NCBI GenBank assembly: GCA_017467565.1
Contig: JAFUSV010000084.1
Coordinates: 1 to 49,951, forward strand
Reading direction: 5' to 3'
Origin: Prevotella sp.
GTDB lineage: Bacteria > Bacteroidota > Bacteroidia > Bacteroidales > Bacteroidaceae
DNA length: 49,951 nt
Part shown: piece after piece, positions 1 through 49,951 of the stretch
How positions within the stretch are numbered: the stretch's first letter is position 1
Layout of the letters: each line of letters begins with the position of its first letter
Made by a program: the position numbers and the translations under genes
The notes under the pieces: generated by a model
Databases searched by the model: none
The model's input: the letters and a program-made list of their open reading frames with translations, nothing else
What the model was told of the DNA's origin: nothing

Positions 1-11
1 CTCTTCATTGT
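1..11 (-). rRNA. rrs: 16S rRNA, first bases only (cut by window edge)
   Basis: Read on the minus strand, the window ends in ACAATGAAGAG. This matches the 5' end of Bacteroidetes 16S rRNA, which continues with TTTGATCCTGGCTCAG just outside the window. The call rests on this short match plus the strong promoter and structured untranslated leader directly upstream. The mature 5' end is placed at about base 11 by analogy and could be off by a few bases. Confidence 0.75.
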
Positions 12-290
12 AAAATCATTTGTCTTTCTTCGCCTAATCCCCGGTACATGCCGCGGCAAAACCGCGACACAATGTATCTAAGGGAAGGCGTGTCTGCTCG
101 GAATGACCATCCTTCGTTTAGAAGTTTAAAGGCATCTTCCTGTCAATATCTTGACGGTTTTTGCTTTACCCAGAAACACTGAAATAATATCAGCATTTCT
201 GCTTCTTGTACTACTTCTATCTGTCTATGTAAATCTTTCAAAGAACTCTTTCCTTTGTGCTCAAGCCCCCGTTTTGAGGCGAAAGCGGAT
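12..290 (-). other. rRNA operon leader (untranslated)
   Basis: This stretch of about 280 bases lies between the rRNA promoter and the 16S start and holds no credible gene; short open frames on both strands are chance. On the minus strand a GTTCTTTGA block about 45 bases below the promoter (plus-strand 240-248) resembles the boxA-type antitermination signal found in rRNA leaders. Bases 31-90 form a long hairpin (CGCCT/AGGCG at the base, GTCGCGG/CCGCGGC near the loop), probably part of pre-rRNA folding. The boxA role is inferred from position and similarity only. Confidence 0.6.
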
Positions 291-322
291 GCAAAGGTAC
301 GAACTTTTTTTGAACTGCCAAA
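291..322 (-). promoter_or_regulatory. rRNA operon promoter
   Basis: On the minus strand, TTTG (322-319), a 19-base spacer and TACCTTTGC (299-291) match the Bacteroidetes housekeeping promoter very well. The region upstream (323-400) is strongly A/T rich, as expected for a highly expressed rRNA promoter. Transcription should start near 286 and run off the left edge into 16S. Confidence 0.75.
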
Positions 323-410
323 CATTTGGCGATTATTTTTTCAATTTTATGTTCACTTTTTCTTCTTTATTTACAATAAACATACCCTACACCTTATTAA
401 TATATATAAG

Positions 411-441
411 AAAACCCACTTCATGGTATTTTGAAGTGGGT
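411..441 (-). terminator. Terminator of the Bax-inhibitor-like gene
   Basis: A perfect 10-bp stem, ACCCACTTCA/TGAAGTGGGT with an 8-base loop, is followed on the minus strand by TTTTCTTATAT. It sits 30 bases past the stop of the upstream minus-strand gene and just before the rRNA promoter, insulating the two units. Confidence 0.75.
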
Positions 442-469
442 GTAAAGGTCGGGACTATCGGTCTCTCGT

Positions 470-1189
470 CTACTCGCGACGTCCGAACAGACGGAGCAGG
501 TAGATGAAGAGGTTGATGAAGTCGAGATAGAGGGTCAGGGCACCAAGGAGGGCATACTTCTGCATGGTCTCGCCAGAGTCGTTAGCCTCGAGGAACATCA
601 TCTTAATCTTCTGCGTGTCGTAGGCCGTCAGTCCTACGAATATCAGTACGCCGGCATAACTGAGAATCAGGTCTAAGCCAGAGCTGCGCAGGAAGATATT
701 GACGACGGTGGCAATGATGAGTCCGATGAGTGCCATAAACAAGATCTTACCCCACGACGAGAGGTCGCTCTTGGTGAAATAGCCAAACAGCGACATGCCC
801 GCAAAGGTTCCCGCCGTGATGAAGAACACATTGGCGATGCTGCTCATCGTATAGGCAAAGAAGATGGACGAGAACACCGCGCCATTGATGACGGAATAGA
901 GGACGAACATCAAGGTAGCCACGGGGAGTGACAGGCGGTTGATAGCACCACTGATACCGATGACCAAGAGGAGCTCAGCGCCGAAGAGCACCCACATCAT
1001 ATAGGAGTTGCCATAGATGAGGTTCAGAATCGTGGGGCTGCTGGCAACGGCATAGGCAGTGAAACCAGTGATGACCAATGCGAGCGTCATCCAAGTATAG
1101 ACCTTGCGCATAAGGACAGGAAAGGCAGCAGCCCTCTGTAACTCTTCGCTGCGCGAAACAGACTGATAGTTTAATTCTTCGTAATCCAT
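470..1189 (-). CDS. Bax inhibitor-1 / YccA family membrane protein
   Basis: This 239-residue protein has a polar N-terminal segment of about 30 residues followed by seven hydrophobic segments. It ends in the family's usual C-terminal pattern (YLDFINLFIYLLRLFG). Members of this family (YccA, YbhL, BsYetJ) are inner-membrane proteins linked to proton-dependent calcium leak and, for YccA, to modulation of FtsH proteolysis. The length is normal. It forms its own transcription unit, with a promoter at 1229-1237 and a terminator at 411-441. The family call is firm; the cellular role in this organism is not known. Confidence 0.92.
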   Translation of the reverse strand: MDYEELNYQSVSRSEELQRAAAFPVLMRKVYTWMTLALVITGFTAYAVASSPTILNLIYGNSYMMWVLFGAELLLVIGISGAINRLSLPVATLMFVLYSVINGAVFSSIFFAYTMSSIANVFFITAGTFAGMSLFGYFTKSDLSSWGKILFMALIGLIIATVVNIFLRSSGLDLILSYAGVLIFVGLTAYDTQKIKMMFLEANDSGETMQKYALLGALTLYLDFINLFIYLLRLFGRRE

Positions 1190-1228
1190 AATTGTAATTC
1201 CTAATATATCATTTGGTTAAAATCAAGT

Positions 1229-1237
1229 GCAAAGATA
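1229..1237 (-). promoter_or_regulatory. Promoter -7 box, Bax-inhibitor gene
   Basis: TATCTTTGC on the minus strand lies 39 bases upstream of the ATG at 1189. No clear TTTG sits at the -33 position (only TTTTC), so the upstream half is weak. Confidence 0.6.
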
Positions 1238-1281
1238 CGCAGTTTTTGCGAGACGCGAAAAGAAAACTACACTTTTTAGGT

Positions 1282-1308
1282 AAAAAAACGCTAAAAGCCG
1301 CCTACAGC
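1282..1308 (-). terminator. Possible weak terminator at the end of the sugar cassette
   Basis: On the minus strand a short stem CGCT/AGCG encloses a G/C-rich loop and is followed by seven T. The aminotransferase stop codon lies inside the structure. The stem is only about 4 bp, so this is weak. Confidence 0.35.
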
Positions 1309-2438
1309 GAGAAACTGTTGACGGCAGCAATGACCGTAGCCACCTCATCCTCGGTCATAGCCTGATGGCAGGGCAGACTGAGTTCCTGGGCATGAATCTG
1401 CTCGGTGACGGGCAGTGAGAGCTGACGATACTGAGGATAGCAGTGCTGATGATGAGGGGGTATGGGGTAATGGATAGCCGTCTGAATGCCCTTATCAGAG
1501 AGGAATGACTGCAAGCGGTCGCGCTGTTCGCAGAGGACAGGATAGATATGGTAGACACTCTGCGAGTGAATGGGCTGTTTGATGAGAGCGTTTGATATGT
1601 TTGCCTGGTACGAATGGGCTATTTGCTGTCGGCGGGCATTGTCGGCATCCAGGTACTTGAGCTTGACAGAGAGGACAGCAGCCTGAATCTCATCCATGCG
1701 GGAGTTGCGCCCCACATGGTCGAAGACATACTTTTGCGATGAGCCGTAGTTGGCGATGCTGCGGATAGCCTCGGCCAAGCGGCTGTCATCGGTAGTGACG
1801 GCGCCCGCATCTCCGAGGGCACCGAGGTTCTTGCCAGGGTAGAAGCTATGGGCAGCGGCTGCGCCGAGAGAGCCGGTTTTTCTCTGCGGGGAAACCGCAG
1901 AGCACTGTGAATGCGGGGGAACCGTAGAGCACTGCAGGCCGTGGGCCTGGGCATTGTCTTCGAGGAGGAGAAGGTGGTAGGCCTGGCAGAGCGAGTGGAT
2001 GCGAGGGGTGTAGGCACATCGACCGTAAAGATGGACGAGCAGGACAGCCTTGGTGCGAGGGGTAATGGCCTGCTCGATAAGGGTGTCGTCTATCTGGAGC
2101 GTGTCGATGCTGGGTTCAACCAGTACCGGCGTCAGACGATTCTCGGTGACAGAGAGGATGGTAGCGATGAAGGTATTGGCCGGTACGATGACCTCGTCGC
2201 CCTCAGAGAGAATGCCCATCTCCATATATGCCCTCAGCATCAGCGTCAGGGCATCGAGCCCGTTGGCTACAGCGACACAATGACGTGTACCGATATAGCG
2301 GGCATATTGCTCTTCGAAGCGAGCCGTAGCCTCACCTCGCAGATACCAACCACCATCGACCACCTCACGAATAGCTTCGTGGATTTCAGCGGCATGCATA
2401 GCCGTGATACGTTTCAAAGGCAGATACTCTATCATCAT
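1302..2438 (-). CDS. DegT/DnrJ/EryC1/StrS sugar aminotransferase
   Basis: A 378-residue PLP-dependent nucleotide-sugar transaminase. The Schiff-base lysine is K203 in the family motif SFYPGKNLGALGDAGA; the PLP-contact segment EDNAQAHG comes before it. It is the last gene of the cassette, downstream of RmlB and a dTDP-hexose 3,4-ketoisomerase. A role like FdtB/QdtB, aminating C3 of dTDP-3-keto-6-deoxyhexose with glutamate as donor, is therefore the best inference. One oddity: residues about 169-186, just before the lysine motif, are an extra loop made of two 9-residue repeats (QCSTVPPHS, QCSAVSPQR) encoded by a tandem DNA repeat. The start at 2438 lies 11 bases after the previous gene's stop; an internal upstream Met pair (MM) makes the exact start uncertain by one codon. 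Confidence 0.9.
   Translation of the reverse strand: MMIEYLPLKRITAMHAAEIHEAIREVVDGGWYLRGEATARFEEQYARYIGTRHCVAVANGLDALTLMLRAYMEMGILSEGDEVIVPANTFIATILSVTENRLTPVLVEPSIDTLQIDDTLIEQAITPRTKAVLLVHLYGRCAYTPRIHSLCQAYHLLLLEDNAQAHGLQCSTVPPHSQCSAVSPQRKTGSLGAAAAHSFYPGKNLGALGDAGAVTTDDSRLAEAIRSIANYGSSQKYVFDHVGRNSRMDEIQAAVLSVKLKYLDADNARRQQIAHSYQANISNALIKQPIHSQSVYHIYPVLCEQRDRLQSFLSDKGIQTAIHYPIPPHHQHCYPQYRQLSLPVTEQIHAQELSLPCHQAMTEDEVATVIAAVNSFSL
1885..1934. repeat. 27-bp-spaced tandem repeat inside the aminotransferase gene
   Basis: Two 23-base units, at 1885-1907 and 1912-1934, differ at only two positions (core AACCGYAGAGCACTG). The spacing is 27 bases, so the reading frame is kept and 9 residues are added per unit. 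The motif GCGGGGGAA...CCGYAG resembles the palindromic insert in clpB at 20021-20082. Confidence 0.85.
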
Positions 2439-2449
2439 CGTATAATCAT

Positions 2450-3361
2450 TTATCGTATATAGACATGATGCTCATCGCACCATTCGACCAAAAGTCGGGA
2501 AAAACGTTGCGCGCCAACATCGTTCAGATGGTCGGCATCGAAGAAATCATCATCGGACAACTGTTCGCAACGAGAGAAGTCTGCAGGCAAGGCGCCGTAC
2601 ACCCTGCGGCAAGTGTCAGCCAGTGAGGCTATATAGTCGCGCTGCATGGGTGACATCTTATCATAGTAGGCCTTACAGACAGGCGTCTGCAACAAGACAA
2701 GACTGATGCCACGCTGTCGGCACCATCGGGCCATCGTTTTCACACTGGCGGCATTTCCAAGCGTCGCCTCCCAACTGTTGAAGACATGAGGCTTGACACG
2801 ATCCTCCCTGAGGGCGTTCATGTCACGCTCGTCGTAGCGGTAAGCTATTCCCCACCCCAGGCTATCGCATCCCATGCCTCCAAGTTCACGGTATTTCTTC
2901 CACTTCTCGAAGCAAGCCTCCACGCTAGAAATCTCGAAACCGTAGCGAGAGACAGGACTATGATTCCTGGCACCCATATACAACTGATAATAGGTGACGC
3001 GGAAAGGTTCCTCCTCATCCATTGGGACATCGAAGAGATTGGAATTGTCGACCACCAGCACGACCGTACGGAGATGAGGACAGGCCGATGCATAACGCTG
3101 CAACAGGTAGAAGTCTTCACGGGCCCGCTGCGAGACGGCACAGAGGTTGAAGACGCTGTCACCCATAGCCGAAGGCACCAGACCGAAGTAGCCGTGAGAG
3201 TTGCCAAGCAAAAGCGTAGACACCCTATGACCATTCTGCCACATCCACTCCTCTTTATATTTATAGGCATTGGGCAGGCTACGCATGTAAACCTCAGCCG
3301 ATGCCAACAAAAGCAGTACCGGCAGAAGGAACAGACAGGTATTCAGCAGGAACTTTCGCAT
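2450..3361 (-). CDS. SGNH/AlgJ-like partner of the MBOAT acyltransferase
   Basis: A 303-residue protein with an N-terminal membrane anchor or signal (residues 4-23), then a periplasmic SGNH-type fold. GNSH near residue 53 resembles block I, and D275-x-x-H278 in FFDADHLNDVGA supplies the expected Asp-His pair near the C terminus. Proteins like this (AlgJ/AlgX, DltD, PatB relatives) work with a membrane-bound O-acyltransferase to place acetyl groups on an exported glycan. The MBOAT gene ends 5 bases upstream, which supports the pairing. The acceptor is not known. It could act as an esterase instead, but the neighbour argues for transfer. Confidence 0.75.
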   Translation of the reverse strand: MRKFLLNTCLFLLPVLLLLASAEVYMRSLPNAYKYKEEWMWQNGHRVSTLLLGNSHGYFGLVPSAMGDSVFNLCAVSQRAREDFYLLQRYASACPHLRTVVLVVDNSNLFDVPMDEEEPFRVTYYQLYMGARNHSPVSRYGFEISSVEACFEKWKKYRELGGMGCDSLGWGIAYRYDERDMNALREDRVKPHVFNSWEATLGNAASVKTMARWCRQRGISLVLLQTPVCKAYYDKMSPMQRDYIASLADTCRRVYGALPADFSRCEQLSDDDFFDADHLNDVGAQRFSRLLVEWCDEHHVYIR

Positions 3362-3366
3362 AGGCC

Positions 3367-4803
3367 TCAGAATTGGAAATAGATAAACGTCTGTCCCTCA
3401 CCATGTGCAAAGATGACGGCTAAGGCTACCAGATAGTAGACAGCCCATCTGCATGCACGATATCTCTCGAAGAAAGAGAGGCCGCTGAAGTCCAACGGAT
3501 GCTCCCGTCTACGCTGCATCCACTCGACGACGACCAGCAACAAGCACCACAGCAGCACCTTCTTGCCATGGGCGATGCCACCAAGATGGAGCGAGAACAG
3601 CCCCTCGGACATCTGCCCCAGATAAGCGAAGGCATCATTCACGGTCTCAGCCCTGAAGATCACCCACCCTATGCATACCAACAAGAAGACGAGCAGAACC
3701 TTGAAAGCATCAGTCAGTCTCACCACGCTCTCACCCTTCTCACGTTTCGCCCCACGCAGCATTCTTTCTCCTACCAAGAGGACCCCATGATAGAGTCCCC
3801 ACAGCACGAAGGTCCAGTTGGCCCCATGCCAGAGGCCACTCAGTAAGAACACCAGCAGGGTATTTCGCACCAGCCTGAGGTTTCCACACCTGCTTCCTCC
3901 CAAAGGGATGTACAGGTAGTCACGAAACCAGGTCATCAGCGATATATGCCACCGACGCCAGAACTCGGCCATACTCCGGGAGAAGTAAGGCAGCCGGAAG
4001 TTCTCTTTCAGGCGAATGCCAAACAGCCGTGCCGTACCTATGGCGATATCGGAATAGCCAGAGAAGTCGCCATATATCTGGAAGGTGAACAGCAGCATGC
4101 CGACCACCAACGTCATGGCCGAAGCCTCGGGCACATCGGCCCAGATGCTATTGACAGCGAGGGCACAATTATCGGCGATGACCATTTTCTTGAATGCACC
4201 CCAGAGTATGCGGCGCAAGCCTTCGACAGCCTCAGCATACCGGAACCTTCGCGGTGACAATATCTGCGGCAGCAGATGGGATGCCCGCTCGATGGGGCCC
4301 GCCACCAACTGCGGAAAGAAAGCGATAAACGTGAAGAAGGCGACGGCATCGCGGGTAGGCTGCAACTGCCGACGGTAGACATCGACAGAATAGCTGAGCG
4401 ACTGGAACGTATAGAAGCTGATGCCCACAGGCAGCACCAGACTCAGCGTCGGCAGGTCGAGAGAGATGCCCAGGGGTGCCAATGCACTGCTGAGACTCGC
4501 CACGAAGAAATCATAATATTTGAAGACAGCCAGAATGCCGAGGTTCAGTATGACATTGCCTGCCAACAGCCAACGGGCCTTGGCAGCCCCCGGAGGACAC
4601 CTGCCCATCCACAGACCGCTGACGAAGCTGGACAGCGAGGTCACAATAATAAGAATCAGGAATCGCCAGTCCCACCATCCGTAGAATACATAACTCGCCA
4701 CCAACAGGCAAACATTCTGCCACCTGTGATACCTGCCCAACGCCCAATAGACGGCAAACACGACAGGCAGGAATATCAGAAAGGCAATGGAAATGAAAGA
4801 CAT
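3367..4803 (-). CDS. MBOAT family O-acyltransferase (AlgI-like)
   Basis: A 478-residue polytopic membrane protein with about ten hydrophobic segments. It carries the family signature FWRRWHISLMTWFRDYLYIPLGG and the invariant catalytic histidine in LSGLWHGANWTFVLWG. The length and motifs match AlgI/DltB-type proteins, which move an acyl group (usually acetyl) across the inner membrane to a periplasmic acceptor. It lies 12 bases after the acyltransferase at 4816 and 5 bases before the SGNH-like partner. The two probably form an O-acetylation module for the glycan whose sugar precursor is made by the surrounding genes. Confidence 0.92.
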   Translation of the reverse strand: MSFISIAFLIFLPVVFAVYWALGRYHRWQNVCLLVASYVFYGWWDWRFLILIIVTSLSSFVSGLWMGRCPPGAAKARWLLAGNVILNLGILAVFKYYDFFVASLSSALAPLGISLDLPTLSLVLPVGISFYTFQSLSYSVDVYRRQLQPTRDAVAFFTFIAFFPQLVAGPIERASHLLPQILSPRRFRYAEAVEGLRRILWGAFKKMVIADNCALAVNSIWADVPEASAMTLVVGMLLFTFQIYGDFSGYSDIAIGTARLFGIRLKENFRLPYFSRSMAEFWRRWHISLMTWFRDYLYIPLGGSRCGNLRLVRNTLLVFLLSGLWHGANWTFVLWGLYHGVLLVGERMLRGAKREKGESVVRLTDAFKVLLVFLLVCIGWVIFRAETVNDAFAYLGQMSEGLFSLHLGGIAHGKKVLLWCLLLVVVEWMQRRREHPLDFSGLSFFERYRACRWAVYYLVALAVIFAHGEGQTFIYFQF

Positions 4804-4815
4804 GGCGGAAGACGG

Positions 4816-5766
4816 TTATTCGTTCAACATCCACTCATAGTGGTCATAGCAGAGTCCACGTCCGCCAAAGCCCTCCTTCTGATATGCCAGATGCTCGTTG
4901 AGATAGTCGCCGTCGCGCTCTGTCGATATACCGAAGTCAAAATAAGGATGCGTCTCGAACGTCTTTTCCATCACCTTAGAGAAAAGCAGGTCGAGCACAT
5001 GGCAGTGACGTCCTTCATCGCTGGCGGCGATATACTGCGAATGGACGACCCTTGGCGTGACGTAGAGCACCGTGCCCCCCAGTACCTGTCCCTGGCGTGA
5101 GGCGGAGAAGAACCTGATCTGCTCAGGGAAACGGCTGCGCAGAAGTTCCATTTCCTGCAACGTATGGACAGGATTCAGCTGGTACCTCGTCTGCAGGTTG
5201 TGCGTCAGTATCTCCCAGAAGGGTGCCATGTCGTCGGACTCTCTGACAGTCACACCCTCAGCCTCAGCACGCCGACACCCCATCTGCCTGATGCGATATA
5301 AGGCATTGCGGTCATCGCGAGTGACAGTGGCTGACAGTCCTCGGGCTATAATTCTGGCATTGCAGACGGCAAACAGCGCATAGAGATCCTCTTCGGAAGG
5401 CTGACGATGATAGATCCAAGGTACCGGCTTATAGAGTACCTTACGGAATCCCTGTTCACGAAGATAGTGACACACAAGGCGCATGACCTCCGTCACTTCT
5501 GCTCCCGTGCAATGGCGACTCATGATCAGCCCGCCATACGTCAGCCCGCCATGCGACTCAAACAGCCCGTCGGCTTTCTCGTTGGCAGGCAAGAGGGCAT
5601 AGAGCCGTCCTCTCCTGTAGACCATGAGCGAATGGTCGTGAAAGCGGTCGCTATGATAGTCCATGTAGTTACGGTCCATGAGGAACGTAGCATTCTTTGA
5701 CTCAGCCACGAAACGGTTCCATTCGTCGGCCTGCGCTGGATGATATCGTCTTACTTCAAACACCAA
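4816..5766 (-). CDS. FemAB/GNAT-like acyltransferase
   Basis: A 316-residue soluble protein. The N terminus (WNRFVAESKNATFLMDRNYM) and the later FFSASRQGQVLGGTVLYVTP and YFDFGISTERDG segments resemble the double-GNAT fold of FemAB-like proteins, often annotated as GNAT family N-acetyltransferase. It sits between the 3,4-ketoisomerase and the MBOAT gene, where related dTDP-Fuc3NAc and dTDP-Qui3NAc clusters carry the N-acetyltransferase (FdtC/QdtC, a left-handed beta-helix enzyme). I infer that it may acylate the 3-amino group of the sugar, using a different fold. Family call is moderate, substrate speculative. Confidence 0.7.
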   Translation of the reverse strand: MVFEVRRYHPAQADEWNRFVAESKNATFLMDRNYMDYHSDRFHDHSLMVYRRGRLYALLPANEKADGLFESHGGLTYGGLIMSRHCTGAEVTEVMRLVCHYLREQGFRKVLYKPVPWIYHRQPSEEDLYALFAVCNARIIARGLSATVTRDDRNALYRIRQMGCRRAEAEGVTVRESDDMAPFWEILTHNLQTRYQLNPVHTLQEMELLRSRFPEQIRFFSASRQGQVLGGTVLYVTPRVVHSQYIAASDEGRHCHVLDLLFSKVMEKTFETHPYFDFGISTERDGDYLNEHLAYQKEGFGGRGLCYDHYEWMLNE

Positions 5767-5790
5767 TAGAATTTACAATTAGACCATTCA

Positions 5791-6207
5791 CTATTTACGA
5801 TTTGCCTTGACATAGGCCAGGAACTCGTCATAATCCTCAATATAGTCATCGGCATCGTAATGCTCGGAAGCCAGTACCATGCAGACGGCCCCAGAGGAGA
5901 AATCGTCAAGCGTCCGCCATACGTTGGTCTCGATGAGCAGTGCCTGCCAAGGATGATTGAGCAATATCGTCCTGCGCTCGAAGCCATTGTCGAGCGTGAC
6001 ATGAAACGACCCGCTGAGTGCCACCACCAACTGCTTGAGCCTTTTGTGGGCATGGCCTCCCCTACTCTCGCCTGCCGGCACATCGTAGACCCAGTAGGCG
6101 CGCTTGATGTCGAAAGGCACAAGGCCGTCGCCCTCGGCAAACGTCAGGTTGCCGCGGGGGTCAGTCACCTTTGGCAAGTCTATGATGATGGGGTTCAGTT
6201 TTTCCAT
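5791..6207 (-). CDS. fdtA: dTDP-6-deoxyhexos-4-ulose 3,4-ketoisomerase (FdtA/QdtA-like cupin)
   Basis: A 138-residue single-domain cupin, the usual length for FdtA/QdtA/Tyl1a enzymes. Family features are the N-terminal TDPRGNLTFAEG, the histidine pair H52/H54 in ESRGGHAHK, and the C-terminal VLASEHYDADDYIEDYDEF. These enzymes convert the 4-keto product of RmlB to the 3-keto sugar that a DegT aminotransferase then aminates. RmlB is directly upstream and the aminotransferase lies three genes downstream. FdtA (galacto product) and QdtA (gluco product) cannot be told apart by eye, so the symbol is provisional. Confidence 0.85.
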   Translation of the reverse strand: MEKLNPIIIDLPKVTDPRGNLTFAEGDGLVPFDIKRAYWVYDVPAGESRGGHAHKRLKQLVVALSGSFHVTLDNGFERRTILLNHPWQALLIETNVWRTLDDFSSGAVCMVLASEHYDADDYIEDYDEFLAYVKANRK

Positions 6208-6246
6208 ATCTTAGAGTTGCGATAGTATCGCAACATACGGGGGACG

Positions 6247-7383
6247 TTAGCGGTTGGCATACATATTCTCGTAGTACTTCTGGTAGTCGCCACTGGTGAC
6301 ATTGTCGAGCCACTCCTGGTTGTCGAGATACCAGCGGACAGTCTTCTCGATGCCCTCCTCGAACTGGAGCGAAGGCTCCCATCCCAGCTCACGCTGCAGC
6401 TTCGACGAGTCGATGGCATAGCGCAGGTCGTGGCCGGCACGGTCGGTGACGTAGGTGATGAGATCCATATCCTCACCCTCCTTGCGACCCAGCAGACGGT
6501 CGGTCGTCTTGATGAGCACCTTTACGATGTCGATGTTCTTCCACTCGTTGAAACCACCGATATTATAAGTATCGGCTATCTTGCCCTTATGGAAAATCAG
6601 GTCGATGGCCCGTGCATGGTCTTCGACGAAGAGCCAGTCGCGCACATTCTCGCCCTTGCCGTAGACAGGCAGCGGCTTGCGGTGGCGGATGTTATTGATG
6701 AAGTGAGGTATCAGATTCTCGGGGAACTGATAGGGGCCATAGTTGTTGGAGCAGTTGGTCACCACGACAGGCATGCCGTAAGTGTCGTGGAAGGCACGCA
6801 CGAAGTGGTCGCTGCTGGCCTTGGATGCGCTGTAGGGCGAATGCGGGTTGTACTTCGTTGTCTCCAGGAAGAACTTGTCGCCGTAGGCCAGATGATGTTC
6901 GGCCGAAGAGGCCGTCGTCGTGAACGGAGGCTCGATGCCCTCAGGGTGCGTCAGTTCGAGTGCCCCGTAGACCTCGTCGGTAGAGATGTGGTAGAAGCGC
7001 TTACCCTCATACTTCTCCGGCAGGCTCTCCCAGTAGAGCTTGGCAGCCTGCAGCAGCGAGAGCGTGCCCATCACATTGGTCTGTGCGAAGGTGAAGGGAT
7101 CCTTGATGGAGCGGTCGACATGACTCTCGGCAGCCAGATGGATGATGCCGTCCACCTGCTTCTCCTGCATCAGCTTGTAGAAAGCCTCGAAGTCGCAGAT
7201 GTCCATCCTGACAAACTCATAGTTAGGACGGTCCTCGATGTCCTTCAGGTTAGCCAGGTTGCCGGCATAGGTCAGTTTGTCGAGGTTGATGATGTGATAT
7301 TCAGGGTACTTGTTCACAAACAGGCGCACCACATGACTTCCAATGAAGCCGGCGCCGCCAGTAATCACGATTGTACGTTTCAT
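6247..7383 (-). CDS. rmlB: dTDP-glucose 4,6-dehydratase
   Basis: A 378-residue short-chain dehydrogenase/reductase that makes dTDP-4-keto-6-deoxyglucose. The NAD-binding GGAGFIG is at residues 9-15, the catalytic STDEVYG segment at 134-140, and the Y184-x3-K188 pair in YSASK. The insertion EPPFTTTASSAEHHLAYGDKFF at about 151-172 is seen in many Bacteroidetes RmlB proteins. The frame stays open upstream to 7491, but that stretch overlaps the preceding small gene and has no family similarity, so the ATG at 7383 is chosen. It supplies the substrate of the ketoisomerase that follows 39 bases later. Confidence 0.93.
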   Translation of the reverse strand: MKRTIVITGGAGFIGSHVVRLFVNKYPEYHIINLDKLTYAGNLANLKDIEDRPNYEFVRMDICDFEAFYKLMQEKQVDGIIHLAAESHVDRSIKDPFTFAQTNVMGTLSLLQAAKLYWESLPEKYEGKRFYHISTDEVYGALELTHPEGIEPPFTTTASSAEHHLAYGDKFFLETTKYNPHSPYSASKASSDHFVRAFHDTYGMPVVVTNCSNNYGPYQFPENLIPHFINNIRHRKPLPVYGKGENVRDWLFVEDHARAIDLIFHKGKIADTYNIGGFNEWKNIDIVKVLIKTTDRLLGRKEGEDMDLITYVTDRAGHDLRYAIDSSKLQRELGWEPSLQFEEGIEKTVRWYLDNQEWLDNVTSGDYQKYYENMYANR

Positions 7384-7387
7384 AAGC

Positions 7388-7579
7388 CTATTCTTTTTTA
7401 TGATTCTTTCTTCGGTTGTAGATACCCAGCAGGAACATGATGGCAAAGGCGATGAAGAAGGTCTGGAAAGCCTCGTCCCATGTCTTTTCAAGTCCCACTA
7501 TATATGTTAATAACGTAGCAACCACGGCAACTATTGTGTCGAGGAGCAGTTCTGGTAGCCATTTTTTTAGTTCGTCCAT
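7388..7579 (-). CDS. Small two-helix membrane protein, unknown
   Basis: A 63-residue protein with two predicted membrane helices (about residues 11-30 and 37-54) and a basic tail (NRRKNHKKE). It overlaps the end of the phosphoesterase gene by 13 bases and stops 4 bases before the rmlB start, so translational coupling is likely. I do not recognise a family. Its acidic-then-basic layout suggests a cytoplasmic C terminus. It may be a small accessory protein of the membrane glycan machinery, but nothing in the sequence shows this. Confidence 0.65.
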   Translation of the reverse strand: MDELKKWLPELLLDTIVAVVATLLTYIVGLEKTWDEAFQTFFIAFAIMFLLGIYNRRKNHKKE

Positions 7580-8079
7580 TCTTTCAGGGGGTCAGAGAGT
7601 GTTATGACTTCAAGGTCTTTGAACGTAGAGCCGTCGATGGTGAGTCGCATCAGCGTACGTTCCTTATGCCATCCCTGCAGTCCTGCGGCACCAGGGTTGA
7701 GATGGAGCAGGTTGAGGGTCTTGTCGTATTTCACTTTGAGGATGTGCGAGTGTCCGGCAATGAACAGCTGTGGCGGATTGCTATAGAGCATGCCCCGCAC
7801 CGAGGGATCATAGTTGCCGGGGTAGCCGCCGATGTGCTTGATGAGCACGTCGACATCCTCGCACTTGAACCGGTTGAGTTCGCGATACATCAGCCGCAGG
7901 TCGCCGCCGTCGCAGTTGCCGCATACGGCACGGAAGGGTCGGAATGCAGCCAGTTTGTCAGCTACTTCGACTGAGCCGATGTCGCCTGCATGCCAAATCT
8001 CGTCGCAGGGTTCAAAGTAATGCAGATATTTGGGGTCCCAGTAGCTGTGGGTGTCGCTGATGATGCCTATTCGTTTCAT
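7567..8079 (-). CDS. YfcE/MJ0936-type metallophosphoesterase
   Basis: A 170-residue calcineurin-like phosphoesterase of the short YfcE type. Metal-binding motifs appear in order: GIISDTHS (residues 4-11), WHAGD, GNCDGGD and the C-terminal GHSHILK. Family members hydrolyse phosphodiesters in vitro; the natural substrate is usually unknown. It lies 15 bases after the kinase-like gene in the same train and overlaps the following small membrane gene. Confidence 0.92.
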   Translation of the reverse strand: MKRIGIISDTHSYWDPKYLHYFEPCDEIWHAGDIGSVEVADKLAAFRPFRAVCGNCDGGDLRLMYRELNRFKCEDVDVLIKHIGGYPGNYDPSVRGMLYSNPPQLFIAGHSHILKVKYDKTLNLLHLNPGAAGLQGWHKERTLMRLTIDGSTFKDLEVITLSDPLKEWTN

Positions 8080-8094
8080 GAGCAGAGAGTGGGA

Positions 8095-8718
8095 TTAACG
8101 GGTGGGATAGCATTGTCTGATGAACTGGGCGATGAAGCGGGCGGTAGATTCGATGCCCAGCAGAGAGGCATCGACACAGAGGTGGTAGCTCTCGGAGGCG
8201 CCCCACTTCTTGCCAGTATAATAATTATAATAGGAGGCACGGTCGGCCTCACCTTTCTCTATCATCTTGCGGGCCTCCTCACGACTACACTGATGACGCT
8301 CAACGACATGATCGATACGGAAGTCCATCGAGGCCGTCACAAATACATTAAACACATGAGGAAAGTCACGCAGCACATAGTCGGCACAGCGTCCGACAAA
8401 GACACACGAGCCCTCACTGGCTGCCTTGCGGATGGCGTCGCTCTGAATCTTGAACAGTCCTTCCTGCGAGAAGTTGTTGGCATAGAAGCTGTTGTCGCTC
8501 ACATGAGGGGCATGCAGGTGGAAGAGCGACCGCAGGAATCCCTTGTGCTCATCGTTCTGTTCGAAGAACTCAGGGGCGAACCCGCTCTCCTTGGCTGCCA
8601 GCGTCAGCAGCTCCTTGTCAAAGAACCTGGCATTGAATTCCTCTGCCAGCAGCTGGGCCACGGCACGTCCGCCGGCTCCCAACTGTCTGCCTACGTTAAT
8701 AATGACTGGTTGCTCCAT
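8095..8718 (-). CDS. Cytidylate kinase-like family protein
   Basis: A 207-residue protein of the cytidylate-kinase-like (AAA_26) family. The N terminus VIINVGRQLGAGGRAVAQLLAEEF is the degenerate P-loop (GRQLGAGG) of this group and is followed by FFDKELLTLAAKESG; SCVFVGRCADYVL is a second family block. It is not the housekeeping Cmk. The ATG at 8718 lies inside the end of the MATE gene (23-base overlap), typical of a coupled operon. The physiological substrate is not established. Confidence 0.88.
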   Translation of the reverse strand: MEQPVIINVGRQLGAGGRAVAQLLAEEFNARFFDKELLTLAAKESGFAPEFFEQNDEHKGFLRSLFHLHAPHVSDNSFYANNFSQEGLFKIQSDAIRKAASEGSCVFVGRCADYVLRDFPHVFNVFVTASMDFRIDHVVERHQCSREEARKMIEKGEADRASYYNYYTGKKWGASESYHLCVDASLLGIESTARFIAQFIRQCYPTR

Positions 8719-10072
8719 AGGTTTTTATCTTTCTCATATAGTTCCACATGATGACGGCAGTGACCACGGCAGCGATACCGTCGCTGGCAGGCAACGAATA
8801 CCACACGCCGTTGAGCCCCCAGAAGCGGGGCAGGATGAGCACCAACGGGAGCAGGAACAACAGCTGACGCGATAGCGAGAGGAAGATGCTGACCTGCACA
8901 CGGCCTATACACTGGAAGAAGTTGGTGATGACGGCCTGGAAACCGATGAGGGGGAAGAGCACCATGTTGATTCTGATGCCGTCGGCCGCCAGGGCTATCT
9001 GATAGTCGTCGGTGGTGAAGATGCGGGCCATGAGCTGAGGGAAGAGCATGGCCAGCAGCCATCCTACAATCATGACGCCGGTAGCGGCAAGGATGCTGTA
9101 GCCGAGGCAGCGCATCATGCGGTCGAACTTCTTCGCTCCGAAGTTGTAACCCACGATGGGCTGCATGCCCTGGTTGATACCCATGACAAACATGAAGAAC
9201 AACATACCCATCGTATTGGCGATGCCATAGGCGCCGACAGCCATATCGCCGCCGTAGCGCTTGAACTGGTTGTTCATGAAGATGACGATGACACAAGCCG
9301 TAGCGTTCATCAAGAATGGTGACACACCGATACTGATGATATTCCTCACCAGGTTGGCCTCCAGCCGATAGATGCCCCGTTTCAGGTGTAGCAGCTCCGT
9401 CTTGTCGCTGAACACCCACATCTGCCAGCATAGCGCCAGCGTCTGCGAGGTGATAGTGGCCAGTGCTGCCCCACGGATGCCCCACTTGAACCACCACACG
9501 AAGGCGATGACCAGCACGATGTTGCACGCCACGGTAAACAGCGTGGCATACATGGCATGACGAGGTTTGCCCGAAGCCCTCAGCACGGCGTTCATGCCGA
9601 AGTACATGTGGGTGATGACGTTTCCAGCCAGGATGACCTCCATAAACTCGCGTGCATAGGGCAGCGTCACGTCGCTGGCTCCGAAGAAGCGCAGGATAGG
9701 GTCAAGGAACACGAAGCTGACCACCATAAACACGAGGCCGACCAACACGTTGAGCGTCACCGTGTTGCCCAGCAGATGCTCGGCCGTCTTGTAGTCACGC
9801 TGCCCCAGCTTGACGCTGATACACGTCGAAGCCCCTACCCCCACGGCGGCGCCAAAGGCTGCACTGAGGTTCATGAAGGGGAAGGTCACGGTCAAGCCAT
9901 TGATGGCATCGGCACCAACGACCTGACCTATCGAGGCACGGTCGATGATGTTATAGAGCGACGAGGCCGTCATCGCGACGATGGCGGGCAGCGCATATTG
10001 CGTCAACAGCCTTCCTACGGGTTTCTGTCCCAGCTCCAGGGCGGCCTGTCTGTTGTCTTGTTTTGTATCCAT
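8696..10072 (-). CDS. MATE family efflux transporter
   Basis: A 458-residue polytopic exporter with about twelve membrane helices in two related halves. The start region GQKPVGRLLTQYALPAIVAMTASSLYNIIDR is typical of the NorM/MepA-like branch common in Bacteroidales. The frame is open up to 10153, but the promoter -7 box at 10081-10089 rules that out, so the ATG at 10072 is used. The mRNA start would then be only about 4 bases before the ATG. It heads a ten-gene minus-strand train. The substrate is unknown (drug/cation exporters by family). Confidence 0.92.
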   Translation of the reverse strand: MDTKQDNRQAALELGQKPVGRLLTQYALPAIVAMTASSLYNIIDRASIGQVVGADAINGLTVTFPFMNLSAAFGAAVGVGASTCISVKLGQRDYKTAEHLLGNTVTLNVLVGLVFMVVSFVFLDPILRFFGASDVTLPYAREFMEVILAGNVITHMYFGMNAVLRASGKPRHAMYATLFTVACNIVLVIAFVWWFKWGIRGAALATITSQTLALCWQMWVFSDKTELLHLKRGIYRLEANLVRNIISIGVSPFLMNATACVIVIFMNNQFKRYGGDMAVGAYGIANTMGMLFFMFVMGINQGMQPIVGYNFGAKKFDRMMRCLGYSILAATGVMIVGWLLAMLFPQLMARIFTTDDYQIALAADGIRINMVLFPLIGFQAVITNFFQCIGRVQVSIFLSLSRQLLFLLPLVLILPRFWGLNGVWYSLPASDGIAAVVTAVIMWNYMRKIKTYGATSHY

Positions 10073-10080
10073 AATGCCGT

Positions 10081-10113
10081 GCAAAGGTACAAAAGATTTT
10101 CGATTCCACCAAA
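10081..10113 (-). promoter_or_regulatory. Promoter of the MATE/sugar-cassette train
   Basis: On the minus strand TTTG (10113-10110), a 20-base spacer and TACCTTTGC (10089-10081) precede the ATG at 10072 by 8 bases. The transcript is expected to be nearly leaderless. Confidence 0.75.
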
Positions 10114-10361
10114 AAATAAGCCACTTATCGCGTTTAAAGACTAAAGCCAACAACTGAAAGCTGCCCGATTGTCAACATCAAACAGCGTAGTAGGTTATTG
10201 TCCGACTTAAGTCAAACAGGTGTTTGACTAAAGTCAAACGATAAGCAACCTGCCTGTTTCCTGTCGGTAAGCGGTATGAAAAGCCAAGAAGAAAAGTCTC
10301 TTTTACCCTGCAAAACATGCAAGTTTTGGGCAAAAGCCTTGGCTTTTTGGTAAATAATGCG
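10114..10361. promoter_or_regulatory. Divergent intergenic region with inverted repeats
   Basis: The 325 bases between the divergent MATE and subtilase genes hold no credible gene. They contain GTCAAAC-aggt-GTTTGAC (10211-10228) with a third GTCAAAC copy at 10233-10239, CAAAAC-n6-GTTTTG (10311-10328), and AAAAGCC-tt-GGCTTTT (10332-10347), which overlaps the subtilase -33 box. These look like operator sites for an unknown regulator; none is a recognised motif. Confidence 0.4.
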
Positions 10362-10370
10362 TAACTTTGC
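10339..10370 (+). promoter_or_regulatory. Subtilase promoter
   Basis: TTG (10339-10341), a 20-base spacer and TAACTTTGC (10362-10370) fit the Bacteroidetes consensus. The ATG follows 27 bases later at 10398. Confidence 0.7.
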
Positions 10371-10397
10371 CGTCCGAAACATAACTGGAAACCAAAG

Positions 10398-11792
10398 ATG
10401 AAGCACATACTGACCATCATCTGCATGCTTGCCGTGAGCCTGTCGGTATCAGCCAAGAAGAAGGCTGATGCTCCCACCTTATATATATATAGGTATATGC
10501 TCATGGACAAGGCAGGCACCCGCTACTCTGTGGAGAAGCCTGAAAAGTTCCTGTCGCGCAAGGCCATCGAGCGACGTAAGAAGCAGGGGTTGAGCGTCAA
10601 TGAGACCGACCTGCCCGTCAGCGAAAAGTACATCAGGCAGTTTCGCGTCATGGGAGCCGAAGTCATAGGCACCAGCCGCTGGCAGAACTCCGTGCTGGTT
10701 CGCTCGGCCGACACCCTGCTGCTGCAACGGCTGGGGCAGCTGACCTGTGTCAGCGAGAGCCGCTGCGTGTGGATATCGCCAGAGAAACCCGACAAACCTC
10801 ACAATGGCGAGGAGGATGACATCAAATGGAACCTGCGGCGACCATTCAATGAATGGGACTCCGTGAAGAACGATCCCTATGGCTGCGCCAACCACCAGAT
10901 AGACATGCTCAACGGACGCCGGCTGCACGAGGCTGGCTTTCGCGGCAACGGCATGACCATTGCCATACTGGACGGCGGATTCCAGAACTACGACCAGATA
11001 CCTGCCCTGCAGCATGCCAAGGTCGTAGGTACGCGCAACTTCGTGGCTGACAAGGGGCACTTCCACGACATAGACCACGGCACGAAGGTATTCTCAGCGA
11101 TGGCCGCCTACGTGCCCGAGGTCATCATCGGCACCGCGCCTGACGCCAGCTACTGGCTGCTACGCTCGGAGGACAATGCCTCGGAACAGCCCGTAGAGGA
11201 AGACTACTGGACGATGGCGGCCGAGTTTGCCGACTCGGTGGGTGCCGACGTCATCAACTCATCGCTGGGATACTACGAGTATGACAAGGGACGGGGCGAC
11301 TACCGCCTGCGCGACCTGGACGGACAGACATCGTTTGTGTCACGATCGGCCTCGATGCTGGCACAGAAGGGCATCATCCTCTGCAACTCGGCAGGCAACT
11401 CCGGCATGGGATCGTGGAAGAAGATAGGCGTGCCGGCCGATGCCCGCGACATACTCACCGTGGGGGCAGTCAACGAGGAAGGCAAGATAGCCTCGTTCTC
11501 GAGCGTAGGTCCCTCGCAAGACGGACGCATGAAGCCCGACGTCGTGGCCCAAGGGTCGCCGGCCACGCTGATATCCGGTCATGGTGCCATCAACCACGAC
11601 ATGGGCACATCGTTCTCTACGCCGATCACCTGCGGACTTGTGGCTTGCCTGTGGCAGAGCTTGACGGAGAAGACGGCCTACGAGATTATGGAGCTGGTAC
11701 GTCAGAGCGGTGACCGGCACGACGCTCCTGACAACATCTTCGGATATGGTGTGCCCGACTTCTGGAAAGCACATCTGAAAGGGAAAAGGTAA
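10398..11792 (+). CDS. Secreted subtilisin-like serine protease (S8)
   Basis: A 464-residue protein with a signal peptide (residues 1-19, ending VSA), a prodomain-like segment to about residue 150 and a peptidase S8 domain to the end. The catalytic triad is visible: D192 in ILDGGF, H227 in DHGTKVFS and S405 in GTSFSTP, with the oxyanion asparagine N334 in NSAGNSG. Proteins of this layout are common secreted proteases in Bacteroidales. No C-terminal secretion or anchoring domain is seen. The last residues (KGKR) and the stop codon are made from the first units of a GGGAAAA array that continues downstream. Confidence 0.92.
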   Translation: MKHILTIICMLAVSLSVSAKKKADAPTLYIYRYMLMDKAGTRYSVEKPEKFLSRKAIERRKKQGLSVNETDLPVSEKYIRQFRVMGAEVIGTSRWQNSVLVRSADTLLLQRLGQLTCVSESRCVWISPEKPDKPHNGEEDDIKWNLRRPFNEWDSVKNDPYGCANHQIDMLNGRRLHEAGFRGNGMTIAILDGGFQNYDQIPALQHAKVVGTRNFVADKGHFHDIDHGTKVFSAMAAYVPEVIIGTAPDASYWLLRSEDNASEQPVEEDYWTMAAEFADSVGADVINSSLGYYEYDKGRGDYRLRDLDGQTSFVSRSASMLAQKGIILCNSAGNSGMGSWKKIGVPADARDILTVGAVNEEGKIASFSSVGPSQDGRMKPDVVAQGSPATLISGHGAINHDMGTSFSTPITCGLVACLWQSLTEKTAYEIMELVRQSGDRHDAPDNIFGYGVPDFWKAHLKGKR

Positions 11793-11838
11793 AAGTGAAA
11801 AGGGAAAAGGGAAAAGGGAAAAGGGAAAAATGAAAAGT
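11779..11838. repeat. GGGAAAA simple-repeat array at a gene end
   Basis: At least seven near-copies of a 6-8 base unit (GGGAAAA, with GGTAAAA and GTGAAAA variants) begin inside the last codons of the subtilase and run to about 40 bases before xseA. Similar vocabulary recurs at 35521-35552 and, inverted, at 21486-21533. Confidence 0.85.
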
Positions 11839-11877
11839 GAATAATTTGCTTCCGCCATTGAAGGAGGTAAGAGAACA

Positions 11878-13110
11878 ATGAATAAAGAAACCTATTCTCT
11901 ATACGAACTGAACGCGTTGGTACGACTGACCATCGAGGCAGAGCTGACGAACGAGTACTGGGTAGAAGCAGAACTATCAGAGGTACGCGAGTCGAGGGGA
12001 CACTGCTACATGGAACTGGTGCAGAAGGAGGAGCAGACCAACACGCCCATAGCCCGCGCATCGGCCAAATGCTGGCGCTCCACATGGTCGATGGTGGAGC
12101 CGTACTTCCTGCGTACCACCGGTCAGGCGCTGCGTGCTGGCATGAAGGTACGTCTGAAGGTGTACCCGCAGTTCCACGAGGCCTTCGGTTTCTCATGGAT
12201 AGTGACCGACGTCGACGCCACCTACACCTTAGGCGACATGGCCAAGAGGCGTCAGGACATCATACGCCAGCTGAAGGAAGAGGGCGTCTTCGACCTGCAG
12301 AAATCACTCCGCCTGCCCCTGTTTTGCCAACATATCGCCGTCATCTCAAGCGAGACGGCAGCCGGCTACGGCGACTTCTCGGCCCAACTGCGCGACAACG
12401 AGTATGGATTTCACTTCTCCACCCGCCTCTTCCCTGCCATCATGCAGGGCGAACAGGTGGAGCAGAGCATCATAGCAGCACTCGACAGCATCTACCGGCA
12501 GATAGACAACTACGACTGCGTGGCCATCATCCGAGGTGGCGGCGCGACTGCCGACATGTCGGGCTTCGACACGTTGGCACTGGCAGAGAACGTGGCACAG
12601 TTTCCCATACCCATCATCACCGGCATCGGCCACGACCGCGATGAATGTGTGCTCGACATGGTGAGCCATACGCGCGTCAAGACACCAACGGCAGCGGCAG
12701 CCCTGCTGATAGACAATCTGAAGCAGGTGCTCGACACGCTGACCGATGCCCAGCAACGCATCACCCGCTACACGCAGCTGAAGCTGTCGACCCTCAAGGC
12801 ACAGCTGGGCAACCTGCAGAGTTCGCTCCCCCACCTGCTGACGGTCATCATGACCCGCCAGCATACCCGCATCGACACCCTCGCACAGCGCATACCCCTG
12901 CTGGCTGACCGGCGGCTGACGCAAGAGAAGCACCGGCTGGAGCTGATGAGCGAGAAAGTCAAGATGCTCGACCCCTCGCTGCTGCTGAAACGCGGCTACA
13001 GCATCACGCTGAAAGACGGACACGTCGTGAAGGATGCCCGACAGGTGCAGACAGGCGACGAGATAGAGACCCGATTATCAAAAGGAACCATCAAATCCAT
13101 CATACAATGA
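11878..13110 (+). CDS. xseA: Exodeoxyribonuclease VII large subunit
   Basis: A 410-residue protein with an N-terminal OB fold (about 5-105), then the catalytic domain with VISSETAAGYGDF, IIRGGGATADMSGFDTLALAENVAQFPIPIITGIGHDRDECVLD and TPTAAA, and a coiled-coil C-terminal half that binds XseB. It degrades single-stranded DNA to acid-insoluble oligonucleotides in both directions. A full Shine-Dalgarno (AAGGAGGT, 11861-11868) sits 9 bases before the ATG, which is unusual for this genome. The xseB start overlaps its stop by 4 bases. Confidence 0.95.
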   Translation: MNKETYSLYELNALVRLTIEAELTNEYWVEAELSEVRESRGHCYMELVQKEEQTNTPIARASAKCWRSTWSMVEPYFLRTTGQALRAGMKVRLKVYPQFHEAFGFSWIVTDVDATYTLGDMAKRRQDIIRQLKEEGVFDLQKSLRLPLFCQHIAVISSETAAGYGDFSAQLRDNEYGFHFSTRLFPAIMQGEQVEQSIIAALDSIYRQIDNYDCVAIIRGGGATADMSGFDTLALAENVAQFPIPIITGIGHDRDECVLDMVSHTRVKTPTAAAALLIDNLKQVLDTLTDAQQRITRYTQLKLSTLKAQLGNLQSSLPHLLTVIMTRQHTRIDTLAQRIPLLADRRLTQEKHRLELMSEKVKMLDPSLLLKRGYSITLKDGHVVKDARQVQTGDEIETRLSKGTIKSIIQ

Positions 13111-13307
13111 ACAAGGAACAGAAATACGAAGAGGCTTACGCACAGTTGCACGACATCGTGCGCAAACTGGAAAACGACGAATACGACATAGACGAAATCG
13201 CTGCCCAGCTGAAGACTGCACAGCGACTCATCAAGCTCTGCAAGGACAAGCTGTCGAAGGCAGAGGCTGAAATATCGAAAATACAGGCCGAACAAGACCA
13301 GCAGTAG
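13107..13307 (+). CDS. xseB: Exodeoxyribonuclease VII small subunit
   Basis: A 66-residue helical protein with the XseB pattern YEEAYAQLHDIVRKLENDEYDIDEI...LIKLCKDKLSKAEAEI. It coats the coiled-coil arms of XseA. The ATG lies in the ATGA overlap with the xseA stop, giving translational coupling. Normal length. Confidence 0.93.
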   Translation: MNKEQKYEEAYAQLHDIVRKLENDEYDIDEIAAQLKTAQRLIKLCKDKLSKAEAEISKIQAEQDQQ

Positions 13308-13400
13308 ATGCCTACTTTGTTTTTTGCGACCAATCAAAGAAAAAAAGAAGAAAATCTTGCTTTTTTCCGATAAAAACATTGGCAAATGAAAAAAAATTGC

Positions 13401-13409
13401 TACCTTTGC
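13401..13409 (+). promoter_or_regulatory. Promoter -7 box directly before a start codon
   Basis: TACCTTTGC ends only 3 bases before the ATG at 13413, so the transcript would have almost no leader. The upstream half is an A-rich stretch without a clear TTTG. Confidence 0.65.
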
Positions 13410-13412
13410 CCT

Positions 13413-13649
13413 ATGAATCAAAAGAAACGCAAGGAGTACATCACCAACAGTGAGAAGAAAGAAGCTCTGAAGGAAATCAGTAAGTTTGTGCTTGACTTAG
13501 CAAAGTTAGTATTTGCTGGAGTTATCCTCGGAAGCATCATGGATATGGAAATCAACAAAAGCGGTCTCTTAATCATTGGAGGTTTAATTGCTGTCATCTT
13601 GATTGCCTCAGGTGCTTATGCATATTATGTCGCAATAAAAAAATACTAA
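13413..13649 (+). CDS. Small membrane protein (possibly DUF6722-like)
   Basis: A 78-residue protein with a charged N terminus (NQKKRKEYITNSEKKEALKEI) and two membrane helices (about 25-45 and 50-72). It resembles the small two-helix proteins annotated DUF6722 in Bacteroides and Prevotella, but I am not certain of the family. The frame is open 9 codons further up, to 13386, but that start lies upstream of the promoter box at 13401. It is followed 4 bases later by another tiny membrane ORF and then ilvE. Confidence 0.7.
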   Translation: MNQKKRKEYITNSEKKEALKEISKFVLDLAKLVFAGVILGSIMDMEINKSGLLIIGGLIAVILIASGAYAYYVAIKKY

Positions 13650-13653
13650 GATT

Positions 13654-13770
13654 ATGAGTTTTGAAATAGAGTTCTACTTGTTTTTAGGTTTTTGGGCTAT
13701 TGCAGCAATAGCTGTGTGCCTTTGGATAAACCGATGGACAAAAAATGACGAACAAGGATTTGTTAACTAA
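13654..13770 (+). CDS. 38-residue single-helix membrane peptide
   Basis: An open frame of 38 codons from ATG 13654 to TAA 13770, with one hydrophobic helix (about residues 7-25, FYLFLGFWAIAAIAVCLWI) followed by a polar tail. It begins 4 bases after the previous small membrane gene and ends 13 bases before the ilvE ATG, which suggests a coupled pair of small membrane proteins. No family recognised. It is short, so the call rests on spacing and the clean hydrophobic segment. Confidence 0.5.
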   Translation: MSFEIEFYLFLGFWAIAAIAVCLWINRWTKNDEQGFVN

Positions 13771-13783
13771 TAAAATACAGAAA

Positions 13784-14800
13784 ATGAAAGACTTGGATTG
13801 GGGCAATTTGCCCTTTGGTTACATTAAGACCAATTACAACGTCCGTTGCTACTATCGCGACGGCAAGTGGGGAGAAATAGAGGTATGCTCGGACGAGTAT
13901 ATCAGAATGCACATGGCCGCCGCCTGCCTGCACTACGGACAGGAAGGCTTCGAGGGCCTGAAGGCCTATCGCTGCCCTGACGGCAAGATTCGTCTCTTCC
14001 GTCCCGATGCCAATGCCGAGCGCCTACAGCAGACGGCTCACGGCATCTGCATGGCTCCCGTTCCCACCGACCTCTTCATCGAGATGTGCGAGAAGGTGGT
14101 GCGTCTGAACCAAGAGTGGATACCTACCTACGAGAGCGGTGCCACGCTCTACCTGCGGCCGCTGCTCATCGGCACCAGTGCTCAGGTGGGAGTATCACCT
14201 TCGAAGGACTACATGTTCCTCATCTTCGTCACGCCGGTAGGCCCCTACTTCAAGGGTGGATTCCAGAGTAACCCCTACGCCATCACACGCGACTTTGACC
14301 GTTCGGCTCCTCTCGGCACAGGTAAATATAAGGTGGGCGGCAACTATGCCGCATCGCTGCTGGCTCACACCATCGCCCACGACAAGGGCTACGCCAGCGA
14401 GTTCTACCTCGACGCCAAGGAGAAGAAATACATCGACGAGTGCGGCGCTGCCAACTTCTTCGGCATCAAGAACAACACGTACGTCACGCCGAAGTCGACC
14501 AGCATACTGCCCTCTATCACCAACCGCTCGCTGATGCAGATAGCCGAAGACCTGGGCCTGAAGGTGGAGCGTCGCCCCATCGCTGAGGAAGAGCTGGAGA
14601 CCTTTGAGGAGGCCGGTGCCTGCGGTACGGCAGCCGTCATCAGCCCCATCTCATACATTGACGACCTGGACACCGGCAAGCGCTATGACTTCGGTGCAGA
14701 GCCTGGCCCCATCTCGCGCAAGCTCTACGAGACGCTGCGCGGCATACAGTACGGCACCATCGAGGACAAGCACGGATGGACGCGTGTCGTCATAGAATAA
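13784..14800 (+). CDS. ilvE: Branched-chain amino acid aminotransferase
   Basis: A 338-residue fold-type IV PLP enzyme for the last step of Leu, Ile and Val synthesis and the first of their breakdown. The PLP lysine is K183 in GTGKYKVGGNYAAS. FGYIKTNYNVRCYYRDGKW at the N terminus, YLRPLLIGT and the DECGAANFFGI segment are family blocks. An upstream in-frame ATG at 13745 overlaps the tiny ORF before it; family proteins begin MKDLDWGNL, so 13784 is chosen. Confidence 0.93.
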   Translation: MKDLDWGNLPFGYIKTNYNVRCYYRDGKWGEIEVCSDEYIRMHMAAACLHYGQEGFEGLKAYRCPDGKIRLFRPDANAERLQQTAHGICMAPVPTDLFIEMCEKVVRLNQEWIPTYESGATLYLRPLLIGTSAQVGVSPSKDYMFLIFVTPVGPYFKGGFQSNPYAITRDFDRSAPLGTGKYKVGGNYAASLLAHTIAHDKGYASEFYLDAKEKKYIDECGAANFFGIKNNTYVTPKSTSILPSITNRSLMQIAEDLGLKVERRPIAEEELETFEEAGACGTAAVISPISYIDDLDTGKRYDFGAEPGPISRKLYETLRGIQYGTIEDKHGWTRVVIE

Positions 14801-14837
14801 CAGACATCTCAAACACAAAGAAAAAGACACAAACGGA

Positions 14838-15347
14838 ATGAAGCACTTAAAGGTTTTCGCAGCCATGCTGGCCATCGCTGCCCTATCCACAGGATGTACC
14901 AAGGAGTACATCACAGAAGAGTACATCACAGAAGAGCACTACAACGGTCCGCAGATGCTGACGCACACCTATACCGTCAATGCAAATGACTGGGAACGGC
15001 GTGAGGGCGACATCAATCCAGGCGAGGACAATTACCTGTACGCAACGTTCAACAACAGCGACATCACTGCCGACGTGGAGAAGAACGGTACGGTAGTGGC
15101 CGAGGTATGGAGCATCTACAACCAGGAGAAGAACCTGGGAGCGTGGTGTCCCCTGCCCTACGCCTATCCGCTGATGATAGAGGTTCAGGACGAGGACGGC
15201 AACACGTCGACGATGATTGTGCCCGAGAACATCCGCTTTGAATGGGAGACAGGGCTGGTAACCTTCATCATCCAGGACCTGGACGGCTTCAACCCGCTGG
15301 AAATGAACTCGACGCTGACATTCCGCGTGACGGTCTTCAAGGACTGA
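14838..15347 (+). CDS. Small lipoprotein, unknown function
   Basis: A 169-residue protein with a type II signal peptide and lipobox LSTGC (Cys 20). The mature start holds a 5-residue duplication, EYITE-EYITE, encoded by an exact 15-base tandem repeat (14904-14933). The rest looks like one beta-rich domain with TYTVNANDW near its start and LTFRVTVFKD at the end. I do not recognise the family; similar small lipoproteins are common in Bacteroidales. It starts 37 bases after ilvE and may share its transcript. Confidence 0.75.
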   Translation: MKHLKVFAAMLAIAALSTGCTKEYITEEYITEEHYNGPQMLTHTYTVNANDWERREGDINPGEDNYLYATFNNSDITADVEKNGTVVAEVWSIYNQEKNLGAWCPLPYAYPLMIEVQDEDGNTSTMIVPENIRFEWETGLVTFIIQDLDGFNPLEMNSTLTFRVTVFKD

Positions 15348-15357
15348 GATATCTTCT

Positions 15358-15505
15358 GACGACCACGAATTGGTCTTCAATCTCCTGACGACCACGAATT
15401 GACACGAATTGACACGAATTTATATTTCATTATCGAAATAATTCGTGAAAATTCGTGTCAATTCGTGGTTATTTCAAAGAGATGTATTCGTGTCAATTCG
15501 TGGTT
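15358..15505. repeat. AATTCGTG repeat array forming a large hairpin
   Basis: Between two convergent genes, the left arm CCACGAATTGACACGAATT (from 15392, continuing with another GACACGAATT to 15420) is the complement of the right arm AATTCGTG...AATTCGTGTCAATTCGTGG (15440-15468), giving a long stem around an A/T loop. ATTCGTGTCAATTCGTGGTT occurs exactly at 15451-15470 and again at 15486-15505, abutting the DUF805 stop codon. It may act as a bidirectional terminator. Confidence 0.85.
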
Positions 15506-16104
15506 TATTCAAGAGAAGAATCCGCGGTATTCACTTCGTTCGACGAGTCGTTCTCCACGATGTATTTGGGTGAGGGACCGTGCTTGGTAGGCGTCGGCTT
15601 ACTGTCCAGCAGACAGAGGATGACGACGACGAGCGACGAGATGCCCCATGCCAGCATCAACCCGCCGTAGATGGTCAGCGTGCCAGCATACTCCTCCACC
15701 AGCGGTTGCACCTGCGCCTCCTTGATATTCGTGCCATAGCGCTCTATCATGTCACGATAGTCCTTGAGAAATTCCACCATCTTGCCCGTCACCTGGAAGA
15801 TAGACGTGGCGATGCCCAGGGCATAGCTCAGGTAAACCCAGAAGGCATTGTAGCCGGCATCCTGCAGCCGGCGGGCCGTGACGCTCAGCGCACAACCCAT
15901 GACCAGGATGTCGATGATCAAGGCAGGAACGACGAAATGGGCAGGCAGGAAGAAGGCCAAGGCCACCTTGACAATCATGATCACTGCCATCCACCACCAA
16001 AACTCCGAACGGCGGCTGCGTCCTCCAAAATCTGTCAAACGGCCTGCCGCCAGCTTGACGGCCTCAACCAAACCCAGTTGAGGTAATGCTCTGTATCTCT
16101 CCAT
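15505..16104 (-). CDS. DUF805 family membrane protein
   Basis: A 199-residue protein with the DUF805 signature GRLTDFGGRSRRSEFWWWM near residues 21-40, several membrane helices, and TARRLQDAGYNAFWVYLSY in the middle. DUF805 proteins are inner-membrane proteins of unknown function. An upstream ATG (16146) would lie upstream of the promoter box at 16135-16143, so 16104 is used. A loop with charged residues (KDYRDMIERYGTNIKEAQ) separates the last helices, and the polar tail has no further domain. Confidence 0.88.
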   Translation of the reverse strand: MERYRALPQLGLVEAVKLAAGRLTDFGGRSRRSEFWWWMAVIMIVKVALAFFLPAHFVVPALIIDILVMGCALSVTARRLQDAGYNAFWVYLSYALGIATSIFQVTGKMVEFLKDYRDMIERYGTNIKEAQVQPLVEEYAGTLTIYGGLMLAWGISSLVVVILCLLDSKPTPTKHGPSPKYIVENDSSNEVNTADSSLE

Positions 16105-16134
16105 AATCTTCTTTCTGTTTGTAAACTTTTGCTT

Positions 16135-16166
16135 GCAAAAGTACATAAAATCCTATAAATTGCAAA
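16135..16166 (-). promoter_or_regulatory. Promoter of the DUF805 gene
   Basis: On the minus strand TTTG (16166-16163), a 19-base spacer and TACTTTTGC (16143-16135) lie 30 bases before the ATG at 16104. Confidence 0.7.
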
Positions 16167-16226
16167 GCATTGTTCAAAGATTTTTAAAATATTAGGGCAA
16201 AATTACGGATTCAGAAACATTTTTTG

Positions 16227-16235
16227 TACCTTTGC
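16227..16235 (+). promoter_or_regulatory. Promoter -7 box of trmB
   Basis: TACCTTTGC lies 28 bases before the trmB ATG. The -33 region has no clear TTTG. The region between this and 16166 is shared with the divergent DUF805 promoter. Confidence 0.6.
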
Positions 16236-16263
16236 ACGGCATTATATACATATCAGAAAACAG

Positions 16264-17034
16264 ATGAGCAAAGGAAAACTGGCCAAATTTGCCGACATGG
16301 ACACCTACGCCAACGTGTTTCAGTACCCCTTCTCGGTCATGGAGCAGGTGGTGTTCGACATGCGCGGCCACTGGCATGAACAATATTTCAAGAACCAGAA
16401 CCCCATCGTGCTCGAGCTGGGATGCGGCAAGGGCGAATATACCGTAGAGCTGGCCAAGCGCTACCCGCAGATGAACTTCATCGGTGTAGACATCAAGGGT
16501 GCCCGCATGTGGACGGGAGCCACGCAGGCCCTGAAGGAAGGGCTGGGCAACGTAGCCTTCCTGCGCACGAACATCGAGATTATAGACCGATTCTTCGCAG
16601 AGGACGAGGTGAACGAGATATGGCTGACCTTCAGCGACCCGCAGATGAAGAATCCGCGCAAGCGCCTGACGTCGACCTACTTCATGGAGCGCTACCGCCG
16701 GTTTCTGATCGACGGCGGCATCATCCACCTGAAGACCGACTCCAACTTCCTGTTCACCTATACCTCTTATATGGTAGAGAAGAACCAGCTGCCCGTCATT
16801 GTGAAGACCGAGAACCTCTACGCAGAACCTTCAGGGAACACGCAGTTCTCAGAAGCAGCAGCTATTCAGACCTACTACGAGTCGATGTGGATAGCCCGCG
16901 GGCTGAACATCCGCTACATGAAATTCCGCCTGCCGCGTACAGGCATGCTGGAAGAGCCCGACGTGGAGATAGAGCTGGACGACTATCGCAGCTACCACCG
17001 CACGAAGCGCAGCTCACTGACTACAGCCAAATAA
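16264..17034 (+). CDS. trmB: tRNA (guanine-N7-)-methyltransferase
   Basis: A 256-residue SAM-dependent methyltransferase making m7G46 in the tRNA variable loop. The SAM site is [15 protein letters not shown] (about residue 53 on), followed by [12 protein letters not shown], and the TrmB motif [16 protein letters not shown] is present in the variant form lacking the usual PWPKKRH wording. [13 protein letters not shown] is a further family block. The LRR gene follows 26 bases later and probably shares the transcript. Confidence 0.93.
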
Positions 17035-17060
17035 AAGTAATGACTACAACCATACGGAAT

Positions 17061-18803
17061 ATGAAACGACTGATTATAGCTTTATCACTGACACTCTGCC
17101 AGTTGGCAACCGTCTTCGGACAGCAGTTGACGGTCACCGTCGACTCGGTAGGACTACTGGGACAGCAGTTGCCCGACAGCATACGCTACACCATGTCGAG
17201 CCTGAAGATCTGCGGTCCGCTCAATGGCAGCGACCTGCGCGTCATCCAGCTCATCACCAACAGGTTGAAAGCCAAGAAAAGCAACGAGACGGTGCTGACG
17301 GAGCTCGACCTGTCGGAGGCTACCATCGTGGAGGGCAAAGGCAACTTCCGCACGGCTGCCGACATGCTGCCTGCAGCGATGTTCCTGAACTGCAAGGCCC
17401 TGGAGCGCATCATCATGCCCAAGGCCACGCCAGGCATCAGCCGCAGCTGCTTCAGTGGATGCGTCAGCCTGAAGGAGATTGTCATCCCCGACGAGACGGC
17501 GGTCATCAACGACTATGCCTTCAACGGCTGCCTGGCGCTGACCGACCTGAAGCTGCCCGTGGCACTGACCACCATCGGCAAGCATGCCTTCGACGGTTGC
17601 CGCAGCATCACGTCGGTAGACATCGGCGATGCCGTGACCAGCATTGGTGCCTACGCCTTCTACAACTGCACGTCGCTGGACAAGGTGAACCTCGAAGCCA
17701 ACATCAACCGCATAGAGAACGCCACCTTCCTGGGTTGCGAACGCATCAAGGTGATGCAACTGCCCGAGACGGTGAGCAGCATCGGCAACGAAGCCTTCAA
17801 GGGCTGTATCAGCCTGGAGTCGATACAGATGCCCGACGCCATCAGCATCATCGGCAACAATGCCTTTGAGAACTGCACCAACCTGCGCAGCATCGAGATG
17901 GCTACGGCCACACGCATAGGTAGCGATGCCTTCAAGGGGTGCATGTCGCTGGCCACGGTAGAGATAGAGCATGCCTCGCGCATAGGCAACAATGCCTTTC
18001 AGGACTGCAGCGGCTTGGTTTCGGTGAGCATAGACGGCAACCTGAACGAGGTGGGCGACGAGATGTTTGCCGGCTGTACCAACCTGCAGTCGGTGACGCT
18101 GCCTTCGACGGTGAAGACCATCGGCACACGTGCTTTCTTTGAGTGCAAGTCGCTGACGGGCATCGACCTGCCTGAGGGTCTGACGCGCATCCACGACCAT
18201 GCCTTCGAGGAGTGCGCCTCGCTGAAACAGATATACATACCCAACCTGGTGAAACAGATGGGCAGCGACACGTTTGAGAACTGTGCCTCGCTGGACAGCG
18301 TGTACATACAGGGATTCATCGACAAGATAGAGAGCGACGTGTTCCGCTACTGCCACTCGCTGCGCGTCGTCGTGCTGCCCATCTCGGTGAAGAGCATCGG
18401 CGACAATGCCTTCGAGCAGTGCGCCACGCTGACCACCATCAACATACCTATCTCGGTGACCAGCATCGGCGACAATGCCTTTGAGAAATGTGTGTCGCTG
18501 ACCACGATAGCCATCCCTGCCGCCTGCACGTCGATAGGCAGTGCTGCCTTCCGCGAGTGCAGTGCGCTGTATCACCTGGAGTTGCCTGCCGCGCTGAAGA
18601 AGATTGGCGGCAATGCCTTCACGAAGTGCGTGTCACTGCGTGAGCTCATATCGTATGCACCGCTGCCCCCCTCCATAACGCACAGCACCTTCAAGAACGT
18701 CGTATTGAACGCCTTGAAGGTGTATGTCCCGAAGGGTGCACGCGGCAACTATCGTGACGCCAAGTCGTGGTCGAAGATGCCGCAGATACTGGAGATGCAG
18801 TAA
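17061..18803 (+). CDS. BspA-type leucine-rich repeat surface protein
   Basis: A 580-residue secreted protein: signal peptide MKRLIIALSLTLCQLATVFGQ, an N-terminal region (VDSVGLLGQQLPD...LTELDLSEATIVEG), then about 17 LRR_5 repeats of 22-24 residues of the form IGxxAFxxCxxLxxIxLPxxVTS, and a short C-terminal YVPKGARGNYRDAKSW block. BspA-like proteins bind host or plant surface components in oral and gut Bacteroidetes. No C-terminal sorting domain is visible. The frame is open far upstream through trmB in another phase; MKRLIIALS is chosen because it begins the signal peptide (ATG 17040 adds seven residues and is possible). Confidence 0.88.
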   Translation: MKRLIIALSLTLCQLATVFGQQLTVTVDSVGLLGQQLPDSIRYTMSSLKICGPLNGSDLRVIQLITNRLKAKKSNETVLTELDLSEATIVEGKGNFRTAADMLPAAMFLNCKALERIIMPKATPGISRSCFSGCVSLKEIVIPDETAVINDYAFNGCLALTDLKLPVALTTIGKHAFDGCRSITSVDIGDAVTSIGAYAFYNCTSLDKVNLEANINRIENATFLGCERIKVMQLPETVSSIGNEAFKGCISLESIQMPDAISIIGNNAFENCTNLRSIEMATATRIGSDAFKGCMSLATVEIEHASRIGNNAFQDCSGLVSVSIDGNLNEVGDEMFAGCTNLQSVTLPSTVKTIGTRAFFECKSLTGIDLPEGLTRIHDHAFEECASLKQIYIPNLVKQMGSDTFENCASLDSVYIQGFIDKIESDVFRYCHSLRVVVLPISVKSIGDNAFEQCATLTTINIPISVTSIGDNAFEKCVSLTTIAIPAACTSIGSAAFRECSALYHLELPAALKKIGGNAFTKCVSLRELISYAPLPPSITHSTFKNVVLNALKVYVPKGARGNYRDAKSWSKMPQILEMQ

Positions 18804-18813
18804 TTCTCAATCA

Positions 18814-21375
<2,562 letters not shown>

Positions 21376-21446
21376 AGTTTTGTCCTCCTGTTTTAATTGT
21401 TCTTTTTGCTAACAGGCGGACAAATAGCATGCCGAGAACGCAAAAG

Positions 21447-21482
21447 CCGACAAAACGGCAGAACTCCCTGCCGTTTTGTCGG
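21447..21482 (-). terminator. Strong hairpin between SemiSWEET and clpB
   Basis: A perfect 15-bp stem CCGACAAAACGGCAG / CTGCCGTTTTGTCGG with a 6-base loop lies 19 bases past the SemiSWEET stop. On the minus strand only CTTTTGC follows, so the T tract is weak. It may terminate the upstream gene or sit in the clpB leader as an RNA structure. Confidence 0.55.
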
Positions 21483-21485
21483 TCT

Positions 21486-21533
21486 CTTACTTCTTACCTC
21501 TCACCTCTTACCTCTTACCTCTCCCCTCTTCCC
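21486..21533. repeat. CTTACCTCT simple-repeat array at the SemiSWEET gene end
   Basis: Five imperfect copies of a 7-9 base unit (CTTACCTCT/CTCACCTCT/CTCCCCTCT) cover the last ten codons of the minus-strand SemiSWEET gene, its stop and 15 bases beyond. On the minus strand it reads AGAGGTAAGAGGTGAG, encoding the tail KRGEVRGKR. Confidence 0.8.
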
Positions 21534-21797
21534 ATAATCGTTCTTCATCTTGATAGCAAAGATGATAACGCTGCACGTACAGGTAATCAGGTTGGTCAGC
21601 ATCAGATAGTAGTTGCCCGTCAGGAATCCCTGCACCACGAAGGCAGCGCAGCCCACGGCCATAGAGATGAAGCCCGGCAGCGATATGCCGTCGGTGTTGC
21701 GCGTGCGGATGGTTTGGATGGCCTGTGGCAGATAGCCGAAAATGAGACCGAACGTGGCTATCCAGCCACAAATGTCAATCAATAGTTGATGTTCCAT
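21501..21797 (-). CDS. SemiSWEET-type sugar transporter (PQ-loop)
   Basis: A 98-residue protein with three membrane helices forming one triple-helix bundle; SemiSWEETs dimerise to pass sugars by alternating access. The hallmark PQ motif is in GYLPQAIQTIRTRNTDGIS (helix 1 end), and helix 3 holds the LTNLITCTCSVIIFAIK segment. The C-terminal tail after KNDYG (KRGEVRGKR) is encoded by a simple-repeat array and is probably not a functional part of the fold. It is transcribed from a promoter with the 24-base sequence shared with 25328-25351. Confidence 0.88.
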   Translation of the reverse strand: MEHQLLIDICGWIATFGLIFGYLPQAIQTIRTRNTDGISLPGFISMAVGCAAFVVQGFLTGNYYLMLTNLITCTCSVIIFAIKMKNDYGKRGEVRGKR

Positions 21798-21824
21798 AGT
21801 TATTAAATTTGCAATTATTGGCTA

Positions 21825-21848
21825 CAAAGATACGAATAAGTGAGCGAA
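21825..21848. repeat. 24-base promoter block, copy 1
   Basis: The 24 bases from CAAAGATACG to GTGAGCGAA are identical to 25328-25351. On the minus strand this is the TATCTTTG box plus most of its spacer. With TTTG at 21856-21853 it forms the SemiSWEET promoter. Confidence 0.85.
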
Positions 21849-21864
21849 TTTCCAAATTTTTTCG

Positions 21865-21873
21865 TACCTTTGT
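21865..21873 (+). promoter_or_regulatory. Nitroreductase promoter -7 box
   Basis: TACCTTTGT ends 4 bases before the ATG at 21878, so the mRNA would be leaderless or nearly so. It is divergent from the SemiSWEET promoter that overlaps it upstream. Confidence 0.65.
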
Positions 21874-21877
21874 CGCC

Positions 21878-22615
21878 ATGAAGAACTTAGAAACCCGTCG
21901 GACTATCCGAAAATACAGCCAAGAGCCCGTCAGCGAGGCCTTGTTGAACCGCCTGCTTAGCGAGGCCAGTCGTACACAAACCATGGGCAACTTGCAGCTC
22001 TACAGCGTGGTGGTGACGCGCTCGGCAGCGATGAAGCAGCGCCTGGCGCCAGCACACTTCAACCAACAAATGGTGACGGAGGCACCCGTGGTGCTGACCG
22101 TCTGCGCCGATTTCCATCGTACTACGCGCTGGTGTGAGGAGCGGCAGGCTCAGCCCGGCTACGACAATTTCCTGTCGTATCAGAACGCGGCCATCGACGC
22201 ACTGCTCTACACGCAGACGCTGTGCTGCCTGATGGACGAAGAAGGGCTGGGCTACTGCTATCTGGGCACTACCGTCTATCAGCCCATGCAGATTATCGAG
22301 GCTCTGCAGTTGCCGCGACTGGTGATGCCTGTGGCTACGCTGACCATTGGCTGGCCTGCCGAGACGCCTGCCCTGTCGGACCGCCTGCCCTTGGAGAGTT
22401 TTGTGCACGACGAGACCTACCGCGAGCCCACGGCTGCCGACATCGACGCTTTCTATGGACCGAAGGAGCAACTGCCCGAGAACCAGCATTTTGTGGAGAT
22501 CAACCATAAGCAGACCTTGGCGCAGATATTTACGGATATCCGCTATACCAAGGCCGACAACGAGGCCATGTCTGAGGGGCTAAAAGAAGCCCTGCGTCAT
22601 CAGGGCTTCCTTTAA
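21878..22615 (+). CDS. Nitroreductase family protein
   Basis: A 245-residue FMN-dependent oxidoreductase. The N-terminal ETRRTIRKYSQEPVSEALLNRLL is the family's phosphate- and FMN-contact segment. The middle holds QNAAIDALLYTQTLCCLMDEEGLGYCYLG, and VATLTIGWPAETPALSDRLPLESFVHDETY matches the C-terminal block. Such enzymes reduce nitro compounds, quinones or flavins with NAD(P)H; the natural substrate is unknown. The frame is open upstream to 21809, but the promoter box at 21865 fixes the start at 21878. Confidence 0.88.
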   Translation: MKNLETRRTIRKYSQEPVSEALLNRLLSEASRTQTMGNLQLYSVVVTRSAAMKQRLAPAHFNQQMVTEAPVVLTVCADFHRTTRWCEERQAQPGYDNFLSYQNAAIDALLYTQTLCCLMDEEGLGYCYLGTTVYQPMQIIEALQLPRLVMPVATLTIGWPAETPALSDRLPLESFVHDETYREPTAADIDAFYGPKEQLPENQHFVEINHKQTLAQIFTDIRYTKADNEAMSEGLKEALRHQGFL

Positions 22616-22630
22616 TTCTAACGGCGCGGA

Positions 22631-24721
22631 TTACACGGATTTTTCAATCAGTATTCGGGCATCCACGGCTACGACGTTCTGTTCGTCGGCCAATAGCGGA
22701 TTGATGTCCATCTCCTTGATTTCCGTTGCAAAGCGCAGCAGGCTCGACAGTCGGACAATGATTTCGGCATACTTCTGTTCGTTGATGCCCTGTTGTCCGC
22801 GCGTACCTTTTATGATCTTATAGCCGCGCAACGAGTGAATCATGGAGTAGGCTTCCGCGTAGCTTAGCGGTGCCAAACCTGACGATACGTCCTTCAGCAC
22901 CTCGACGAAGATGCCGCCCAGCCCGCAGAGTACCACGTGTCCGAAGCGCTGTTCGTACTTGGCACCGATAAAGAGCTCGGTGCCCTTCAGCATCTTCTGC
23001 ACCATCACGCCTGTAGCGTCCTTGATGCTCATCATGCGGTCGAACTCCAGCGCCAGGTGTTCGGCAGTACGGATGTTGAGCGTCACGCCGCCCACATCGC
23101 TCTTGTGAACAGGTCCGACGACCTTGGCAACGACGGGATAGCCAACCTGATTGGCAAAGGCTGTCAGTTCTTCCTTCGATGTCGACACCTTTTCAGGAAC
23201 CATCGGTATGCCTGCACATTCCAGTAACTCGCGTACAACGTCGGGAGACAGATAACCACTCTCGATGCCTTCGAACTTCAGACGATTAATCTCGCGATAG
23301 ATGGTGTCACGAATCTTTGGCACGTCGACCCCATAGAGTTCCAGTTCCGATGGGGCTGGCTTGGGCGTGCGCATAATTTGCGAGAGTGCCGTGGCCAGCG
23401 TCACTTCGTCGCTGAAGTTGACGTGACCCTTTTGCAGGAATTCGGCCACCTCAGGGCCTGCGGTATGCAGACTCGGCAGGATGGGGAAGATGGGCTTCCG
23501 GCATGTCAGCATCTTCTGGTGCAGCACCTCGTATGCTTCGTAAAGCTGTGTCAGTCCCGGCGTGCCATAAATGACGGCAATGGCGTCGATGTCCTTGAAG
23601 TGCTGTTCGCAATAGTCGATGGCAATGCCCAGTTGTTCGGCAGTTCCTGTGGCAAGAATGTCGATGGGGTTGGCAACTGCCGACCCTGGGAAGAGTTTCG
23701 TCTTCAGCTCGTCGGCTTCGGGACCTTCAATCTTGGGGACGTTCAGACCGCCCTTCGACAGCGCATCGGTCAGCATGACGCCAGGACCGCCGGCGTGCGT
23801 CACGATGGCAAAATTCTTGCCCTTCAGTTCGGGCAGCGTGAAAATGCAGCCTACCGTGGTCAGCTCTTCGCGTGAGAAGCAACGCACGATGCCTGCCTTG
23901 CGAAACAGTGCCTCGACGGCCGAGTCGCTGGAGGCAATGGCTCCCGTATGACTTGACGCAGCCCGCGAACCGCTCTCCGAGGCTCCGGCCTTGATGGCTG
24001 CTATCCTGCATCCCTTGCGAATCAGCGATCCGGCATGGAACAGCAGTTTGTCGGGATTCGAGATGTTTTCGATATAGAGCAGCTTAACTTTCGAGTCGGT
24101 GTCAGCATTGAAGTGCTCGTCCATATATTGCAACACGTCCTCGATGCCAATCTGCTTGCCGTTGCCAATGCTCCACACGCTGTTGAACTGCAGTCCCTTG
24201 ATGACAGCACTCTCCAGAATGAAGACCGCTGTCGCGCCGGAACCGCTGATGAAGTCGACGCCGTTCGGATTCAGATTGGGAATAGGTTTGGTAAACACCG
24301 AATGGTGGTTGCGGTTCAACAGTCCGATGCAGTTGGGGCCAATGAGCGCGGCACCATATTGCTGGCAGATGTCCAGGATTTTCTGCTCAAGCTCGCCGCC
24401 AGCCTTCGTCTCCTCGCTGAAACCAGCCGAAATGATGATGAATGCGCGCGTCTGCTTCTCCTTGGCCAGCAGTTCCACGTATTCCGGACAGTATTTGGCT
24501 GCCACAACGAGGATGGCCAGCTCCGTAGGCGGCAGTTCCCGAGCGTCGTGGAACACCTTGATGCCCTGCACCTCGTCTTCTTTCGGATTTACGATGCGCA
24601 GCGTACCTTGATAGCCGCCGCTAAGCAAATTGCGCACGACGGCACCGCCGGGCTTGTGCACATTGTTTGAACCGCCAATGATGGCGATGCTCTTAGGATT
24701 TAATAGTTGTTGGTTAATCAT
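22631..24721 (-). CDS. ADP-forming acyl-CoA (acetate-CoA) ligase, fused alpha-beta
   Basis: A 696-residue fusion of both subunits of NDP-forming acyl-CoA synthetase. In order: a CoA-binding Rossmann domain (IAIIGGSNN, residues 12-20), ligase-CoA domains with the phospho-histidine H258 in SSHTGAIASSDS, and a C-terminal ATP-grasp domain (PVVAKVVGPVHKSDVGGVTLN). It converts acyl-CoA, ADP and Pi to acid, CoA and ATP, a substrate-level ATP step in fermentation. The start overlaps the upstream gene's stop by 4 bases. The last codons (EKSV, stop) fall in a GCGGATTACACGGAT-type motif seen here at 22624-22640. Confidence 0.92.
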   Translation of the reverse strand: MINQQLLNPKSIAIIGGSNNVHKPGGAVVRNLLSGGYQGTLRIVNPKEDEVQGIKVFHDARELPPTELAILVVAAKYCPEYVELLAKEKQTRAFIIISAGFSEETKAGGELEQKILDICQQYGAALIGPNCIGLLNRNHHSVFTKPIPNLNPNGVDFISGSGATAVFILESAVIKGLQFNSVWSIGNGKQIGIEDVLQYMDEHFNADTDSKVKLLYIENISNPDKLLFHAGSLIRKGCRIAAIKAGASESGSRAASSHTGAIASSDSAVEALFRKAGIVRCFSREELTTVGCIFTLPELKGKNFAIVTHAGGPGVMLTDALSKGGLNVPKIEGPEADELKTKLFPGSAVANPIDILATGTAEQLGIAIDYCEQHFKDIDAIAVIYGTPGLTQLYEAYEVLHQKMLTCRKPIFPILPSLHTAGPEVAEFLQKGHVNFSDEVTLATALSQIMRTPKPAPSELELYGVDVPKIRDTIYREINRLKFEGIESGYLSPDVVRELLECAGIPMVPEKVSTSKEELTAFANQVGYPVVAKVVGPVHKSDVGGVTLNIRTAEHLALEFDRMMSIKDATGVMVQKMLKGTELFIGAKYEQRFGHVVLCGLGGIFVEVLKDVSSGLAPLSYAEAYSMIHSLRGYKIIKGTRGQQGINEQKYAEIIVRLSSLLRFATEIKEMDINPLLADEQNVVAVDARILIEKSV

Positions 24722-25302
24722 ACCAGTACGATAGCTTTTACGGGAGTCGGGGCTAATTTTGATTCAGGGAAACAGTAACCGAGCCGGAGCACATAGGCTA
24801 TCTTCTGGCCTTTCTCCACTTGGGCACCCGTAGGCTCCTCGTCGAGAATATCGTCGAACATGCCGCCCACAGCGCCGCGAACGTAGTCGGAATAGCTCAG
24901 CTGCGGGTCGCCGATGCAGTTCAGGCAGGCATTGATAAACGGAACCTGCACGATGAGGAACCGTTCGATGTCGTCGGCCAGATGCTTGATGTCGTCGTCG
25001 GAATTGTTCACCTCAGGCTTTTCGCCATTCGTGGCCAGCCAGCTGATGAGTGGTTGCAGCGCCTCGCGGTGGCGGCGCAGTTCGTAGATGCGATCGTTCA
25101 GCGTCAAAAACGTCCTGATGGCTTCATTGTAAACCATTTGCTGCTCAGCACTCAATCGCGTAGTACCCTCCTGTTCGGCAGCCTGACGCTGCTCTTTGCG
25201 TTTTTCGCGAATCTTGACGAAAGCGGTTGCTCCGGCGGCTACAGCCGTCACACCCAGCGTGGCCAGTGCGGCCCATGCCGACTTATTGTTTTTGATCTCC
25301 AT
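24718..25302 (-). CDS. Membrane-anchored protein of unknown function
   Basis: A 194-residue protein with one N-terminal hydrophobic segment (about 10-27, AALATLGVTAVAAGATAFV), then a strongly charged coiled-coil-like stretch (KIREKRKEQRQAAEQEG) and a mostly helical domain. It stops in a 4-base overlap with the acyl-CoA ligase start, so the two are translationally coupled. I do not recognise the family. There is no lipobox; the anchor suggests an inner-membrane protein with the bulk on one side. Confidence 0.7.
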   Translation of the reverse strand: MEIKNNKSAWAALATLGVTAVAAGATAFVKIREKRKEQRQAAEQEGTTRLSAEQQMVYNEAIRTFLTLNDRIYELRRHREALQPLISWLATNGEKPEVNNSDDDIKHLADDIERFLIVQVPFINACLNCIGDPQLSYSDYVRGAVGGMFDDILDEEPTGAQVEKGQKIAYVLRLGYCFPESKLAPTPVKAIVLV

Positions 25303-25327
25303 AGTAGTGATGCTTTAAGTTTTCGTG

Positions 25328-25351
25328 CAAAGATACGAATAAGTGAGCGAA
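25328..25351. repeat. 24-base promoter block, copy 2
   Basis: Identical over 24 bases to 21825-21848. On the minus strand it supplies TATCTTTGC (25335-25327); TTTG is at 25358-25355 with a 19-base spacer. It drives the 24718-25302 operon. The spacer itself is conserved between the copies, which a plain promoter would not need. Confidence 0.85.
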
Positions 25352-25389
25352 ATACAAAAGAAAAACTCTTTTTTCTCGATAAAAATCAC

Positions 25390-25398
25390 TATCTTTGC
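25390..25398 (+). promoter_or_regulatory. Promoter -7 box of the second MATE gene
   Basis: TATCTTTGC ends 8 bases before the ATG at 25407. The earlier in-frame ATG at 25395 lies inside the box, which rules it out as the start. Confidence 0.7.
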
Positions 25399-25406
25399 CA
25401 GCGGAA

Positions 25407-26702
25407 ATGAAGAATCGCGACCATCAGATACTCCAAATAGCCCTTCCGGCCATCGTCACCAACATCACCGTACCGCTGTTGGGACTGGTCGACACGGCTA
25501 TCGTGGGCCATATGGGTTCGGCGGTCTACATCGGTGCCATTGCCGTGGGCTCCATGATTTTCAACCTCGTCTACTGGCTCTTCGGATTCCTGCGTATGGG
25601 CACGAGTGGTACGACGGCTCAGGCCCGCGGACGCCGCGACATGGACGGCGCAGGGCGCATTCTGGTCAGCTCGACCGGGCTGGCGGCTGCCGTCGCCCTG
25701 CTGATACTGCTGTTGCAGTGGCCCCTCTACATGCTGATGACGTGGCTCATCGCTCCTACGGCCGATGTCCGGCCGTGGGTCGGCGTCTACTTCCGCATCG
25801 TCGTATGGGGTGCTCCGGCCACGCTGTTGCTCTACGCCCTCAGCGGCTGGTTCATCGGCATGCAGAACACGCGCACGCCCATGGTCGTCAGCATCCTGCA
25901 GAACGTGGTCAACATCATTGCCTCGCTACTGCTGGTGTATGGCGCGGGACTGGGAGTCGAGGGTGTGGCCTTCGGCACCGTCATTGCCCAGTATGCCGGT
26001 CTGCTGACTGCCGTCGTTCTCTGGCGTCACCACTACGCCCGCCATTTCCCGTCCATTCTCTCTCGCTCTCGTACCCCCGCACCTTCCTCTCGCACCCCTA
26101 TACTTCCTCTCTCGCTCAACACGGACATTTTCCTCCGCACGCTCTGCCTCGTGGCTGTCAACCTCTACTTCACCTCAGCCGGTGCTCGTCAGGGTGCTAC
26201 CATCCTGGCTGTCAATACGCTGTTGATGCAGCTCTACTTGCTCTTCTCGTACGTCATGGACGGCTTTGCCTATGCGGGCGAAGCCTTGGGGGGCCGCTAC
26301 TGGGGTGCCGGGGATATGACTGCTTACCGCGACGTTGTCAGACGGCTGTTTGGCTGGGGTGCACTGATGACGTTGCTCTTCACTGCCGTCTACGTCGTTG
26401 GCGGGACGCCGTTCTTGCAATTGCTGACCGACGAACCCACGGTTGTCGACGCTTCCCGCGACTACGTCTGGTGGGCCTACCTCATTCCCGCGGCGGGCGT
26501 TGCTGCCTTTATCTGGGACGGCCTCTACATCGGTACCACGCAGACCCGCGGCATGCTACTTTCCTCAGCCGTTGCCGCCCTCGTCTTTTTCGTCAGCGCC
26601 ACGATTACAATCAGCATCATGGGCAACCACGGCCTGTGGCTCTCCATGATACTCTACTTGCTGGCGCGCGGTGTGATTCAAAGCCTGCTGGCGATGTCCT
26701 GA
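25407..26702 (+). CDS. MATE family efflux transporter (DinF-like)
   Basis: A 431-residue polytopic exporter with about twelve helices. IALPAIVTNITVPLLGLVDTAIVGHMG at the N terminus is typical of the DinF/chromosomal MATE branch. An oddity is the loop between the two halves (about residues 218-240): it holds an extra Ser/Arg/Pro-rich stretch (SILSRSRTPAPSSRTPILPL) encoded by a CCTCTCGC-type repeat at 26058-26118. Its 3' end overlaps the convergent tcdA gene by 25 bases. Substrate unknown. Confidence 0.92.
   Translation: MKNRDHQILQIALPAIVTNITVPLLGLVDTAIVGHMGSAVYIGAIAVGSMIFNLVYWLFGFLRMGTSGTTAQARGRRDMDGAGRILVSSTGLAAAVALLILLLQWPLYMLMTWLIAPTADVRPWVGVYFRIVVWGAPATLLLYALSGWFIGMQNTRTPMVVSILQNVVNIIASLLLVYGAGLGVEGVAFGTVIAQYAGLLTAVVLWRHHYARHFPSILSRSRTPAPSSRTPILPLSLNTDIFLRTLCLVAVNLYFTSAGARQGATILAVNTLLMQLYLLFSYVMDGFAYAGEALGGRYWGAGDMTAYRDVVRRLFGWGALMTLLFTAVYVVGGTPFLQLLTDEPTVVDASRDYVWWAYLIPAAGVAAFIWDGLYIGTTQTRGMLLSSAVAALVFFVSATITISIMGNHGLWLSMILYLLARGVIQSLLAMS
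26058..26118. repeat. CTCTCGCTC/CCTCTCGC repeat inside the MATE gene
   Basis: CTCTCTCGCTC (26059-26069 region) and CCTCTCTCGCTC (26107-26118 region) flank CCTTCCTCTCGCACCCC. The stretch adds about 20 codons in the loop between the transporter halves and keeps the frame. Confidence 0.65.
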
Positions 26703-27481
26703 ACGACCAGGCCTGCCAGCATGAAACCGAAGATGGCGGTGATGTGGGCGAGGGTACCGTTAATCTGTGCTTTCGACGAGCACCACTCGTGGTTCAGCAG
26801 TGTGGGGTCGCCGGGGCCGTGCTGGGCTTTGGGACACATACACTGTTCGGTGCCGCAGGTGGCATTATGGCCGCGATTCTGTAAGAGCTCGTCGCTGAAG
26901 ACGCATTGGAACTTGCGTTTGGGAAACTGCTTCTGCTTCTTGAAGTGGTTGCGGAGGGCACGGGCCAAGGGATCGCCCTTGACTTTCCAGAACTCAGCCA
27001 CCTGAATCTTTGTGGGGTCCATCTTCAGAGCAGCCCCCATGGACGAAAAGAATCGGGCTTTGGTCTGGCAGGCCAGAAGGATGAGCAGGGCTTTGTCCTT
27101 CAGCGAGTCGATGGCGTCGATGATGTAGTCGTAGCTGTCAAGGCAGAAGTCGGCAGTTGTTTCCTCCGTAAAGATTTTCTGCAAAGCAGTAATCTCTGCC
27201 GCGGGATTGATGGTGAGCAGCCGCTCTTTCAGTGCCTCAACCTTTACCTGACCGACGGTCTTCGTGGTGGCCATCAGCTGGCGGTTGATGTTGGTGATGC
27301 ACACGCGGTCGGAGTCGACGATGGTGAGCTGGCGGATGCCGCTGCGCACCAGGCTCTCTGCACACCATGAGCCCACGCCGCCTACACCGAAGATGATAAC
27401 GCGCTTCTGTCCTGTCAGCTCTACTGTTTTCTTGCCTAACAGCAGTTCTGTGCGCCGGAAAATTGCTTGTTCTATTGCCAT
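26678..27481 (-). CDS. tcdA: tRNA threonylcarbamoyladenosine dehydratase
   Basis: A 267-residue ThiF/MoeB/E1-like enzyme that makes the cyclic form of t6A37 (ct6A) in tRNA. The nucleotide-binding loop is VIIFGVGGVGSWCAESLVRSGI (about 27-48), with the ATP-contact segment DSDRVCITNINRQ and the TcdA-type IIDAIDSLKDK. Cysteines in the C-terminal half (NATCGTEQCMCPK) vary in the family. The ATG at 27481 is chosen over 27493, which falls inside the promoter box. Confidence 0.9.
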   Translation of the reverse strand: MAIEQAIFRRTELLLGKKTVELTGQKRVIIFGVGGVGSWCAESLVRSGIRQLTIVDSDRVCITNINRQLMATTKTVGQVKVEALKERLLTINPAAEITALQKIFTEETTADFCLDSYDYIIDAIDSLKDKALLILLACQTKARFFSSMGAALKMDPTKIQVAEFWKVKGDPLARALRNHFKKQKQFPKRKFQCVFSDELLQNRGHNATCGTEQCMCPKAQHGPGDPTLLNHEWCSSKAQINGTLAHITAIFGFMLAGLVVQDIASRL

Positions 27482-27489
27482 AATTGGCT

Positions 27490-27498
27490 GCAAAGGTA
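27490..27498 (-). promoter_or_regulatory. tcdA promoter -7 box
   Basis: TACCTTTGC on the minus strand ends 8 bases before the ATG at 27481. Confidence 0.65.
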
Positions 27499-27510
27499 GG
27501 GAAAAATGGA

Positions 27511-27547
27511 AGAATAAAAAAATAAAAGAATAAAAAAATAAAAGAAT
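27511..27547. repeat. 16-base A-rich tandem repeat
   Basis: AGAATAAAAAAATAAA is repeated exactly (27511-27526, 27527-27542), followed by AGAAT. It lies in the divergent region between tcdA and the RND adaptor gene. Confidence 0.85.
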
Positions 27548-27584
27548 CTGGGAATAAAAAAGGCGATAATTAGAAATTATTTGC

Positions 27585-27593
27585 TAATTTTGC
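27585..27593 (+). promoter_or_regulatory. RND operon promoter -7 box
   Basis: TAATTTTGC lies 37 bases before the adaptor ATG at 27631. The -33 half is not clear. Confidence 0.55.
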
Positions 27594-27630
27594 AAACGAA
27601 ACTACTAAACGAGACTAAATTCCAGACGTG

Positions 27631-28764
27631 ATGAGAACATTGAAATATTTGACTTTTGTCTTTTGGCCCTTGGCATTTGGCTGTTTTGCAGCGTGTGGCA
27701 GTGAGCAGAAAGAGCACCACGACGCGGCCCAATATCAGACGATGGTGGTGGGCAAGAAGGACGTGACGCTGACCCAGCAATACAGTGCCCGGCTGTCGGG
27801 ACGGCAAATTGTGGAGATTCGTCCGCAGGTGACGGGTAATATTACGCGCATCTGTACTGAAGAGGGACGGGCTGTGAAGCGCGGACAGACGCTGTTCATT
27901 ATCGACCAGACGCCCTATCGGGCTGCTTTGGAAGTGGCTATTGCCAACCGTCAGAGTGCCGAGGCCAAACTGTCGACAGCACGTATGAACTTCGACAGTC
28001 AGCAGAAGTTGAAGAAGAACAACGTGGTGAGCGACTTTAGTGTAGAAACCACGCGCCACGAACTGCTGGAGGCCGAGGCGGCACTGGTGCAGGCCAAGGC
28101 TCAGGAGAAGAATGCCCGCTGGCAGTTGTCGTGTACGGAGGTGAAGAGTCCTGTTGACGGTGTGGCGTCGATGATTCCGTGGCATGTGGGTGCCTTGGTG
28201 GGCAGCAACATCAGCGAGCCGTTGGTGACCGTGGCCGACGACAAGGAGATGTATGCTTACTTCTCGGTGACGGAGCGTGCCGTGATGGGGCTGATAGACC
28301 GCTACGGCTCTACCGCCGACTTCATCAGCAAGGCGTCGGCCGTCAAGCTGCGACTAGCCAGTGGCGACGAGTACGCCGTGGAGGGTAGGATAGATGCCGT
28401 CAGCGGGACAGTGGATGCCCAGACGGGAGCCGTCACGCTGCGTGCTGTCTTTGCCAATCCGCAACACCTGCTGCGCGACGGAGGCAGTGCTACGGTGCTG
28501 ATGCCTACGCGCCGCGAGCAGCAGATTGTTATTCCGCAGGAAGCTACCTATGAATTGCAGAACCGTACGTTTGTCTATCGCGTGGTGAACGGCAAGACGA
28601 AGGCTACGGCAGTGCAGCTGTTTCCGCAGAACGACGGCAAGGAGTACATCGTGGAGGAGGGCCTGCAGGTGGGCGACACCATCATAGCCGAGGGTGCCGG
28701 ACTTCTGAAGGAAGGCGTAGAGGTGAAGATGAAAGATGAAAAATTAAAAATTAAAAATACGTGA
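27631..28764 (+). CDS. RND efflux periplasmic adaptor (membrane fusion protein)
   Basis: A 377-residue lipoprotein adaptor: signal peptide with lipobox ending at Cys 22 (CFAAC), barrel-sandwich half-motifs (RPQVTGNITRICTEEGRAVKRGQTLFIID and TEVKSPVDGVASMIPWHVGALVG), a helical hairpin between them and a beta-barrel domain. It links an inner-membrane RND pump to an outer-membrane channel. A GTG one codon earlier (27628) is an alternative start. The last 12 residues (KMKDEKLKIKNT) come from an A-rich simple-repeat array. The stop overlaps the pump's GTG start by 4 bases. Confidence 0.92.
   Translation: MRTLKYLTFVFWPLAFGCFAACGSEQKEHHDAAQYQTMVVGKKDVTLTQQYSARLSGRQIVEIRPQVTGNITRICTEEGRAVKRGQTLFIIDQTPYRAALEVAIANRQSAEAKLSTARMNFDSQQKLKKNNVVSDFSVETTRHELLEAEAALVQAKAQEKNARWQLSCTEVKSPVDGVASMIPWHVGALVGSNISEPLVTVADDKEMYAYFSVTERAVMGLIDRYGSTADFISKASAVKLRLASGDEYAVEGRIDAVSGTVDAQTGAVTLRAVFANPQHLLRDGGSATVLMPTRREQQIVIPQEATYELQNRTFVYRVVNGKTKATAVQLFPQNDGKEYIVEEGLQVGDTIIAEGAGLLKEGVEVKMKDEKLKIKNT
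28725..28760. repeat. ATGAAAGATGAAAAATTAAAA-type array, copy 1 (adaptor tail)
   Basis: The units GATGAAAGATGAAAAATTAA and AAATTAAAAAT extend to the start codon of the pump gene. The same vocabulary recurs at 38857-38885, 42246-42290 and 46421-46453. Confidence 0.8.
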
Positions 28765-31700
28765 ACGTCAGGACATTTATAGACAGGCCAATACTGGCAT
28801 GCGTCATTTCGGTGCTGATGGTGCTGGTGGGCATCATCGGACTGAGCAGTCTGCCACTGGAGCAGTTTCCGGAAATAGCGCCGCCTACGGTGCGCCTGAT
28901 GGCCAGCTATACGGGTGCCAACGCCGAGACGGTGCAGAAAAGCGTCGTCGTACCATTAGAGGAAGCTATCAACGGCGTGGAGGGCATGATGTATATGACG
29001 TCGTCGGCCTCGAACAATGGTTCGGCATCTATCGGCATTTTCTTCCGACAGGGCACCGACCCGAACATGGCAATGGTGAATGTGCAGAACCGCGCCGCCA
29101 CGGTACAGGGCCGACTGCCGAGCGACGTGGTGAAAGGCGGCATTACGGTGAGGAAACGCCAGACGTCGAACATCAAGCAGCTGGCGGTGTACAGTCCTGA
29201 CTCGACGTTCGACCGCTCGTTTCTGGCCAACTATACCAAGATTAATATTGAGCCGCGACTGAGCCGTATCGGCGGTGTGGGCGAGGTGAACGTGATGGGC
29301 GCTGACTACTCGATGCGCATCTGGCTGGACCCACTGAAGATGGCACAATATGGACTGACGCCCAGTGATATTACAAAGGTGCTGGACGAACAGAATGTGG
29401 AAGTGGCCACGGGTACGCTGGGCGCTGAGAGCCCAAACACGTTCCAGTATGTGTTGAAATACCGCGGCCGCTACGAGGAGGAACAGGAGTACGAACAGCT
29501 GGTAGTGCGCTCACTGCCTAACGGTGACGTGTTGCGCATCGGCGACATAGCTCGTGTGGAGCTGGGTTCGCAAAACTATAACATCATCGGTGAAACCAAC
29601 GGCAGTCCGAGTGTGAACATCTCCATCAACCAGGTGGCTGGCTCGAATGCTAACGAAATCATCAAGCAGATTGACCAGGAGGTGGAGGACATTCGCAAGA
29701 GTCTGCCTCCGGGTATCGTCATCGAAGACTTGGAGTCGAAGAAAGACTTTCTCGATGCCTCGATAGCCAGCGTGGTCGAGACGCTGCTGGAGGCGCTGGC
29801 ACTGGTTATTCTCGTCGTCTTCCTATTCCTGCGCAGTTGGCGCGCTACAATCATTCCGTCTATTGCTATTGTCGTGTCGCTGGTGGCCACGCTGGCCGTC
29901 ATCTATGCCATTGGCTTCTCGCTGAACATGCTGACGCTCTTTGCCCTGGTGCTGGTCATCGGAACGGTGGTTGACGACGCTATCGTGGTGGTCGAGGCCG
30001 TGCAGGCAAAACTGGACGACAGCGCCACTGTGGGTCAAGGGACTGACATGCCCTCTCCCTTCGACAGCACCATCAGCGCCATGCACGGCATTACGTCGGC
30101 ACTGGTTACGACGACGCTGGTGTTCATGGCGGTCTTCGTGCCCGTCTGTTTTATCGGTGGTGTCACGGGTACGTTCTACACACAGTTTGGACTGACGATG
30201 GCCATTGCCGTCGCCATCTCGCTGTTCAATGCCTTGACGCTGTCGCCAGCACTGTGTGCGTTAATTATGCGCAAACAGGCACCTAAGACTGTCAGCGTGC
30301 TGCGTCACCTGCCTTCTTACGAAGGCTTTGTCCGTGGCTACAAACGTGGGCTGTCCGGCATGATGCGCAGGCAGTGGCTGGCCTTTGTGCTGATAGTCGT
30401 TGCCATTGGTGGATTGTTCTGGATGATGCGTACGACGAAGACAGGTCTGGTGCCCAACGAAGACATGGGCACGGTATTCATCAACGTGCAGGCTTCGCCG
30501 GGCAGCAGTCTGCAGCAGACCTACCATATTCTGAAAGAGGTGGAGGAGCGTATCAAGGACCTGCCCCAGTTGCGTATCTATTCGCTCATTGCGGGCAACA
30601 GCAACAACTTCGAACAGTCGTCATCTAATGGTAACTTTACGCTGAAGCTGAAGAAGTGGGACGAGCGAAAGGGTAAGGGCGATGACGTGCAGAGCGTGGT
30701 GGACGAGATATACCGCCGGACGGCCGACATTGCCAATGCGAAGATTCAGGTGAACACGCAGAACATGTTGCCGGGCTTCGGACGCATCAACGGTTTCGAA
30801 CTGCACATACAGGACAAGCACGGCGGCACCATCAGCGATCTGGTGACACAGACCAACCGACTGATAGCAGCGCTGAACGAACGACCGGAAATCAGCCGTG
30901 CTGTCACCAACTTCTCGCTGAAATATCCGCAATACCGCGTAGAGGTGGATGCCGCTCTGTGCAAGCGCCGCGGCGTGTCACCATCAGATGTGCTGCAGGC
31001 GCTGTCGGGCTATGTGGGCGGCACGTATGCCTCGAACTTCGTACGCTTCACCAAGCTCTATCGTGTCATGGTGCAGGCCTCGCCGGAATACCGTCTGGAC
31101 GCTGAGTCGCTGAACAACATCTTTGTGCGCACAGACAAGGGTGAGATGTCGCCCATCGGACAGTATCTGACGCTGACGCGCATCTACGGCAGCGAGACGC
31201 TGTCGCGCTTCAACCTGTTTCCGTCGGTCATGGTGAACGGTACGGCTGCCGAGGGCTACAGCAGCGGACAGGCTATCGACGCCATTCGCGAGACGGCCGC
31301 CGAAGTGTTGCCTGAAGGCTACGGCTATGAGTTTGGCGGCATGAGCCGTGAAGAGGCGTCGGCACAGAACACGACGGCCCTGGTGTTCGTCATTTGCATC
31401 ATCTTTATTTACCTCATACTCTGTGCCCTCTACGAGAGCGTCTTCATTCCGATGGCCGTCATTCTGAGCGTGCCTTTCGGACTGCTGGGCAGTTTCATCT
31501 TTGCCTGGATGTGGGGCTTGGAGAACAATATCTACATGCAGACGGGACTCATCATGCTGATCGGCCTGCTGTCGAAAACGGCTATCCTGCTGACGGAGTA
31601 TGCCTCAGAGCGCCGCCGTCAGGGCATGACCATCTTGGCGGCTGCCATGGATGCCGCTGCCGTGCGACTGCGCCCCATCTTGATGACGTCGCTGACGATG

Positions 31701-31892
31701 GTCTTCGGACTGCTGCCATTGGCCATAGCCACAGGCATTGGTGCCAATGGCAACCGCTCGCTCGGCGTGGGAGCTATAGGCGGCATGCTCATTGGCACCA
31801 TTGCACTATTGTTCGTTGTTCCAGTATTGTTCGTGGTGTTCCAGTCGATTGAGGAGCGCGTGTTCAAGCGTCGGCCCCAAGCCAAGATCTGA
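28761..31892 (+). CDS. RND family efflux pump (HAE1 type)
   Basis: A 1043-residue inner-membrane proton-driven exporter of the AcrB class with twelve helices and two large periplasmic loops. The N terminus NVRTFIDRPILACVISVLM and LSSLPLEQFPEIAPPTV are diagnostic; the proton-relay aspartates are in helix 4 (VIGTVVDDAIVVVEAV). It starts with GTG in a GTGA overlap with the adaptor stop. The usual third gene, a TolC/OprM-like outer-membrane factor, is absent: the next gene is on the other strand. Confidence 0.95.
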   Translation: MNVRTFIDRPILACVISVLMVLVGIIGLSSLPLEQFPEIAPPTVRLMASYTGANAETVQKSVVVPLEEAINGVEGMMYMTSSASNNGSASIGIFFRQGTDPNMAMVNVQNRAATVQGRLPSDVVKGGITVRKRQTSNIKQLAVYSPDSTFDRSFLANYTKINIEPRLSRIGGVGEVNVMGADYSMRIWLDPLKMAQYGLTPSDITKVLDEQNVEVATGTLGAESPNTFQYVLKYRGRYEEEQEYEQLVVRSLPNGDVLRIGDIARVELGSQNYNIIGETNGSPSVNISINQVAGSNANEIIKQIDQEVEDIRKSLPPGIVIEDLESKKDFLDASIASVVETLLEALALVILVVFLFLRSWRATIIPSIAIVVSLVATLAVIYAIGFSLNMLTLFALVLVIGTVVDDAIVVVEAVQAKLDDSATVGQGTDMPSPFDSTISAMHGITSALVTTTLVFMAVFVPVCFIGGVTGTFYTQFGLTMAIAVAISLFNALTLSPALCALIMRKQAPKTVSVLRHLPSYEGFVRGYKRGLSGMMRRQWLAFVLIVVAIGGLFWMMRTTKTGLVPNEDMGTVFINVQASPGSSLQQTYHILKEVEERIKDLPQLRIYSLIAGNSNNFEQSSSNGNFTLKLKKWDERKGKGDDVQSVVDEIYRRTADIANAKIQVNTQNMLPGFGRINGFELHIQDKHGGTISDLVTQTNRLIAALNERPEISRAVTNFSLKYPQYRVEVDAALCKRRGVSPSDVLQALSGYVGGTYASNFVRFTKLYRVMVQASPEYRLDAESLNNIFVRTDKGEMSPIGQYLTLTRIYGSETLSRFNLFPSVMVNGTAAEGYSSGQAIDAIRETAAEVLPEGYGYEFGGMSREEASAQNTTALVFVICIIFIYLILCALYESVFIPMAVILSVPFGLLGSFIFAWMWGLENNIYMQTGLIMLIGLLSKTAILLTEYASERRRQGMTILAAAMDAAAVRLRPILMTSLTMVFGLLPLAIATGIGANGNRSLGVGAIGGMLIGTIALLFVVPVLFVVFQSIEERVFKRRPQAKI

Positions 31893-31905
31893 CAACTATC
31901 AACTG

Positions 31906-32853
31906 TCAGAAGACAGCCTTTAGGTTGCGTTCAAGTTGAGCGGTACTGCTGGCTCCGACCAGTACGCTGGTGACGCCTTGCTGTTCCAGAATCCAGCGCA
32001 GGGCACGCTCGGCCAGCGTGCGACCCTCGGCTTGTGCTTCTTGATTCCAGGTATGCAATTGCTGCAGCAGTTCAGGTGTGAGCATTTCGTGCTTCAGGAA
32101 GTGTTCACGTGTCATGCGCGAACCCTCGGGGATGCCGTTCAGATAGCGGTCAGTTAGCAATCCTTGCGCCAGCGGCGAGAAAGAAATGAAACCTACACCC
32201 GCTTCGTGGCAGAGTTGCAGGATGCCCTCGTCTATGGGTGAGCGGTCGAGCATGTTGAGGCGTCCCTGATAGATGAGCAGGGGAACGTCGCGCTGCTTCA
32301 GATACTGGATGGCAAAGCGCGTAGCCTCTAACGGCCAGCGCGAAATGCCCACATAGAGTGCCTTGCCGCAACGAACGATGTCGACCAGGGCCTGCAGTGT
32401 CTCTTCCAGTGGGGTGTTGGGGTCATAGCGATGACTGTAAAAGAGGTCGACATAGTCCAAATGCATGCGCTTTAATGACTGGTCGAGCGACGCTATCAGG
32501 TATTTGCGTGATCCCCAGTTGCCGTAAGGCCCGTCCCACATATCGTAGCCAGCCTTTGTCGAAATGAACAGCTCATCGCGGTAGGGGCGGAAGTCTTCGT
32601 CCATCACGCGACCCATCGTTTCTTCAGCCGAGCCGTAAGGCGGACCATAGTTGTTGGCCAGGTCGAGGTGCGTGATACCATGGTCGAAGGCATAGCGCAA
32701 TATCTCCTTGGAGCGCTGGTAGTCGTCCACGCCGCCGAAGTTATGCCACAAGCCCAGACTGACCTTGGGCAGCAGTACGCCCGAACGGCCGCAGCGCTGG
32801 TAGAGCGCGTCGGAATGCTCGTAGCGTTTTTCGTTTGCAATGTATTGTTCCAT
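31906..32853 (-). CDS. Aldo/keto reductase (YghZ-like)
   Basis: A 315-residue TIM-barrel NADPH oxidoreductase close to L-glyceraldehyde 3-phosphate reductase YghZ and the Kv-beta group. The catalytic tetrad segments are visible: DLANNYGP (Asp, Tyr), FISTKAGYDMWDGPYG (Lys) and DLFYSHRYDP (His). VGASSTAQLERNLKAV is the C-terminal NADPH-binding helix. It begins one base after the GH106 stop, so it belongs to the leftward pectin operon and might reduce an aldose or aldehyde made there; the substrate is inferred, not shown. Confidence 0.9.
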   Translation of the reverse strand: MEQYIANEKRYEHSDALYQRCGRSGVLLPKVSLGLWHNFGGVDDYQRSKEILRYAFDHGITHLDLANNYGPPYGSAEETMGRVMDEDFRPYRDELFISTKAGYDMWDGPYGNWGSRKYLIASLDQSLKRMHLDYVDLFYSHRYDPNTPLEETLQALVDIVRCGKALYVGISRWPLEATRFAIQYLKQRDVPLLIYQGRLNMLDRSPIDEGILQLCHEAGVGFISFSPLAQGLLTDRYLNGIPEGSRMTREHFLKHEMLTPELLQQLHTWNQEAQAEGRTLAERALRWILEQQGVTSVLVGASSTAQLERNLKAVF

Positions 32854-32854
32854 A

Positions 32855-35596
32855 TTAGAATCTCTTGATGATTTTTACGTCGGAGTTGAGGCCGCTGGAC
32901 ATCGGCTCCCATTGGTCGTAGGTGGTGCGCTTATAGTTGATGTCCACCACGTTGATTTCTTCCATCTTGCGCCATTTCACACCCCGACGGTCCAAGTCGG
33001 CAATGCGGTTTGCAGGCAGGTTGGTGACCTCGATGCGGACATCGTTCATGCCGGCCTTGAGGATGTCACCTTTGACGTCGAGCACGTAGGGAACGCTCCA
33101 TGCACAGCCTACAAACTGGCCATTGATGTAGACACGGGCCGACTCGCGTACGTCGCCAAGGTCAATCTGCCACGACTGGGCATCCTTCAGGTCGCGACGC
33201 ATCAGTTTCAGACGGGTGGTGTAGACGCCGGTGCCCATGGTCACCTTGGCGCTGTCGTCGTCAAGCGTCTCCCAGGTCTGCAGCTTGGCAAGAGCAAAAC
33301 TCTTGCCAACAGCGGGGGCTTCCTCGGTGAAGGATAGCTTCCAGGGACCAGCAAGGGGGTATTCTTTGTTGGCTGTTGGCTGTTCTCTCTCTGAGAGTGT
33401 GGCGTTGCGAGGGCCGTTCGCTAATTGCGAATTGCTAACTGCTAACTGCTCGTTATAAGTCTGGACGATGATACTCTGGCCGGAGCGCAGGGCAAGGTGC
33501 ACCTTGCCATCGGTAGTGGAGGCCGGCGTGATGTCGCCGTTAAGCGGATTGAACAGTGTAGCGCTCTGGAATGCCACTGCCAGCGGCAATTCGGTCTCGA
33601 TGTCGTTAGGCGTCAGGTTGGCAATGAAGTAGTGGTAGCCCTTGTCGTTCTTGCGGCGAATGGCCTTCAAGCCGTATTGTGTCTTCATCGTCTCGGGCTT
33701 GGCAGCCGTCTTCAAGGCCGCTGCGTCTGTGTTGTAGAAGATGTGTGCGCCCTGGGCTTTCAAGTCATTGATATGAGCCTTGACGGCATCGGGCATGTTG
33801 CCGCTGCCGGGAATAATAAGTCCCTTGTAGCGCGTACCGGCAGCCGTCTCCAGCATGCCGTTCTTATACGTCACACCCATGAGCAGGCGCTCGGAGATGT
33901 AGTCACAGTCGAAACCGGCACGGTCGATGTCGAGAATGGTCTTGATGAACTCCGGGGCCAACTTGCCCATGGCATGGATAGAGAACTGCATGAGCAACTT
34001 CTTGGGATTCTTCTGCCACATGTCGCGCACGGGCAGGAATACCAGGAAGTCGTTGTCGGGCTGGCCCCACTGCAGGAACGACTGGCAGCGCTCCACATAC
34101 TTCATGAAGTAGGGGGCGTCGCGCCAGATGGAGTTGGTGGGCGACATGTCGATGGACGCATAGAACTTCCAGCCCGGCCACGGGTCGTCTTTGGGCGAAT
34201 AGCACGTGCCATGGAAGAACATGTGGTTGACACCGGCGCAGAACATCAGGTCGAGGTCGGGCTTGAGCTGCGACAGCGACGTGCGGAAGTGTTCGGTGAG
34301 CCAGGTGAACGTCTCGCTGCTCGTATAAGGCTTGCCGCAGACGTGGGCAGCCGACGGCGCATATTTGAACATCGAGTAATCGCTGTCGTTCTTGCGCGTC
34401 TTACCCGGGTCTTTGCGAAGCCCTTTGATGCCAAGGTCAGAGAGTCCGAAACCTTCAATCTCGGGAATGTCGACAGCGGCATAGCAGTCGATAAGATTGG
34501 CGGGCGAGCCATGAGCCTGATTGCGCGTGGTGGCGCCGTGCGAATGAGCCCATGCCGTCCACTGCTGTGTGAAGTTCTCGAGCAGCAGGTCGCCCAACGT
34601 CTCGCGATAGTCGCTGACCACCTTCACATCTGCACCAATCAATTCAGGCAGATGCTCTTCCAACTTATAGCCGCGACGCTTCTCGAACTCCTGGAAGAGG
34701 GTAGGGGTCCACGTGGCATCGGCCACCTCGTAGCTGTCGTTGAAGAACGTGCGGGGATAGATGGTGCCCGTGCGTTCGAAAGGCTCCTCGATGTGACGCA
34801 GATAATTCGCCACAGCCTGCTTGTCGAAATGGTCGATAACAAGACCTTCGCCACCGGGGGCTGCACGCTTCACCTTCATCACGCCATAGCGGACATAGAC
34901 GGCAATGATGCGCCATTGCGCCTGAGCGATATCCTTGATTTCCTGTTTCAGCGTTTTCTTCTCGACTTTATCCTTCGAGGCTTTGCGCATGTCGGTCAGC
35001 ATGGCGAGCGGTGACCAGCTGAGGCGGCCGTCGGCGACTTTCTCTGTTATGTCGAGGGCGGTAGCCTGACCATTGACGCGTCCGTAGACCATCACTTTCT
35101 GCAGCCGACTGTACTTCTGGTCCTTGGCAGGAACGGCGAAGGCAAAATCGGTGACAGCAGCACCCGTAAAGGTCGTGTCAACGAAGATGACCTTGTTGGC
35201 ACTCTCTTCCAGCGGTACCCACGGACCACCAAACGGCCAGCCCGTTCCGGTGGCCATATCAATCTCGATGCCCAAGGCCTTGCCGTAGACCTGCGCTTCG
35301 CGGAACATGTCCATCCATTTATCGGAGAGATAGGGAATGTTGTTGGCCTGATTGCCCTGAACACCATAGATGGGCGTGATTTCGAGCGAGCCGATGCCAT
35401 GATCGGCATACTGCTTCAGGTTCCACTGCAGATTGTCCTTGTCGACAGCCGAACCGAGCCACCACCAGCGTGCACCAGCCTTGGCTTCGTTGGTGACGTC
35501 GGGCCAAGACTGCGCAGATAAAGGTAAAAAGGTAAAAAGGTAAAAAGGTAAGAAGGCAAATACCCTTTTCCATGTGATGTTCAAAATATCTTTCAT
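32855..35596 (-). CDS. GH106 alpha-L-rhamnosidase
   Basis: A 913-residue secreted enzyme of family GH106. WPDVTNEAKAGARWWWLGSAVD, GSLEITPIYGVQG and GIEIDMATGTGWPFGGPWV at the N terminus, and the C-terminal beta-domain with VYINGQFVGCAWSVPYVLDV, match the family. GH106 enzymes remove terminal alpha-L-rhamnose from rhamnogalacturonans with inversion. Two oddities: the signal-peptide core (FLPFYLFTFLPLSA) is encoded by a GGTAAAAA array (35521-35552), and a linker near residues 710-745 (NEQLAVSNSQLA...TLSEREQPTANKEY) is encoded by a GCTAACTGCTAATTGC-like repeat before the final domain. It lies 17 bases after the GH105 gene. Confidence 0.9.
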   Translation of the reverse strand: MKDILNITWKRVFAFLPFYLFTFLPLSAQSWPDVTNEAKAGARWWWLGSAVDKDNLQWNLKQYADHGIGSLEITPIYGVQGNQANNIPYLSDKWMDMFREAQVYGKALGIEIDMATGTGWPFGGPWVPLEESANKVIFVDTTFTGAAVTDFAFAVPAKDQKYSRLQKVMVYGRVNGQATALDITEKVADGRLSWSPLAMLTDMRKASKDKVEKKTLKQEIKDIAQAQWRIIAVYVRYGVMKVKRAAPGGEGLVIDHFDKQAVANYLRHIEEPFERTGTIYPRTFFNDSYEVADATWTPTLFQEFEKRRGYKLEEHLPELIGADVKVVSDYRETLGDLLLENFTQQWTAWAHSHGATTRNQAHGSPANLIDCYAAVDIPEIEGFGLSDLGIKGLRKDPGKTRKNDSDYSMFKYAPSAAHVCGKPYTSSETFTWLTEHFRTSLSQLKPDLDLMFCAGVNHMFFHGTCYSPKDDPWPGWKFYASIDMSPTNSIWRDAPYFMKYVERCQSFLQWGQPDNDFLVFLPVRDMWQKNPKKLLMQFSIHAMGKLAPEFIKTILDIDRAGFDCDYISERLLMGVTYKNGMLETAAGTRYKGLIIPGSGNMPDAVKAHINDLKAQGAHIFYNTDAAALKTAAKPETMKTQYGLKAIRRKNDKGYHYFIANLTPNDIETELPLAVAFQSATLFNPLNGDITPASTTDGKVHLALRSGQSIIVQTYNEQLAVSNSQLANGPRNATLSEREQPTANKEYPLAGPWKLSFTEEAPAVGKSFALAKLQTWETLDDDSAKVTMGTGVYTTRLKLMRRDLKDAQSWQIDLGDVRESARVYINGQFVGCAWSVPYVLDVKGDILKAGMNDVRIEVTNLPANRIADLDRRGVKWRKMEEINVVDINYKRTTYDQWEPMSSGLNSDVKIIKRF
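33360..33458. repeat. TTAGCAGTTAGCAATTCGC array inside the GH106 gene
   Basis: On the minus strand, GCAGTTAGCAGTTAGCAATTCGCAATTAGC (written here in short: three TTAGC-type units at 33419-33452) and a second block GTTGGCTGTTGGCTGTT (33368-33384) flank 30 bases of unrelated sequence. They encode a polar linker before the last beta-domain and keep the frame. Confidence 0.75.
35521..35552. repeat. GGTAAAAA array encoding a signal-peptide core
   Basis: Four direct units of 8 bases (GGTAAAAA) followed by GGTAAGAAGG. Read on the minus strand as CCTTTTTACC units, they give the Phe/Leu-rich core of the GH106 signal peptide. Confidence 0.9.
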
Positions 35597-35613
35597 AAGA
35601 GCATATTTAATGA

Positions 35614-36783
35614 TTACTTTTTACCTTCTAAAAGTTTATAGTATTCTGCAAGGCCGAGGAGGTAGCAGCCGGTGCCATAGTCTTCGAAGTCGGGCATCGA
35701 CGTAAAGGTGACGGGTTGTCCGGCCGAGGGATCCTTGCCCGTGCCCTGATTCCAACCCAGGAAACCGTCCTTGTGCAAACAAGACTGGAGTGCCTGCCAG
35801 GCTTTATCGCAGGCGGGACGATACACTTTCTCCTTCAGTATGCCCTGCTGAATGCCCCACGACATGCCGTAGAGGAAGAGTGCTGTGCCCGTCATTTCAG
35901 GATCGGGATAGACCGCATCGCTGACGAGGCTGGCGTGCCAGAAACCGTCGGCATGCTGACAAGCCAGCAAACCTTTCGACATAAGCAGGAAGTCCTTTTT
36001 CAGTTCCTTGTATTCCTTGCTCTTGGGCGACAACTGGTTCATGCAGCGCACGAGTGCAGCATATACCCAACCATTGCCACGGCTCCAATAGCAGTTTTTG
36101 CCGTCCTTCTCCTTGTAGGGAGGCACGTAGTCGGCATCGCGCCACCACAGTCCCTCTTTGACATTGAAGAGTCCACCGCCGCACTCGTTACGGCTCCAGC
36201 GATACATCTTCATGCCGTGGTCGCGATACTTCTGGTCGCCAGTCAGCTTGGCTACTTGCATATAGAGCGGCATAGCCATCTGGATGGCATCAATCCACGT
36301 CCACCAACCGTAAATAGAGGGCTGTGTGCCCTTGGTTTTGGCGGTGGCATTCTTTTTGTCGTTTGGTGTCACCATCTGGTGGTCCAGGTTGGCAATCACG
36401 TTGGCCAGCAATACTTTATAATCCTTGCCAGTGTAGGGCAGCAGGTCGACATAGGTCTGAGCGCAGCACTGATCGTCGGCGTCGCACGTGTTTACGCCGT
36501 TTCGCGGTGTCCACTGGTGGAAGTCGGCCCATTTCATGGCATAGTCGATGTAGCGCTGTTGTGGGTCAATAGCGTTGAGCGCCATCAGTCCTTCATAGTA
36601 GACGGCACGTGTCCAGAGCGACGAAGGACGCACGCGCTTGACGTTGGTGGGGATGGTCGGGTCGGCATACTTCGTCATAAAGTAGTCGTTGGTGCAACGG
36701 GCAGCGTCGAGGACGGGCTGCTGGGCGAAGGTTGCTGTGGCCAAACCACAGCATGCAATGCAAGTAATGAGTAATCGTTTCAT
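35614..36783 (-). CDS. GH105 unsaturated rhamnogalacturonyl hydrolase
   Basis: A 389-residue secreted (alpha/alpha)6-barrel enzyme with a signal peptide ending TATFAQ (about residue 21). Family blocks include RPSSLWTRAVYYEGLMALN, NTCDADDQCCAQTYVDLL with the catalytic aspartate of YteR-type enzymes, and CYWSRGNGWVYAALVR. It removes the 4,5-unsaturated galacturonate that rhamnogalacturonan lyases leave at the non-reducing end, exposing rhamnose for GH106. It follows the GH2 gene by 15 bases and precedes the GH106 gene by 17, in one operon. Confidence 0.92.
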   Translation of the reverse strand: MKRLLITCIACCGLATATFAQQPVLDAARCTNDYFMTKYADPTIPTNVKRVRPSSLWTRAVYYEGLMALNAIDPQQRYIDYAMKWADFHQWTPRNGVNTCDADDQCCAQTYVDLLPYTGKDYKVLLANVIANLDHQMVTPNDKKNATAKTKGTQPSIYGWWTWIDAIQMAMPLYMQVAKLTGDQKYRDHGMKMYRWSRNECGGGLFNVKEGLWWRDADYVPPYKEKDGKNCYWSRGNGWVYAALVRCMNQLSPKSKEYKELKKDFLLMSKGLLACQHADGFWHASLVSDAVYPDPEMTGTALFLYGMSWGIQQGILKEKVYRPACDKAWQALQSCLHKDGFLGWNQGTGKDPSAGQPVTFTSMPDFEDYGTGCYLLGLAEYYKLLEGKK

Positions 36784-36798
36784 ATTTTATCTTTTTTA

Positions 36799-39177
36799 TT
36801 ATATTGTTTCCAGTTTGGTGATGGTGTCCTTGAAAGCCTGCGACTTGGTGCGAAGCGTGACCTTCGAGGGCTGGCGACCGCTGCGCAGAATGACCATAGC
36901 CTGACCCTGCCAGAGGCGGACGTGCTGCTGGGTGGCAATCTCGTCGGTGGTGATGTCGCCGTTAGTGACGGCCACGATGCTGGCGTCGCCGTCTATGCTG
37001 AACTGCAGTTCATCGTTGTTTGACAAGCAGCGACGTCCCTTGCTGTCGACGACAGTCAGTCGAACATGCTGCAAATCCATACCATCGGCCTGCCACTGCT
37101 GGTTGTCGGGCTCGGCAATGATCCTGACCGGTTTGCCGGTCGTTTCCAGCGCATGGCGGGCAACAGCTTTGCCACCCTTGTAGGCGACAGCCTCCAGCTT
37201 ACCTTTCTTATAGTCAATCTCGCCCCAGCGAATCTGGTTGCGCAGCTTGGCACCGGTGGCGTTCGGCTTGCGGCCCAGACTCTTGCCGTTGAGCAGCAGT
37301 TCCACCTCGTCGCCGTTGGTGTAAATGTAGATGTTAGCCTTGGTGCCCTCTTGGCGGTTCCAGTTTTCGGTCATGCGGTCGTTGCCCATCTTCACGCCGT
37401 TCCACATCTCGGCATTCTCGCTTTCCAGAATGGCCAGATGTACCACCGGTTCTTCGGGTTTAAAGAACGAGCGCATGTAGTAGGCCTTTGGTTTGGGGTC
37501 GAGCGAGATGTAGAACACGCCCTGTGCCCAACCCTTCTGGGGCCAGCCGAAACTCTCGCCCAGATAGTCGATAGCGCCCCAGTAAGCCAGTCCGATGACC
37601 TTGTCCAGGTCCATTTCAAAGAAGTTCTGGCCCATGGCCTGCGTCGATGCTTCGCTCTGGTAGAACGTCATCCACGGGAATCGGCGTCCGTCGCCGGGGA
37701 AGTACATATACCTATAATTATAGGCCTGAATATCGGTCTGCATGGCCAGGTCGCACGGCAGCGAGTCGGTCTCCCAGTTGCGATAGCGCGGATGCATGGC
37801 CACGGTGACCTTGCGCGTAGAATCGTAGCGCTCCAGCACGGGCTTCATCATTTTGTAGCACGTCACGCCCCAGTCGTTGAACGGCTGGTTGGGGTCTTGC
37901 TGCAGTTCGTTGCCCAGGCTCCACAGGACGACACTGGGCGAGTTGCGGTCGCGCTTCACCCACTCCTGGATGTCGTAGGCAAAGTGGTTCATGAACGGCA
38001 CACGGCTGCCCGAGTGCTGGCGTGTCCACTTGTCGTAAAGTTCGTCGACCACCAGAATGCCGTACTTGTCGCAGAGTTCAATGAACTGGCGCGAGTAGGG
38101 ATTGTGCGAGGTGCGGATGTGGTTCATGCCGAATTCCTTCATCAGCTGTATGCGCTTCTCGATGGCCCGCGGATAGGCTGCAGCACCCAGTGCGCCCAAG
38201 GTGTGGTGGTTGGCATAGCCCTTCAGCAGCACCTTCTTGCCGTTCAGCTTCAGTCCGAACGAAGGACCGTATTCGATGGTGCGGATGCCGAAGCTGGCTT
38301 CTGCTTGGTCGGCCACGCTGCCGTCTTCCTTCAGCAGTTGGCAGACGGCCTTGTAGAGGCGCGGCGTGTCGAGGTCCCACAGTTGTGGCGACGGAATCTC
38401 CATTTCAGGGCTCTGCATCTCCAGCGTGCGCGACTGCGGGTTGCGCCCCTTCTTGGCCACCGTCTCGGCCACCAGTTGTCCGTCGGGGTCGTAGATCATC
38501 ACCTTCATGCGTGTCTCCTTCATGCGTGTGCGGTTGGTGTACTCTGCCGACAGCTGCACGTAGCGGTTCTGACGCGTTGTGATGTATAGCGGATGGCGCC
38601 CGAAGTAGAGGTCGCTGGGCGTGGTGACCAGGTTGACGTTGCGGAACAGACCGCCGCCGGTGTACCAGCGCGATGCCTTCTCGTTCTGCGTCTCGGCCTT
38701 GACGACGATTTCGTTGGGCTGACCGTGTTTCAGCTGATTGGTGATATCAATTTCGAAGCCTACGTAGCCATAGTCTGTGCCTCCGATGCGCTCACCGTTC
38801 AGGTAAACGTCGGCCGTAAGCATAATGCCCTCGAAATCGAGCAGCACGCGGCGGCCCTTTAATTTTTCATCTTTAATATTTAATAGCTTCCTGTACCAGC
38901 CCGTGCCCATCTCCTTGAAACCGCGAGCCGACAGACGGCTCTTGATGTTGGCAGCTGCGTCAGTGTTGTCGGCTTTCTCGTCAGCCGACGGAGCCACCCA
39001 CGGCTGGCTGATCTGGAAATCGTGGGGAACGTTGACCACCTCTGTCTGCTTGAAGGCGGCGTCGCGGCTGAACTCCCATCCGAAGTTCAGCGTTTCTGTC
39101 TGCCGCTGCGCCATGGTGGCCGTTGCAGTCAACAGAGCTACAGAAAGTAGTGAAATAAATTGTTTCATAGTGTTCAT
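36799..39177 (-). CDS. GH2 beta-galactosidase-like glycosidase
   Basis: A 792-residue secreted glycoside hydrolase family 2 protein with a signal peptide (ending TATMAQ), a sugar-binding jelly-roll domain (30-200), an Ig-like domain and the TIM barrel. The acid/base glutamate is in VVLWSLGNELQQD and a nucleophile candidate in TFYQSEAST. The C-terminal part (DNQQWQADGMDLQHVRLTVVDSKGR) looks like DUF4982/BIG-type domains of galactosidases. The loop RKLLNIKDEKLKGRRVL at about residues 97-113 is encoded by an ATGAAAAATTAAA-type array (38857-38885). It is the first gene of the leftward operon. An internal ATG at 39168 is also possible. Confidence 0.9.
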   Translation of the reverse strand: MNTMKQFISLLSVALLTATATMAQRQTETLNFGWEFSRDAAFKQTEVVNVPHDFQISQPWVAPSADEKADNTDAAANIKSRLSARGFKEMGTGWYRKLLNIKDEKLKGRRVLLDFEGIMLTADVYLNGERIGGTDYGYVGFEIDITNQLKHGQPNEIVVKAETQNEKASRWYTGGGLFRNVNLVTTPSDLYFGRHPLYITTRQNRYVQLSAEYTNRTRMKETRMKVMIYDPDGQLVAETVAKKGRNPQSRTLEMQSPEMEIPSPQLWDLDTPRLYKAVCQLLKEDGSVADQAEASFGIRTIEYGPSFGLKLNGKKVLLKGYANHHTLGALGAAAYPRAIEKRIQLMKEFGMNHIRTSHNPYSRQFIELCDKYGILVVDELYDKWTRQHSGSRVPFMNHFAYDIQEWVKRDRNSPSVVLWSLGNELQQDPNQPFNDWGVTCYKMMKPVLERYDSTRKVTVAMHPRYRNWETDSLPCDLAMQTDIQAYNYRYMYFPGDGRRFPWMTFYQSEASTQAMGQNFFEMDLDKVIGLAYWGAIDYLGESFGWPQKGWAQGVFYISLDPKPKAYYMRSFFKPEEPVVHLAILESENAEMWNGVKMGNDRMTENWNRQEGTKANIYIYTNGDEVELLLNGKSLGRKPNATGAKLRNQIRWGEIDYKKGKLEAVAYKGGKAVARHALETTGKPVRIIAEPDNQQWQADGMDLQHVRLTVVDSKGRRCLSNNDELQFSIDGDASIVAVTNGDITTDEIATQQHVRLWQGQAMVILRSGRQPSKVTLRTKSQAFKDTITKLETI
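38857..38885. repeat. ATGAAAAATTAAA-type array, copy 2 (inside GH2)
   Basis: On the minus strand AAATATTAAAGATGAAAAAT continues with TAAAGGG. It encodes LNIKDEKLKG between two strands of the jelly-roll domain and keeps the frame. Confidence 0.75.
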
Positions 39178-39192
39178 AGTTTGTTTTCATCG

Positions 39193-39225
39193 GCAAAGAT
39201 ACGAAAAAATGTGAATTAGGCCAAA
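39193..39225 (-). promoter_or_regulatory. Promoter of the leftward pectin operon
   Basis: On the minus strand TTTG (39225-39222), a 20-base spacer and TATCTTTGC (39201-39193) lie 15 bases before the ATG at 39177. It overlaps the upstream half of the divergent promoter at 39230-39263, so one bound regulator could act on both operons. Confidence 0.75.
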
Positions 39226-39229
39226 AAAA

Positions 39230-39263
39230 TTGCTGTTTTTTACAGAAGAATGACTATCTTTGC
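39230..39263 (+). promoter_or_regulatory. Promoter of the rightward pectin operon
   Basis: TTG (39230-39232), a 22-base spacer and TATCTTTGC (39255-39263). The open frame starting at ATG 39250 cannot be used because it overlaps the box; the gene starts at 39298. Confidence 0.65.
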
Positions 39264-39297
39264 ACCAATAATTACAAACTGCAATGCTAAAACAAAA

Positions 39298-40698
39298 ATG
39301 ATGAGAAGATTTTTTTACGTGCTGCTGGGCTGTCTGCTGACGGCCTTTGCGCAGGCCAATGGCGTGTATAACGTGCGCGATTTCGGAGCCAAGGGCGACG
39401 GCCGTACGCTCGACTCGCCAGCCTTTAATGCAGCTATCCAGAAAGCTGTCAGCCAGGGTGGGGGACGCATCGACGTGCCAGCCGGCCAGTATCTCTGCGG
39501 CAGTATCCGTCTGGACAACGACATCGAGCTGCACCTCATGGCAGGCGCGACCATCGTGGCTGCTCCGGCCAAGATGAAGGCTTACGACGAGAGCGAGGTG
39601 TTTGGCGGACCGGAATATCAGGACGGTGGTCATACCTATTTCCACAATTCGCTGATCTGGGCCGACGGCAAGCAGAACGTGTCGATTACGGGGCGCGGCA
39701 TGATTGACGGCGTGGGCCTGACCAAGAAGGACACCGAGCGCGCCGGACAGGTGCAGGGCGGCTCGATAGGCACGGGCGACAAGGCCATTGCGCTGAAGCT
39801 GTGCAAGAATATCTTGATTCGCGACATCACCATTTTCCGCGGTGGCCACTTTGCCATCATCGTCACCGGTTGCGAACGCGGCACCATCGACAATGTCACC
39901 ATCGACACCAATCGCGACGGCATCGATATCGATTGCTGCAAATACCTGACCGTGCAGAACACGAAGGTCAACACGCCCTCCGACGATGCCATTGTGCTGA
40001 AGTCGAGCTATGCGCTGAAGGCACCGGTGTTGTGCGAGCATATCCTGGTGAACAACTGCCTGGTGACGGGCTACAAGCTGGGCACTTTCCTCGACGGCAC
40101 CTATCAGCCCGAAAAGGTGAACTGGGTCTGCGGGCGCATCAAGTTGGGCACCGAGTCGAACGGCGGCTACCGTAACATCGCCATTTCCAACTGCACCTGC
40201 ATGTGGTCCAGTGGTCTGGCCTTCGAAGAGGTTGACCAGGGACGCATGGAAAACATTGTCGTGTCGAACATCTCCATGTCGCACGTCCACCATTATCCTA
40301 TTTATATCACGACCGGTTGTCGCAATCGCGGCCCGAAGGAGCGCACCGACGTCTCCTCGGCCCGCGACATCTATATCAGCAATGTCGTGGCCGACGACTG
40401 CGACTCGCTGGCCTCCATCATCATTACCGGCATGGATGGCACGCCCATCCGCAACGTCAACCTCTCTGACATCCGCATCCAGTATCGTGGTGGCGGCAAG
40501 AAGGTCGACAAGCCCTATCGCGAACAGGGCACCAACTATCCCGAACCCCGCTGGGCCGGTCCGACGCCTGCCTACGGTCTGTATGCCCGCCACGTCGACG
40601 GGCTGACGGTGCGCAACGTGCGCTTCGAACTGATGCGCCCCGACGAGCGCCCCGACATCGTGCTGGAGGACGTCGTTAATGAAAGAATAGAAAAATAA
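39298..40698 (+). CDS. GH28 polygalacturonase / rhamnogalacturonan galacturonidase
   Basis: A 466-residue secreted right-handed beta-helix enzyme of family GH28 with a signal peptide (MMRRFFYVLLGCLLTAFAQA). VYNVRDFGAKGDGRTLDSPAFNAAI is the usual start of the fold. The catalytic region DTNRDGIDIDCCKYL and PSDDAIVLKSS holds the family aspartates, and the later CRNRGPKERTDVSSARDIYIS block is seen in Bacteroidetes members. It probably removes galacturonic acid from homogalacturonan or from deacetylated rhamnogalacturonan ends. The second ATG (39301) is equally likely. Confidence 0.9.
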   Translation: MMRRFFYVLLGCLLTAFAQANGVYNVRDFGAKGDGRTLDSPAFNAAIQKAVSQGGGRIDVPAGQYLCGSIRLDNDIELHLMAGATIVAAPAKMKAYDESEVFGGPEYQDGGHTYFHNSLIWADGKQNVSITGRGMIDGVGLTKKDTERAGQVQGGSIGTGDKAIALKLCKNILIRDITIFRGGHFAIIVTGCERGTIDNVTIDTNRDGIDIDCCKYLTVQNTKVNTPSDDAIVLKSSYALKAPVLCEHILVNNCLVTGYKLGTFLDGTYQPEKVNWVCGRIKLGTESNGGYRNIAISNCTCMWSSGLAFEEVDQGRMENIVVSNISMSHVHHYPIYITTGCRNRGPKERTDVSSARDIYISNVVADDCDSLASIIITGMDGTPIRNVNLSDIRIQYRGGGKKVDKPYREQGTNYPEPRWAGPTPAYGLYARHVDGLTVRNVRFELMRPDERPDIVLEDVVNERIEK

Positions 40699-40727
40699 AA
40701 GGAATAAAAACAAAACATAGAAAAGCG

Positions 40728-41903
40728 ATGAAACGACTGTTATTTTCCGTTTGTCTGGCTTGCGGCAGCTTGATGGCTGCTGAAGCCCAGCAGATTGACA
40801 CCTTGATCAACAAGGTGAGTGCACAACCCTTTACGGTTTCGCTGGCCGTGCCCGACGGCAACTACCGCGTGACCGTCACGCTTGGCAACAAGAAGAAAGC
40901 CGGGCAGACCGTGGTACGCGCCGAGAGCCGCCGCCACTATTTCGACCCGATAGTGACGAAGAAGGGCAAGTTTGAAACCGTGTCGTTCGTGGTCAACAAG
41001 AAGAACGCACAGATTGACGCCAACACGCGCGTAAAACTGAAGCCCCGCGAGCTGACCTACAAGAACTGGGACGACTCGCTGAACCTCTCGTTCTGCGGCC
41101 CGATGCCCGCCGTGCAGCGCATCCAGGTTGAACCGGTCAGCCATGTCACCACCGTCTTCCTCTGTGGCAACTCCACCGTTGTCGACCAGGAGAACGAGCC
41201 GTGGGCATCGTGGGGCCAGATGATTACCCGCTGTTTTGGCGAGGGCGTGGCCTTTGCCAACTATGCCGAAAGCGGCCTGTCGTGCACCACGTTTCTGGCG
41301 CAGCTCCGTCTGGACAAGATTCTGACGCAGCTGAAGCCGGGCGACTACGTCATCGTAGAGTTCGGCCACAACGACGAGAAGGAGAAGAAGGCTGGCGACG
41401 GCGCGTGGTACTCTTACTCGCGCAACCTGAAAATCTTTGCCGATCGCGTAAAGGCGGCTGGCGGACACATCATTTTCTGCACGCCTACGGCCCGTCGTGC
41501 CTTCAAGAACGGGCGCAACCAGAACACGCACGGCGAATATCCTGAAGCCATGAAGGCCGTGGCCCATCGTGAGCATGTGCCCGTCATCGACCTGACAGCC
41601 ATGTCGACCACGTTCTACGAGGCGCTGGGCGAAGAGGGGTCGAAGCAGGCTCTGGTTCACTATCCCATGGGCACCTTCCCCGGACAGGAAAAGGCGCTGG
41701 CCGACAATACGCACTTCAATCCCTTTGGTGCGTGGGAAATTGCCAAGATGATTGTGATGGGGCTGAAGCGGATGGATTCGCCGCTGGTGCAGCATCTGCG
41801 TGCCGACTGGCAGGACTTCAACCCCGCACAGCCTGACGACCCGTCGGCCTTTGTGTGGCATATGTCGGCTGGTTCGAATCTGACGAAGCCGGATGGAAAT
41901 TAA
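40728..41903 (+). CDS. CE12 rhamnogalacturonan acetylesterase
   Basis: A 391-residue secreted SGNH hydrolase with a signal peptide (ending AAEAQ), an N-terminal beta-sandwich (about 25-130) and a CE12-type esterase domain. The nucleophile is the serine of FLCGNSTVVDQ, GHNDEKEKK is block III, and the Asp/His pair is in DNTHFNPFGA. It removes acetyl groups from rhamnogalacturonan I so that backbone enzymes can work. It follows the GH28 gene by 29 bases. Confidence 0.9.
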   Translation: MKRLLFSVCLACGSLMAAEAQQIDTLINKVSAQPFTVSLAVPDGNYRVTVTLGNKKKAGQTVVRAESRRHYFDPIVTKKGKFETVSFVVNKKNAQIDANTRVKLKPRELTYKNWDDSLNLSFCGPMPAVQRIQVEPVSHVTTVFLCGNSTVVDQENEPWASWGQMITRCFGEGVAFANYAESGLSCTTFLAQLRLDKILTQLKPGDYVIVEFGHNDEKEKKAGDGAWYSYSRNLKIFADRVKAAGGHIIFCTPTARRAFKNGRNQNTHGEYPEAMKAVAHREHVPVIDLTAMSTTFYEALGEEGSKQALVHYPMGTFPGQEKALADNTHFNPFGAWEIAKMIVMGLKRMDSPLVQHLRADWQDFNPAQPDDPSAFVWHMSAGSNLTKPDGN

Positions 41904-41930
41904 TGGTTTATGGTTAATGATTATAAGGAT

Positions 41931-42248
41931 ATGAAGCGATTTGGATTTAAGATGCAACTGAAGGCAGGGTGCGAGCAGGAGTATGAGCGCCGCCACGCTG
42001 CCATTTGGCCCGAACTGGTGGAGATGATTCACGCAGCGGGAGTGAAGAACTACAGTATTTTTTGGGACCGCGACACCAATCTGCTCTTTGCCTATCAGGA
42101 GTGCGAGGGCGAGGGTTCGTCGCAGGACACTGACCACGTCGATCCTATTACGCAGCGCTGGTGGGACATGATGGCCGACATCATGGAGGTGAATCCTGAC
42201 AATTCGCCCGTCACTATTCCGTTGCAAGAAGTCTTTCATTTAGATTAA
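41931..42248 (+). CDS. rhaM: L-rhamnose mutarotase
   Basis: A 105-residue cytoplasmic protein of the RhaM/dimeric alpha-beta barrel family: KRFGFKMQLKAGCEQEYERRHAAIWPELVEMI, then YSIFWDRDTNLLFAYQE and the conserved DPITQRWWDMMADIME. It interconverts alpha- and beta-L-rhamnose. GH106 enzymes invert and so release beta-L-rhamnose, which fits a mutarotase in the same locus ahead of rhamnose isomerase. An in-frame ATG at 41910 lies in a GGTTTATGGTTAATG-like spacer and is probably not the start. Confidence 0.93.
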   Translation: MKRFGFKMQLKAGCEQEYERRHAAIWPELVEMIHAAGVKNYSIFWDRDTNLLFAYQECEGEGSSQDTDHVDPITQRWWDMMADIMEVNPDNSPVTIPLQEVFHLD

Positions 42249-42290
42249 AGATGAAAGATGAAAGATTAAGATGAGAAAATTAGAGATGAA
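42246..42290. repeat. ATGAAAGATGAAAGATTAAGATG array, copy 3 (intergenic)
   Basis: GATGAAAGATGAAAGATTAA and a variant (GATGAGAAAATTAGAGATGA) fill the gap between rhaM and the GH35 gene and reach its start codon, the same vocabulary as the in-frame copies. Confidence 0.75.
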
Positions 42291-44316
42291 GCATCTGTAT
42301 TTTTTATTATCTGTTTTCCTACTCAGTCAAACGGTGGCGGCGCACGCTGCCGACTTCGGCAAGCCCGTCACGTGGGACAGTCGGAGCCTGATCGTTGACG
42401 GACAGCGCGTCTGTCCCGTGATGGGCGAGATTCACTACTCGCGCCTGCCCGAGAACGAGTGGGCCGACGAGGTGCGGAAGATGAAGGAGGGTGGGGTGAC
42501 CATCATTGCCACCTACGTGTTTTGGAATCATGTGGAGGAGCAGGAGGGCATTTTCCGCTGGGACGGTCAGCGCTCGCTGCGCCGCTTCATCGAGGTGTGC
42601 AAGGCCGAGGGGCTGCCCGTGGTGCTGCGCGTGGGTCCGTTCTGTCATGGCGAGGTGCGCAACGGCGGCATTCCCGACTGGATGTTTCAGAAGGGCTGCA
42701 AGATGCGCGACCAGAACCCTGTGTTTCTGGGCTACGTGGAACGCCTCTACCGGCAGATTTTCACGCAGGTGCAGGGCTTGCAGTGGAAGGACGGCGGACC
42801 GCTGCTGGCTTGCCAGTTCGACAATGAGTATCGCGGACGTGGCGAATACCTGATGGCGCTGAAGCGGATGGCACTCCAGATCGGTTTCGACCTGCCGTTC
42901 TACACCCGCACGGGGTGGCCCGAACTGCGCACGCCCGTGCCCTATGGCGAGATGCTGCCCCTTTATGGCGACTATGCTGACGGCTTCTGGGAGCGCTCCA
43001 TCAAGGAGACGGCAGGTAACTACTACAAAGCCTTCAATTTCAAGGCTTTCCGTTCCAGCACGGCCATTGCCACCGAACAGCTGGGCGAACAGAAGGAGCG
43101 ACTGAACAAGGGCGACGAACAGTACCCCTACTTTACCTGCGAACTGGGTGGCGGCATGGCTACGGCCTACCATCGCCGTCCGTACCTCTATCCTGAGGAT
43201 GCCTACGCCATGGCGCTGGTGAAGCTGGGCAGCGGCTCTAATCTGCTGGGCTATTACATGTATCACGGCGGCACCAATCCCGACGGGCTGACATGGCTGA
43301 ACGAGATGCAGCGCACCGTGGCCACCAACTATAACGACATGCCCGTGAAGAACTACGACTTCCAGGCACCGCTGGGCGAGTTTGGCCAGCGCTATCCGCA
43401 CTACTACACCCTGCGCAAGCTGCACCTCTTCATGCACGACTGGGGCGAGCAGCTGGCTCCGATGGAGGCGTCGTTTCCCGCCCCGCAGGACATCCGGAAG
43501 GGCGACGACTCGGCCCTGCGCTGGAGCGTGCGCTCGAAGGACGGCAGCGGCTTCATCTTCATCAGCAACTACGAGCGGCTGCAGCAGCTGACGGCCAAGC
43601 GTAACGTGCAACTGGAGGCTTGCGGCGTCAAGTTGCCCCGACTGACCATTCCTGCCGGCATGATGTGCATTCTGCCCGTCAACGTCGACGGCATCCGCTA
43701 TGCCACGGCGCAACTCGTGGCCAAGCGCGACGGCAAGATTTACATGGAGCAGCTGAAGGGCATTCCCACGACCATCTGCGTCGACGGCAAGACGCTCCGG
43801 AACGTGAAGGCCAAGGGCGTGGCTGCGCCGGTGTATAAAAACATCTACCTGCTGACCAGCGAAGAGGCTGGGCGGCTGTTCCTGAGTGGAGATACCGCTC
43901 CGCAAGCCTCTATTGCTCAGCCTACGCTGACCAAGGTTCGCGAGGCTGGTCCACTGCGCACCATCACCATCGGTGTGAACAAGGTGGCCGAGGAACCTAC
44001 TGACGCTGACTTCGAACAGGCCGCTGTCTATACGATTGAACTATCCGCTCAACGCTCACCTCTGAGCTCTCACCTCTTGAAAATCGACTATCGCGGCGAC
44101 TGTGCCCGCCTCTACGCCAACGGGAAGCTCATAGCCGACCACTTCCAGTATGGCCGCCCGATGCTCTACGGCCTGTGGCGGCTGCCCAAGGACTGCCGCG
44201 AGCTGGAGCTGCGCATTCTGCCCATGCAGAAGGATGCTCCCATCTACCTGCCCCGCGAGGCCGACAAGACGCCGGGTGAAGCCGTGAAACAGATAGAAAT
44301 CATCAATTGCAATTAG
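42286..44316 (+). CDS. GH35 beta-galactosidase
   Basis: A 676-residue secreted family 35 enzyme with a signal peptide (MKHLYFLLSVFLLSQTVAAHA). The start VCPVMGEIHYSRLPENEWADEVRKMKEGG is diagnostic. The acid/base glutamate is in LLACQFDNEYRG and the nucleophile in YFTCELGGGMATAY; NLLGYYMYHGGTNPDG follows. It would trim beta-linked galactose from pectic galactan side chains. Residues near 587-600 (LSAQRSPLSSHLLK) look like a repeat-encoded insert (44046-44080). An ATG at 42271 is in frame but lies within the spacer array. Confidence 0.92.
   Translation: MKHLYFLLSVFLLSQTVAAHAADFGKPVTWDSRSLIVDGQRVCPVMGEIHYSRLPENEWADEVRKMKEGGVTIIATYVFWNHVEEQEGIFRWDGQRSLRRFIEVCKAEGLPVVLRVGPFCHGEVRNGGIPDWMFQKGCKMRDQNPVFLGYVERLYRQIFTQVQGLQWKDGGPLLACQFDNEYRGRGEYLMALKRMALQIGFDLPFYTRTGWPELRTPVPYGEMLPLYGDYADGFWERSIKETAGNYYKAFNFKAFRSSTAIATEQLGEQKERLNKGDEQYPYFTCELGGGMATAYHRRPYLYPEDAYAMALVKLGSGSNLLGYYMYHGGTNPDGLTWLNEMQRTVATNYNDMPVKNYDFQAPLGEFGQRYPHYYTLRKLHLFMHDWGEQLAPMEASFPAPQDIRKGDDSALRWSVRSKDGSGFIFISNYERLQQLTAKRNVQLEACGVKLPRLTIPAGMMCILPVNVDGIRYATAQLVAKRDGKIYMEQLKGIPTTICVDGKTLRNVKAKGVAAPVYKNIYLLTSEEAGRLFLSGDTAPQASIAQPTLTKVREAGPLRTITIGVNKVAEEPTDADFEQAAVYTIELSAQRSPLSSHLLKIDYRGDCARLYANGKLIADHFQYGRPMLYGLWRLPKDCRELELRILPMQKDAPIYLPREADKTPGEAVKQIEIINCN
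44046..44080. repeat. CGCTCACCTCT-type repeat inside the GH35 gene
   Basis: CGCTCAACGCTCACCTCT is followed by GAGCTCTCACCTCTTG. The CTCACCTCT unit occurs twice here and also in the SemiSWEET-end array at 21486-21533. It adds about 10 codons in frame. Confidence 0.55.
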
Positions 44317-44319
44317 CCC

Positions 44320-47067
44320 ATGAAGCGCCTATTTCTTTTCGCCTTTATTGTTTGCTCGAGTTTTGCCACCGCAGTCCGTGCCCAGCAGGTTATCGACCTG
44401 TCAGGGGCCTGGGACTTTGCCGTGGGCGACTCTGCACGCTACGACGACTACGTGATGCTGCCCGGCTCGATGCTGACCAACGGCAAGGGCGACGCCGTCA
44501 GCGTGAACACCCGCTGGACGGGTTCGCTCTACGATTCGTCGTACTACTTCAACCCCTACATGGCCAAATACCGCGTGGAAGGCCAGATGAAGTTTCCCTT
44601 CTTCCTGACGCCCGAGCGCCACTATGTGGGGCGTGCGTGGTATCGCCGCACCATCTACGTCCCCAAGGCGTGGGGCGACCAGCGCGTGACGCTCTTCCTG
44701 GAGCGCCCCCACATCGAGACCACCGTCTACGTCAACGGCCGTGAGGCCGGTCACCAGATGTCGCTGTCGGTGCCTCACCGCTACGACGTCACCGACCTCA
44801 TACGGGTTGGCGAGAGCAACGTCATCTCCATCTGCGTCTATAACGGCATCGAGAACGTCTGCGTGGGTCAGGACTCCCACAGCGTGACCGACCAGACGCA
44901 GGGCAACTGGAACGGCATCGTGGGCCGCATGGAGCTGCAGGTCGACGACACGCCCCGCTACCGCGTCATTCCCGACTTGGCGACCAACGTGGTGACCATC
45001 GAGATGGAAGGGCAGCGCTACCGCCTGTCGCTGGGTGACGAACCGCATCTGTGGAATGAGCACACGCCCTACCTCTATCGCCACGACATCAGGCATCGCG
45101 GCCGCATGGTGACGGTCACCTTCGGCGTGCGCGACATCCGCGTCGAGGGCTCGCAGTTGCTGCTCAACGGGCGCCCCATCTACCTGCGCGGCACGGTGGG
45201 CAACTGCTGTTTCCCCGAGACGGGCTATCCGCCCACCGACACCAAGGAGTGGCTGCGCATATTCCGCAAGTGCAAGGAGTACGGCCTGAACCACGTCCGC
45301 TTCCACTCGTACTGTCCGCCCGAGGCCGCCTTTGCCGCTGCCGACCAGGTGGGCATCTACCTGCAGGTGGAGGGACCCTCGTGGCCTAACCACGGTGTGC
45401 GCCTGCGTCGCGGGCAGAAGATTGACCAGTACCTGATGGACGAGTCGCGCCGCATCATCGACGAGTACGGCCACCACCCCTCGTTCCTCATGATGGCGGC
45501 GGGCAACGAACCCGCAGGCGACTGGGTGACCTACTGCAACCAGTGGGTGAAGGAGATGAAGCAGTACGACCCCACCAAGATCTATGCCGGCGCCAGCGTG
45601 GGCGGCGGATGGGCATGGGACGACGGTGCAGAGTACCACGTCAAGGCCGGAGCACGCGGGCTGGACTGGGACCGCCAGGCCCCGCAGAGTCAGGACGACT
45701 ACTACCAGCAGCTGCTCTTCCCGCGCAACTACAAGCAGAAGGAGCCCAACCACTCGCCCATCGTGGCCCACGAGCAGGGCCAGTGGTGCGCATTTCCCGA
45801 CTTCCGTGAGATACCGCAATACACCGGTGCCTATAAGGCCCGCAACTTCGAAATCTTCCGCGACCTGCTGCGTGACAACGGCATGGCTGCGCAGGCCGAC
45901 AAGTTCCTGATGGCCAGCGGCCGGTTGCAGGTGCTGTGCTACAAGTACGAGATAGAGCGCAACCTGCGCACCCGCGACTATGCCGGATTCCAGCTCCTGG
46001 GACTCAACGACTACAGCGGTCAGGGCACCGCGCTCGTCGGCCCGCTCAACGTGTTCTGGCGCGAGAAGGGCTACTGCACCGCCGCCGACTGGCGCGAGTT
46101 CTGCAGTGCCATCGTCCCCCTGGCCCGCTTCCCCAAGTTCGTCTACACCAACGACGAAGCCCTCAGTGTGCCCGTCGAGGCCTATAATGCCTTTGGCGTG
46201 GCGCTGACCGACGCCAAGGCCACGTGGAGCGTCACCGACAGCGGTCGCGTGGTCAGCCAGGGCACGCTGTTCCAGGGCACGCTGCCCGCTGGCAAGAACC
46301 ACGAGCTGGGCACCGTCAGCCAGCCGCTCGCCGACATCCAGTCGCCGCGCAAGCTGACCCTCACTGTCCAGTTCTCCGACAACATCAAGAACCACTGGGA
46401 CTTCTGGGTGTATCCGAAGGAGATGAAAGATGAAAGACTGAAGATGAAAGATTTCTACGAGACCGACACCCTCGACGAGCGGGCGCTGAAGGTGCTCACG
46501 AAGGGCGGCACCGTGCTGCTCTGTGCCGGTGGCAAGGTGCGCTACGGCAGCGACGTGCGCCACACCTTCCTGCCCGTCTTCTGGAACACGTCGTGGTTCA
46601 AGATGCGGCCGCCCCACACCACCGGCGCCTACATACAGAGTGAGCACCCCGTGTTCCGCCACTTCCCCACCGACGACTGGCAGAACCTGAACTGGTGGGA
46701 GCTCACCAACCGCACACAGGTCATGAATCTGGCCGAGTTTCCCCGCGACTATCAGCCCGTCGTGCAACCCATCGACACGTGGCACGTCTCGCGTAAGCTG
46801 GGCATGATGGTCGAAGCCCGCGTGCTGCGCGGCCGACTGCTCATGACCACCCTGCCCGTCGGCATGGCTCACCCCTCGTCTCAGACCTCTCCAGTTGCCC
46901 GCCAACTGCGCTACAGCATTCTGCGCTACATTTCGTCGCCCGACTTCCAGCCCGCCATCACCGTCTCGCCCGACGTCATCCGCCACCTCTTCGAGCGTGA
47001 AGCGCCCCGCGTCGACATGTTCACCAACGAGTCGCCCGACGAGCTGAAACCAAAAATCGGAGGGTAG
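44320..47067 (+). CDS. GH2 family glycoside hydrolase
   Basis: A 915-residue secreted GH2 enzyme: signal peptide (ending TAVRAQ), jelly-roll domain with RAWYRRTIYVPKAWGDQRVTLFLERPHIETTVYVNG, Ig-like domain and TIM barrel. The acid/base glutamate is in LMMAAGNEPAGDW and a nucleophile candidate in SPIVAHEQGQWCAFPD. Its sugar specificity (galactose, glucuronic acid or arabinopyranose) cannot be read from sequence alone. It starts 3 bases after the GH35 stop and is the last gene of the operon. The insert EMKDERLKMKDFYE (about residues 705-718) comes from a repeat array (46421-46453). The very end (PKIGG) is a copy of a terminator arm. Confidence 0.88.
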   Translation: MKRLFLFAFIVCSSFATAVRAQQVIDLSGAWDFAVGDSARYDDYVMLPGSMLTNGKGDAVSVNTRWTGSLYDSSYYFNPYMAKYRVEGQMKFPFFLTPERHYVGRAWYRRTIYVPKAWGDQRVTLFLERPHIETTVYVNGREAGHQMSLSVPHRYDVTDLIRVGESNVISICVYNGIENVCVGQDSHSVTDQTQGNWNGIVGRMELQVDDTPRYRVIPDLATNVVTIEMEGQRYRLSLGDEPHLWNEHTPYLYRHDIRHRGRMVTVTFGVRDIRVEGSQLLLNGRPIYLRGTVGNCCFPETGYPPTDTKEWLRIFRKCKEYGLNHVRFHSYCPPEAAFAAADQVGIYLQVEGPSWPNHGVRLRRGQKIDQYLMDESRRIIDEYGHHPSFLMMAAGNEPAGDWVTYCNQWVKEMKQYDPTKIYAGASVGGGWAWDDGAEYHVKAGARGLDWDRQAPQSQDDYYQQLLFPRNYKQKEPNHSPIVAHEQGQWCAFPDFREIPQYTGAYKARNFEIFRDLLRDNGMAAQADKFLMASGRLQVLCYKYEIERNLRTRDYAGFQLLGLNDYSGQGTALVGPLNVFWREKGYCTAADWREFCSAIVPLARFPKFVYTNDEALSVPVEAYNAFGVALTDAKATWSVTDSGRVVSQGTLFQGTLPAGKNHELGTVSQPLADIQSPRKLTLTVQFSDNIKNHWDFWVYPKEMKDERLKMKDFYETDTLDERALKVLTKGGTVLLCAGGKVRYGSDVRHTFLPVFWNTSWFKMRPPHTTGAYIQSEHPVFRHFPTDDWQNLNWWELTNRTQVMNLAEFPRDYQPVVQPIDTWHVSRKLGMMVEARVLRGRLLMTTLPVGMAHPSSQTSPVARQLRYSILRYISSPDFQPAITVSPDVIRHLFEREAPRVDMFTNESPDELKPKIGG
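46421..46453. repeat. ATGAAAGATGAAAGACTGAAG array, copy 4 (inside GH2)
   Basis: AGATGAAAGATGAAAGACTG followed by AAGATGAAAGAT, in frame, encoding KEMKDERLKMKD in a loop between beta-strands. Confidence 0.8.
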
Positions 47068-47088
47068 CATCAAGTTGGAGCCAAAAGA

Positions 47089-47118
47089 AAAATCGGAGGG
47101 CGAGCGCCCTCCGATTTT
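47089..47118. terminator. Bidirectional terminator
   Basis: Perfect 13-bp stem AAAATCGGAGGGC / GCCCTCCGATTTT with a 4-base loop, between convergent GH2 and HU-like genes. Its A and T ends serve both strands. The left arm is duplicated at 47052-47064, inside the GH2 stop region. Confidence 0.85.
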
Positions 47119-47140
47119 CATGTTACGGTAGCGTTAGTCT

Positions 47141-47716
47141 TCAGTTAGCGTCAGCCCCGCCGTCACCACCGTCGTCACCGCCGTTGTTCCCCCCTCCTTG
47201 TGATGGGTTGGTGGAGGTCCCGCCGTTGTTCTCCCCTCCTTGTGATGGGCTTGGGGAGGTCGTCCCGTCGTCAATCTCCGCATCGTCATCACTGGTGACG
47301 CGCTTCACCTCGTTGCCGTCGCGGTCGTAGCAGGTGATGACCACCGGCGTTGCCTTCAGTTCGTCCTTCAGCTCCACGGCAGGCGTGAAGATGATGCGGC
47401 GCACCTTGATCAGCGAGGTCTTCACCTTGTTCACGTCGTCGACAGCAGTGGCCGACAGACCGAAGCGGCACGTGCCCAGGCCGGGCAGCGGAATGGAGTG
47501 ACCTTCGGGCAGCCACGCCTTGATGACCTCGCCCGCAGCGTCCCAGCACGCCTGCATCACGCCCTCTGAGACGCCCGAGCGCAGGGCAGCCTCGCGAATC
47601 ACCTTCTGCTGCGTCAGCGATGAGTACAACTCGGGCTGCATGACGTACTTCCACGAGCCCTCACTCTGTTTGGAGAATTTCAAAAGCTTCTCCCGAGCTT
47701 TCACTTTCAATGCCAT
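47141..47716 (-). CDS. HU-family DNA-binding protein with repetitive tail
   Basis: A 191-residue protein. The first about 120 residues resemble the HU-like domain of Bacteroidales HU-related proteins (PELYSSLTQQKVIREAALRSGVSEGVMQACWDAAGEVIKAWLPEGHSIPLPGLGTCRFGL), with a VKTSLIKVRRIIFTP arm-like strand. The tail from about residue 150 is low-complexity Gly/Asn/Ser/Asp/Pro, encoded by two 40-base units spaced 42 bases apart. It has its own promoter (47812-47844). Its role could be nucleoid binding; whether it belongs to an integrated element is open. Confidence 0.85.
   Translation of the reverse strand: MALKVKAREKLLKFSKQSEGSWKYVMQPELYSSLTQQKVIREAALRSGVSEGVMQACWDAAGEVIKAWLPEGHSIPLPGLGTCRFGLSATAVDDVNKVKTSLIKVRRIIFTPAVELKDELKATPVVITCYDRDGNEVKRVTSDDDAEIDDGTTSPSPSQGGENNGGTSTNPSQGGGNNGGDDGGDGGADAN
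47181..47262. repeat. 42-base tandem repeat in the HU-like gene tail
   Basis: Two units (47181-47220 and 47223-47262) match at 35 of 40 bases, sharing CCCCTCCTTGTGATGGG. The 42-base period is 14 codons, so the protein tail is repetitive (PSQGGENNGGTS, PSQGGGNNGGDD). Confidence 0.85.
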
Positions 47717-47811
47717 AGTTGTTAATGTTTTTCATAGTATTAGAAACGTCGTGCGACCAGCTGCATCGGGTGGCCGCTTCCCGCCTGTAACAAAGCGCTT
47801 TTAATTACCTT

Positions 47812-47844
47812 ACAAAGGTACGAAAAATTCCTGAAACTACCAAA
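47812..47844 (-). promoter_or_regulatory. Promoter of the HU-like gene
   Basis: On the minus strand TTTG (47844-47841), a 20-base spacer and TACCTTTGT (47820-47812), about 95 bases before the ATG at 47716. Confidence 0.75.
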
Positions 47845-47881
47845 CATTTCCGCAACTTTTTTTGTAAAATAATGCAAAGAA

Positions 47882-47916
47882 AAAGCCCCTCTATACTCAC
47901 GTACAAAGGGGGACTT
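47882..47916 (-). terminator. Possible terminator after hicB
   Basis: On the minus strand a CCCCCT...AGGGG stem is followed by CTTTTTCTTTG. The stem is short and has a bulge. The 47717-47950 gap otherwise holds only the HU-like promoter. Confidence 0.5.
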
Positions 47917-47950
47917 AAAGAGTTCTATAATCAAATGATCTATCTAAACG

Positions 47951-48373
47951 CTATACGGCAGGCTGCTCTAGTGGCAGGCCGTGAGCTAAATCACTTGCAA
48001 ACAGTTTGATGCCCTCGCGTATCTTCATCACCTGTGACTCGCGGGGCTCACGCAGTGAGGCAATGTATTGGCGGAGCACCGAGGCATTCATGCCGATGTA
48101 CTTTGCAAAGGCTGTCACGTCAATAGGATAATAGTCGAAGAAAGAACCGACATCCAGCCGGAAATCGAAATCCACATCAGGAAACTCGCGGCCCTCGCCA
48201 GCTTCCATCTCCTTATACTCCTGCACTGTAAGCCGGATGTCTGCCATGGCCTCGCGTGCCGTCTTGCCATAGCCCGCCAGGCCGAATGTCCCTATCGGTT
48301 CTGGTGCAAAGCATGAGAAGTTGCCCTTCCCCTTGCCGCGCTCCACATAAGCCACTCTCTTGACCGTTTTCAT
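47951..48373 (-). CDS. hicB: HicB-type antitoxin with HTH domain
   Basis: A 140-residue protein. The N-terminal half (VAYVERGKGKGNFSCFAPEPIGTFGLAGYGKTAREAMADIRLTVQEYKEM) has the HicB RNase-H-like pattern, and the C-terminal part (DVTAFAKYIGMNASVLRQYIASLREPRESQVMKI) is a helix-turn-helix that could bind the operon's own promoter. The toxin gene lies upstream, as in many hicAB pairs. A hairpin at the toxin stop may reduce read-through into this gene. ATG 48388 (five residues earlier) is an alternative start. Confidence 0.82.
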   Translation of the reverse strand: MKTVKRVAYVERGKGKGNFSCFAPEPIGTFGLAGYGKTAREAMADIRLTVQEYKEMEAGEGREFPDVDFDFRLDVGSFFDYYPIDVTAFAKYIGMNASVLRQYIASLREPRESQVMKIREGIKLFASDLAHGLPLEQPAV

Positions 48374-48450
48374 ACGTCTGTATTTCAAGTTTTTTGTTCT
48401 CCAAAAAAGTAAAGAGTCCTAACCGCAATCAGCATTGTGATCCGGGCATG

Positions 48451-48487
48451 GTAAAAAGTTGTGGGGGCTATTCCCCCAACAACTTTT
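48451..48487 (-). terminator. Hairpin across the hicA stop codon
   Basis: On the minus strand AAAAGTTGTTGGGGG, a short loop containing TAG, and CCCCCACAACTTTTT form a strong stem with a T tract, exactly at the hicA stop and between hicA and hicB. It looks like an intrinsic terminator or attenuator inside the toxin-antitoxin operon. Confidence 0.7.
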
Positions 48488-48653
48488 CTAAGATTTGATT
48501 CAGAGTCCCCGTAGGAATCTCCTTCGCTCCATGACGAGGCACCGGCCAGTCATAACCCGTCTTCGGACTATGCCAGATGTCGTGCCTTGTCCCATGCCGC
48601 TTCAAGAAGCATCCAGCTTCTCGCAAGCGTCTAAACAAATCACTTTGTTTCAT
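48468..48653 (-). CDS. hicA: HicA-type toxin
   Basis: A 61-residue mRNA interferase of the HicA family: KQSDLFRRLREAGCFLKRHGTRHDIWHSP with the catalytic histidine (H20 or H24), then VPRHGAKEIPTGTLNQILEKLL. The dsRNA-binding-like fold and length are normal for HicA. A longer frame to 48746 is open, but the promoter box at 48689-48697 lies inside it, so the ATG at 48653 is used. The usual antitoxin HicB follows 94 bases later. Confidence 0.85.
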   Translation of the reverse strand: MKQSDLFRRLREAGCFLKRHGTRHDIWHSPKTGYDWPVPRHGAKEIPTGTLNQILEKLLGE

Positions 48654-48688
48654 TGTGTTATAGAACTCTTTTGGCTTAATAAGCCGGT

Positions 48689-48720
48689 GCAAAAGTAACA
48701 AATAAGTTGCAAACTTCCAA
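48689..48720 (-). promoter_or_regulatory. hicAB promoter
   Basis: On the minus strand TTG (48720-48718), a 20-base spacer and TACTTTTGC (48697-48689), 35 bases before the hicA ATG. Confidence 0.7.
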
Positions 48721-48895
48721 CTTTTTCTGTAACTTTTTTGTTGCACACCCCGATTTTTTAACGTTTTTCCATCCCTTCCTTGCTATTCTCCCTGCATTTT
48801 CCCAGGCCGCATTCCAGAAAAATCTACGATGCGACGCAGAAATTTTTTCGTCGCGACGCAGGAAAAGCGGGGGACGGCAAGGGCCGACGACCGGT

Positions 48896-49822
48896 TTACG
48901 GCGGCTGTGCCTCGCCCAGCACGAGGTCGGCCAGGTCGGTGTTGGGGCGGTAGCACTCCAGGCGCGGCGACAGGTTGTAGAGAATGCCGGTGGTGAGCTG
49001 CATCTGGCGGGCCCACTTCTGGTAGCAGCCGCTGTCGGGGAAGAGGGTGACGCGGCGGCCGCGCAGGGCATTAAGACGTTCGGGCGACAGTCCGCCGCTG
49101 CCGGCCGTGGCCAGCCAGAGGTGTTCGGGACGGACGGCGGCCATGATGAGGGCTGTCTTCTCGCTCTCGACGAGGCAGACGTGCCTGTCGGGGTAGTGCG
49201 ATAGCAGGTGCTCGCCGTAGAGGCACTGGTAGAGCGTCCAGTCCACGGGCAGCAGTCCGGCGCGTATCAGCGGCACGTGCACCCAGCCCTGATAGCCGCC
49301 GCGGTGGCCGTCGGCGTGGTACTGCATGATGTGGCCGCCGTGCACCTGTCCCTGCCGGTCGATCTGCCAGAAGATGACGTCCGACCGTCGGGTGGCGCCC
49401 AGCTGGTAGTCGTGGTAGACGCGTCGTACATCGTCGGCCGACAGGCTGAGCCGTTTGGCTACGTCGTTGGTGAACCACTGCCACAGGGTGCTCTGGGGCG
49501 AGTGGCTGCGGCGGACGTATTGCATGTCTAACGGCTGGAAGGGTGGCAGGGGCGCTGGTGGCGTCGCCGGTTGCAAGGTGGTGGCAGCATGCTCGCGGGC
49601 CCACTGGTTGTCGCGGTAGTAATCTGACGGCGTGTAGTGGTAGCCGCAGGAGTGCTGGTGGTCGCACTTGCCCACGTGGTCGGCCACATACTGGTTGCCG
49701 TCGCGGGTGTCGACGTAGCGCACCAGGCACTTGCGCCGTCCGCACTGCGGGCATGTGAGCTTGCGGGGCTGGTGGCCCGTCAGCCGCTTGCTCTCAAGTT
49801 GGTAACGGTAATCTTTGTTCAT
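48896..49822 (-). CDS. Zinc-finger/Toprim-like protein (DUF6371-like)
   Basis: A 308-residue protein with an N-terminal zinc-finger-like block (CPQC at 24-27, Cys 53, His/Cys 55-59 in CDHQHSCGYHYTPSDYYRDNQW) and a C-terminal Toprim-like segment (CLVESEKTALIMAAV then VTLFPDSGCYQKW). This layout matches the DUF6371 proteins found with Bacteroidetes plasmids and integrative elements, thought to be primase-like. It points to a mobile or formerly mobile piece at this end. No integrase or relaxase is in the window, so its origin is open. Confidence 0.75.
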   Translation of the reverse strand: MNKDYRYQLESKRLTGHQPRKLTCPQCGRRKCLVRYVDTRDGNQYVADHVGKCDHQHSCGYHYTPSDYYRDNQWAREHAATTLQPATPPAPLPPFQPLDMQYVRRSHSPQSTLWQWFTNDVAKRLSLSADDVRRVYHDYQLGATRRSDVIFWQIDRQGQVHGGHIMQYHADGHRGGYQGWVHVPLIRAGLLPVDWTLYQCLYGEHLLSHYPDRHVCLVESEKTALIMAAVRPEHLWLATAGSGGLSPERLNALRGRRVTLFPDSGCYQKWARQMQLTTGILYNLSPRLECYRPNTDLADLVLGEAQPP

Positions 49823-49862
49823 CGTTGTTGATCGATTTTATTGATTTTTGTTGGCGGATTCA

Positions 49863-49910
49863 GTGCGTGCGTGCATGCACTTATATATAAGTGTGCATGC
49901 ACAAACGCAC
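49863..49910. repeat. Large palindrome upstream of the Toprim-like gene
   Basis: The self-complementary decamer GTGCATGCAC occurs twice (49871-49880, 49893-49902) around TTATATATAAGT, and GTGCGT (49863-49868) pairs with ACGCAC (49905-49910). The structure would form a cruciform or RNA hairpin of up to 48 bases, about 40 bases before the gene start. No promoter of the usual form is visible here. Confidence 0.7.
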
Positions 49911-49927
49911 AAAAATCTGTTCGCGGA

Positions 49928-49951
49928 TTAGAAGGCTAAAGCCAGTTCGTC
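49928..49951 (-). CDS. Possible 3' end of a gene cut by the window edge
   Basis: On the minus strand the last 24 bases read DELALAF and a TAA stop. If real, this is the tail of a gene upstream of the Toprim-like gene. The piece is too short to name. Confidence 0.25.
   Translation of the reverse strand, partial: DELALAF

What the first reader, a model, noticed from the sequence alone, without database searches (positions are those of the whole stretch)
1885..47262. A small vocabulary of simple-repeat arrays recurs between genes and in frame inside unrelated genes
At least ten places carry short arrays of related words: GGGAAAA/GGTAAAAA (11779, 35521; inverted 21486), ATGAAAGATGAAAAATTAAA (28725, 38857, 42246, 46421), TTAGCAGTTAGC (33360), CTCACCTCT (21486, 44046), AATTCGTG (15358), AGAATAAAAAAATAAA (27511), GGGGAA/CCGYAG (1885, 20021) and CCCCTCCTTGTGATGGG (47181). 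They sit at gene ends, linkers, a signal peptide and enzyme loops, and always keep the frame. The same words appear intergenically, so they seem to be inserted or grown sequences that selection tolerates when translatable in the frame hit. I know of no described system that does this. It could be a replication or repair product, a templated insertion activity, or a selfish repeat.
Basis: partly seen in the sequence, partly recalled or inferred. Interest (0 to 1): 0.8.

Follow-up and report, generated by a model that had tools for sequence, protein, structure and literature searches.

The report
Seven-base repeats scattered through Prevotella genomes
This gut bacterium carries many short seven-base repeat arrays and small hairpins that appear to be copied around its genome and lodge both between genes and, without breaking the reading frame, inside flexible parts of proteins; what moves them is not known.

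Summary
The arrays are real and far above chance. Their main unit is seven bases: 5 arrays in the window and 69 in 1.5 Mb from 80 related loci, none in shuffles. Over 156 arrays the unit has a consensus, TGANRRK, so one strand holds stop codons in all three frames and the other none. Orientation follows: at gene ends the stop-bearing strand is coding (46 of 50), inside genes it is the template (22 of 27). Words are partly genome-specific. Some arrays are compound: GTGAARA arrays may end in a core, AATTTGCTNCCGC (78 copies in this genome, one at window 11843; none in 54 of 100 genus genomes), and AATTAAG arrays lie beside a CGCC/GGCG hairpin. The words at 1885 and 47181 belong to smaller hairpin families. 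Sites turn over: 12 of 59 TrmB orthologues carry heptads of differing words in one loop, and an aminotransferase loop holds several element types among 29 orthologues. Best reading: REP-like micro-elements that disperse within genomes, grow by slippage, and survive where translation allows. Reverse transcriptases show no association, Y1/RAYT transposases a weak one; the mover is unidentified.

The parts
1885..1932 (-). Family C hairpin TGCGGGGAAACCGCAGAGCAC (1885-1905) and an imperfect second copy (1912-1932), in frame in a loop of the DegT/DnrJ aminotransferase gene 1302-2438 (-)
   Evidence: Pfam PF01041
11778..11855 (+). GGGAAAA/GTGAAAA heptad array overlapping the stop codon of the subtilase gene, ending in core A AATTTGCTTCCGC (11843-11855), upstream of xseA (11878; name xseA by recall)
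   Evidence: Pfam PF00082
15393..15516 (.). AATTCGTG / CACGAATTGA arrays (10- and 35-base periods), intergenic; not tied to a family
21446..21530 (-). Strong hairpin (21446-21483) followed by CTCTTAC/CTCTCAC heptads (21484-21530)
27502..27561 (.). AATAAAAG/AATAAAAA octamer array
28726..28758 (+). AAGATGA/AAAAATT heptads forming the C terminus of the HlyD-type protein 27628-28764
33360..33450 (-). TGTTGGC and GCTAACT heptads in a linker of the GH106 protein 32855-35596 (-), longer than in relatives G007 and G099
35520..35560 (-). AAAGGTAA octamer array encoding the hydrophobic part of the GH106 signal peptide (LPFYLFTFLPL); absent in G007 and G099
38857..38887 (-). TTTAATA/TTTAATTTTTCATC words replacing a loop in the GH2 protein 36799-39177 (-) with a net gain of one residue
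41900..41923 (+). TTAATGG heptads at the GDSL-lipase stop codon; relatives G007, G099, G097 carry other heptad words at this junction
42242..42291 (+). AGATGAA heptads overlapping a stop codon (gene 41910-42248); absent in G007
44046..44078 (+). CTCACCT words in the GH35 protein 42271-44316; no orthologous site was recovered
46421..46452 (+). AGATGAA words in a linker of the GH2 protein 44320-47067; relatives carry nothing (G007) or other repeats (G099, G049) there
47178..47261 (-). Two copies of a 42-base unit, one containing family D CCTCCCCAAGCCCATCACAAGGAGGGG, encoding the tail of an HU-HIG protein

Best explanation
The window carries several families of short dispersed DNA elements. The main one is tandem heptamers of consensus TGANRRK, in part attached to a family-specific core (AATTTGCTNCCGC, or a CGCC/GGCG hairpin) and sometimes arranged as inverted pairs that fold into hairpins. 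Inferred: they spread within a genome as REP-like non-autonomous sequences, and the heptads then expand and contract by 7-base slippage. Shown: they lie at gene ends with stop codons on the coding strand, and inside loops or signal peptides with the stop-free strand coding; which word occupies a site differs between species. The enzyme or process that moves them is not identified.
For: Period 7 against shuffles. Grammar: log-likelihood 3.84 per word against 3.05-3.10 in 8 letter-shuffled sets. Orientation: 46:4 at gene 3' ends, 22:5 inside genes with the template strand carrying TGA, 31:7 between co-oriented genes (binomial P 4e-10, 0.0015, 0.0001). Shared words: within-species pairs at distance 0-1 0.29 against 0.11 permuted, P=0.006. 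Cores: core A follows 14 of 40 GTGAARA arrays and 0 of 116 others; core B lies near 7 of 11 AATTAAG arrays against 6 of 145 others. Core A: 753 copies in 46 of 100 genus genomes, reversed control 14, correlated with heptad number, rho 0.64. Two own-genome loci with inverted copies fold at z -9.2 and -8.5. Site turnover: TrmB 12 of 59, aminotransferase loop, window sites against G007, G099, G097.
Against: No mobiliser found: none of 14 inspected Y1-type genes has core A in its fetched flank. This genome has only a distant Y1-type protein (NCBIfam NF047646 36 bits, cut-off 80). 26 of 40 GTGAARA arrays, 4 of 11 AATTAAG arrays and 99 of 105 other arrays have no recognised core; only one of the five window heptad arrays has one. 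Mean word distance within species is not significantly lower (P 0.09). The window copy at 11778 does not fold (z +1.5). Copying was never seen directly: one genome per species, no strain pairs. Part of the orientation bias is what stop codons force anyway.
Confidence: 0.6

Rival explanations
1. Local replication slippage with a 7-base step, at any site free of constraint, followed by purifying selection on the frame. Nothing moves.
For: Heptameric excess is known in many bacteria and has been hypothesised to reflect the length of DNA held at the polymerase active site (PMC4692102, passages). Arrays are imperfect and variable in length. TrmB loops stay at 14-16 residues in 10 of 12 array-bearing orthologues.
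Against: Words shared within genomes; non-heptad cores attached to specific words; inverted pairs and long hairpins; GC-rich loops replaced by AT-richer words (TrmB loop GC 59% against 42%).
Confidence: 0.2
2. The arrays are functional RNA or protein-binding elements: three-frame stop cassettes or RNA 3'-end / translation-coupling signals, kept by selection and converging on TGANRRK.
For: Position at or soon after stop codons, orientation 31:7 between co-oriented genes, the subtilase-xseA junction carrying different repeats in many species; a translational role was proposed for TAACTGA repeats (PMC4679880, passages).
Against: No three-unit match in 20 of 100 genus genomes; arrays also sit inside coding loops in the stop-free orientation; words differ between relatives whose flanking DNA is 81-86% identical (window 41900 site).
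Confidence: 0.15
3. A template-directed DNA synthesis activity (telomerase-like defence reverse transcriptase such as DRT10, or short-patch templated repair) writes the arrays in.
For: DRT10 makes tandem-repeat cDNA, 9 nt in one system and variable in others (PMC12632851, a preprint, passages). Some loops look overwritten at nearly constant length.
Against: RVT_1 matches show no association with heptads or core A (47 of 100 genomes with a match, P 0.66 and 0.5) and none is found in array-rich G000, G007, G008, G018, G099 or G113. Short-patch illegitimate recombination is recalled knowledge only; one search found no paper by that name and one search listed none on it among the eight shown.
Confidence: 0.05

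Closest known systems
REP elements / BIMEs and their RAYT (TnpA-REP) transposases
   Same: Short, many copies, inverted pairs, downstream of genes, sometimes supplying the stop codon, sometimes inside genes (PMC3733652, passages)
   Different: Core A has no fixed GTAG tag; tandem heptads adjoin the core; no adjacent RAYT-like gene found
Rickettsia palindromic elements
   Same: In-frame insertion into unrelated proteins (PMC10969869, passages)
   Different: Those are about 150 bp; these are roughly 20-90 bp, mostly tandem heptads, in Bacteroidales
Heptameric tandem repeats of Xanthomonas/Nostoc, and TAACTGA repeats of Beggiatoaceae, Cyanobacteria and some Bacteroidetes
   Same: Seven-base units, mostly intergenic; TAACTGA also has stops in all frames on one strand (PMC4692102; PMC4679880; passages)
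   Different: There one word family is described per genome group; here a degenerate grammar with genome-preferred words, attached cores and many in-gene copies
Tandem repeats of Borg elements
   Same: Fast-evolving repeats between genes and in ORFs without frame loss (PMC9879509, passages)
   Different: Borg in-ORF units are divisible by three; here the unit is seven, and orientation and net length keep the frame open

Membership tests
REP/BIME elements | Many dispersed copies in one genome, absent from close relatives | tested here: met
   Core A 78 copies in G000, 0 in 54 of 100 genus genomes; reversed control 14 in all 100
REP/BIME elements | Palindrome or inverted pairs able to form a hairpin | tested here: inconclusive
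   Of six stretches folded, L167:18178-18321 (z -9.2), L169:9050-9180 (z -8.5) and window 21440-21530 (z -10.2, hairpin beside the array) are strong, L169:320-408 moderate (z -2.8), L165:17170-17260 (z -0.4) and window 11778-11860 (z +1.5) not; 4 of 18 core A copies in the own sample have an inverted partner within 120 bp
REP/BIME elements | GTAG or CGTC tetranucleotide tag | tested here: not met
   The base of core A that would complete GTAG varies (AATTTGCTNCCGC with A, G, T and rarely C, listing); CGTC was not searched for
REP/BIME elements | Flank a cognate RAYT gene | tested here: not met
   0 of 14 inspected Y1-type genes have TTGCTNCCGC in the fetched 1.6-3.1 kb around them; Y1_Tnp presence is only weakly associated with core A (P 0.016) and heptads (P 0.037), uncorrected
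Rickettsia palindromic elements | In-frame insertion in unrelated genes at tolerated surface sites | tested here: inconclusive
   In-frame in GH2, GH106, TrmB and DegT proteins; surface exposure not tested
Heptameric simple sequence repeats | Tandem seven-base unit over-represented | tested here: met
DRT10-type tandem-repeat synthesis | Reverse transcriptase gene present | tested here: not met
   No RVT_1 match in G000 (73% complete) and in several other array-rich genomes; other RT models not tried

The most novel reading that the evidence does not exclude
Bacteroidales carry an unrecognised class of mobile micro-element. Its heptamers have stop codons in every frame on one strand and in none on the other, so a copy can settle at gene ends in one orientation and inside proteins in the other. 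Each genome maintains its own words through a trans-acting mover, and the elements repeatedly overwrite protein loops and build new signal peptides.
Probability: 0.3. Interest if true: 0.85.

Novelty: new variant of a known kind. Interest (0 to 1): 0.62.

Why it matters
If right, a recurrent source of new protein sequence (loops, linkers, signal peptides, C termini) in abundant gut bacteria has been overlooked, and the unexplained heptamer excess of bacterial genomes gains a case where copying between sites can be tested. It may also explain some assembly breaks and odd low-complexity peptides in Prevotella proteins.

Tried and rejected
RVT_1 as the agent: no association. Y1_Tnp/RAYT as the agent: weak uncorrected association that could reflect genome size and completeness; flanks negative; only 9 of the 14 inspected proteins were named against NCBIfam (two pass the RAYT cut-off, one looks like IS200). 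Known RNA family: Rfam at gathering threshold finds only one tRNA in window, L178, L169, L167 and L176. Signal peptides as a preferred target: 8 N-terminal arrays in 1428 genes, about 1.8 times the internal rate per 105 nt, too few to claim. tRNA: none in the window. First impression that G010 lacks arrays (0 in 240 kb) was sampling: 79 pattern matches genome-wide. The reversed-pattern control gave high counts too (for example 189 against 301 in G000), because a reversed GTGAAAA unit is a rotation of itself; it is no null for those words and was not used as one. The own-genome sample includes contigs chosen because they held GGGAAAA hits, so 166 arrays/Mb is an overestimate; the window itself gives 100/Mb. 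Gene calls are from a home-made hexamer caller. Rows dropped: arrays explained by a shorter period, in the script counts; arrays within 2 kb of another; homologues under 45% identity, and orthologue L047 there is a fragment without the loop. Family D is thinly supported: 7 hits in 3 of 80 named loci, none in the own sample outside the window.
Full report
Setting. The window is contig C23 of a 2.8 Mb, 175-contig, 73% complete genome. The 80 best named loci in a scan with its subtilase protein are Prevotella, Segatella, Prevotellaceae or Bacteroidales records, many of them metagenome assemblies from ruminant guts.

Is it real? Tandem Repeats Finder and a script of my own find arrays at the stated places. 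Counting ungapped arrays (score 13 or more, period 4-24), the window holds 11: five of period 7, two of 8, one of 10, three of 15. Ten Markov shuffles gave none. In 80 named loci (1.50 Mb) period 7 is the largest class with 69; one shuffle gave none at any period. Density varies: own-genome sample 166 per Mb (biased upward), window 100, G009 125 (40 kb only), 80 named loci 46, G016 17.5, another family (G025) 3.8. Over whole genomes, three tandem TGANRRK units occur in 80 of 100 genus genomes (301 matches in G000, none in 20) and in 129 of 295 genomes drawn from the order, with some same-genus pairs differing from 0 to about 100.

Grammar. Aligning the consensus words of 156 arrays (59 own, 97 from relatives) by rotation and strand gives T(0.88)-G(0.66)/A(0.19)-A(0.97)-N-R-R-K, with a log-likelihood per word of 3.84 against 3.05-3.10 for eight letter-shuffled sets; 63 unique words give 3.17 against 2.72-2.90. 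Variant units concentrate in one column per array (0.70 against 0.49 expected, 60 arrays). By inspection, tandem TGANRRK puts a stop codon in all three frames, while its complement MYYNTCA contains none in any frame.

Orientation. Where arrays touch gene 3' ends the TGA strand is the coding strand in 46 of 50; inside genes it is the template strand in 22 of 27; between two co-oriented genes it matches them in 31 of 38 (P values). The first two are largely what frame survival demands; the third is not, though some of these arrays begin within a few bases of a stop codon. With a cruder purine-strand rule the tandem-intergenic split was 27:11. In the near-complete genome G010, 14 of 21 inspected arrays lie downstream of a gene on its coding strand, 7 do not (my count).

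Shared words. Words are shared more within than between species: 29% against 11% of pairs at distance 0-1 (67 arrays, 31 within-species pairs, permutation P 0.006, although mean distance alone gives P 0.09). G010 arrays are mostly TGAGAGT/TGAGAAT-like (82% of pairs at distance 0-1; its loci were selected with the TGANRRK pattern), and G016 prefers a word outside the consensus (4 of 7 arrays).

Compound structure. TTTGCTNCCGC occurs 34 times in 2.4 Mb of loci, both strands (4.6 expected for uniform bases); 26 of the 34 follow two or more GTGAA-type words within 30 bases, among them the window copy at 11843. It lies within 40 bases downstream of 14 of 40 GTGAARA arrays and of 0 of 116 others; a CGCC-n-GGCG hairpin lies near 7 of 11 AATTAAG arrays and 6 of 145 others; 99 of the remaining 105 arrays have neither. 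AATTTGCTNCCGC occurs 753 times in 46 of 100 genus genomes, reversed control 14; the partial listing shows inverted pairs about 35-77 bases apart in several genomes. Of six stretches folded, L167:18178-18321 (heptads in both arms, -73 kcal/mol, z -9.2), L169:9050-9180 (core A in both arms, z -8.5) and the hairpin beside the array at window 21446 (z -10.2) are strong; the others are moderate or not different from shuffles, the window copy at 11778 included. In G010 the heptads are followed at several sites by a CCCGTCCTAG-like segment and 9-base CTAG words.

Smaller families. TGCGG-N5-CCGCA-NN-GCAC (window 1885) has 3 exact copies in G000 and matches in 9 of 100 genus genomes, reversed control 2. 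The 47181 motif has 7 hits in 3 of 80 named loci and none in the own sample outside the window.

Sites in orthologues. TrmB (name by recall): 59 orthologues, 12 with a heptad array (score 11 or more; the next highest is 6) in one loop, with at least six different words, loop GC 42% against 59%; loop lengths 14-16 residues in 10 of the 12, 27 and 30 in the other two. DegT aminotransferase (window 1302-2438): 29 usable sequences, window included; seven have an 8-residue loop; others carry heptads (L045, L097, and L050 with core A), a TGCGG-N5-CCGCA hairpin or close variant (window, L031, L061, L073, L074, L089), a TTGCTGTGGCACAGCAA hairpin (L043, L056, L057) or a GCCCCCC/GGGGGGC hairpin (L084). 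At window 41900 the relatives G007, G099 and G097 have three further heptad words; at 46421 G007 has none and G099 and G049 have other repeats; at 38857 the array replaces a GC-rich segment of nearly equal length. The GH106 signal peptide is built from an octamer array in the window and from TTTATCA heptads in L244; no such peptide is evident in the other homologues aligned that cover it, whose DNA was not inspected apart from G007 and G099.

Reading. Local slippage alone explains period 7 but not shared words, attached non-heptad cores, inverted pairs and the GC change. I therefore read the arrays as members of dispersed micro-element families resembling REPs, with slippage shaping array length and selection on translation setting where and in which orientation they survive. 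Shown: families, copy number, patchiness, orientation, turnover. Inferred: movement in trans and slippage. Unknown: the mover. RVT_1 shows no association; Y1_Tnp a weak one, with 0 of 14 Y1-type genes next to core A.

Literature. I saw nothing describing this in Prevotella in the listings (listings are capped, and most subscription journals are absent). Papers were seen as passages only.

Noticed in passing
L031-L110; own sample L161-L180: Period-22 arrays are the second commonest class (34 in the 80 loci, 15 in the own sample); nature unknown.
   Followed up: no
window 20021-20060: GCGGGGGAAGCGCTTCCCGC near-palindrome within the clpB-like gene (18814-21375, -); may be another hairpin insert; orthologues not compared.
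   Followed up: no
L044 16376, L048 15715, L051 16360, window 35520: TTTTTACC/TTTTCACC octamer arrays recur in N termini of different genes and species, giving LPFYLFTF-like peptides in three of them.
   Followed up: partly
G000 contigs C43, C50, C89, C100, C107: GTGAAAA arrays lie within about 120 bases of contig starts, so these repeats may break assemblies.
   Followed up: no
L284, L285, L287, L288 flanks: Y1-type genes encoding 263-273 aa proteins are bracketed by short GGGACAG/CTGTCCC-like palindromic ends of their own, different from core A.
   Followed up: partly
L077 10447-10479: The TrmB loop holds an inverted copy of the heptad array next to the direct one, as a template switch would leave.
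   Followed up: no
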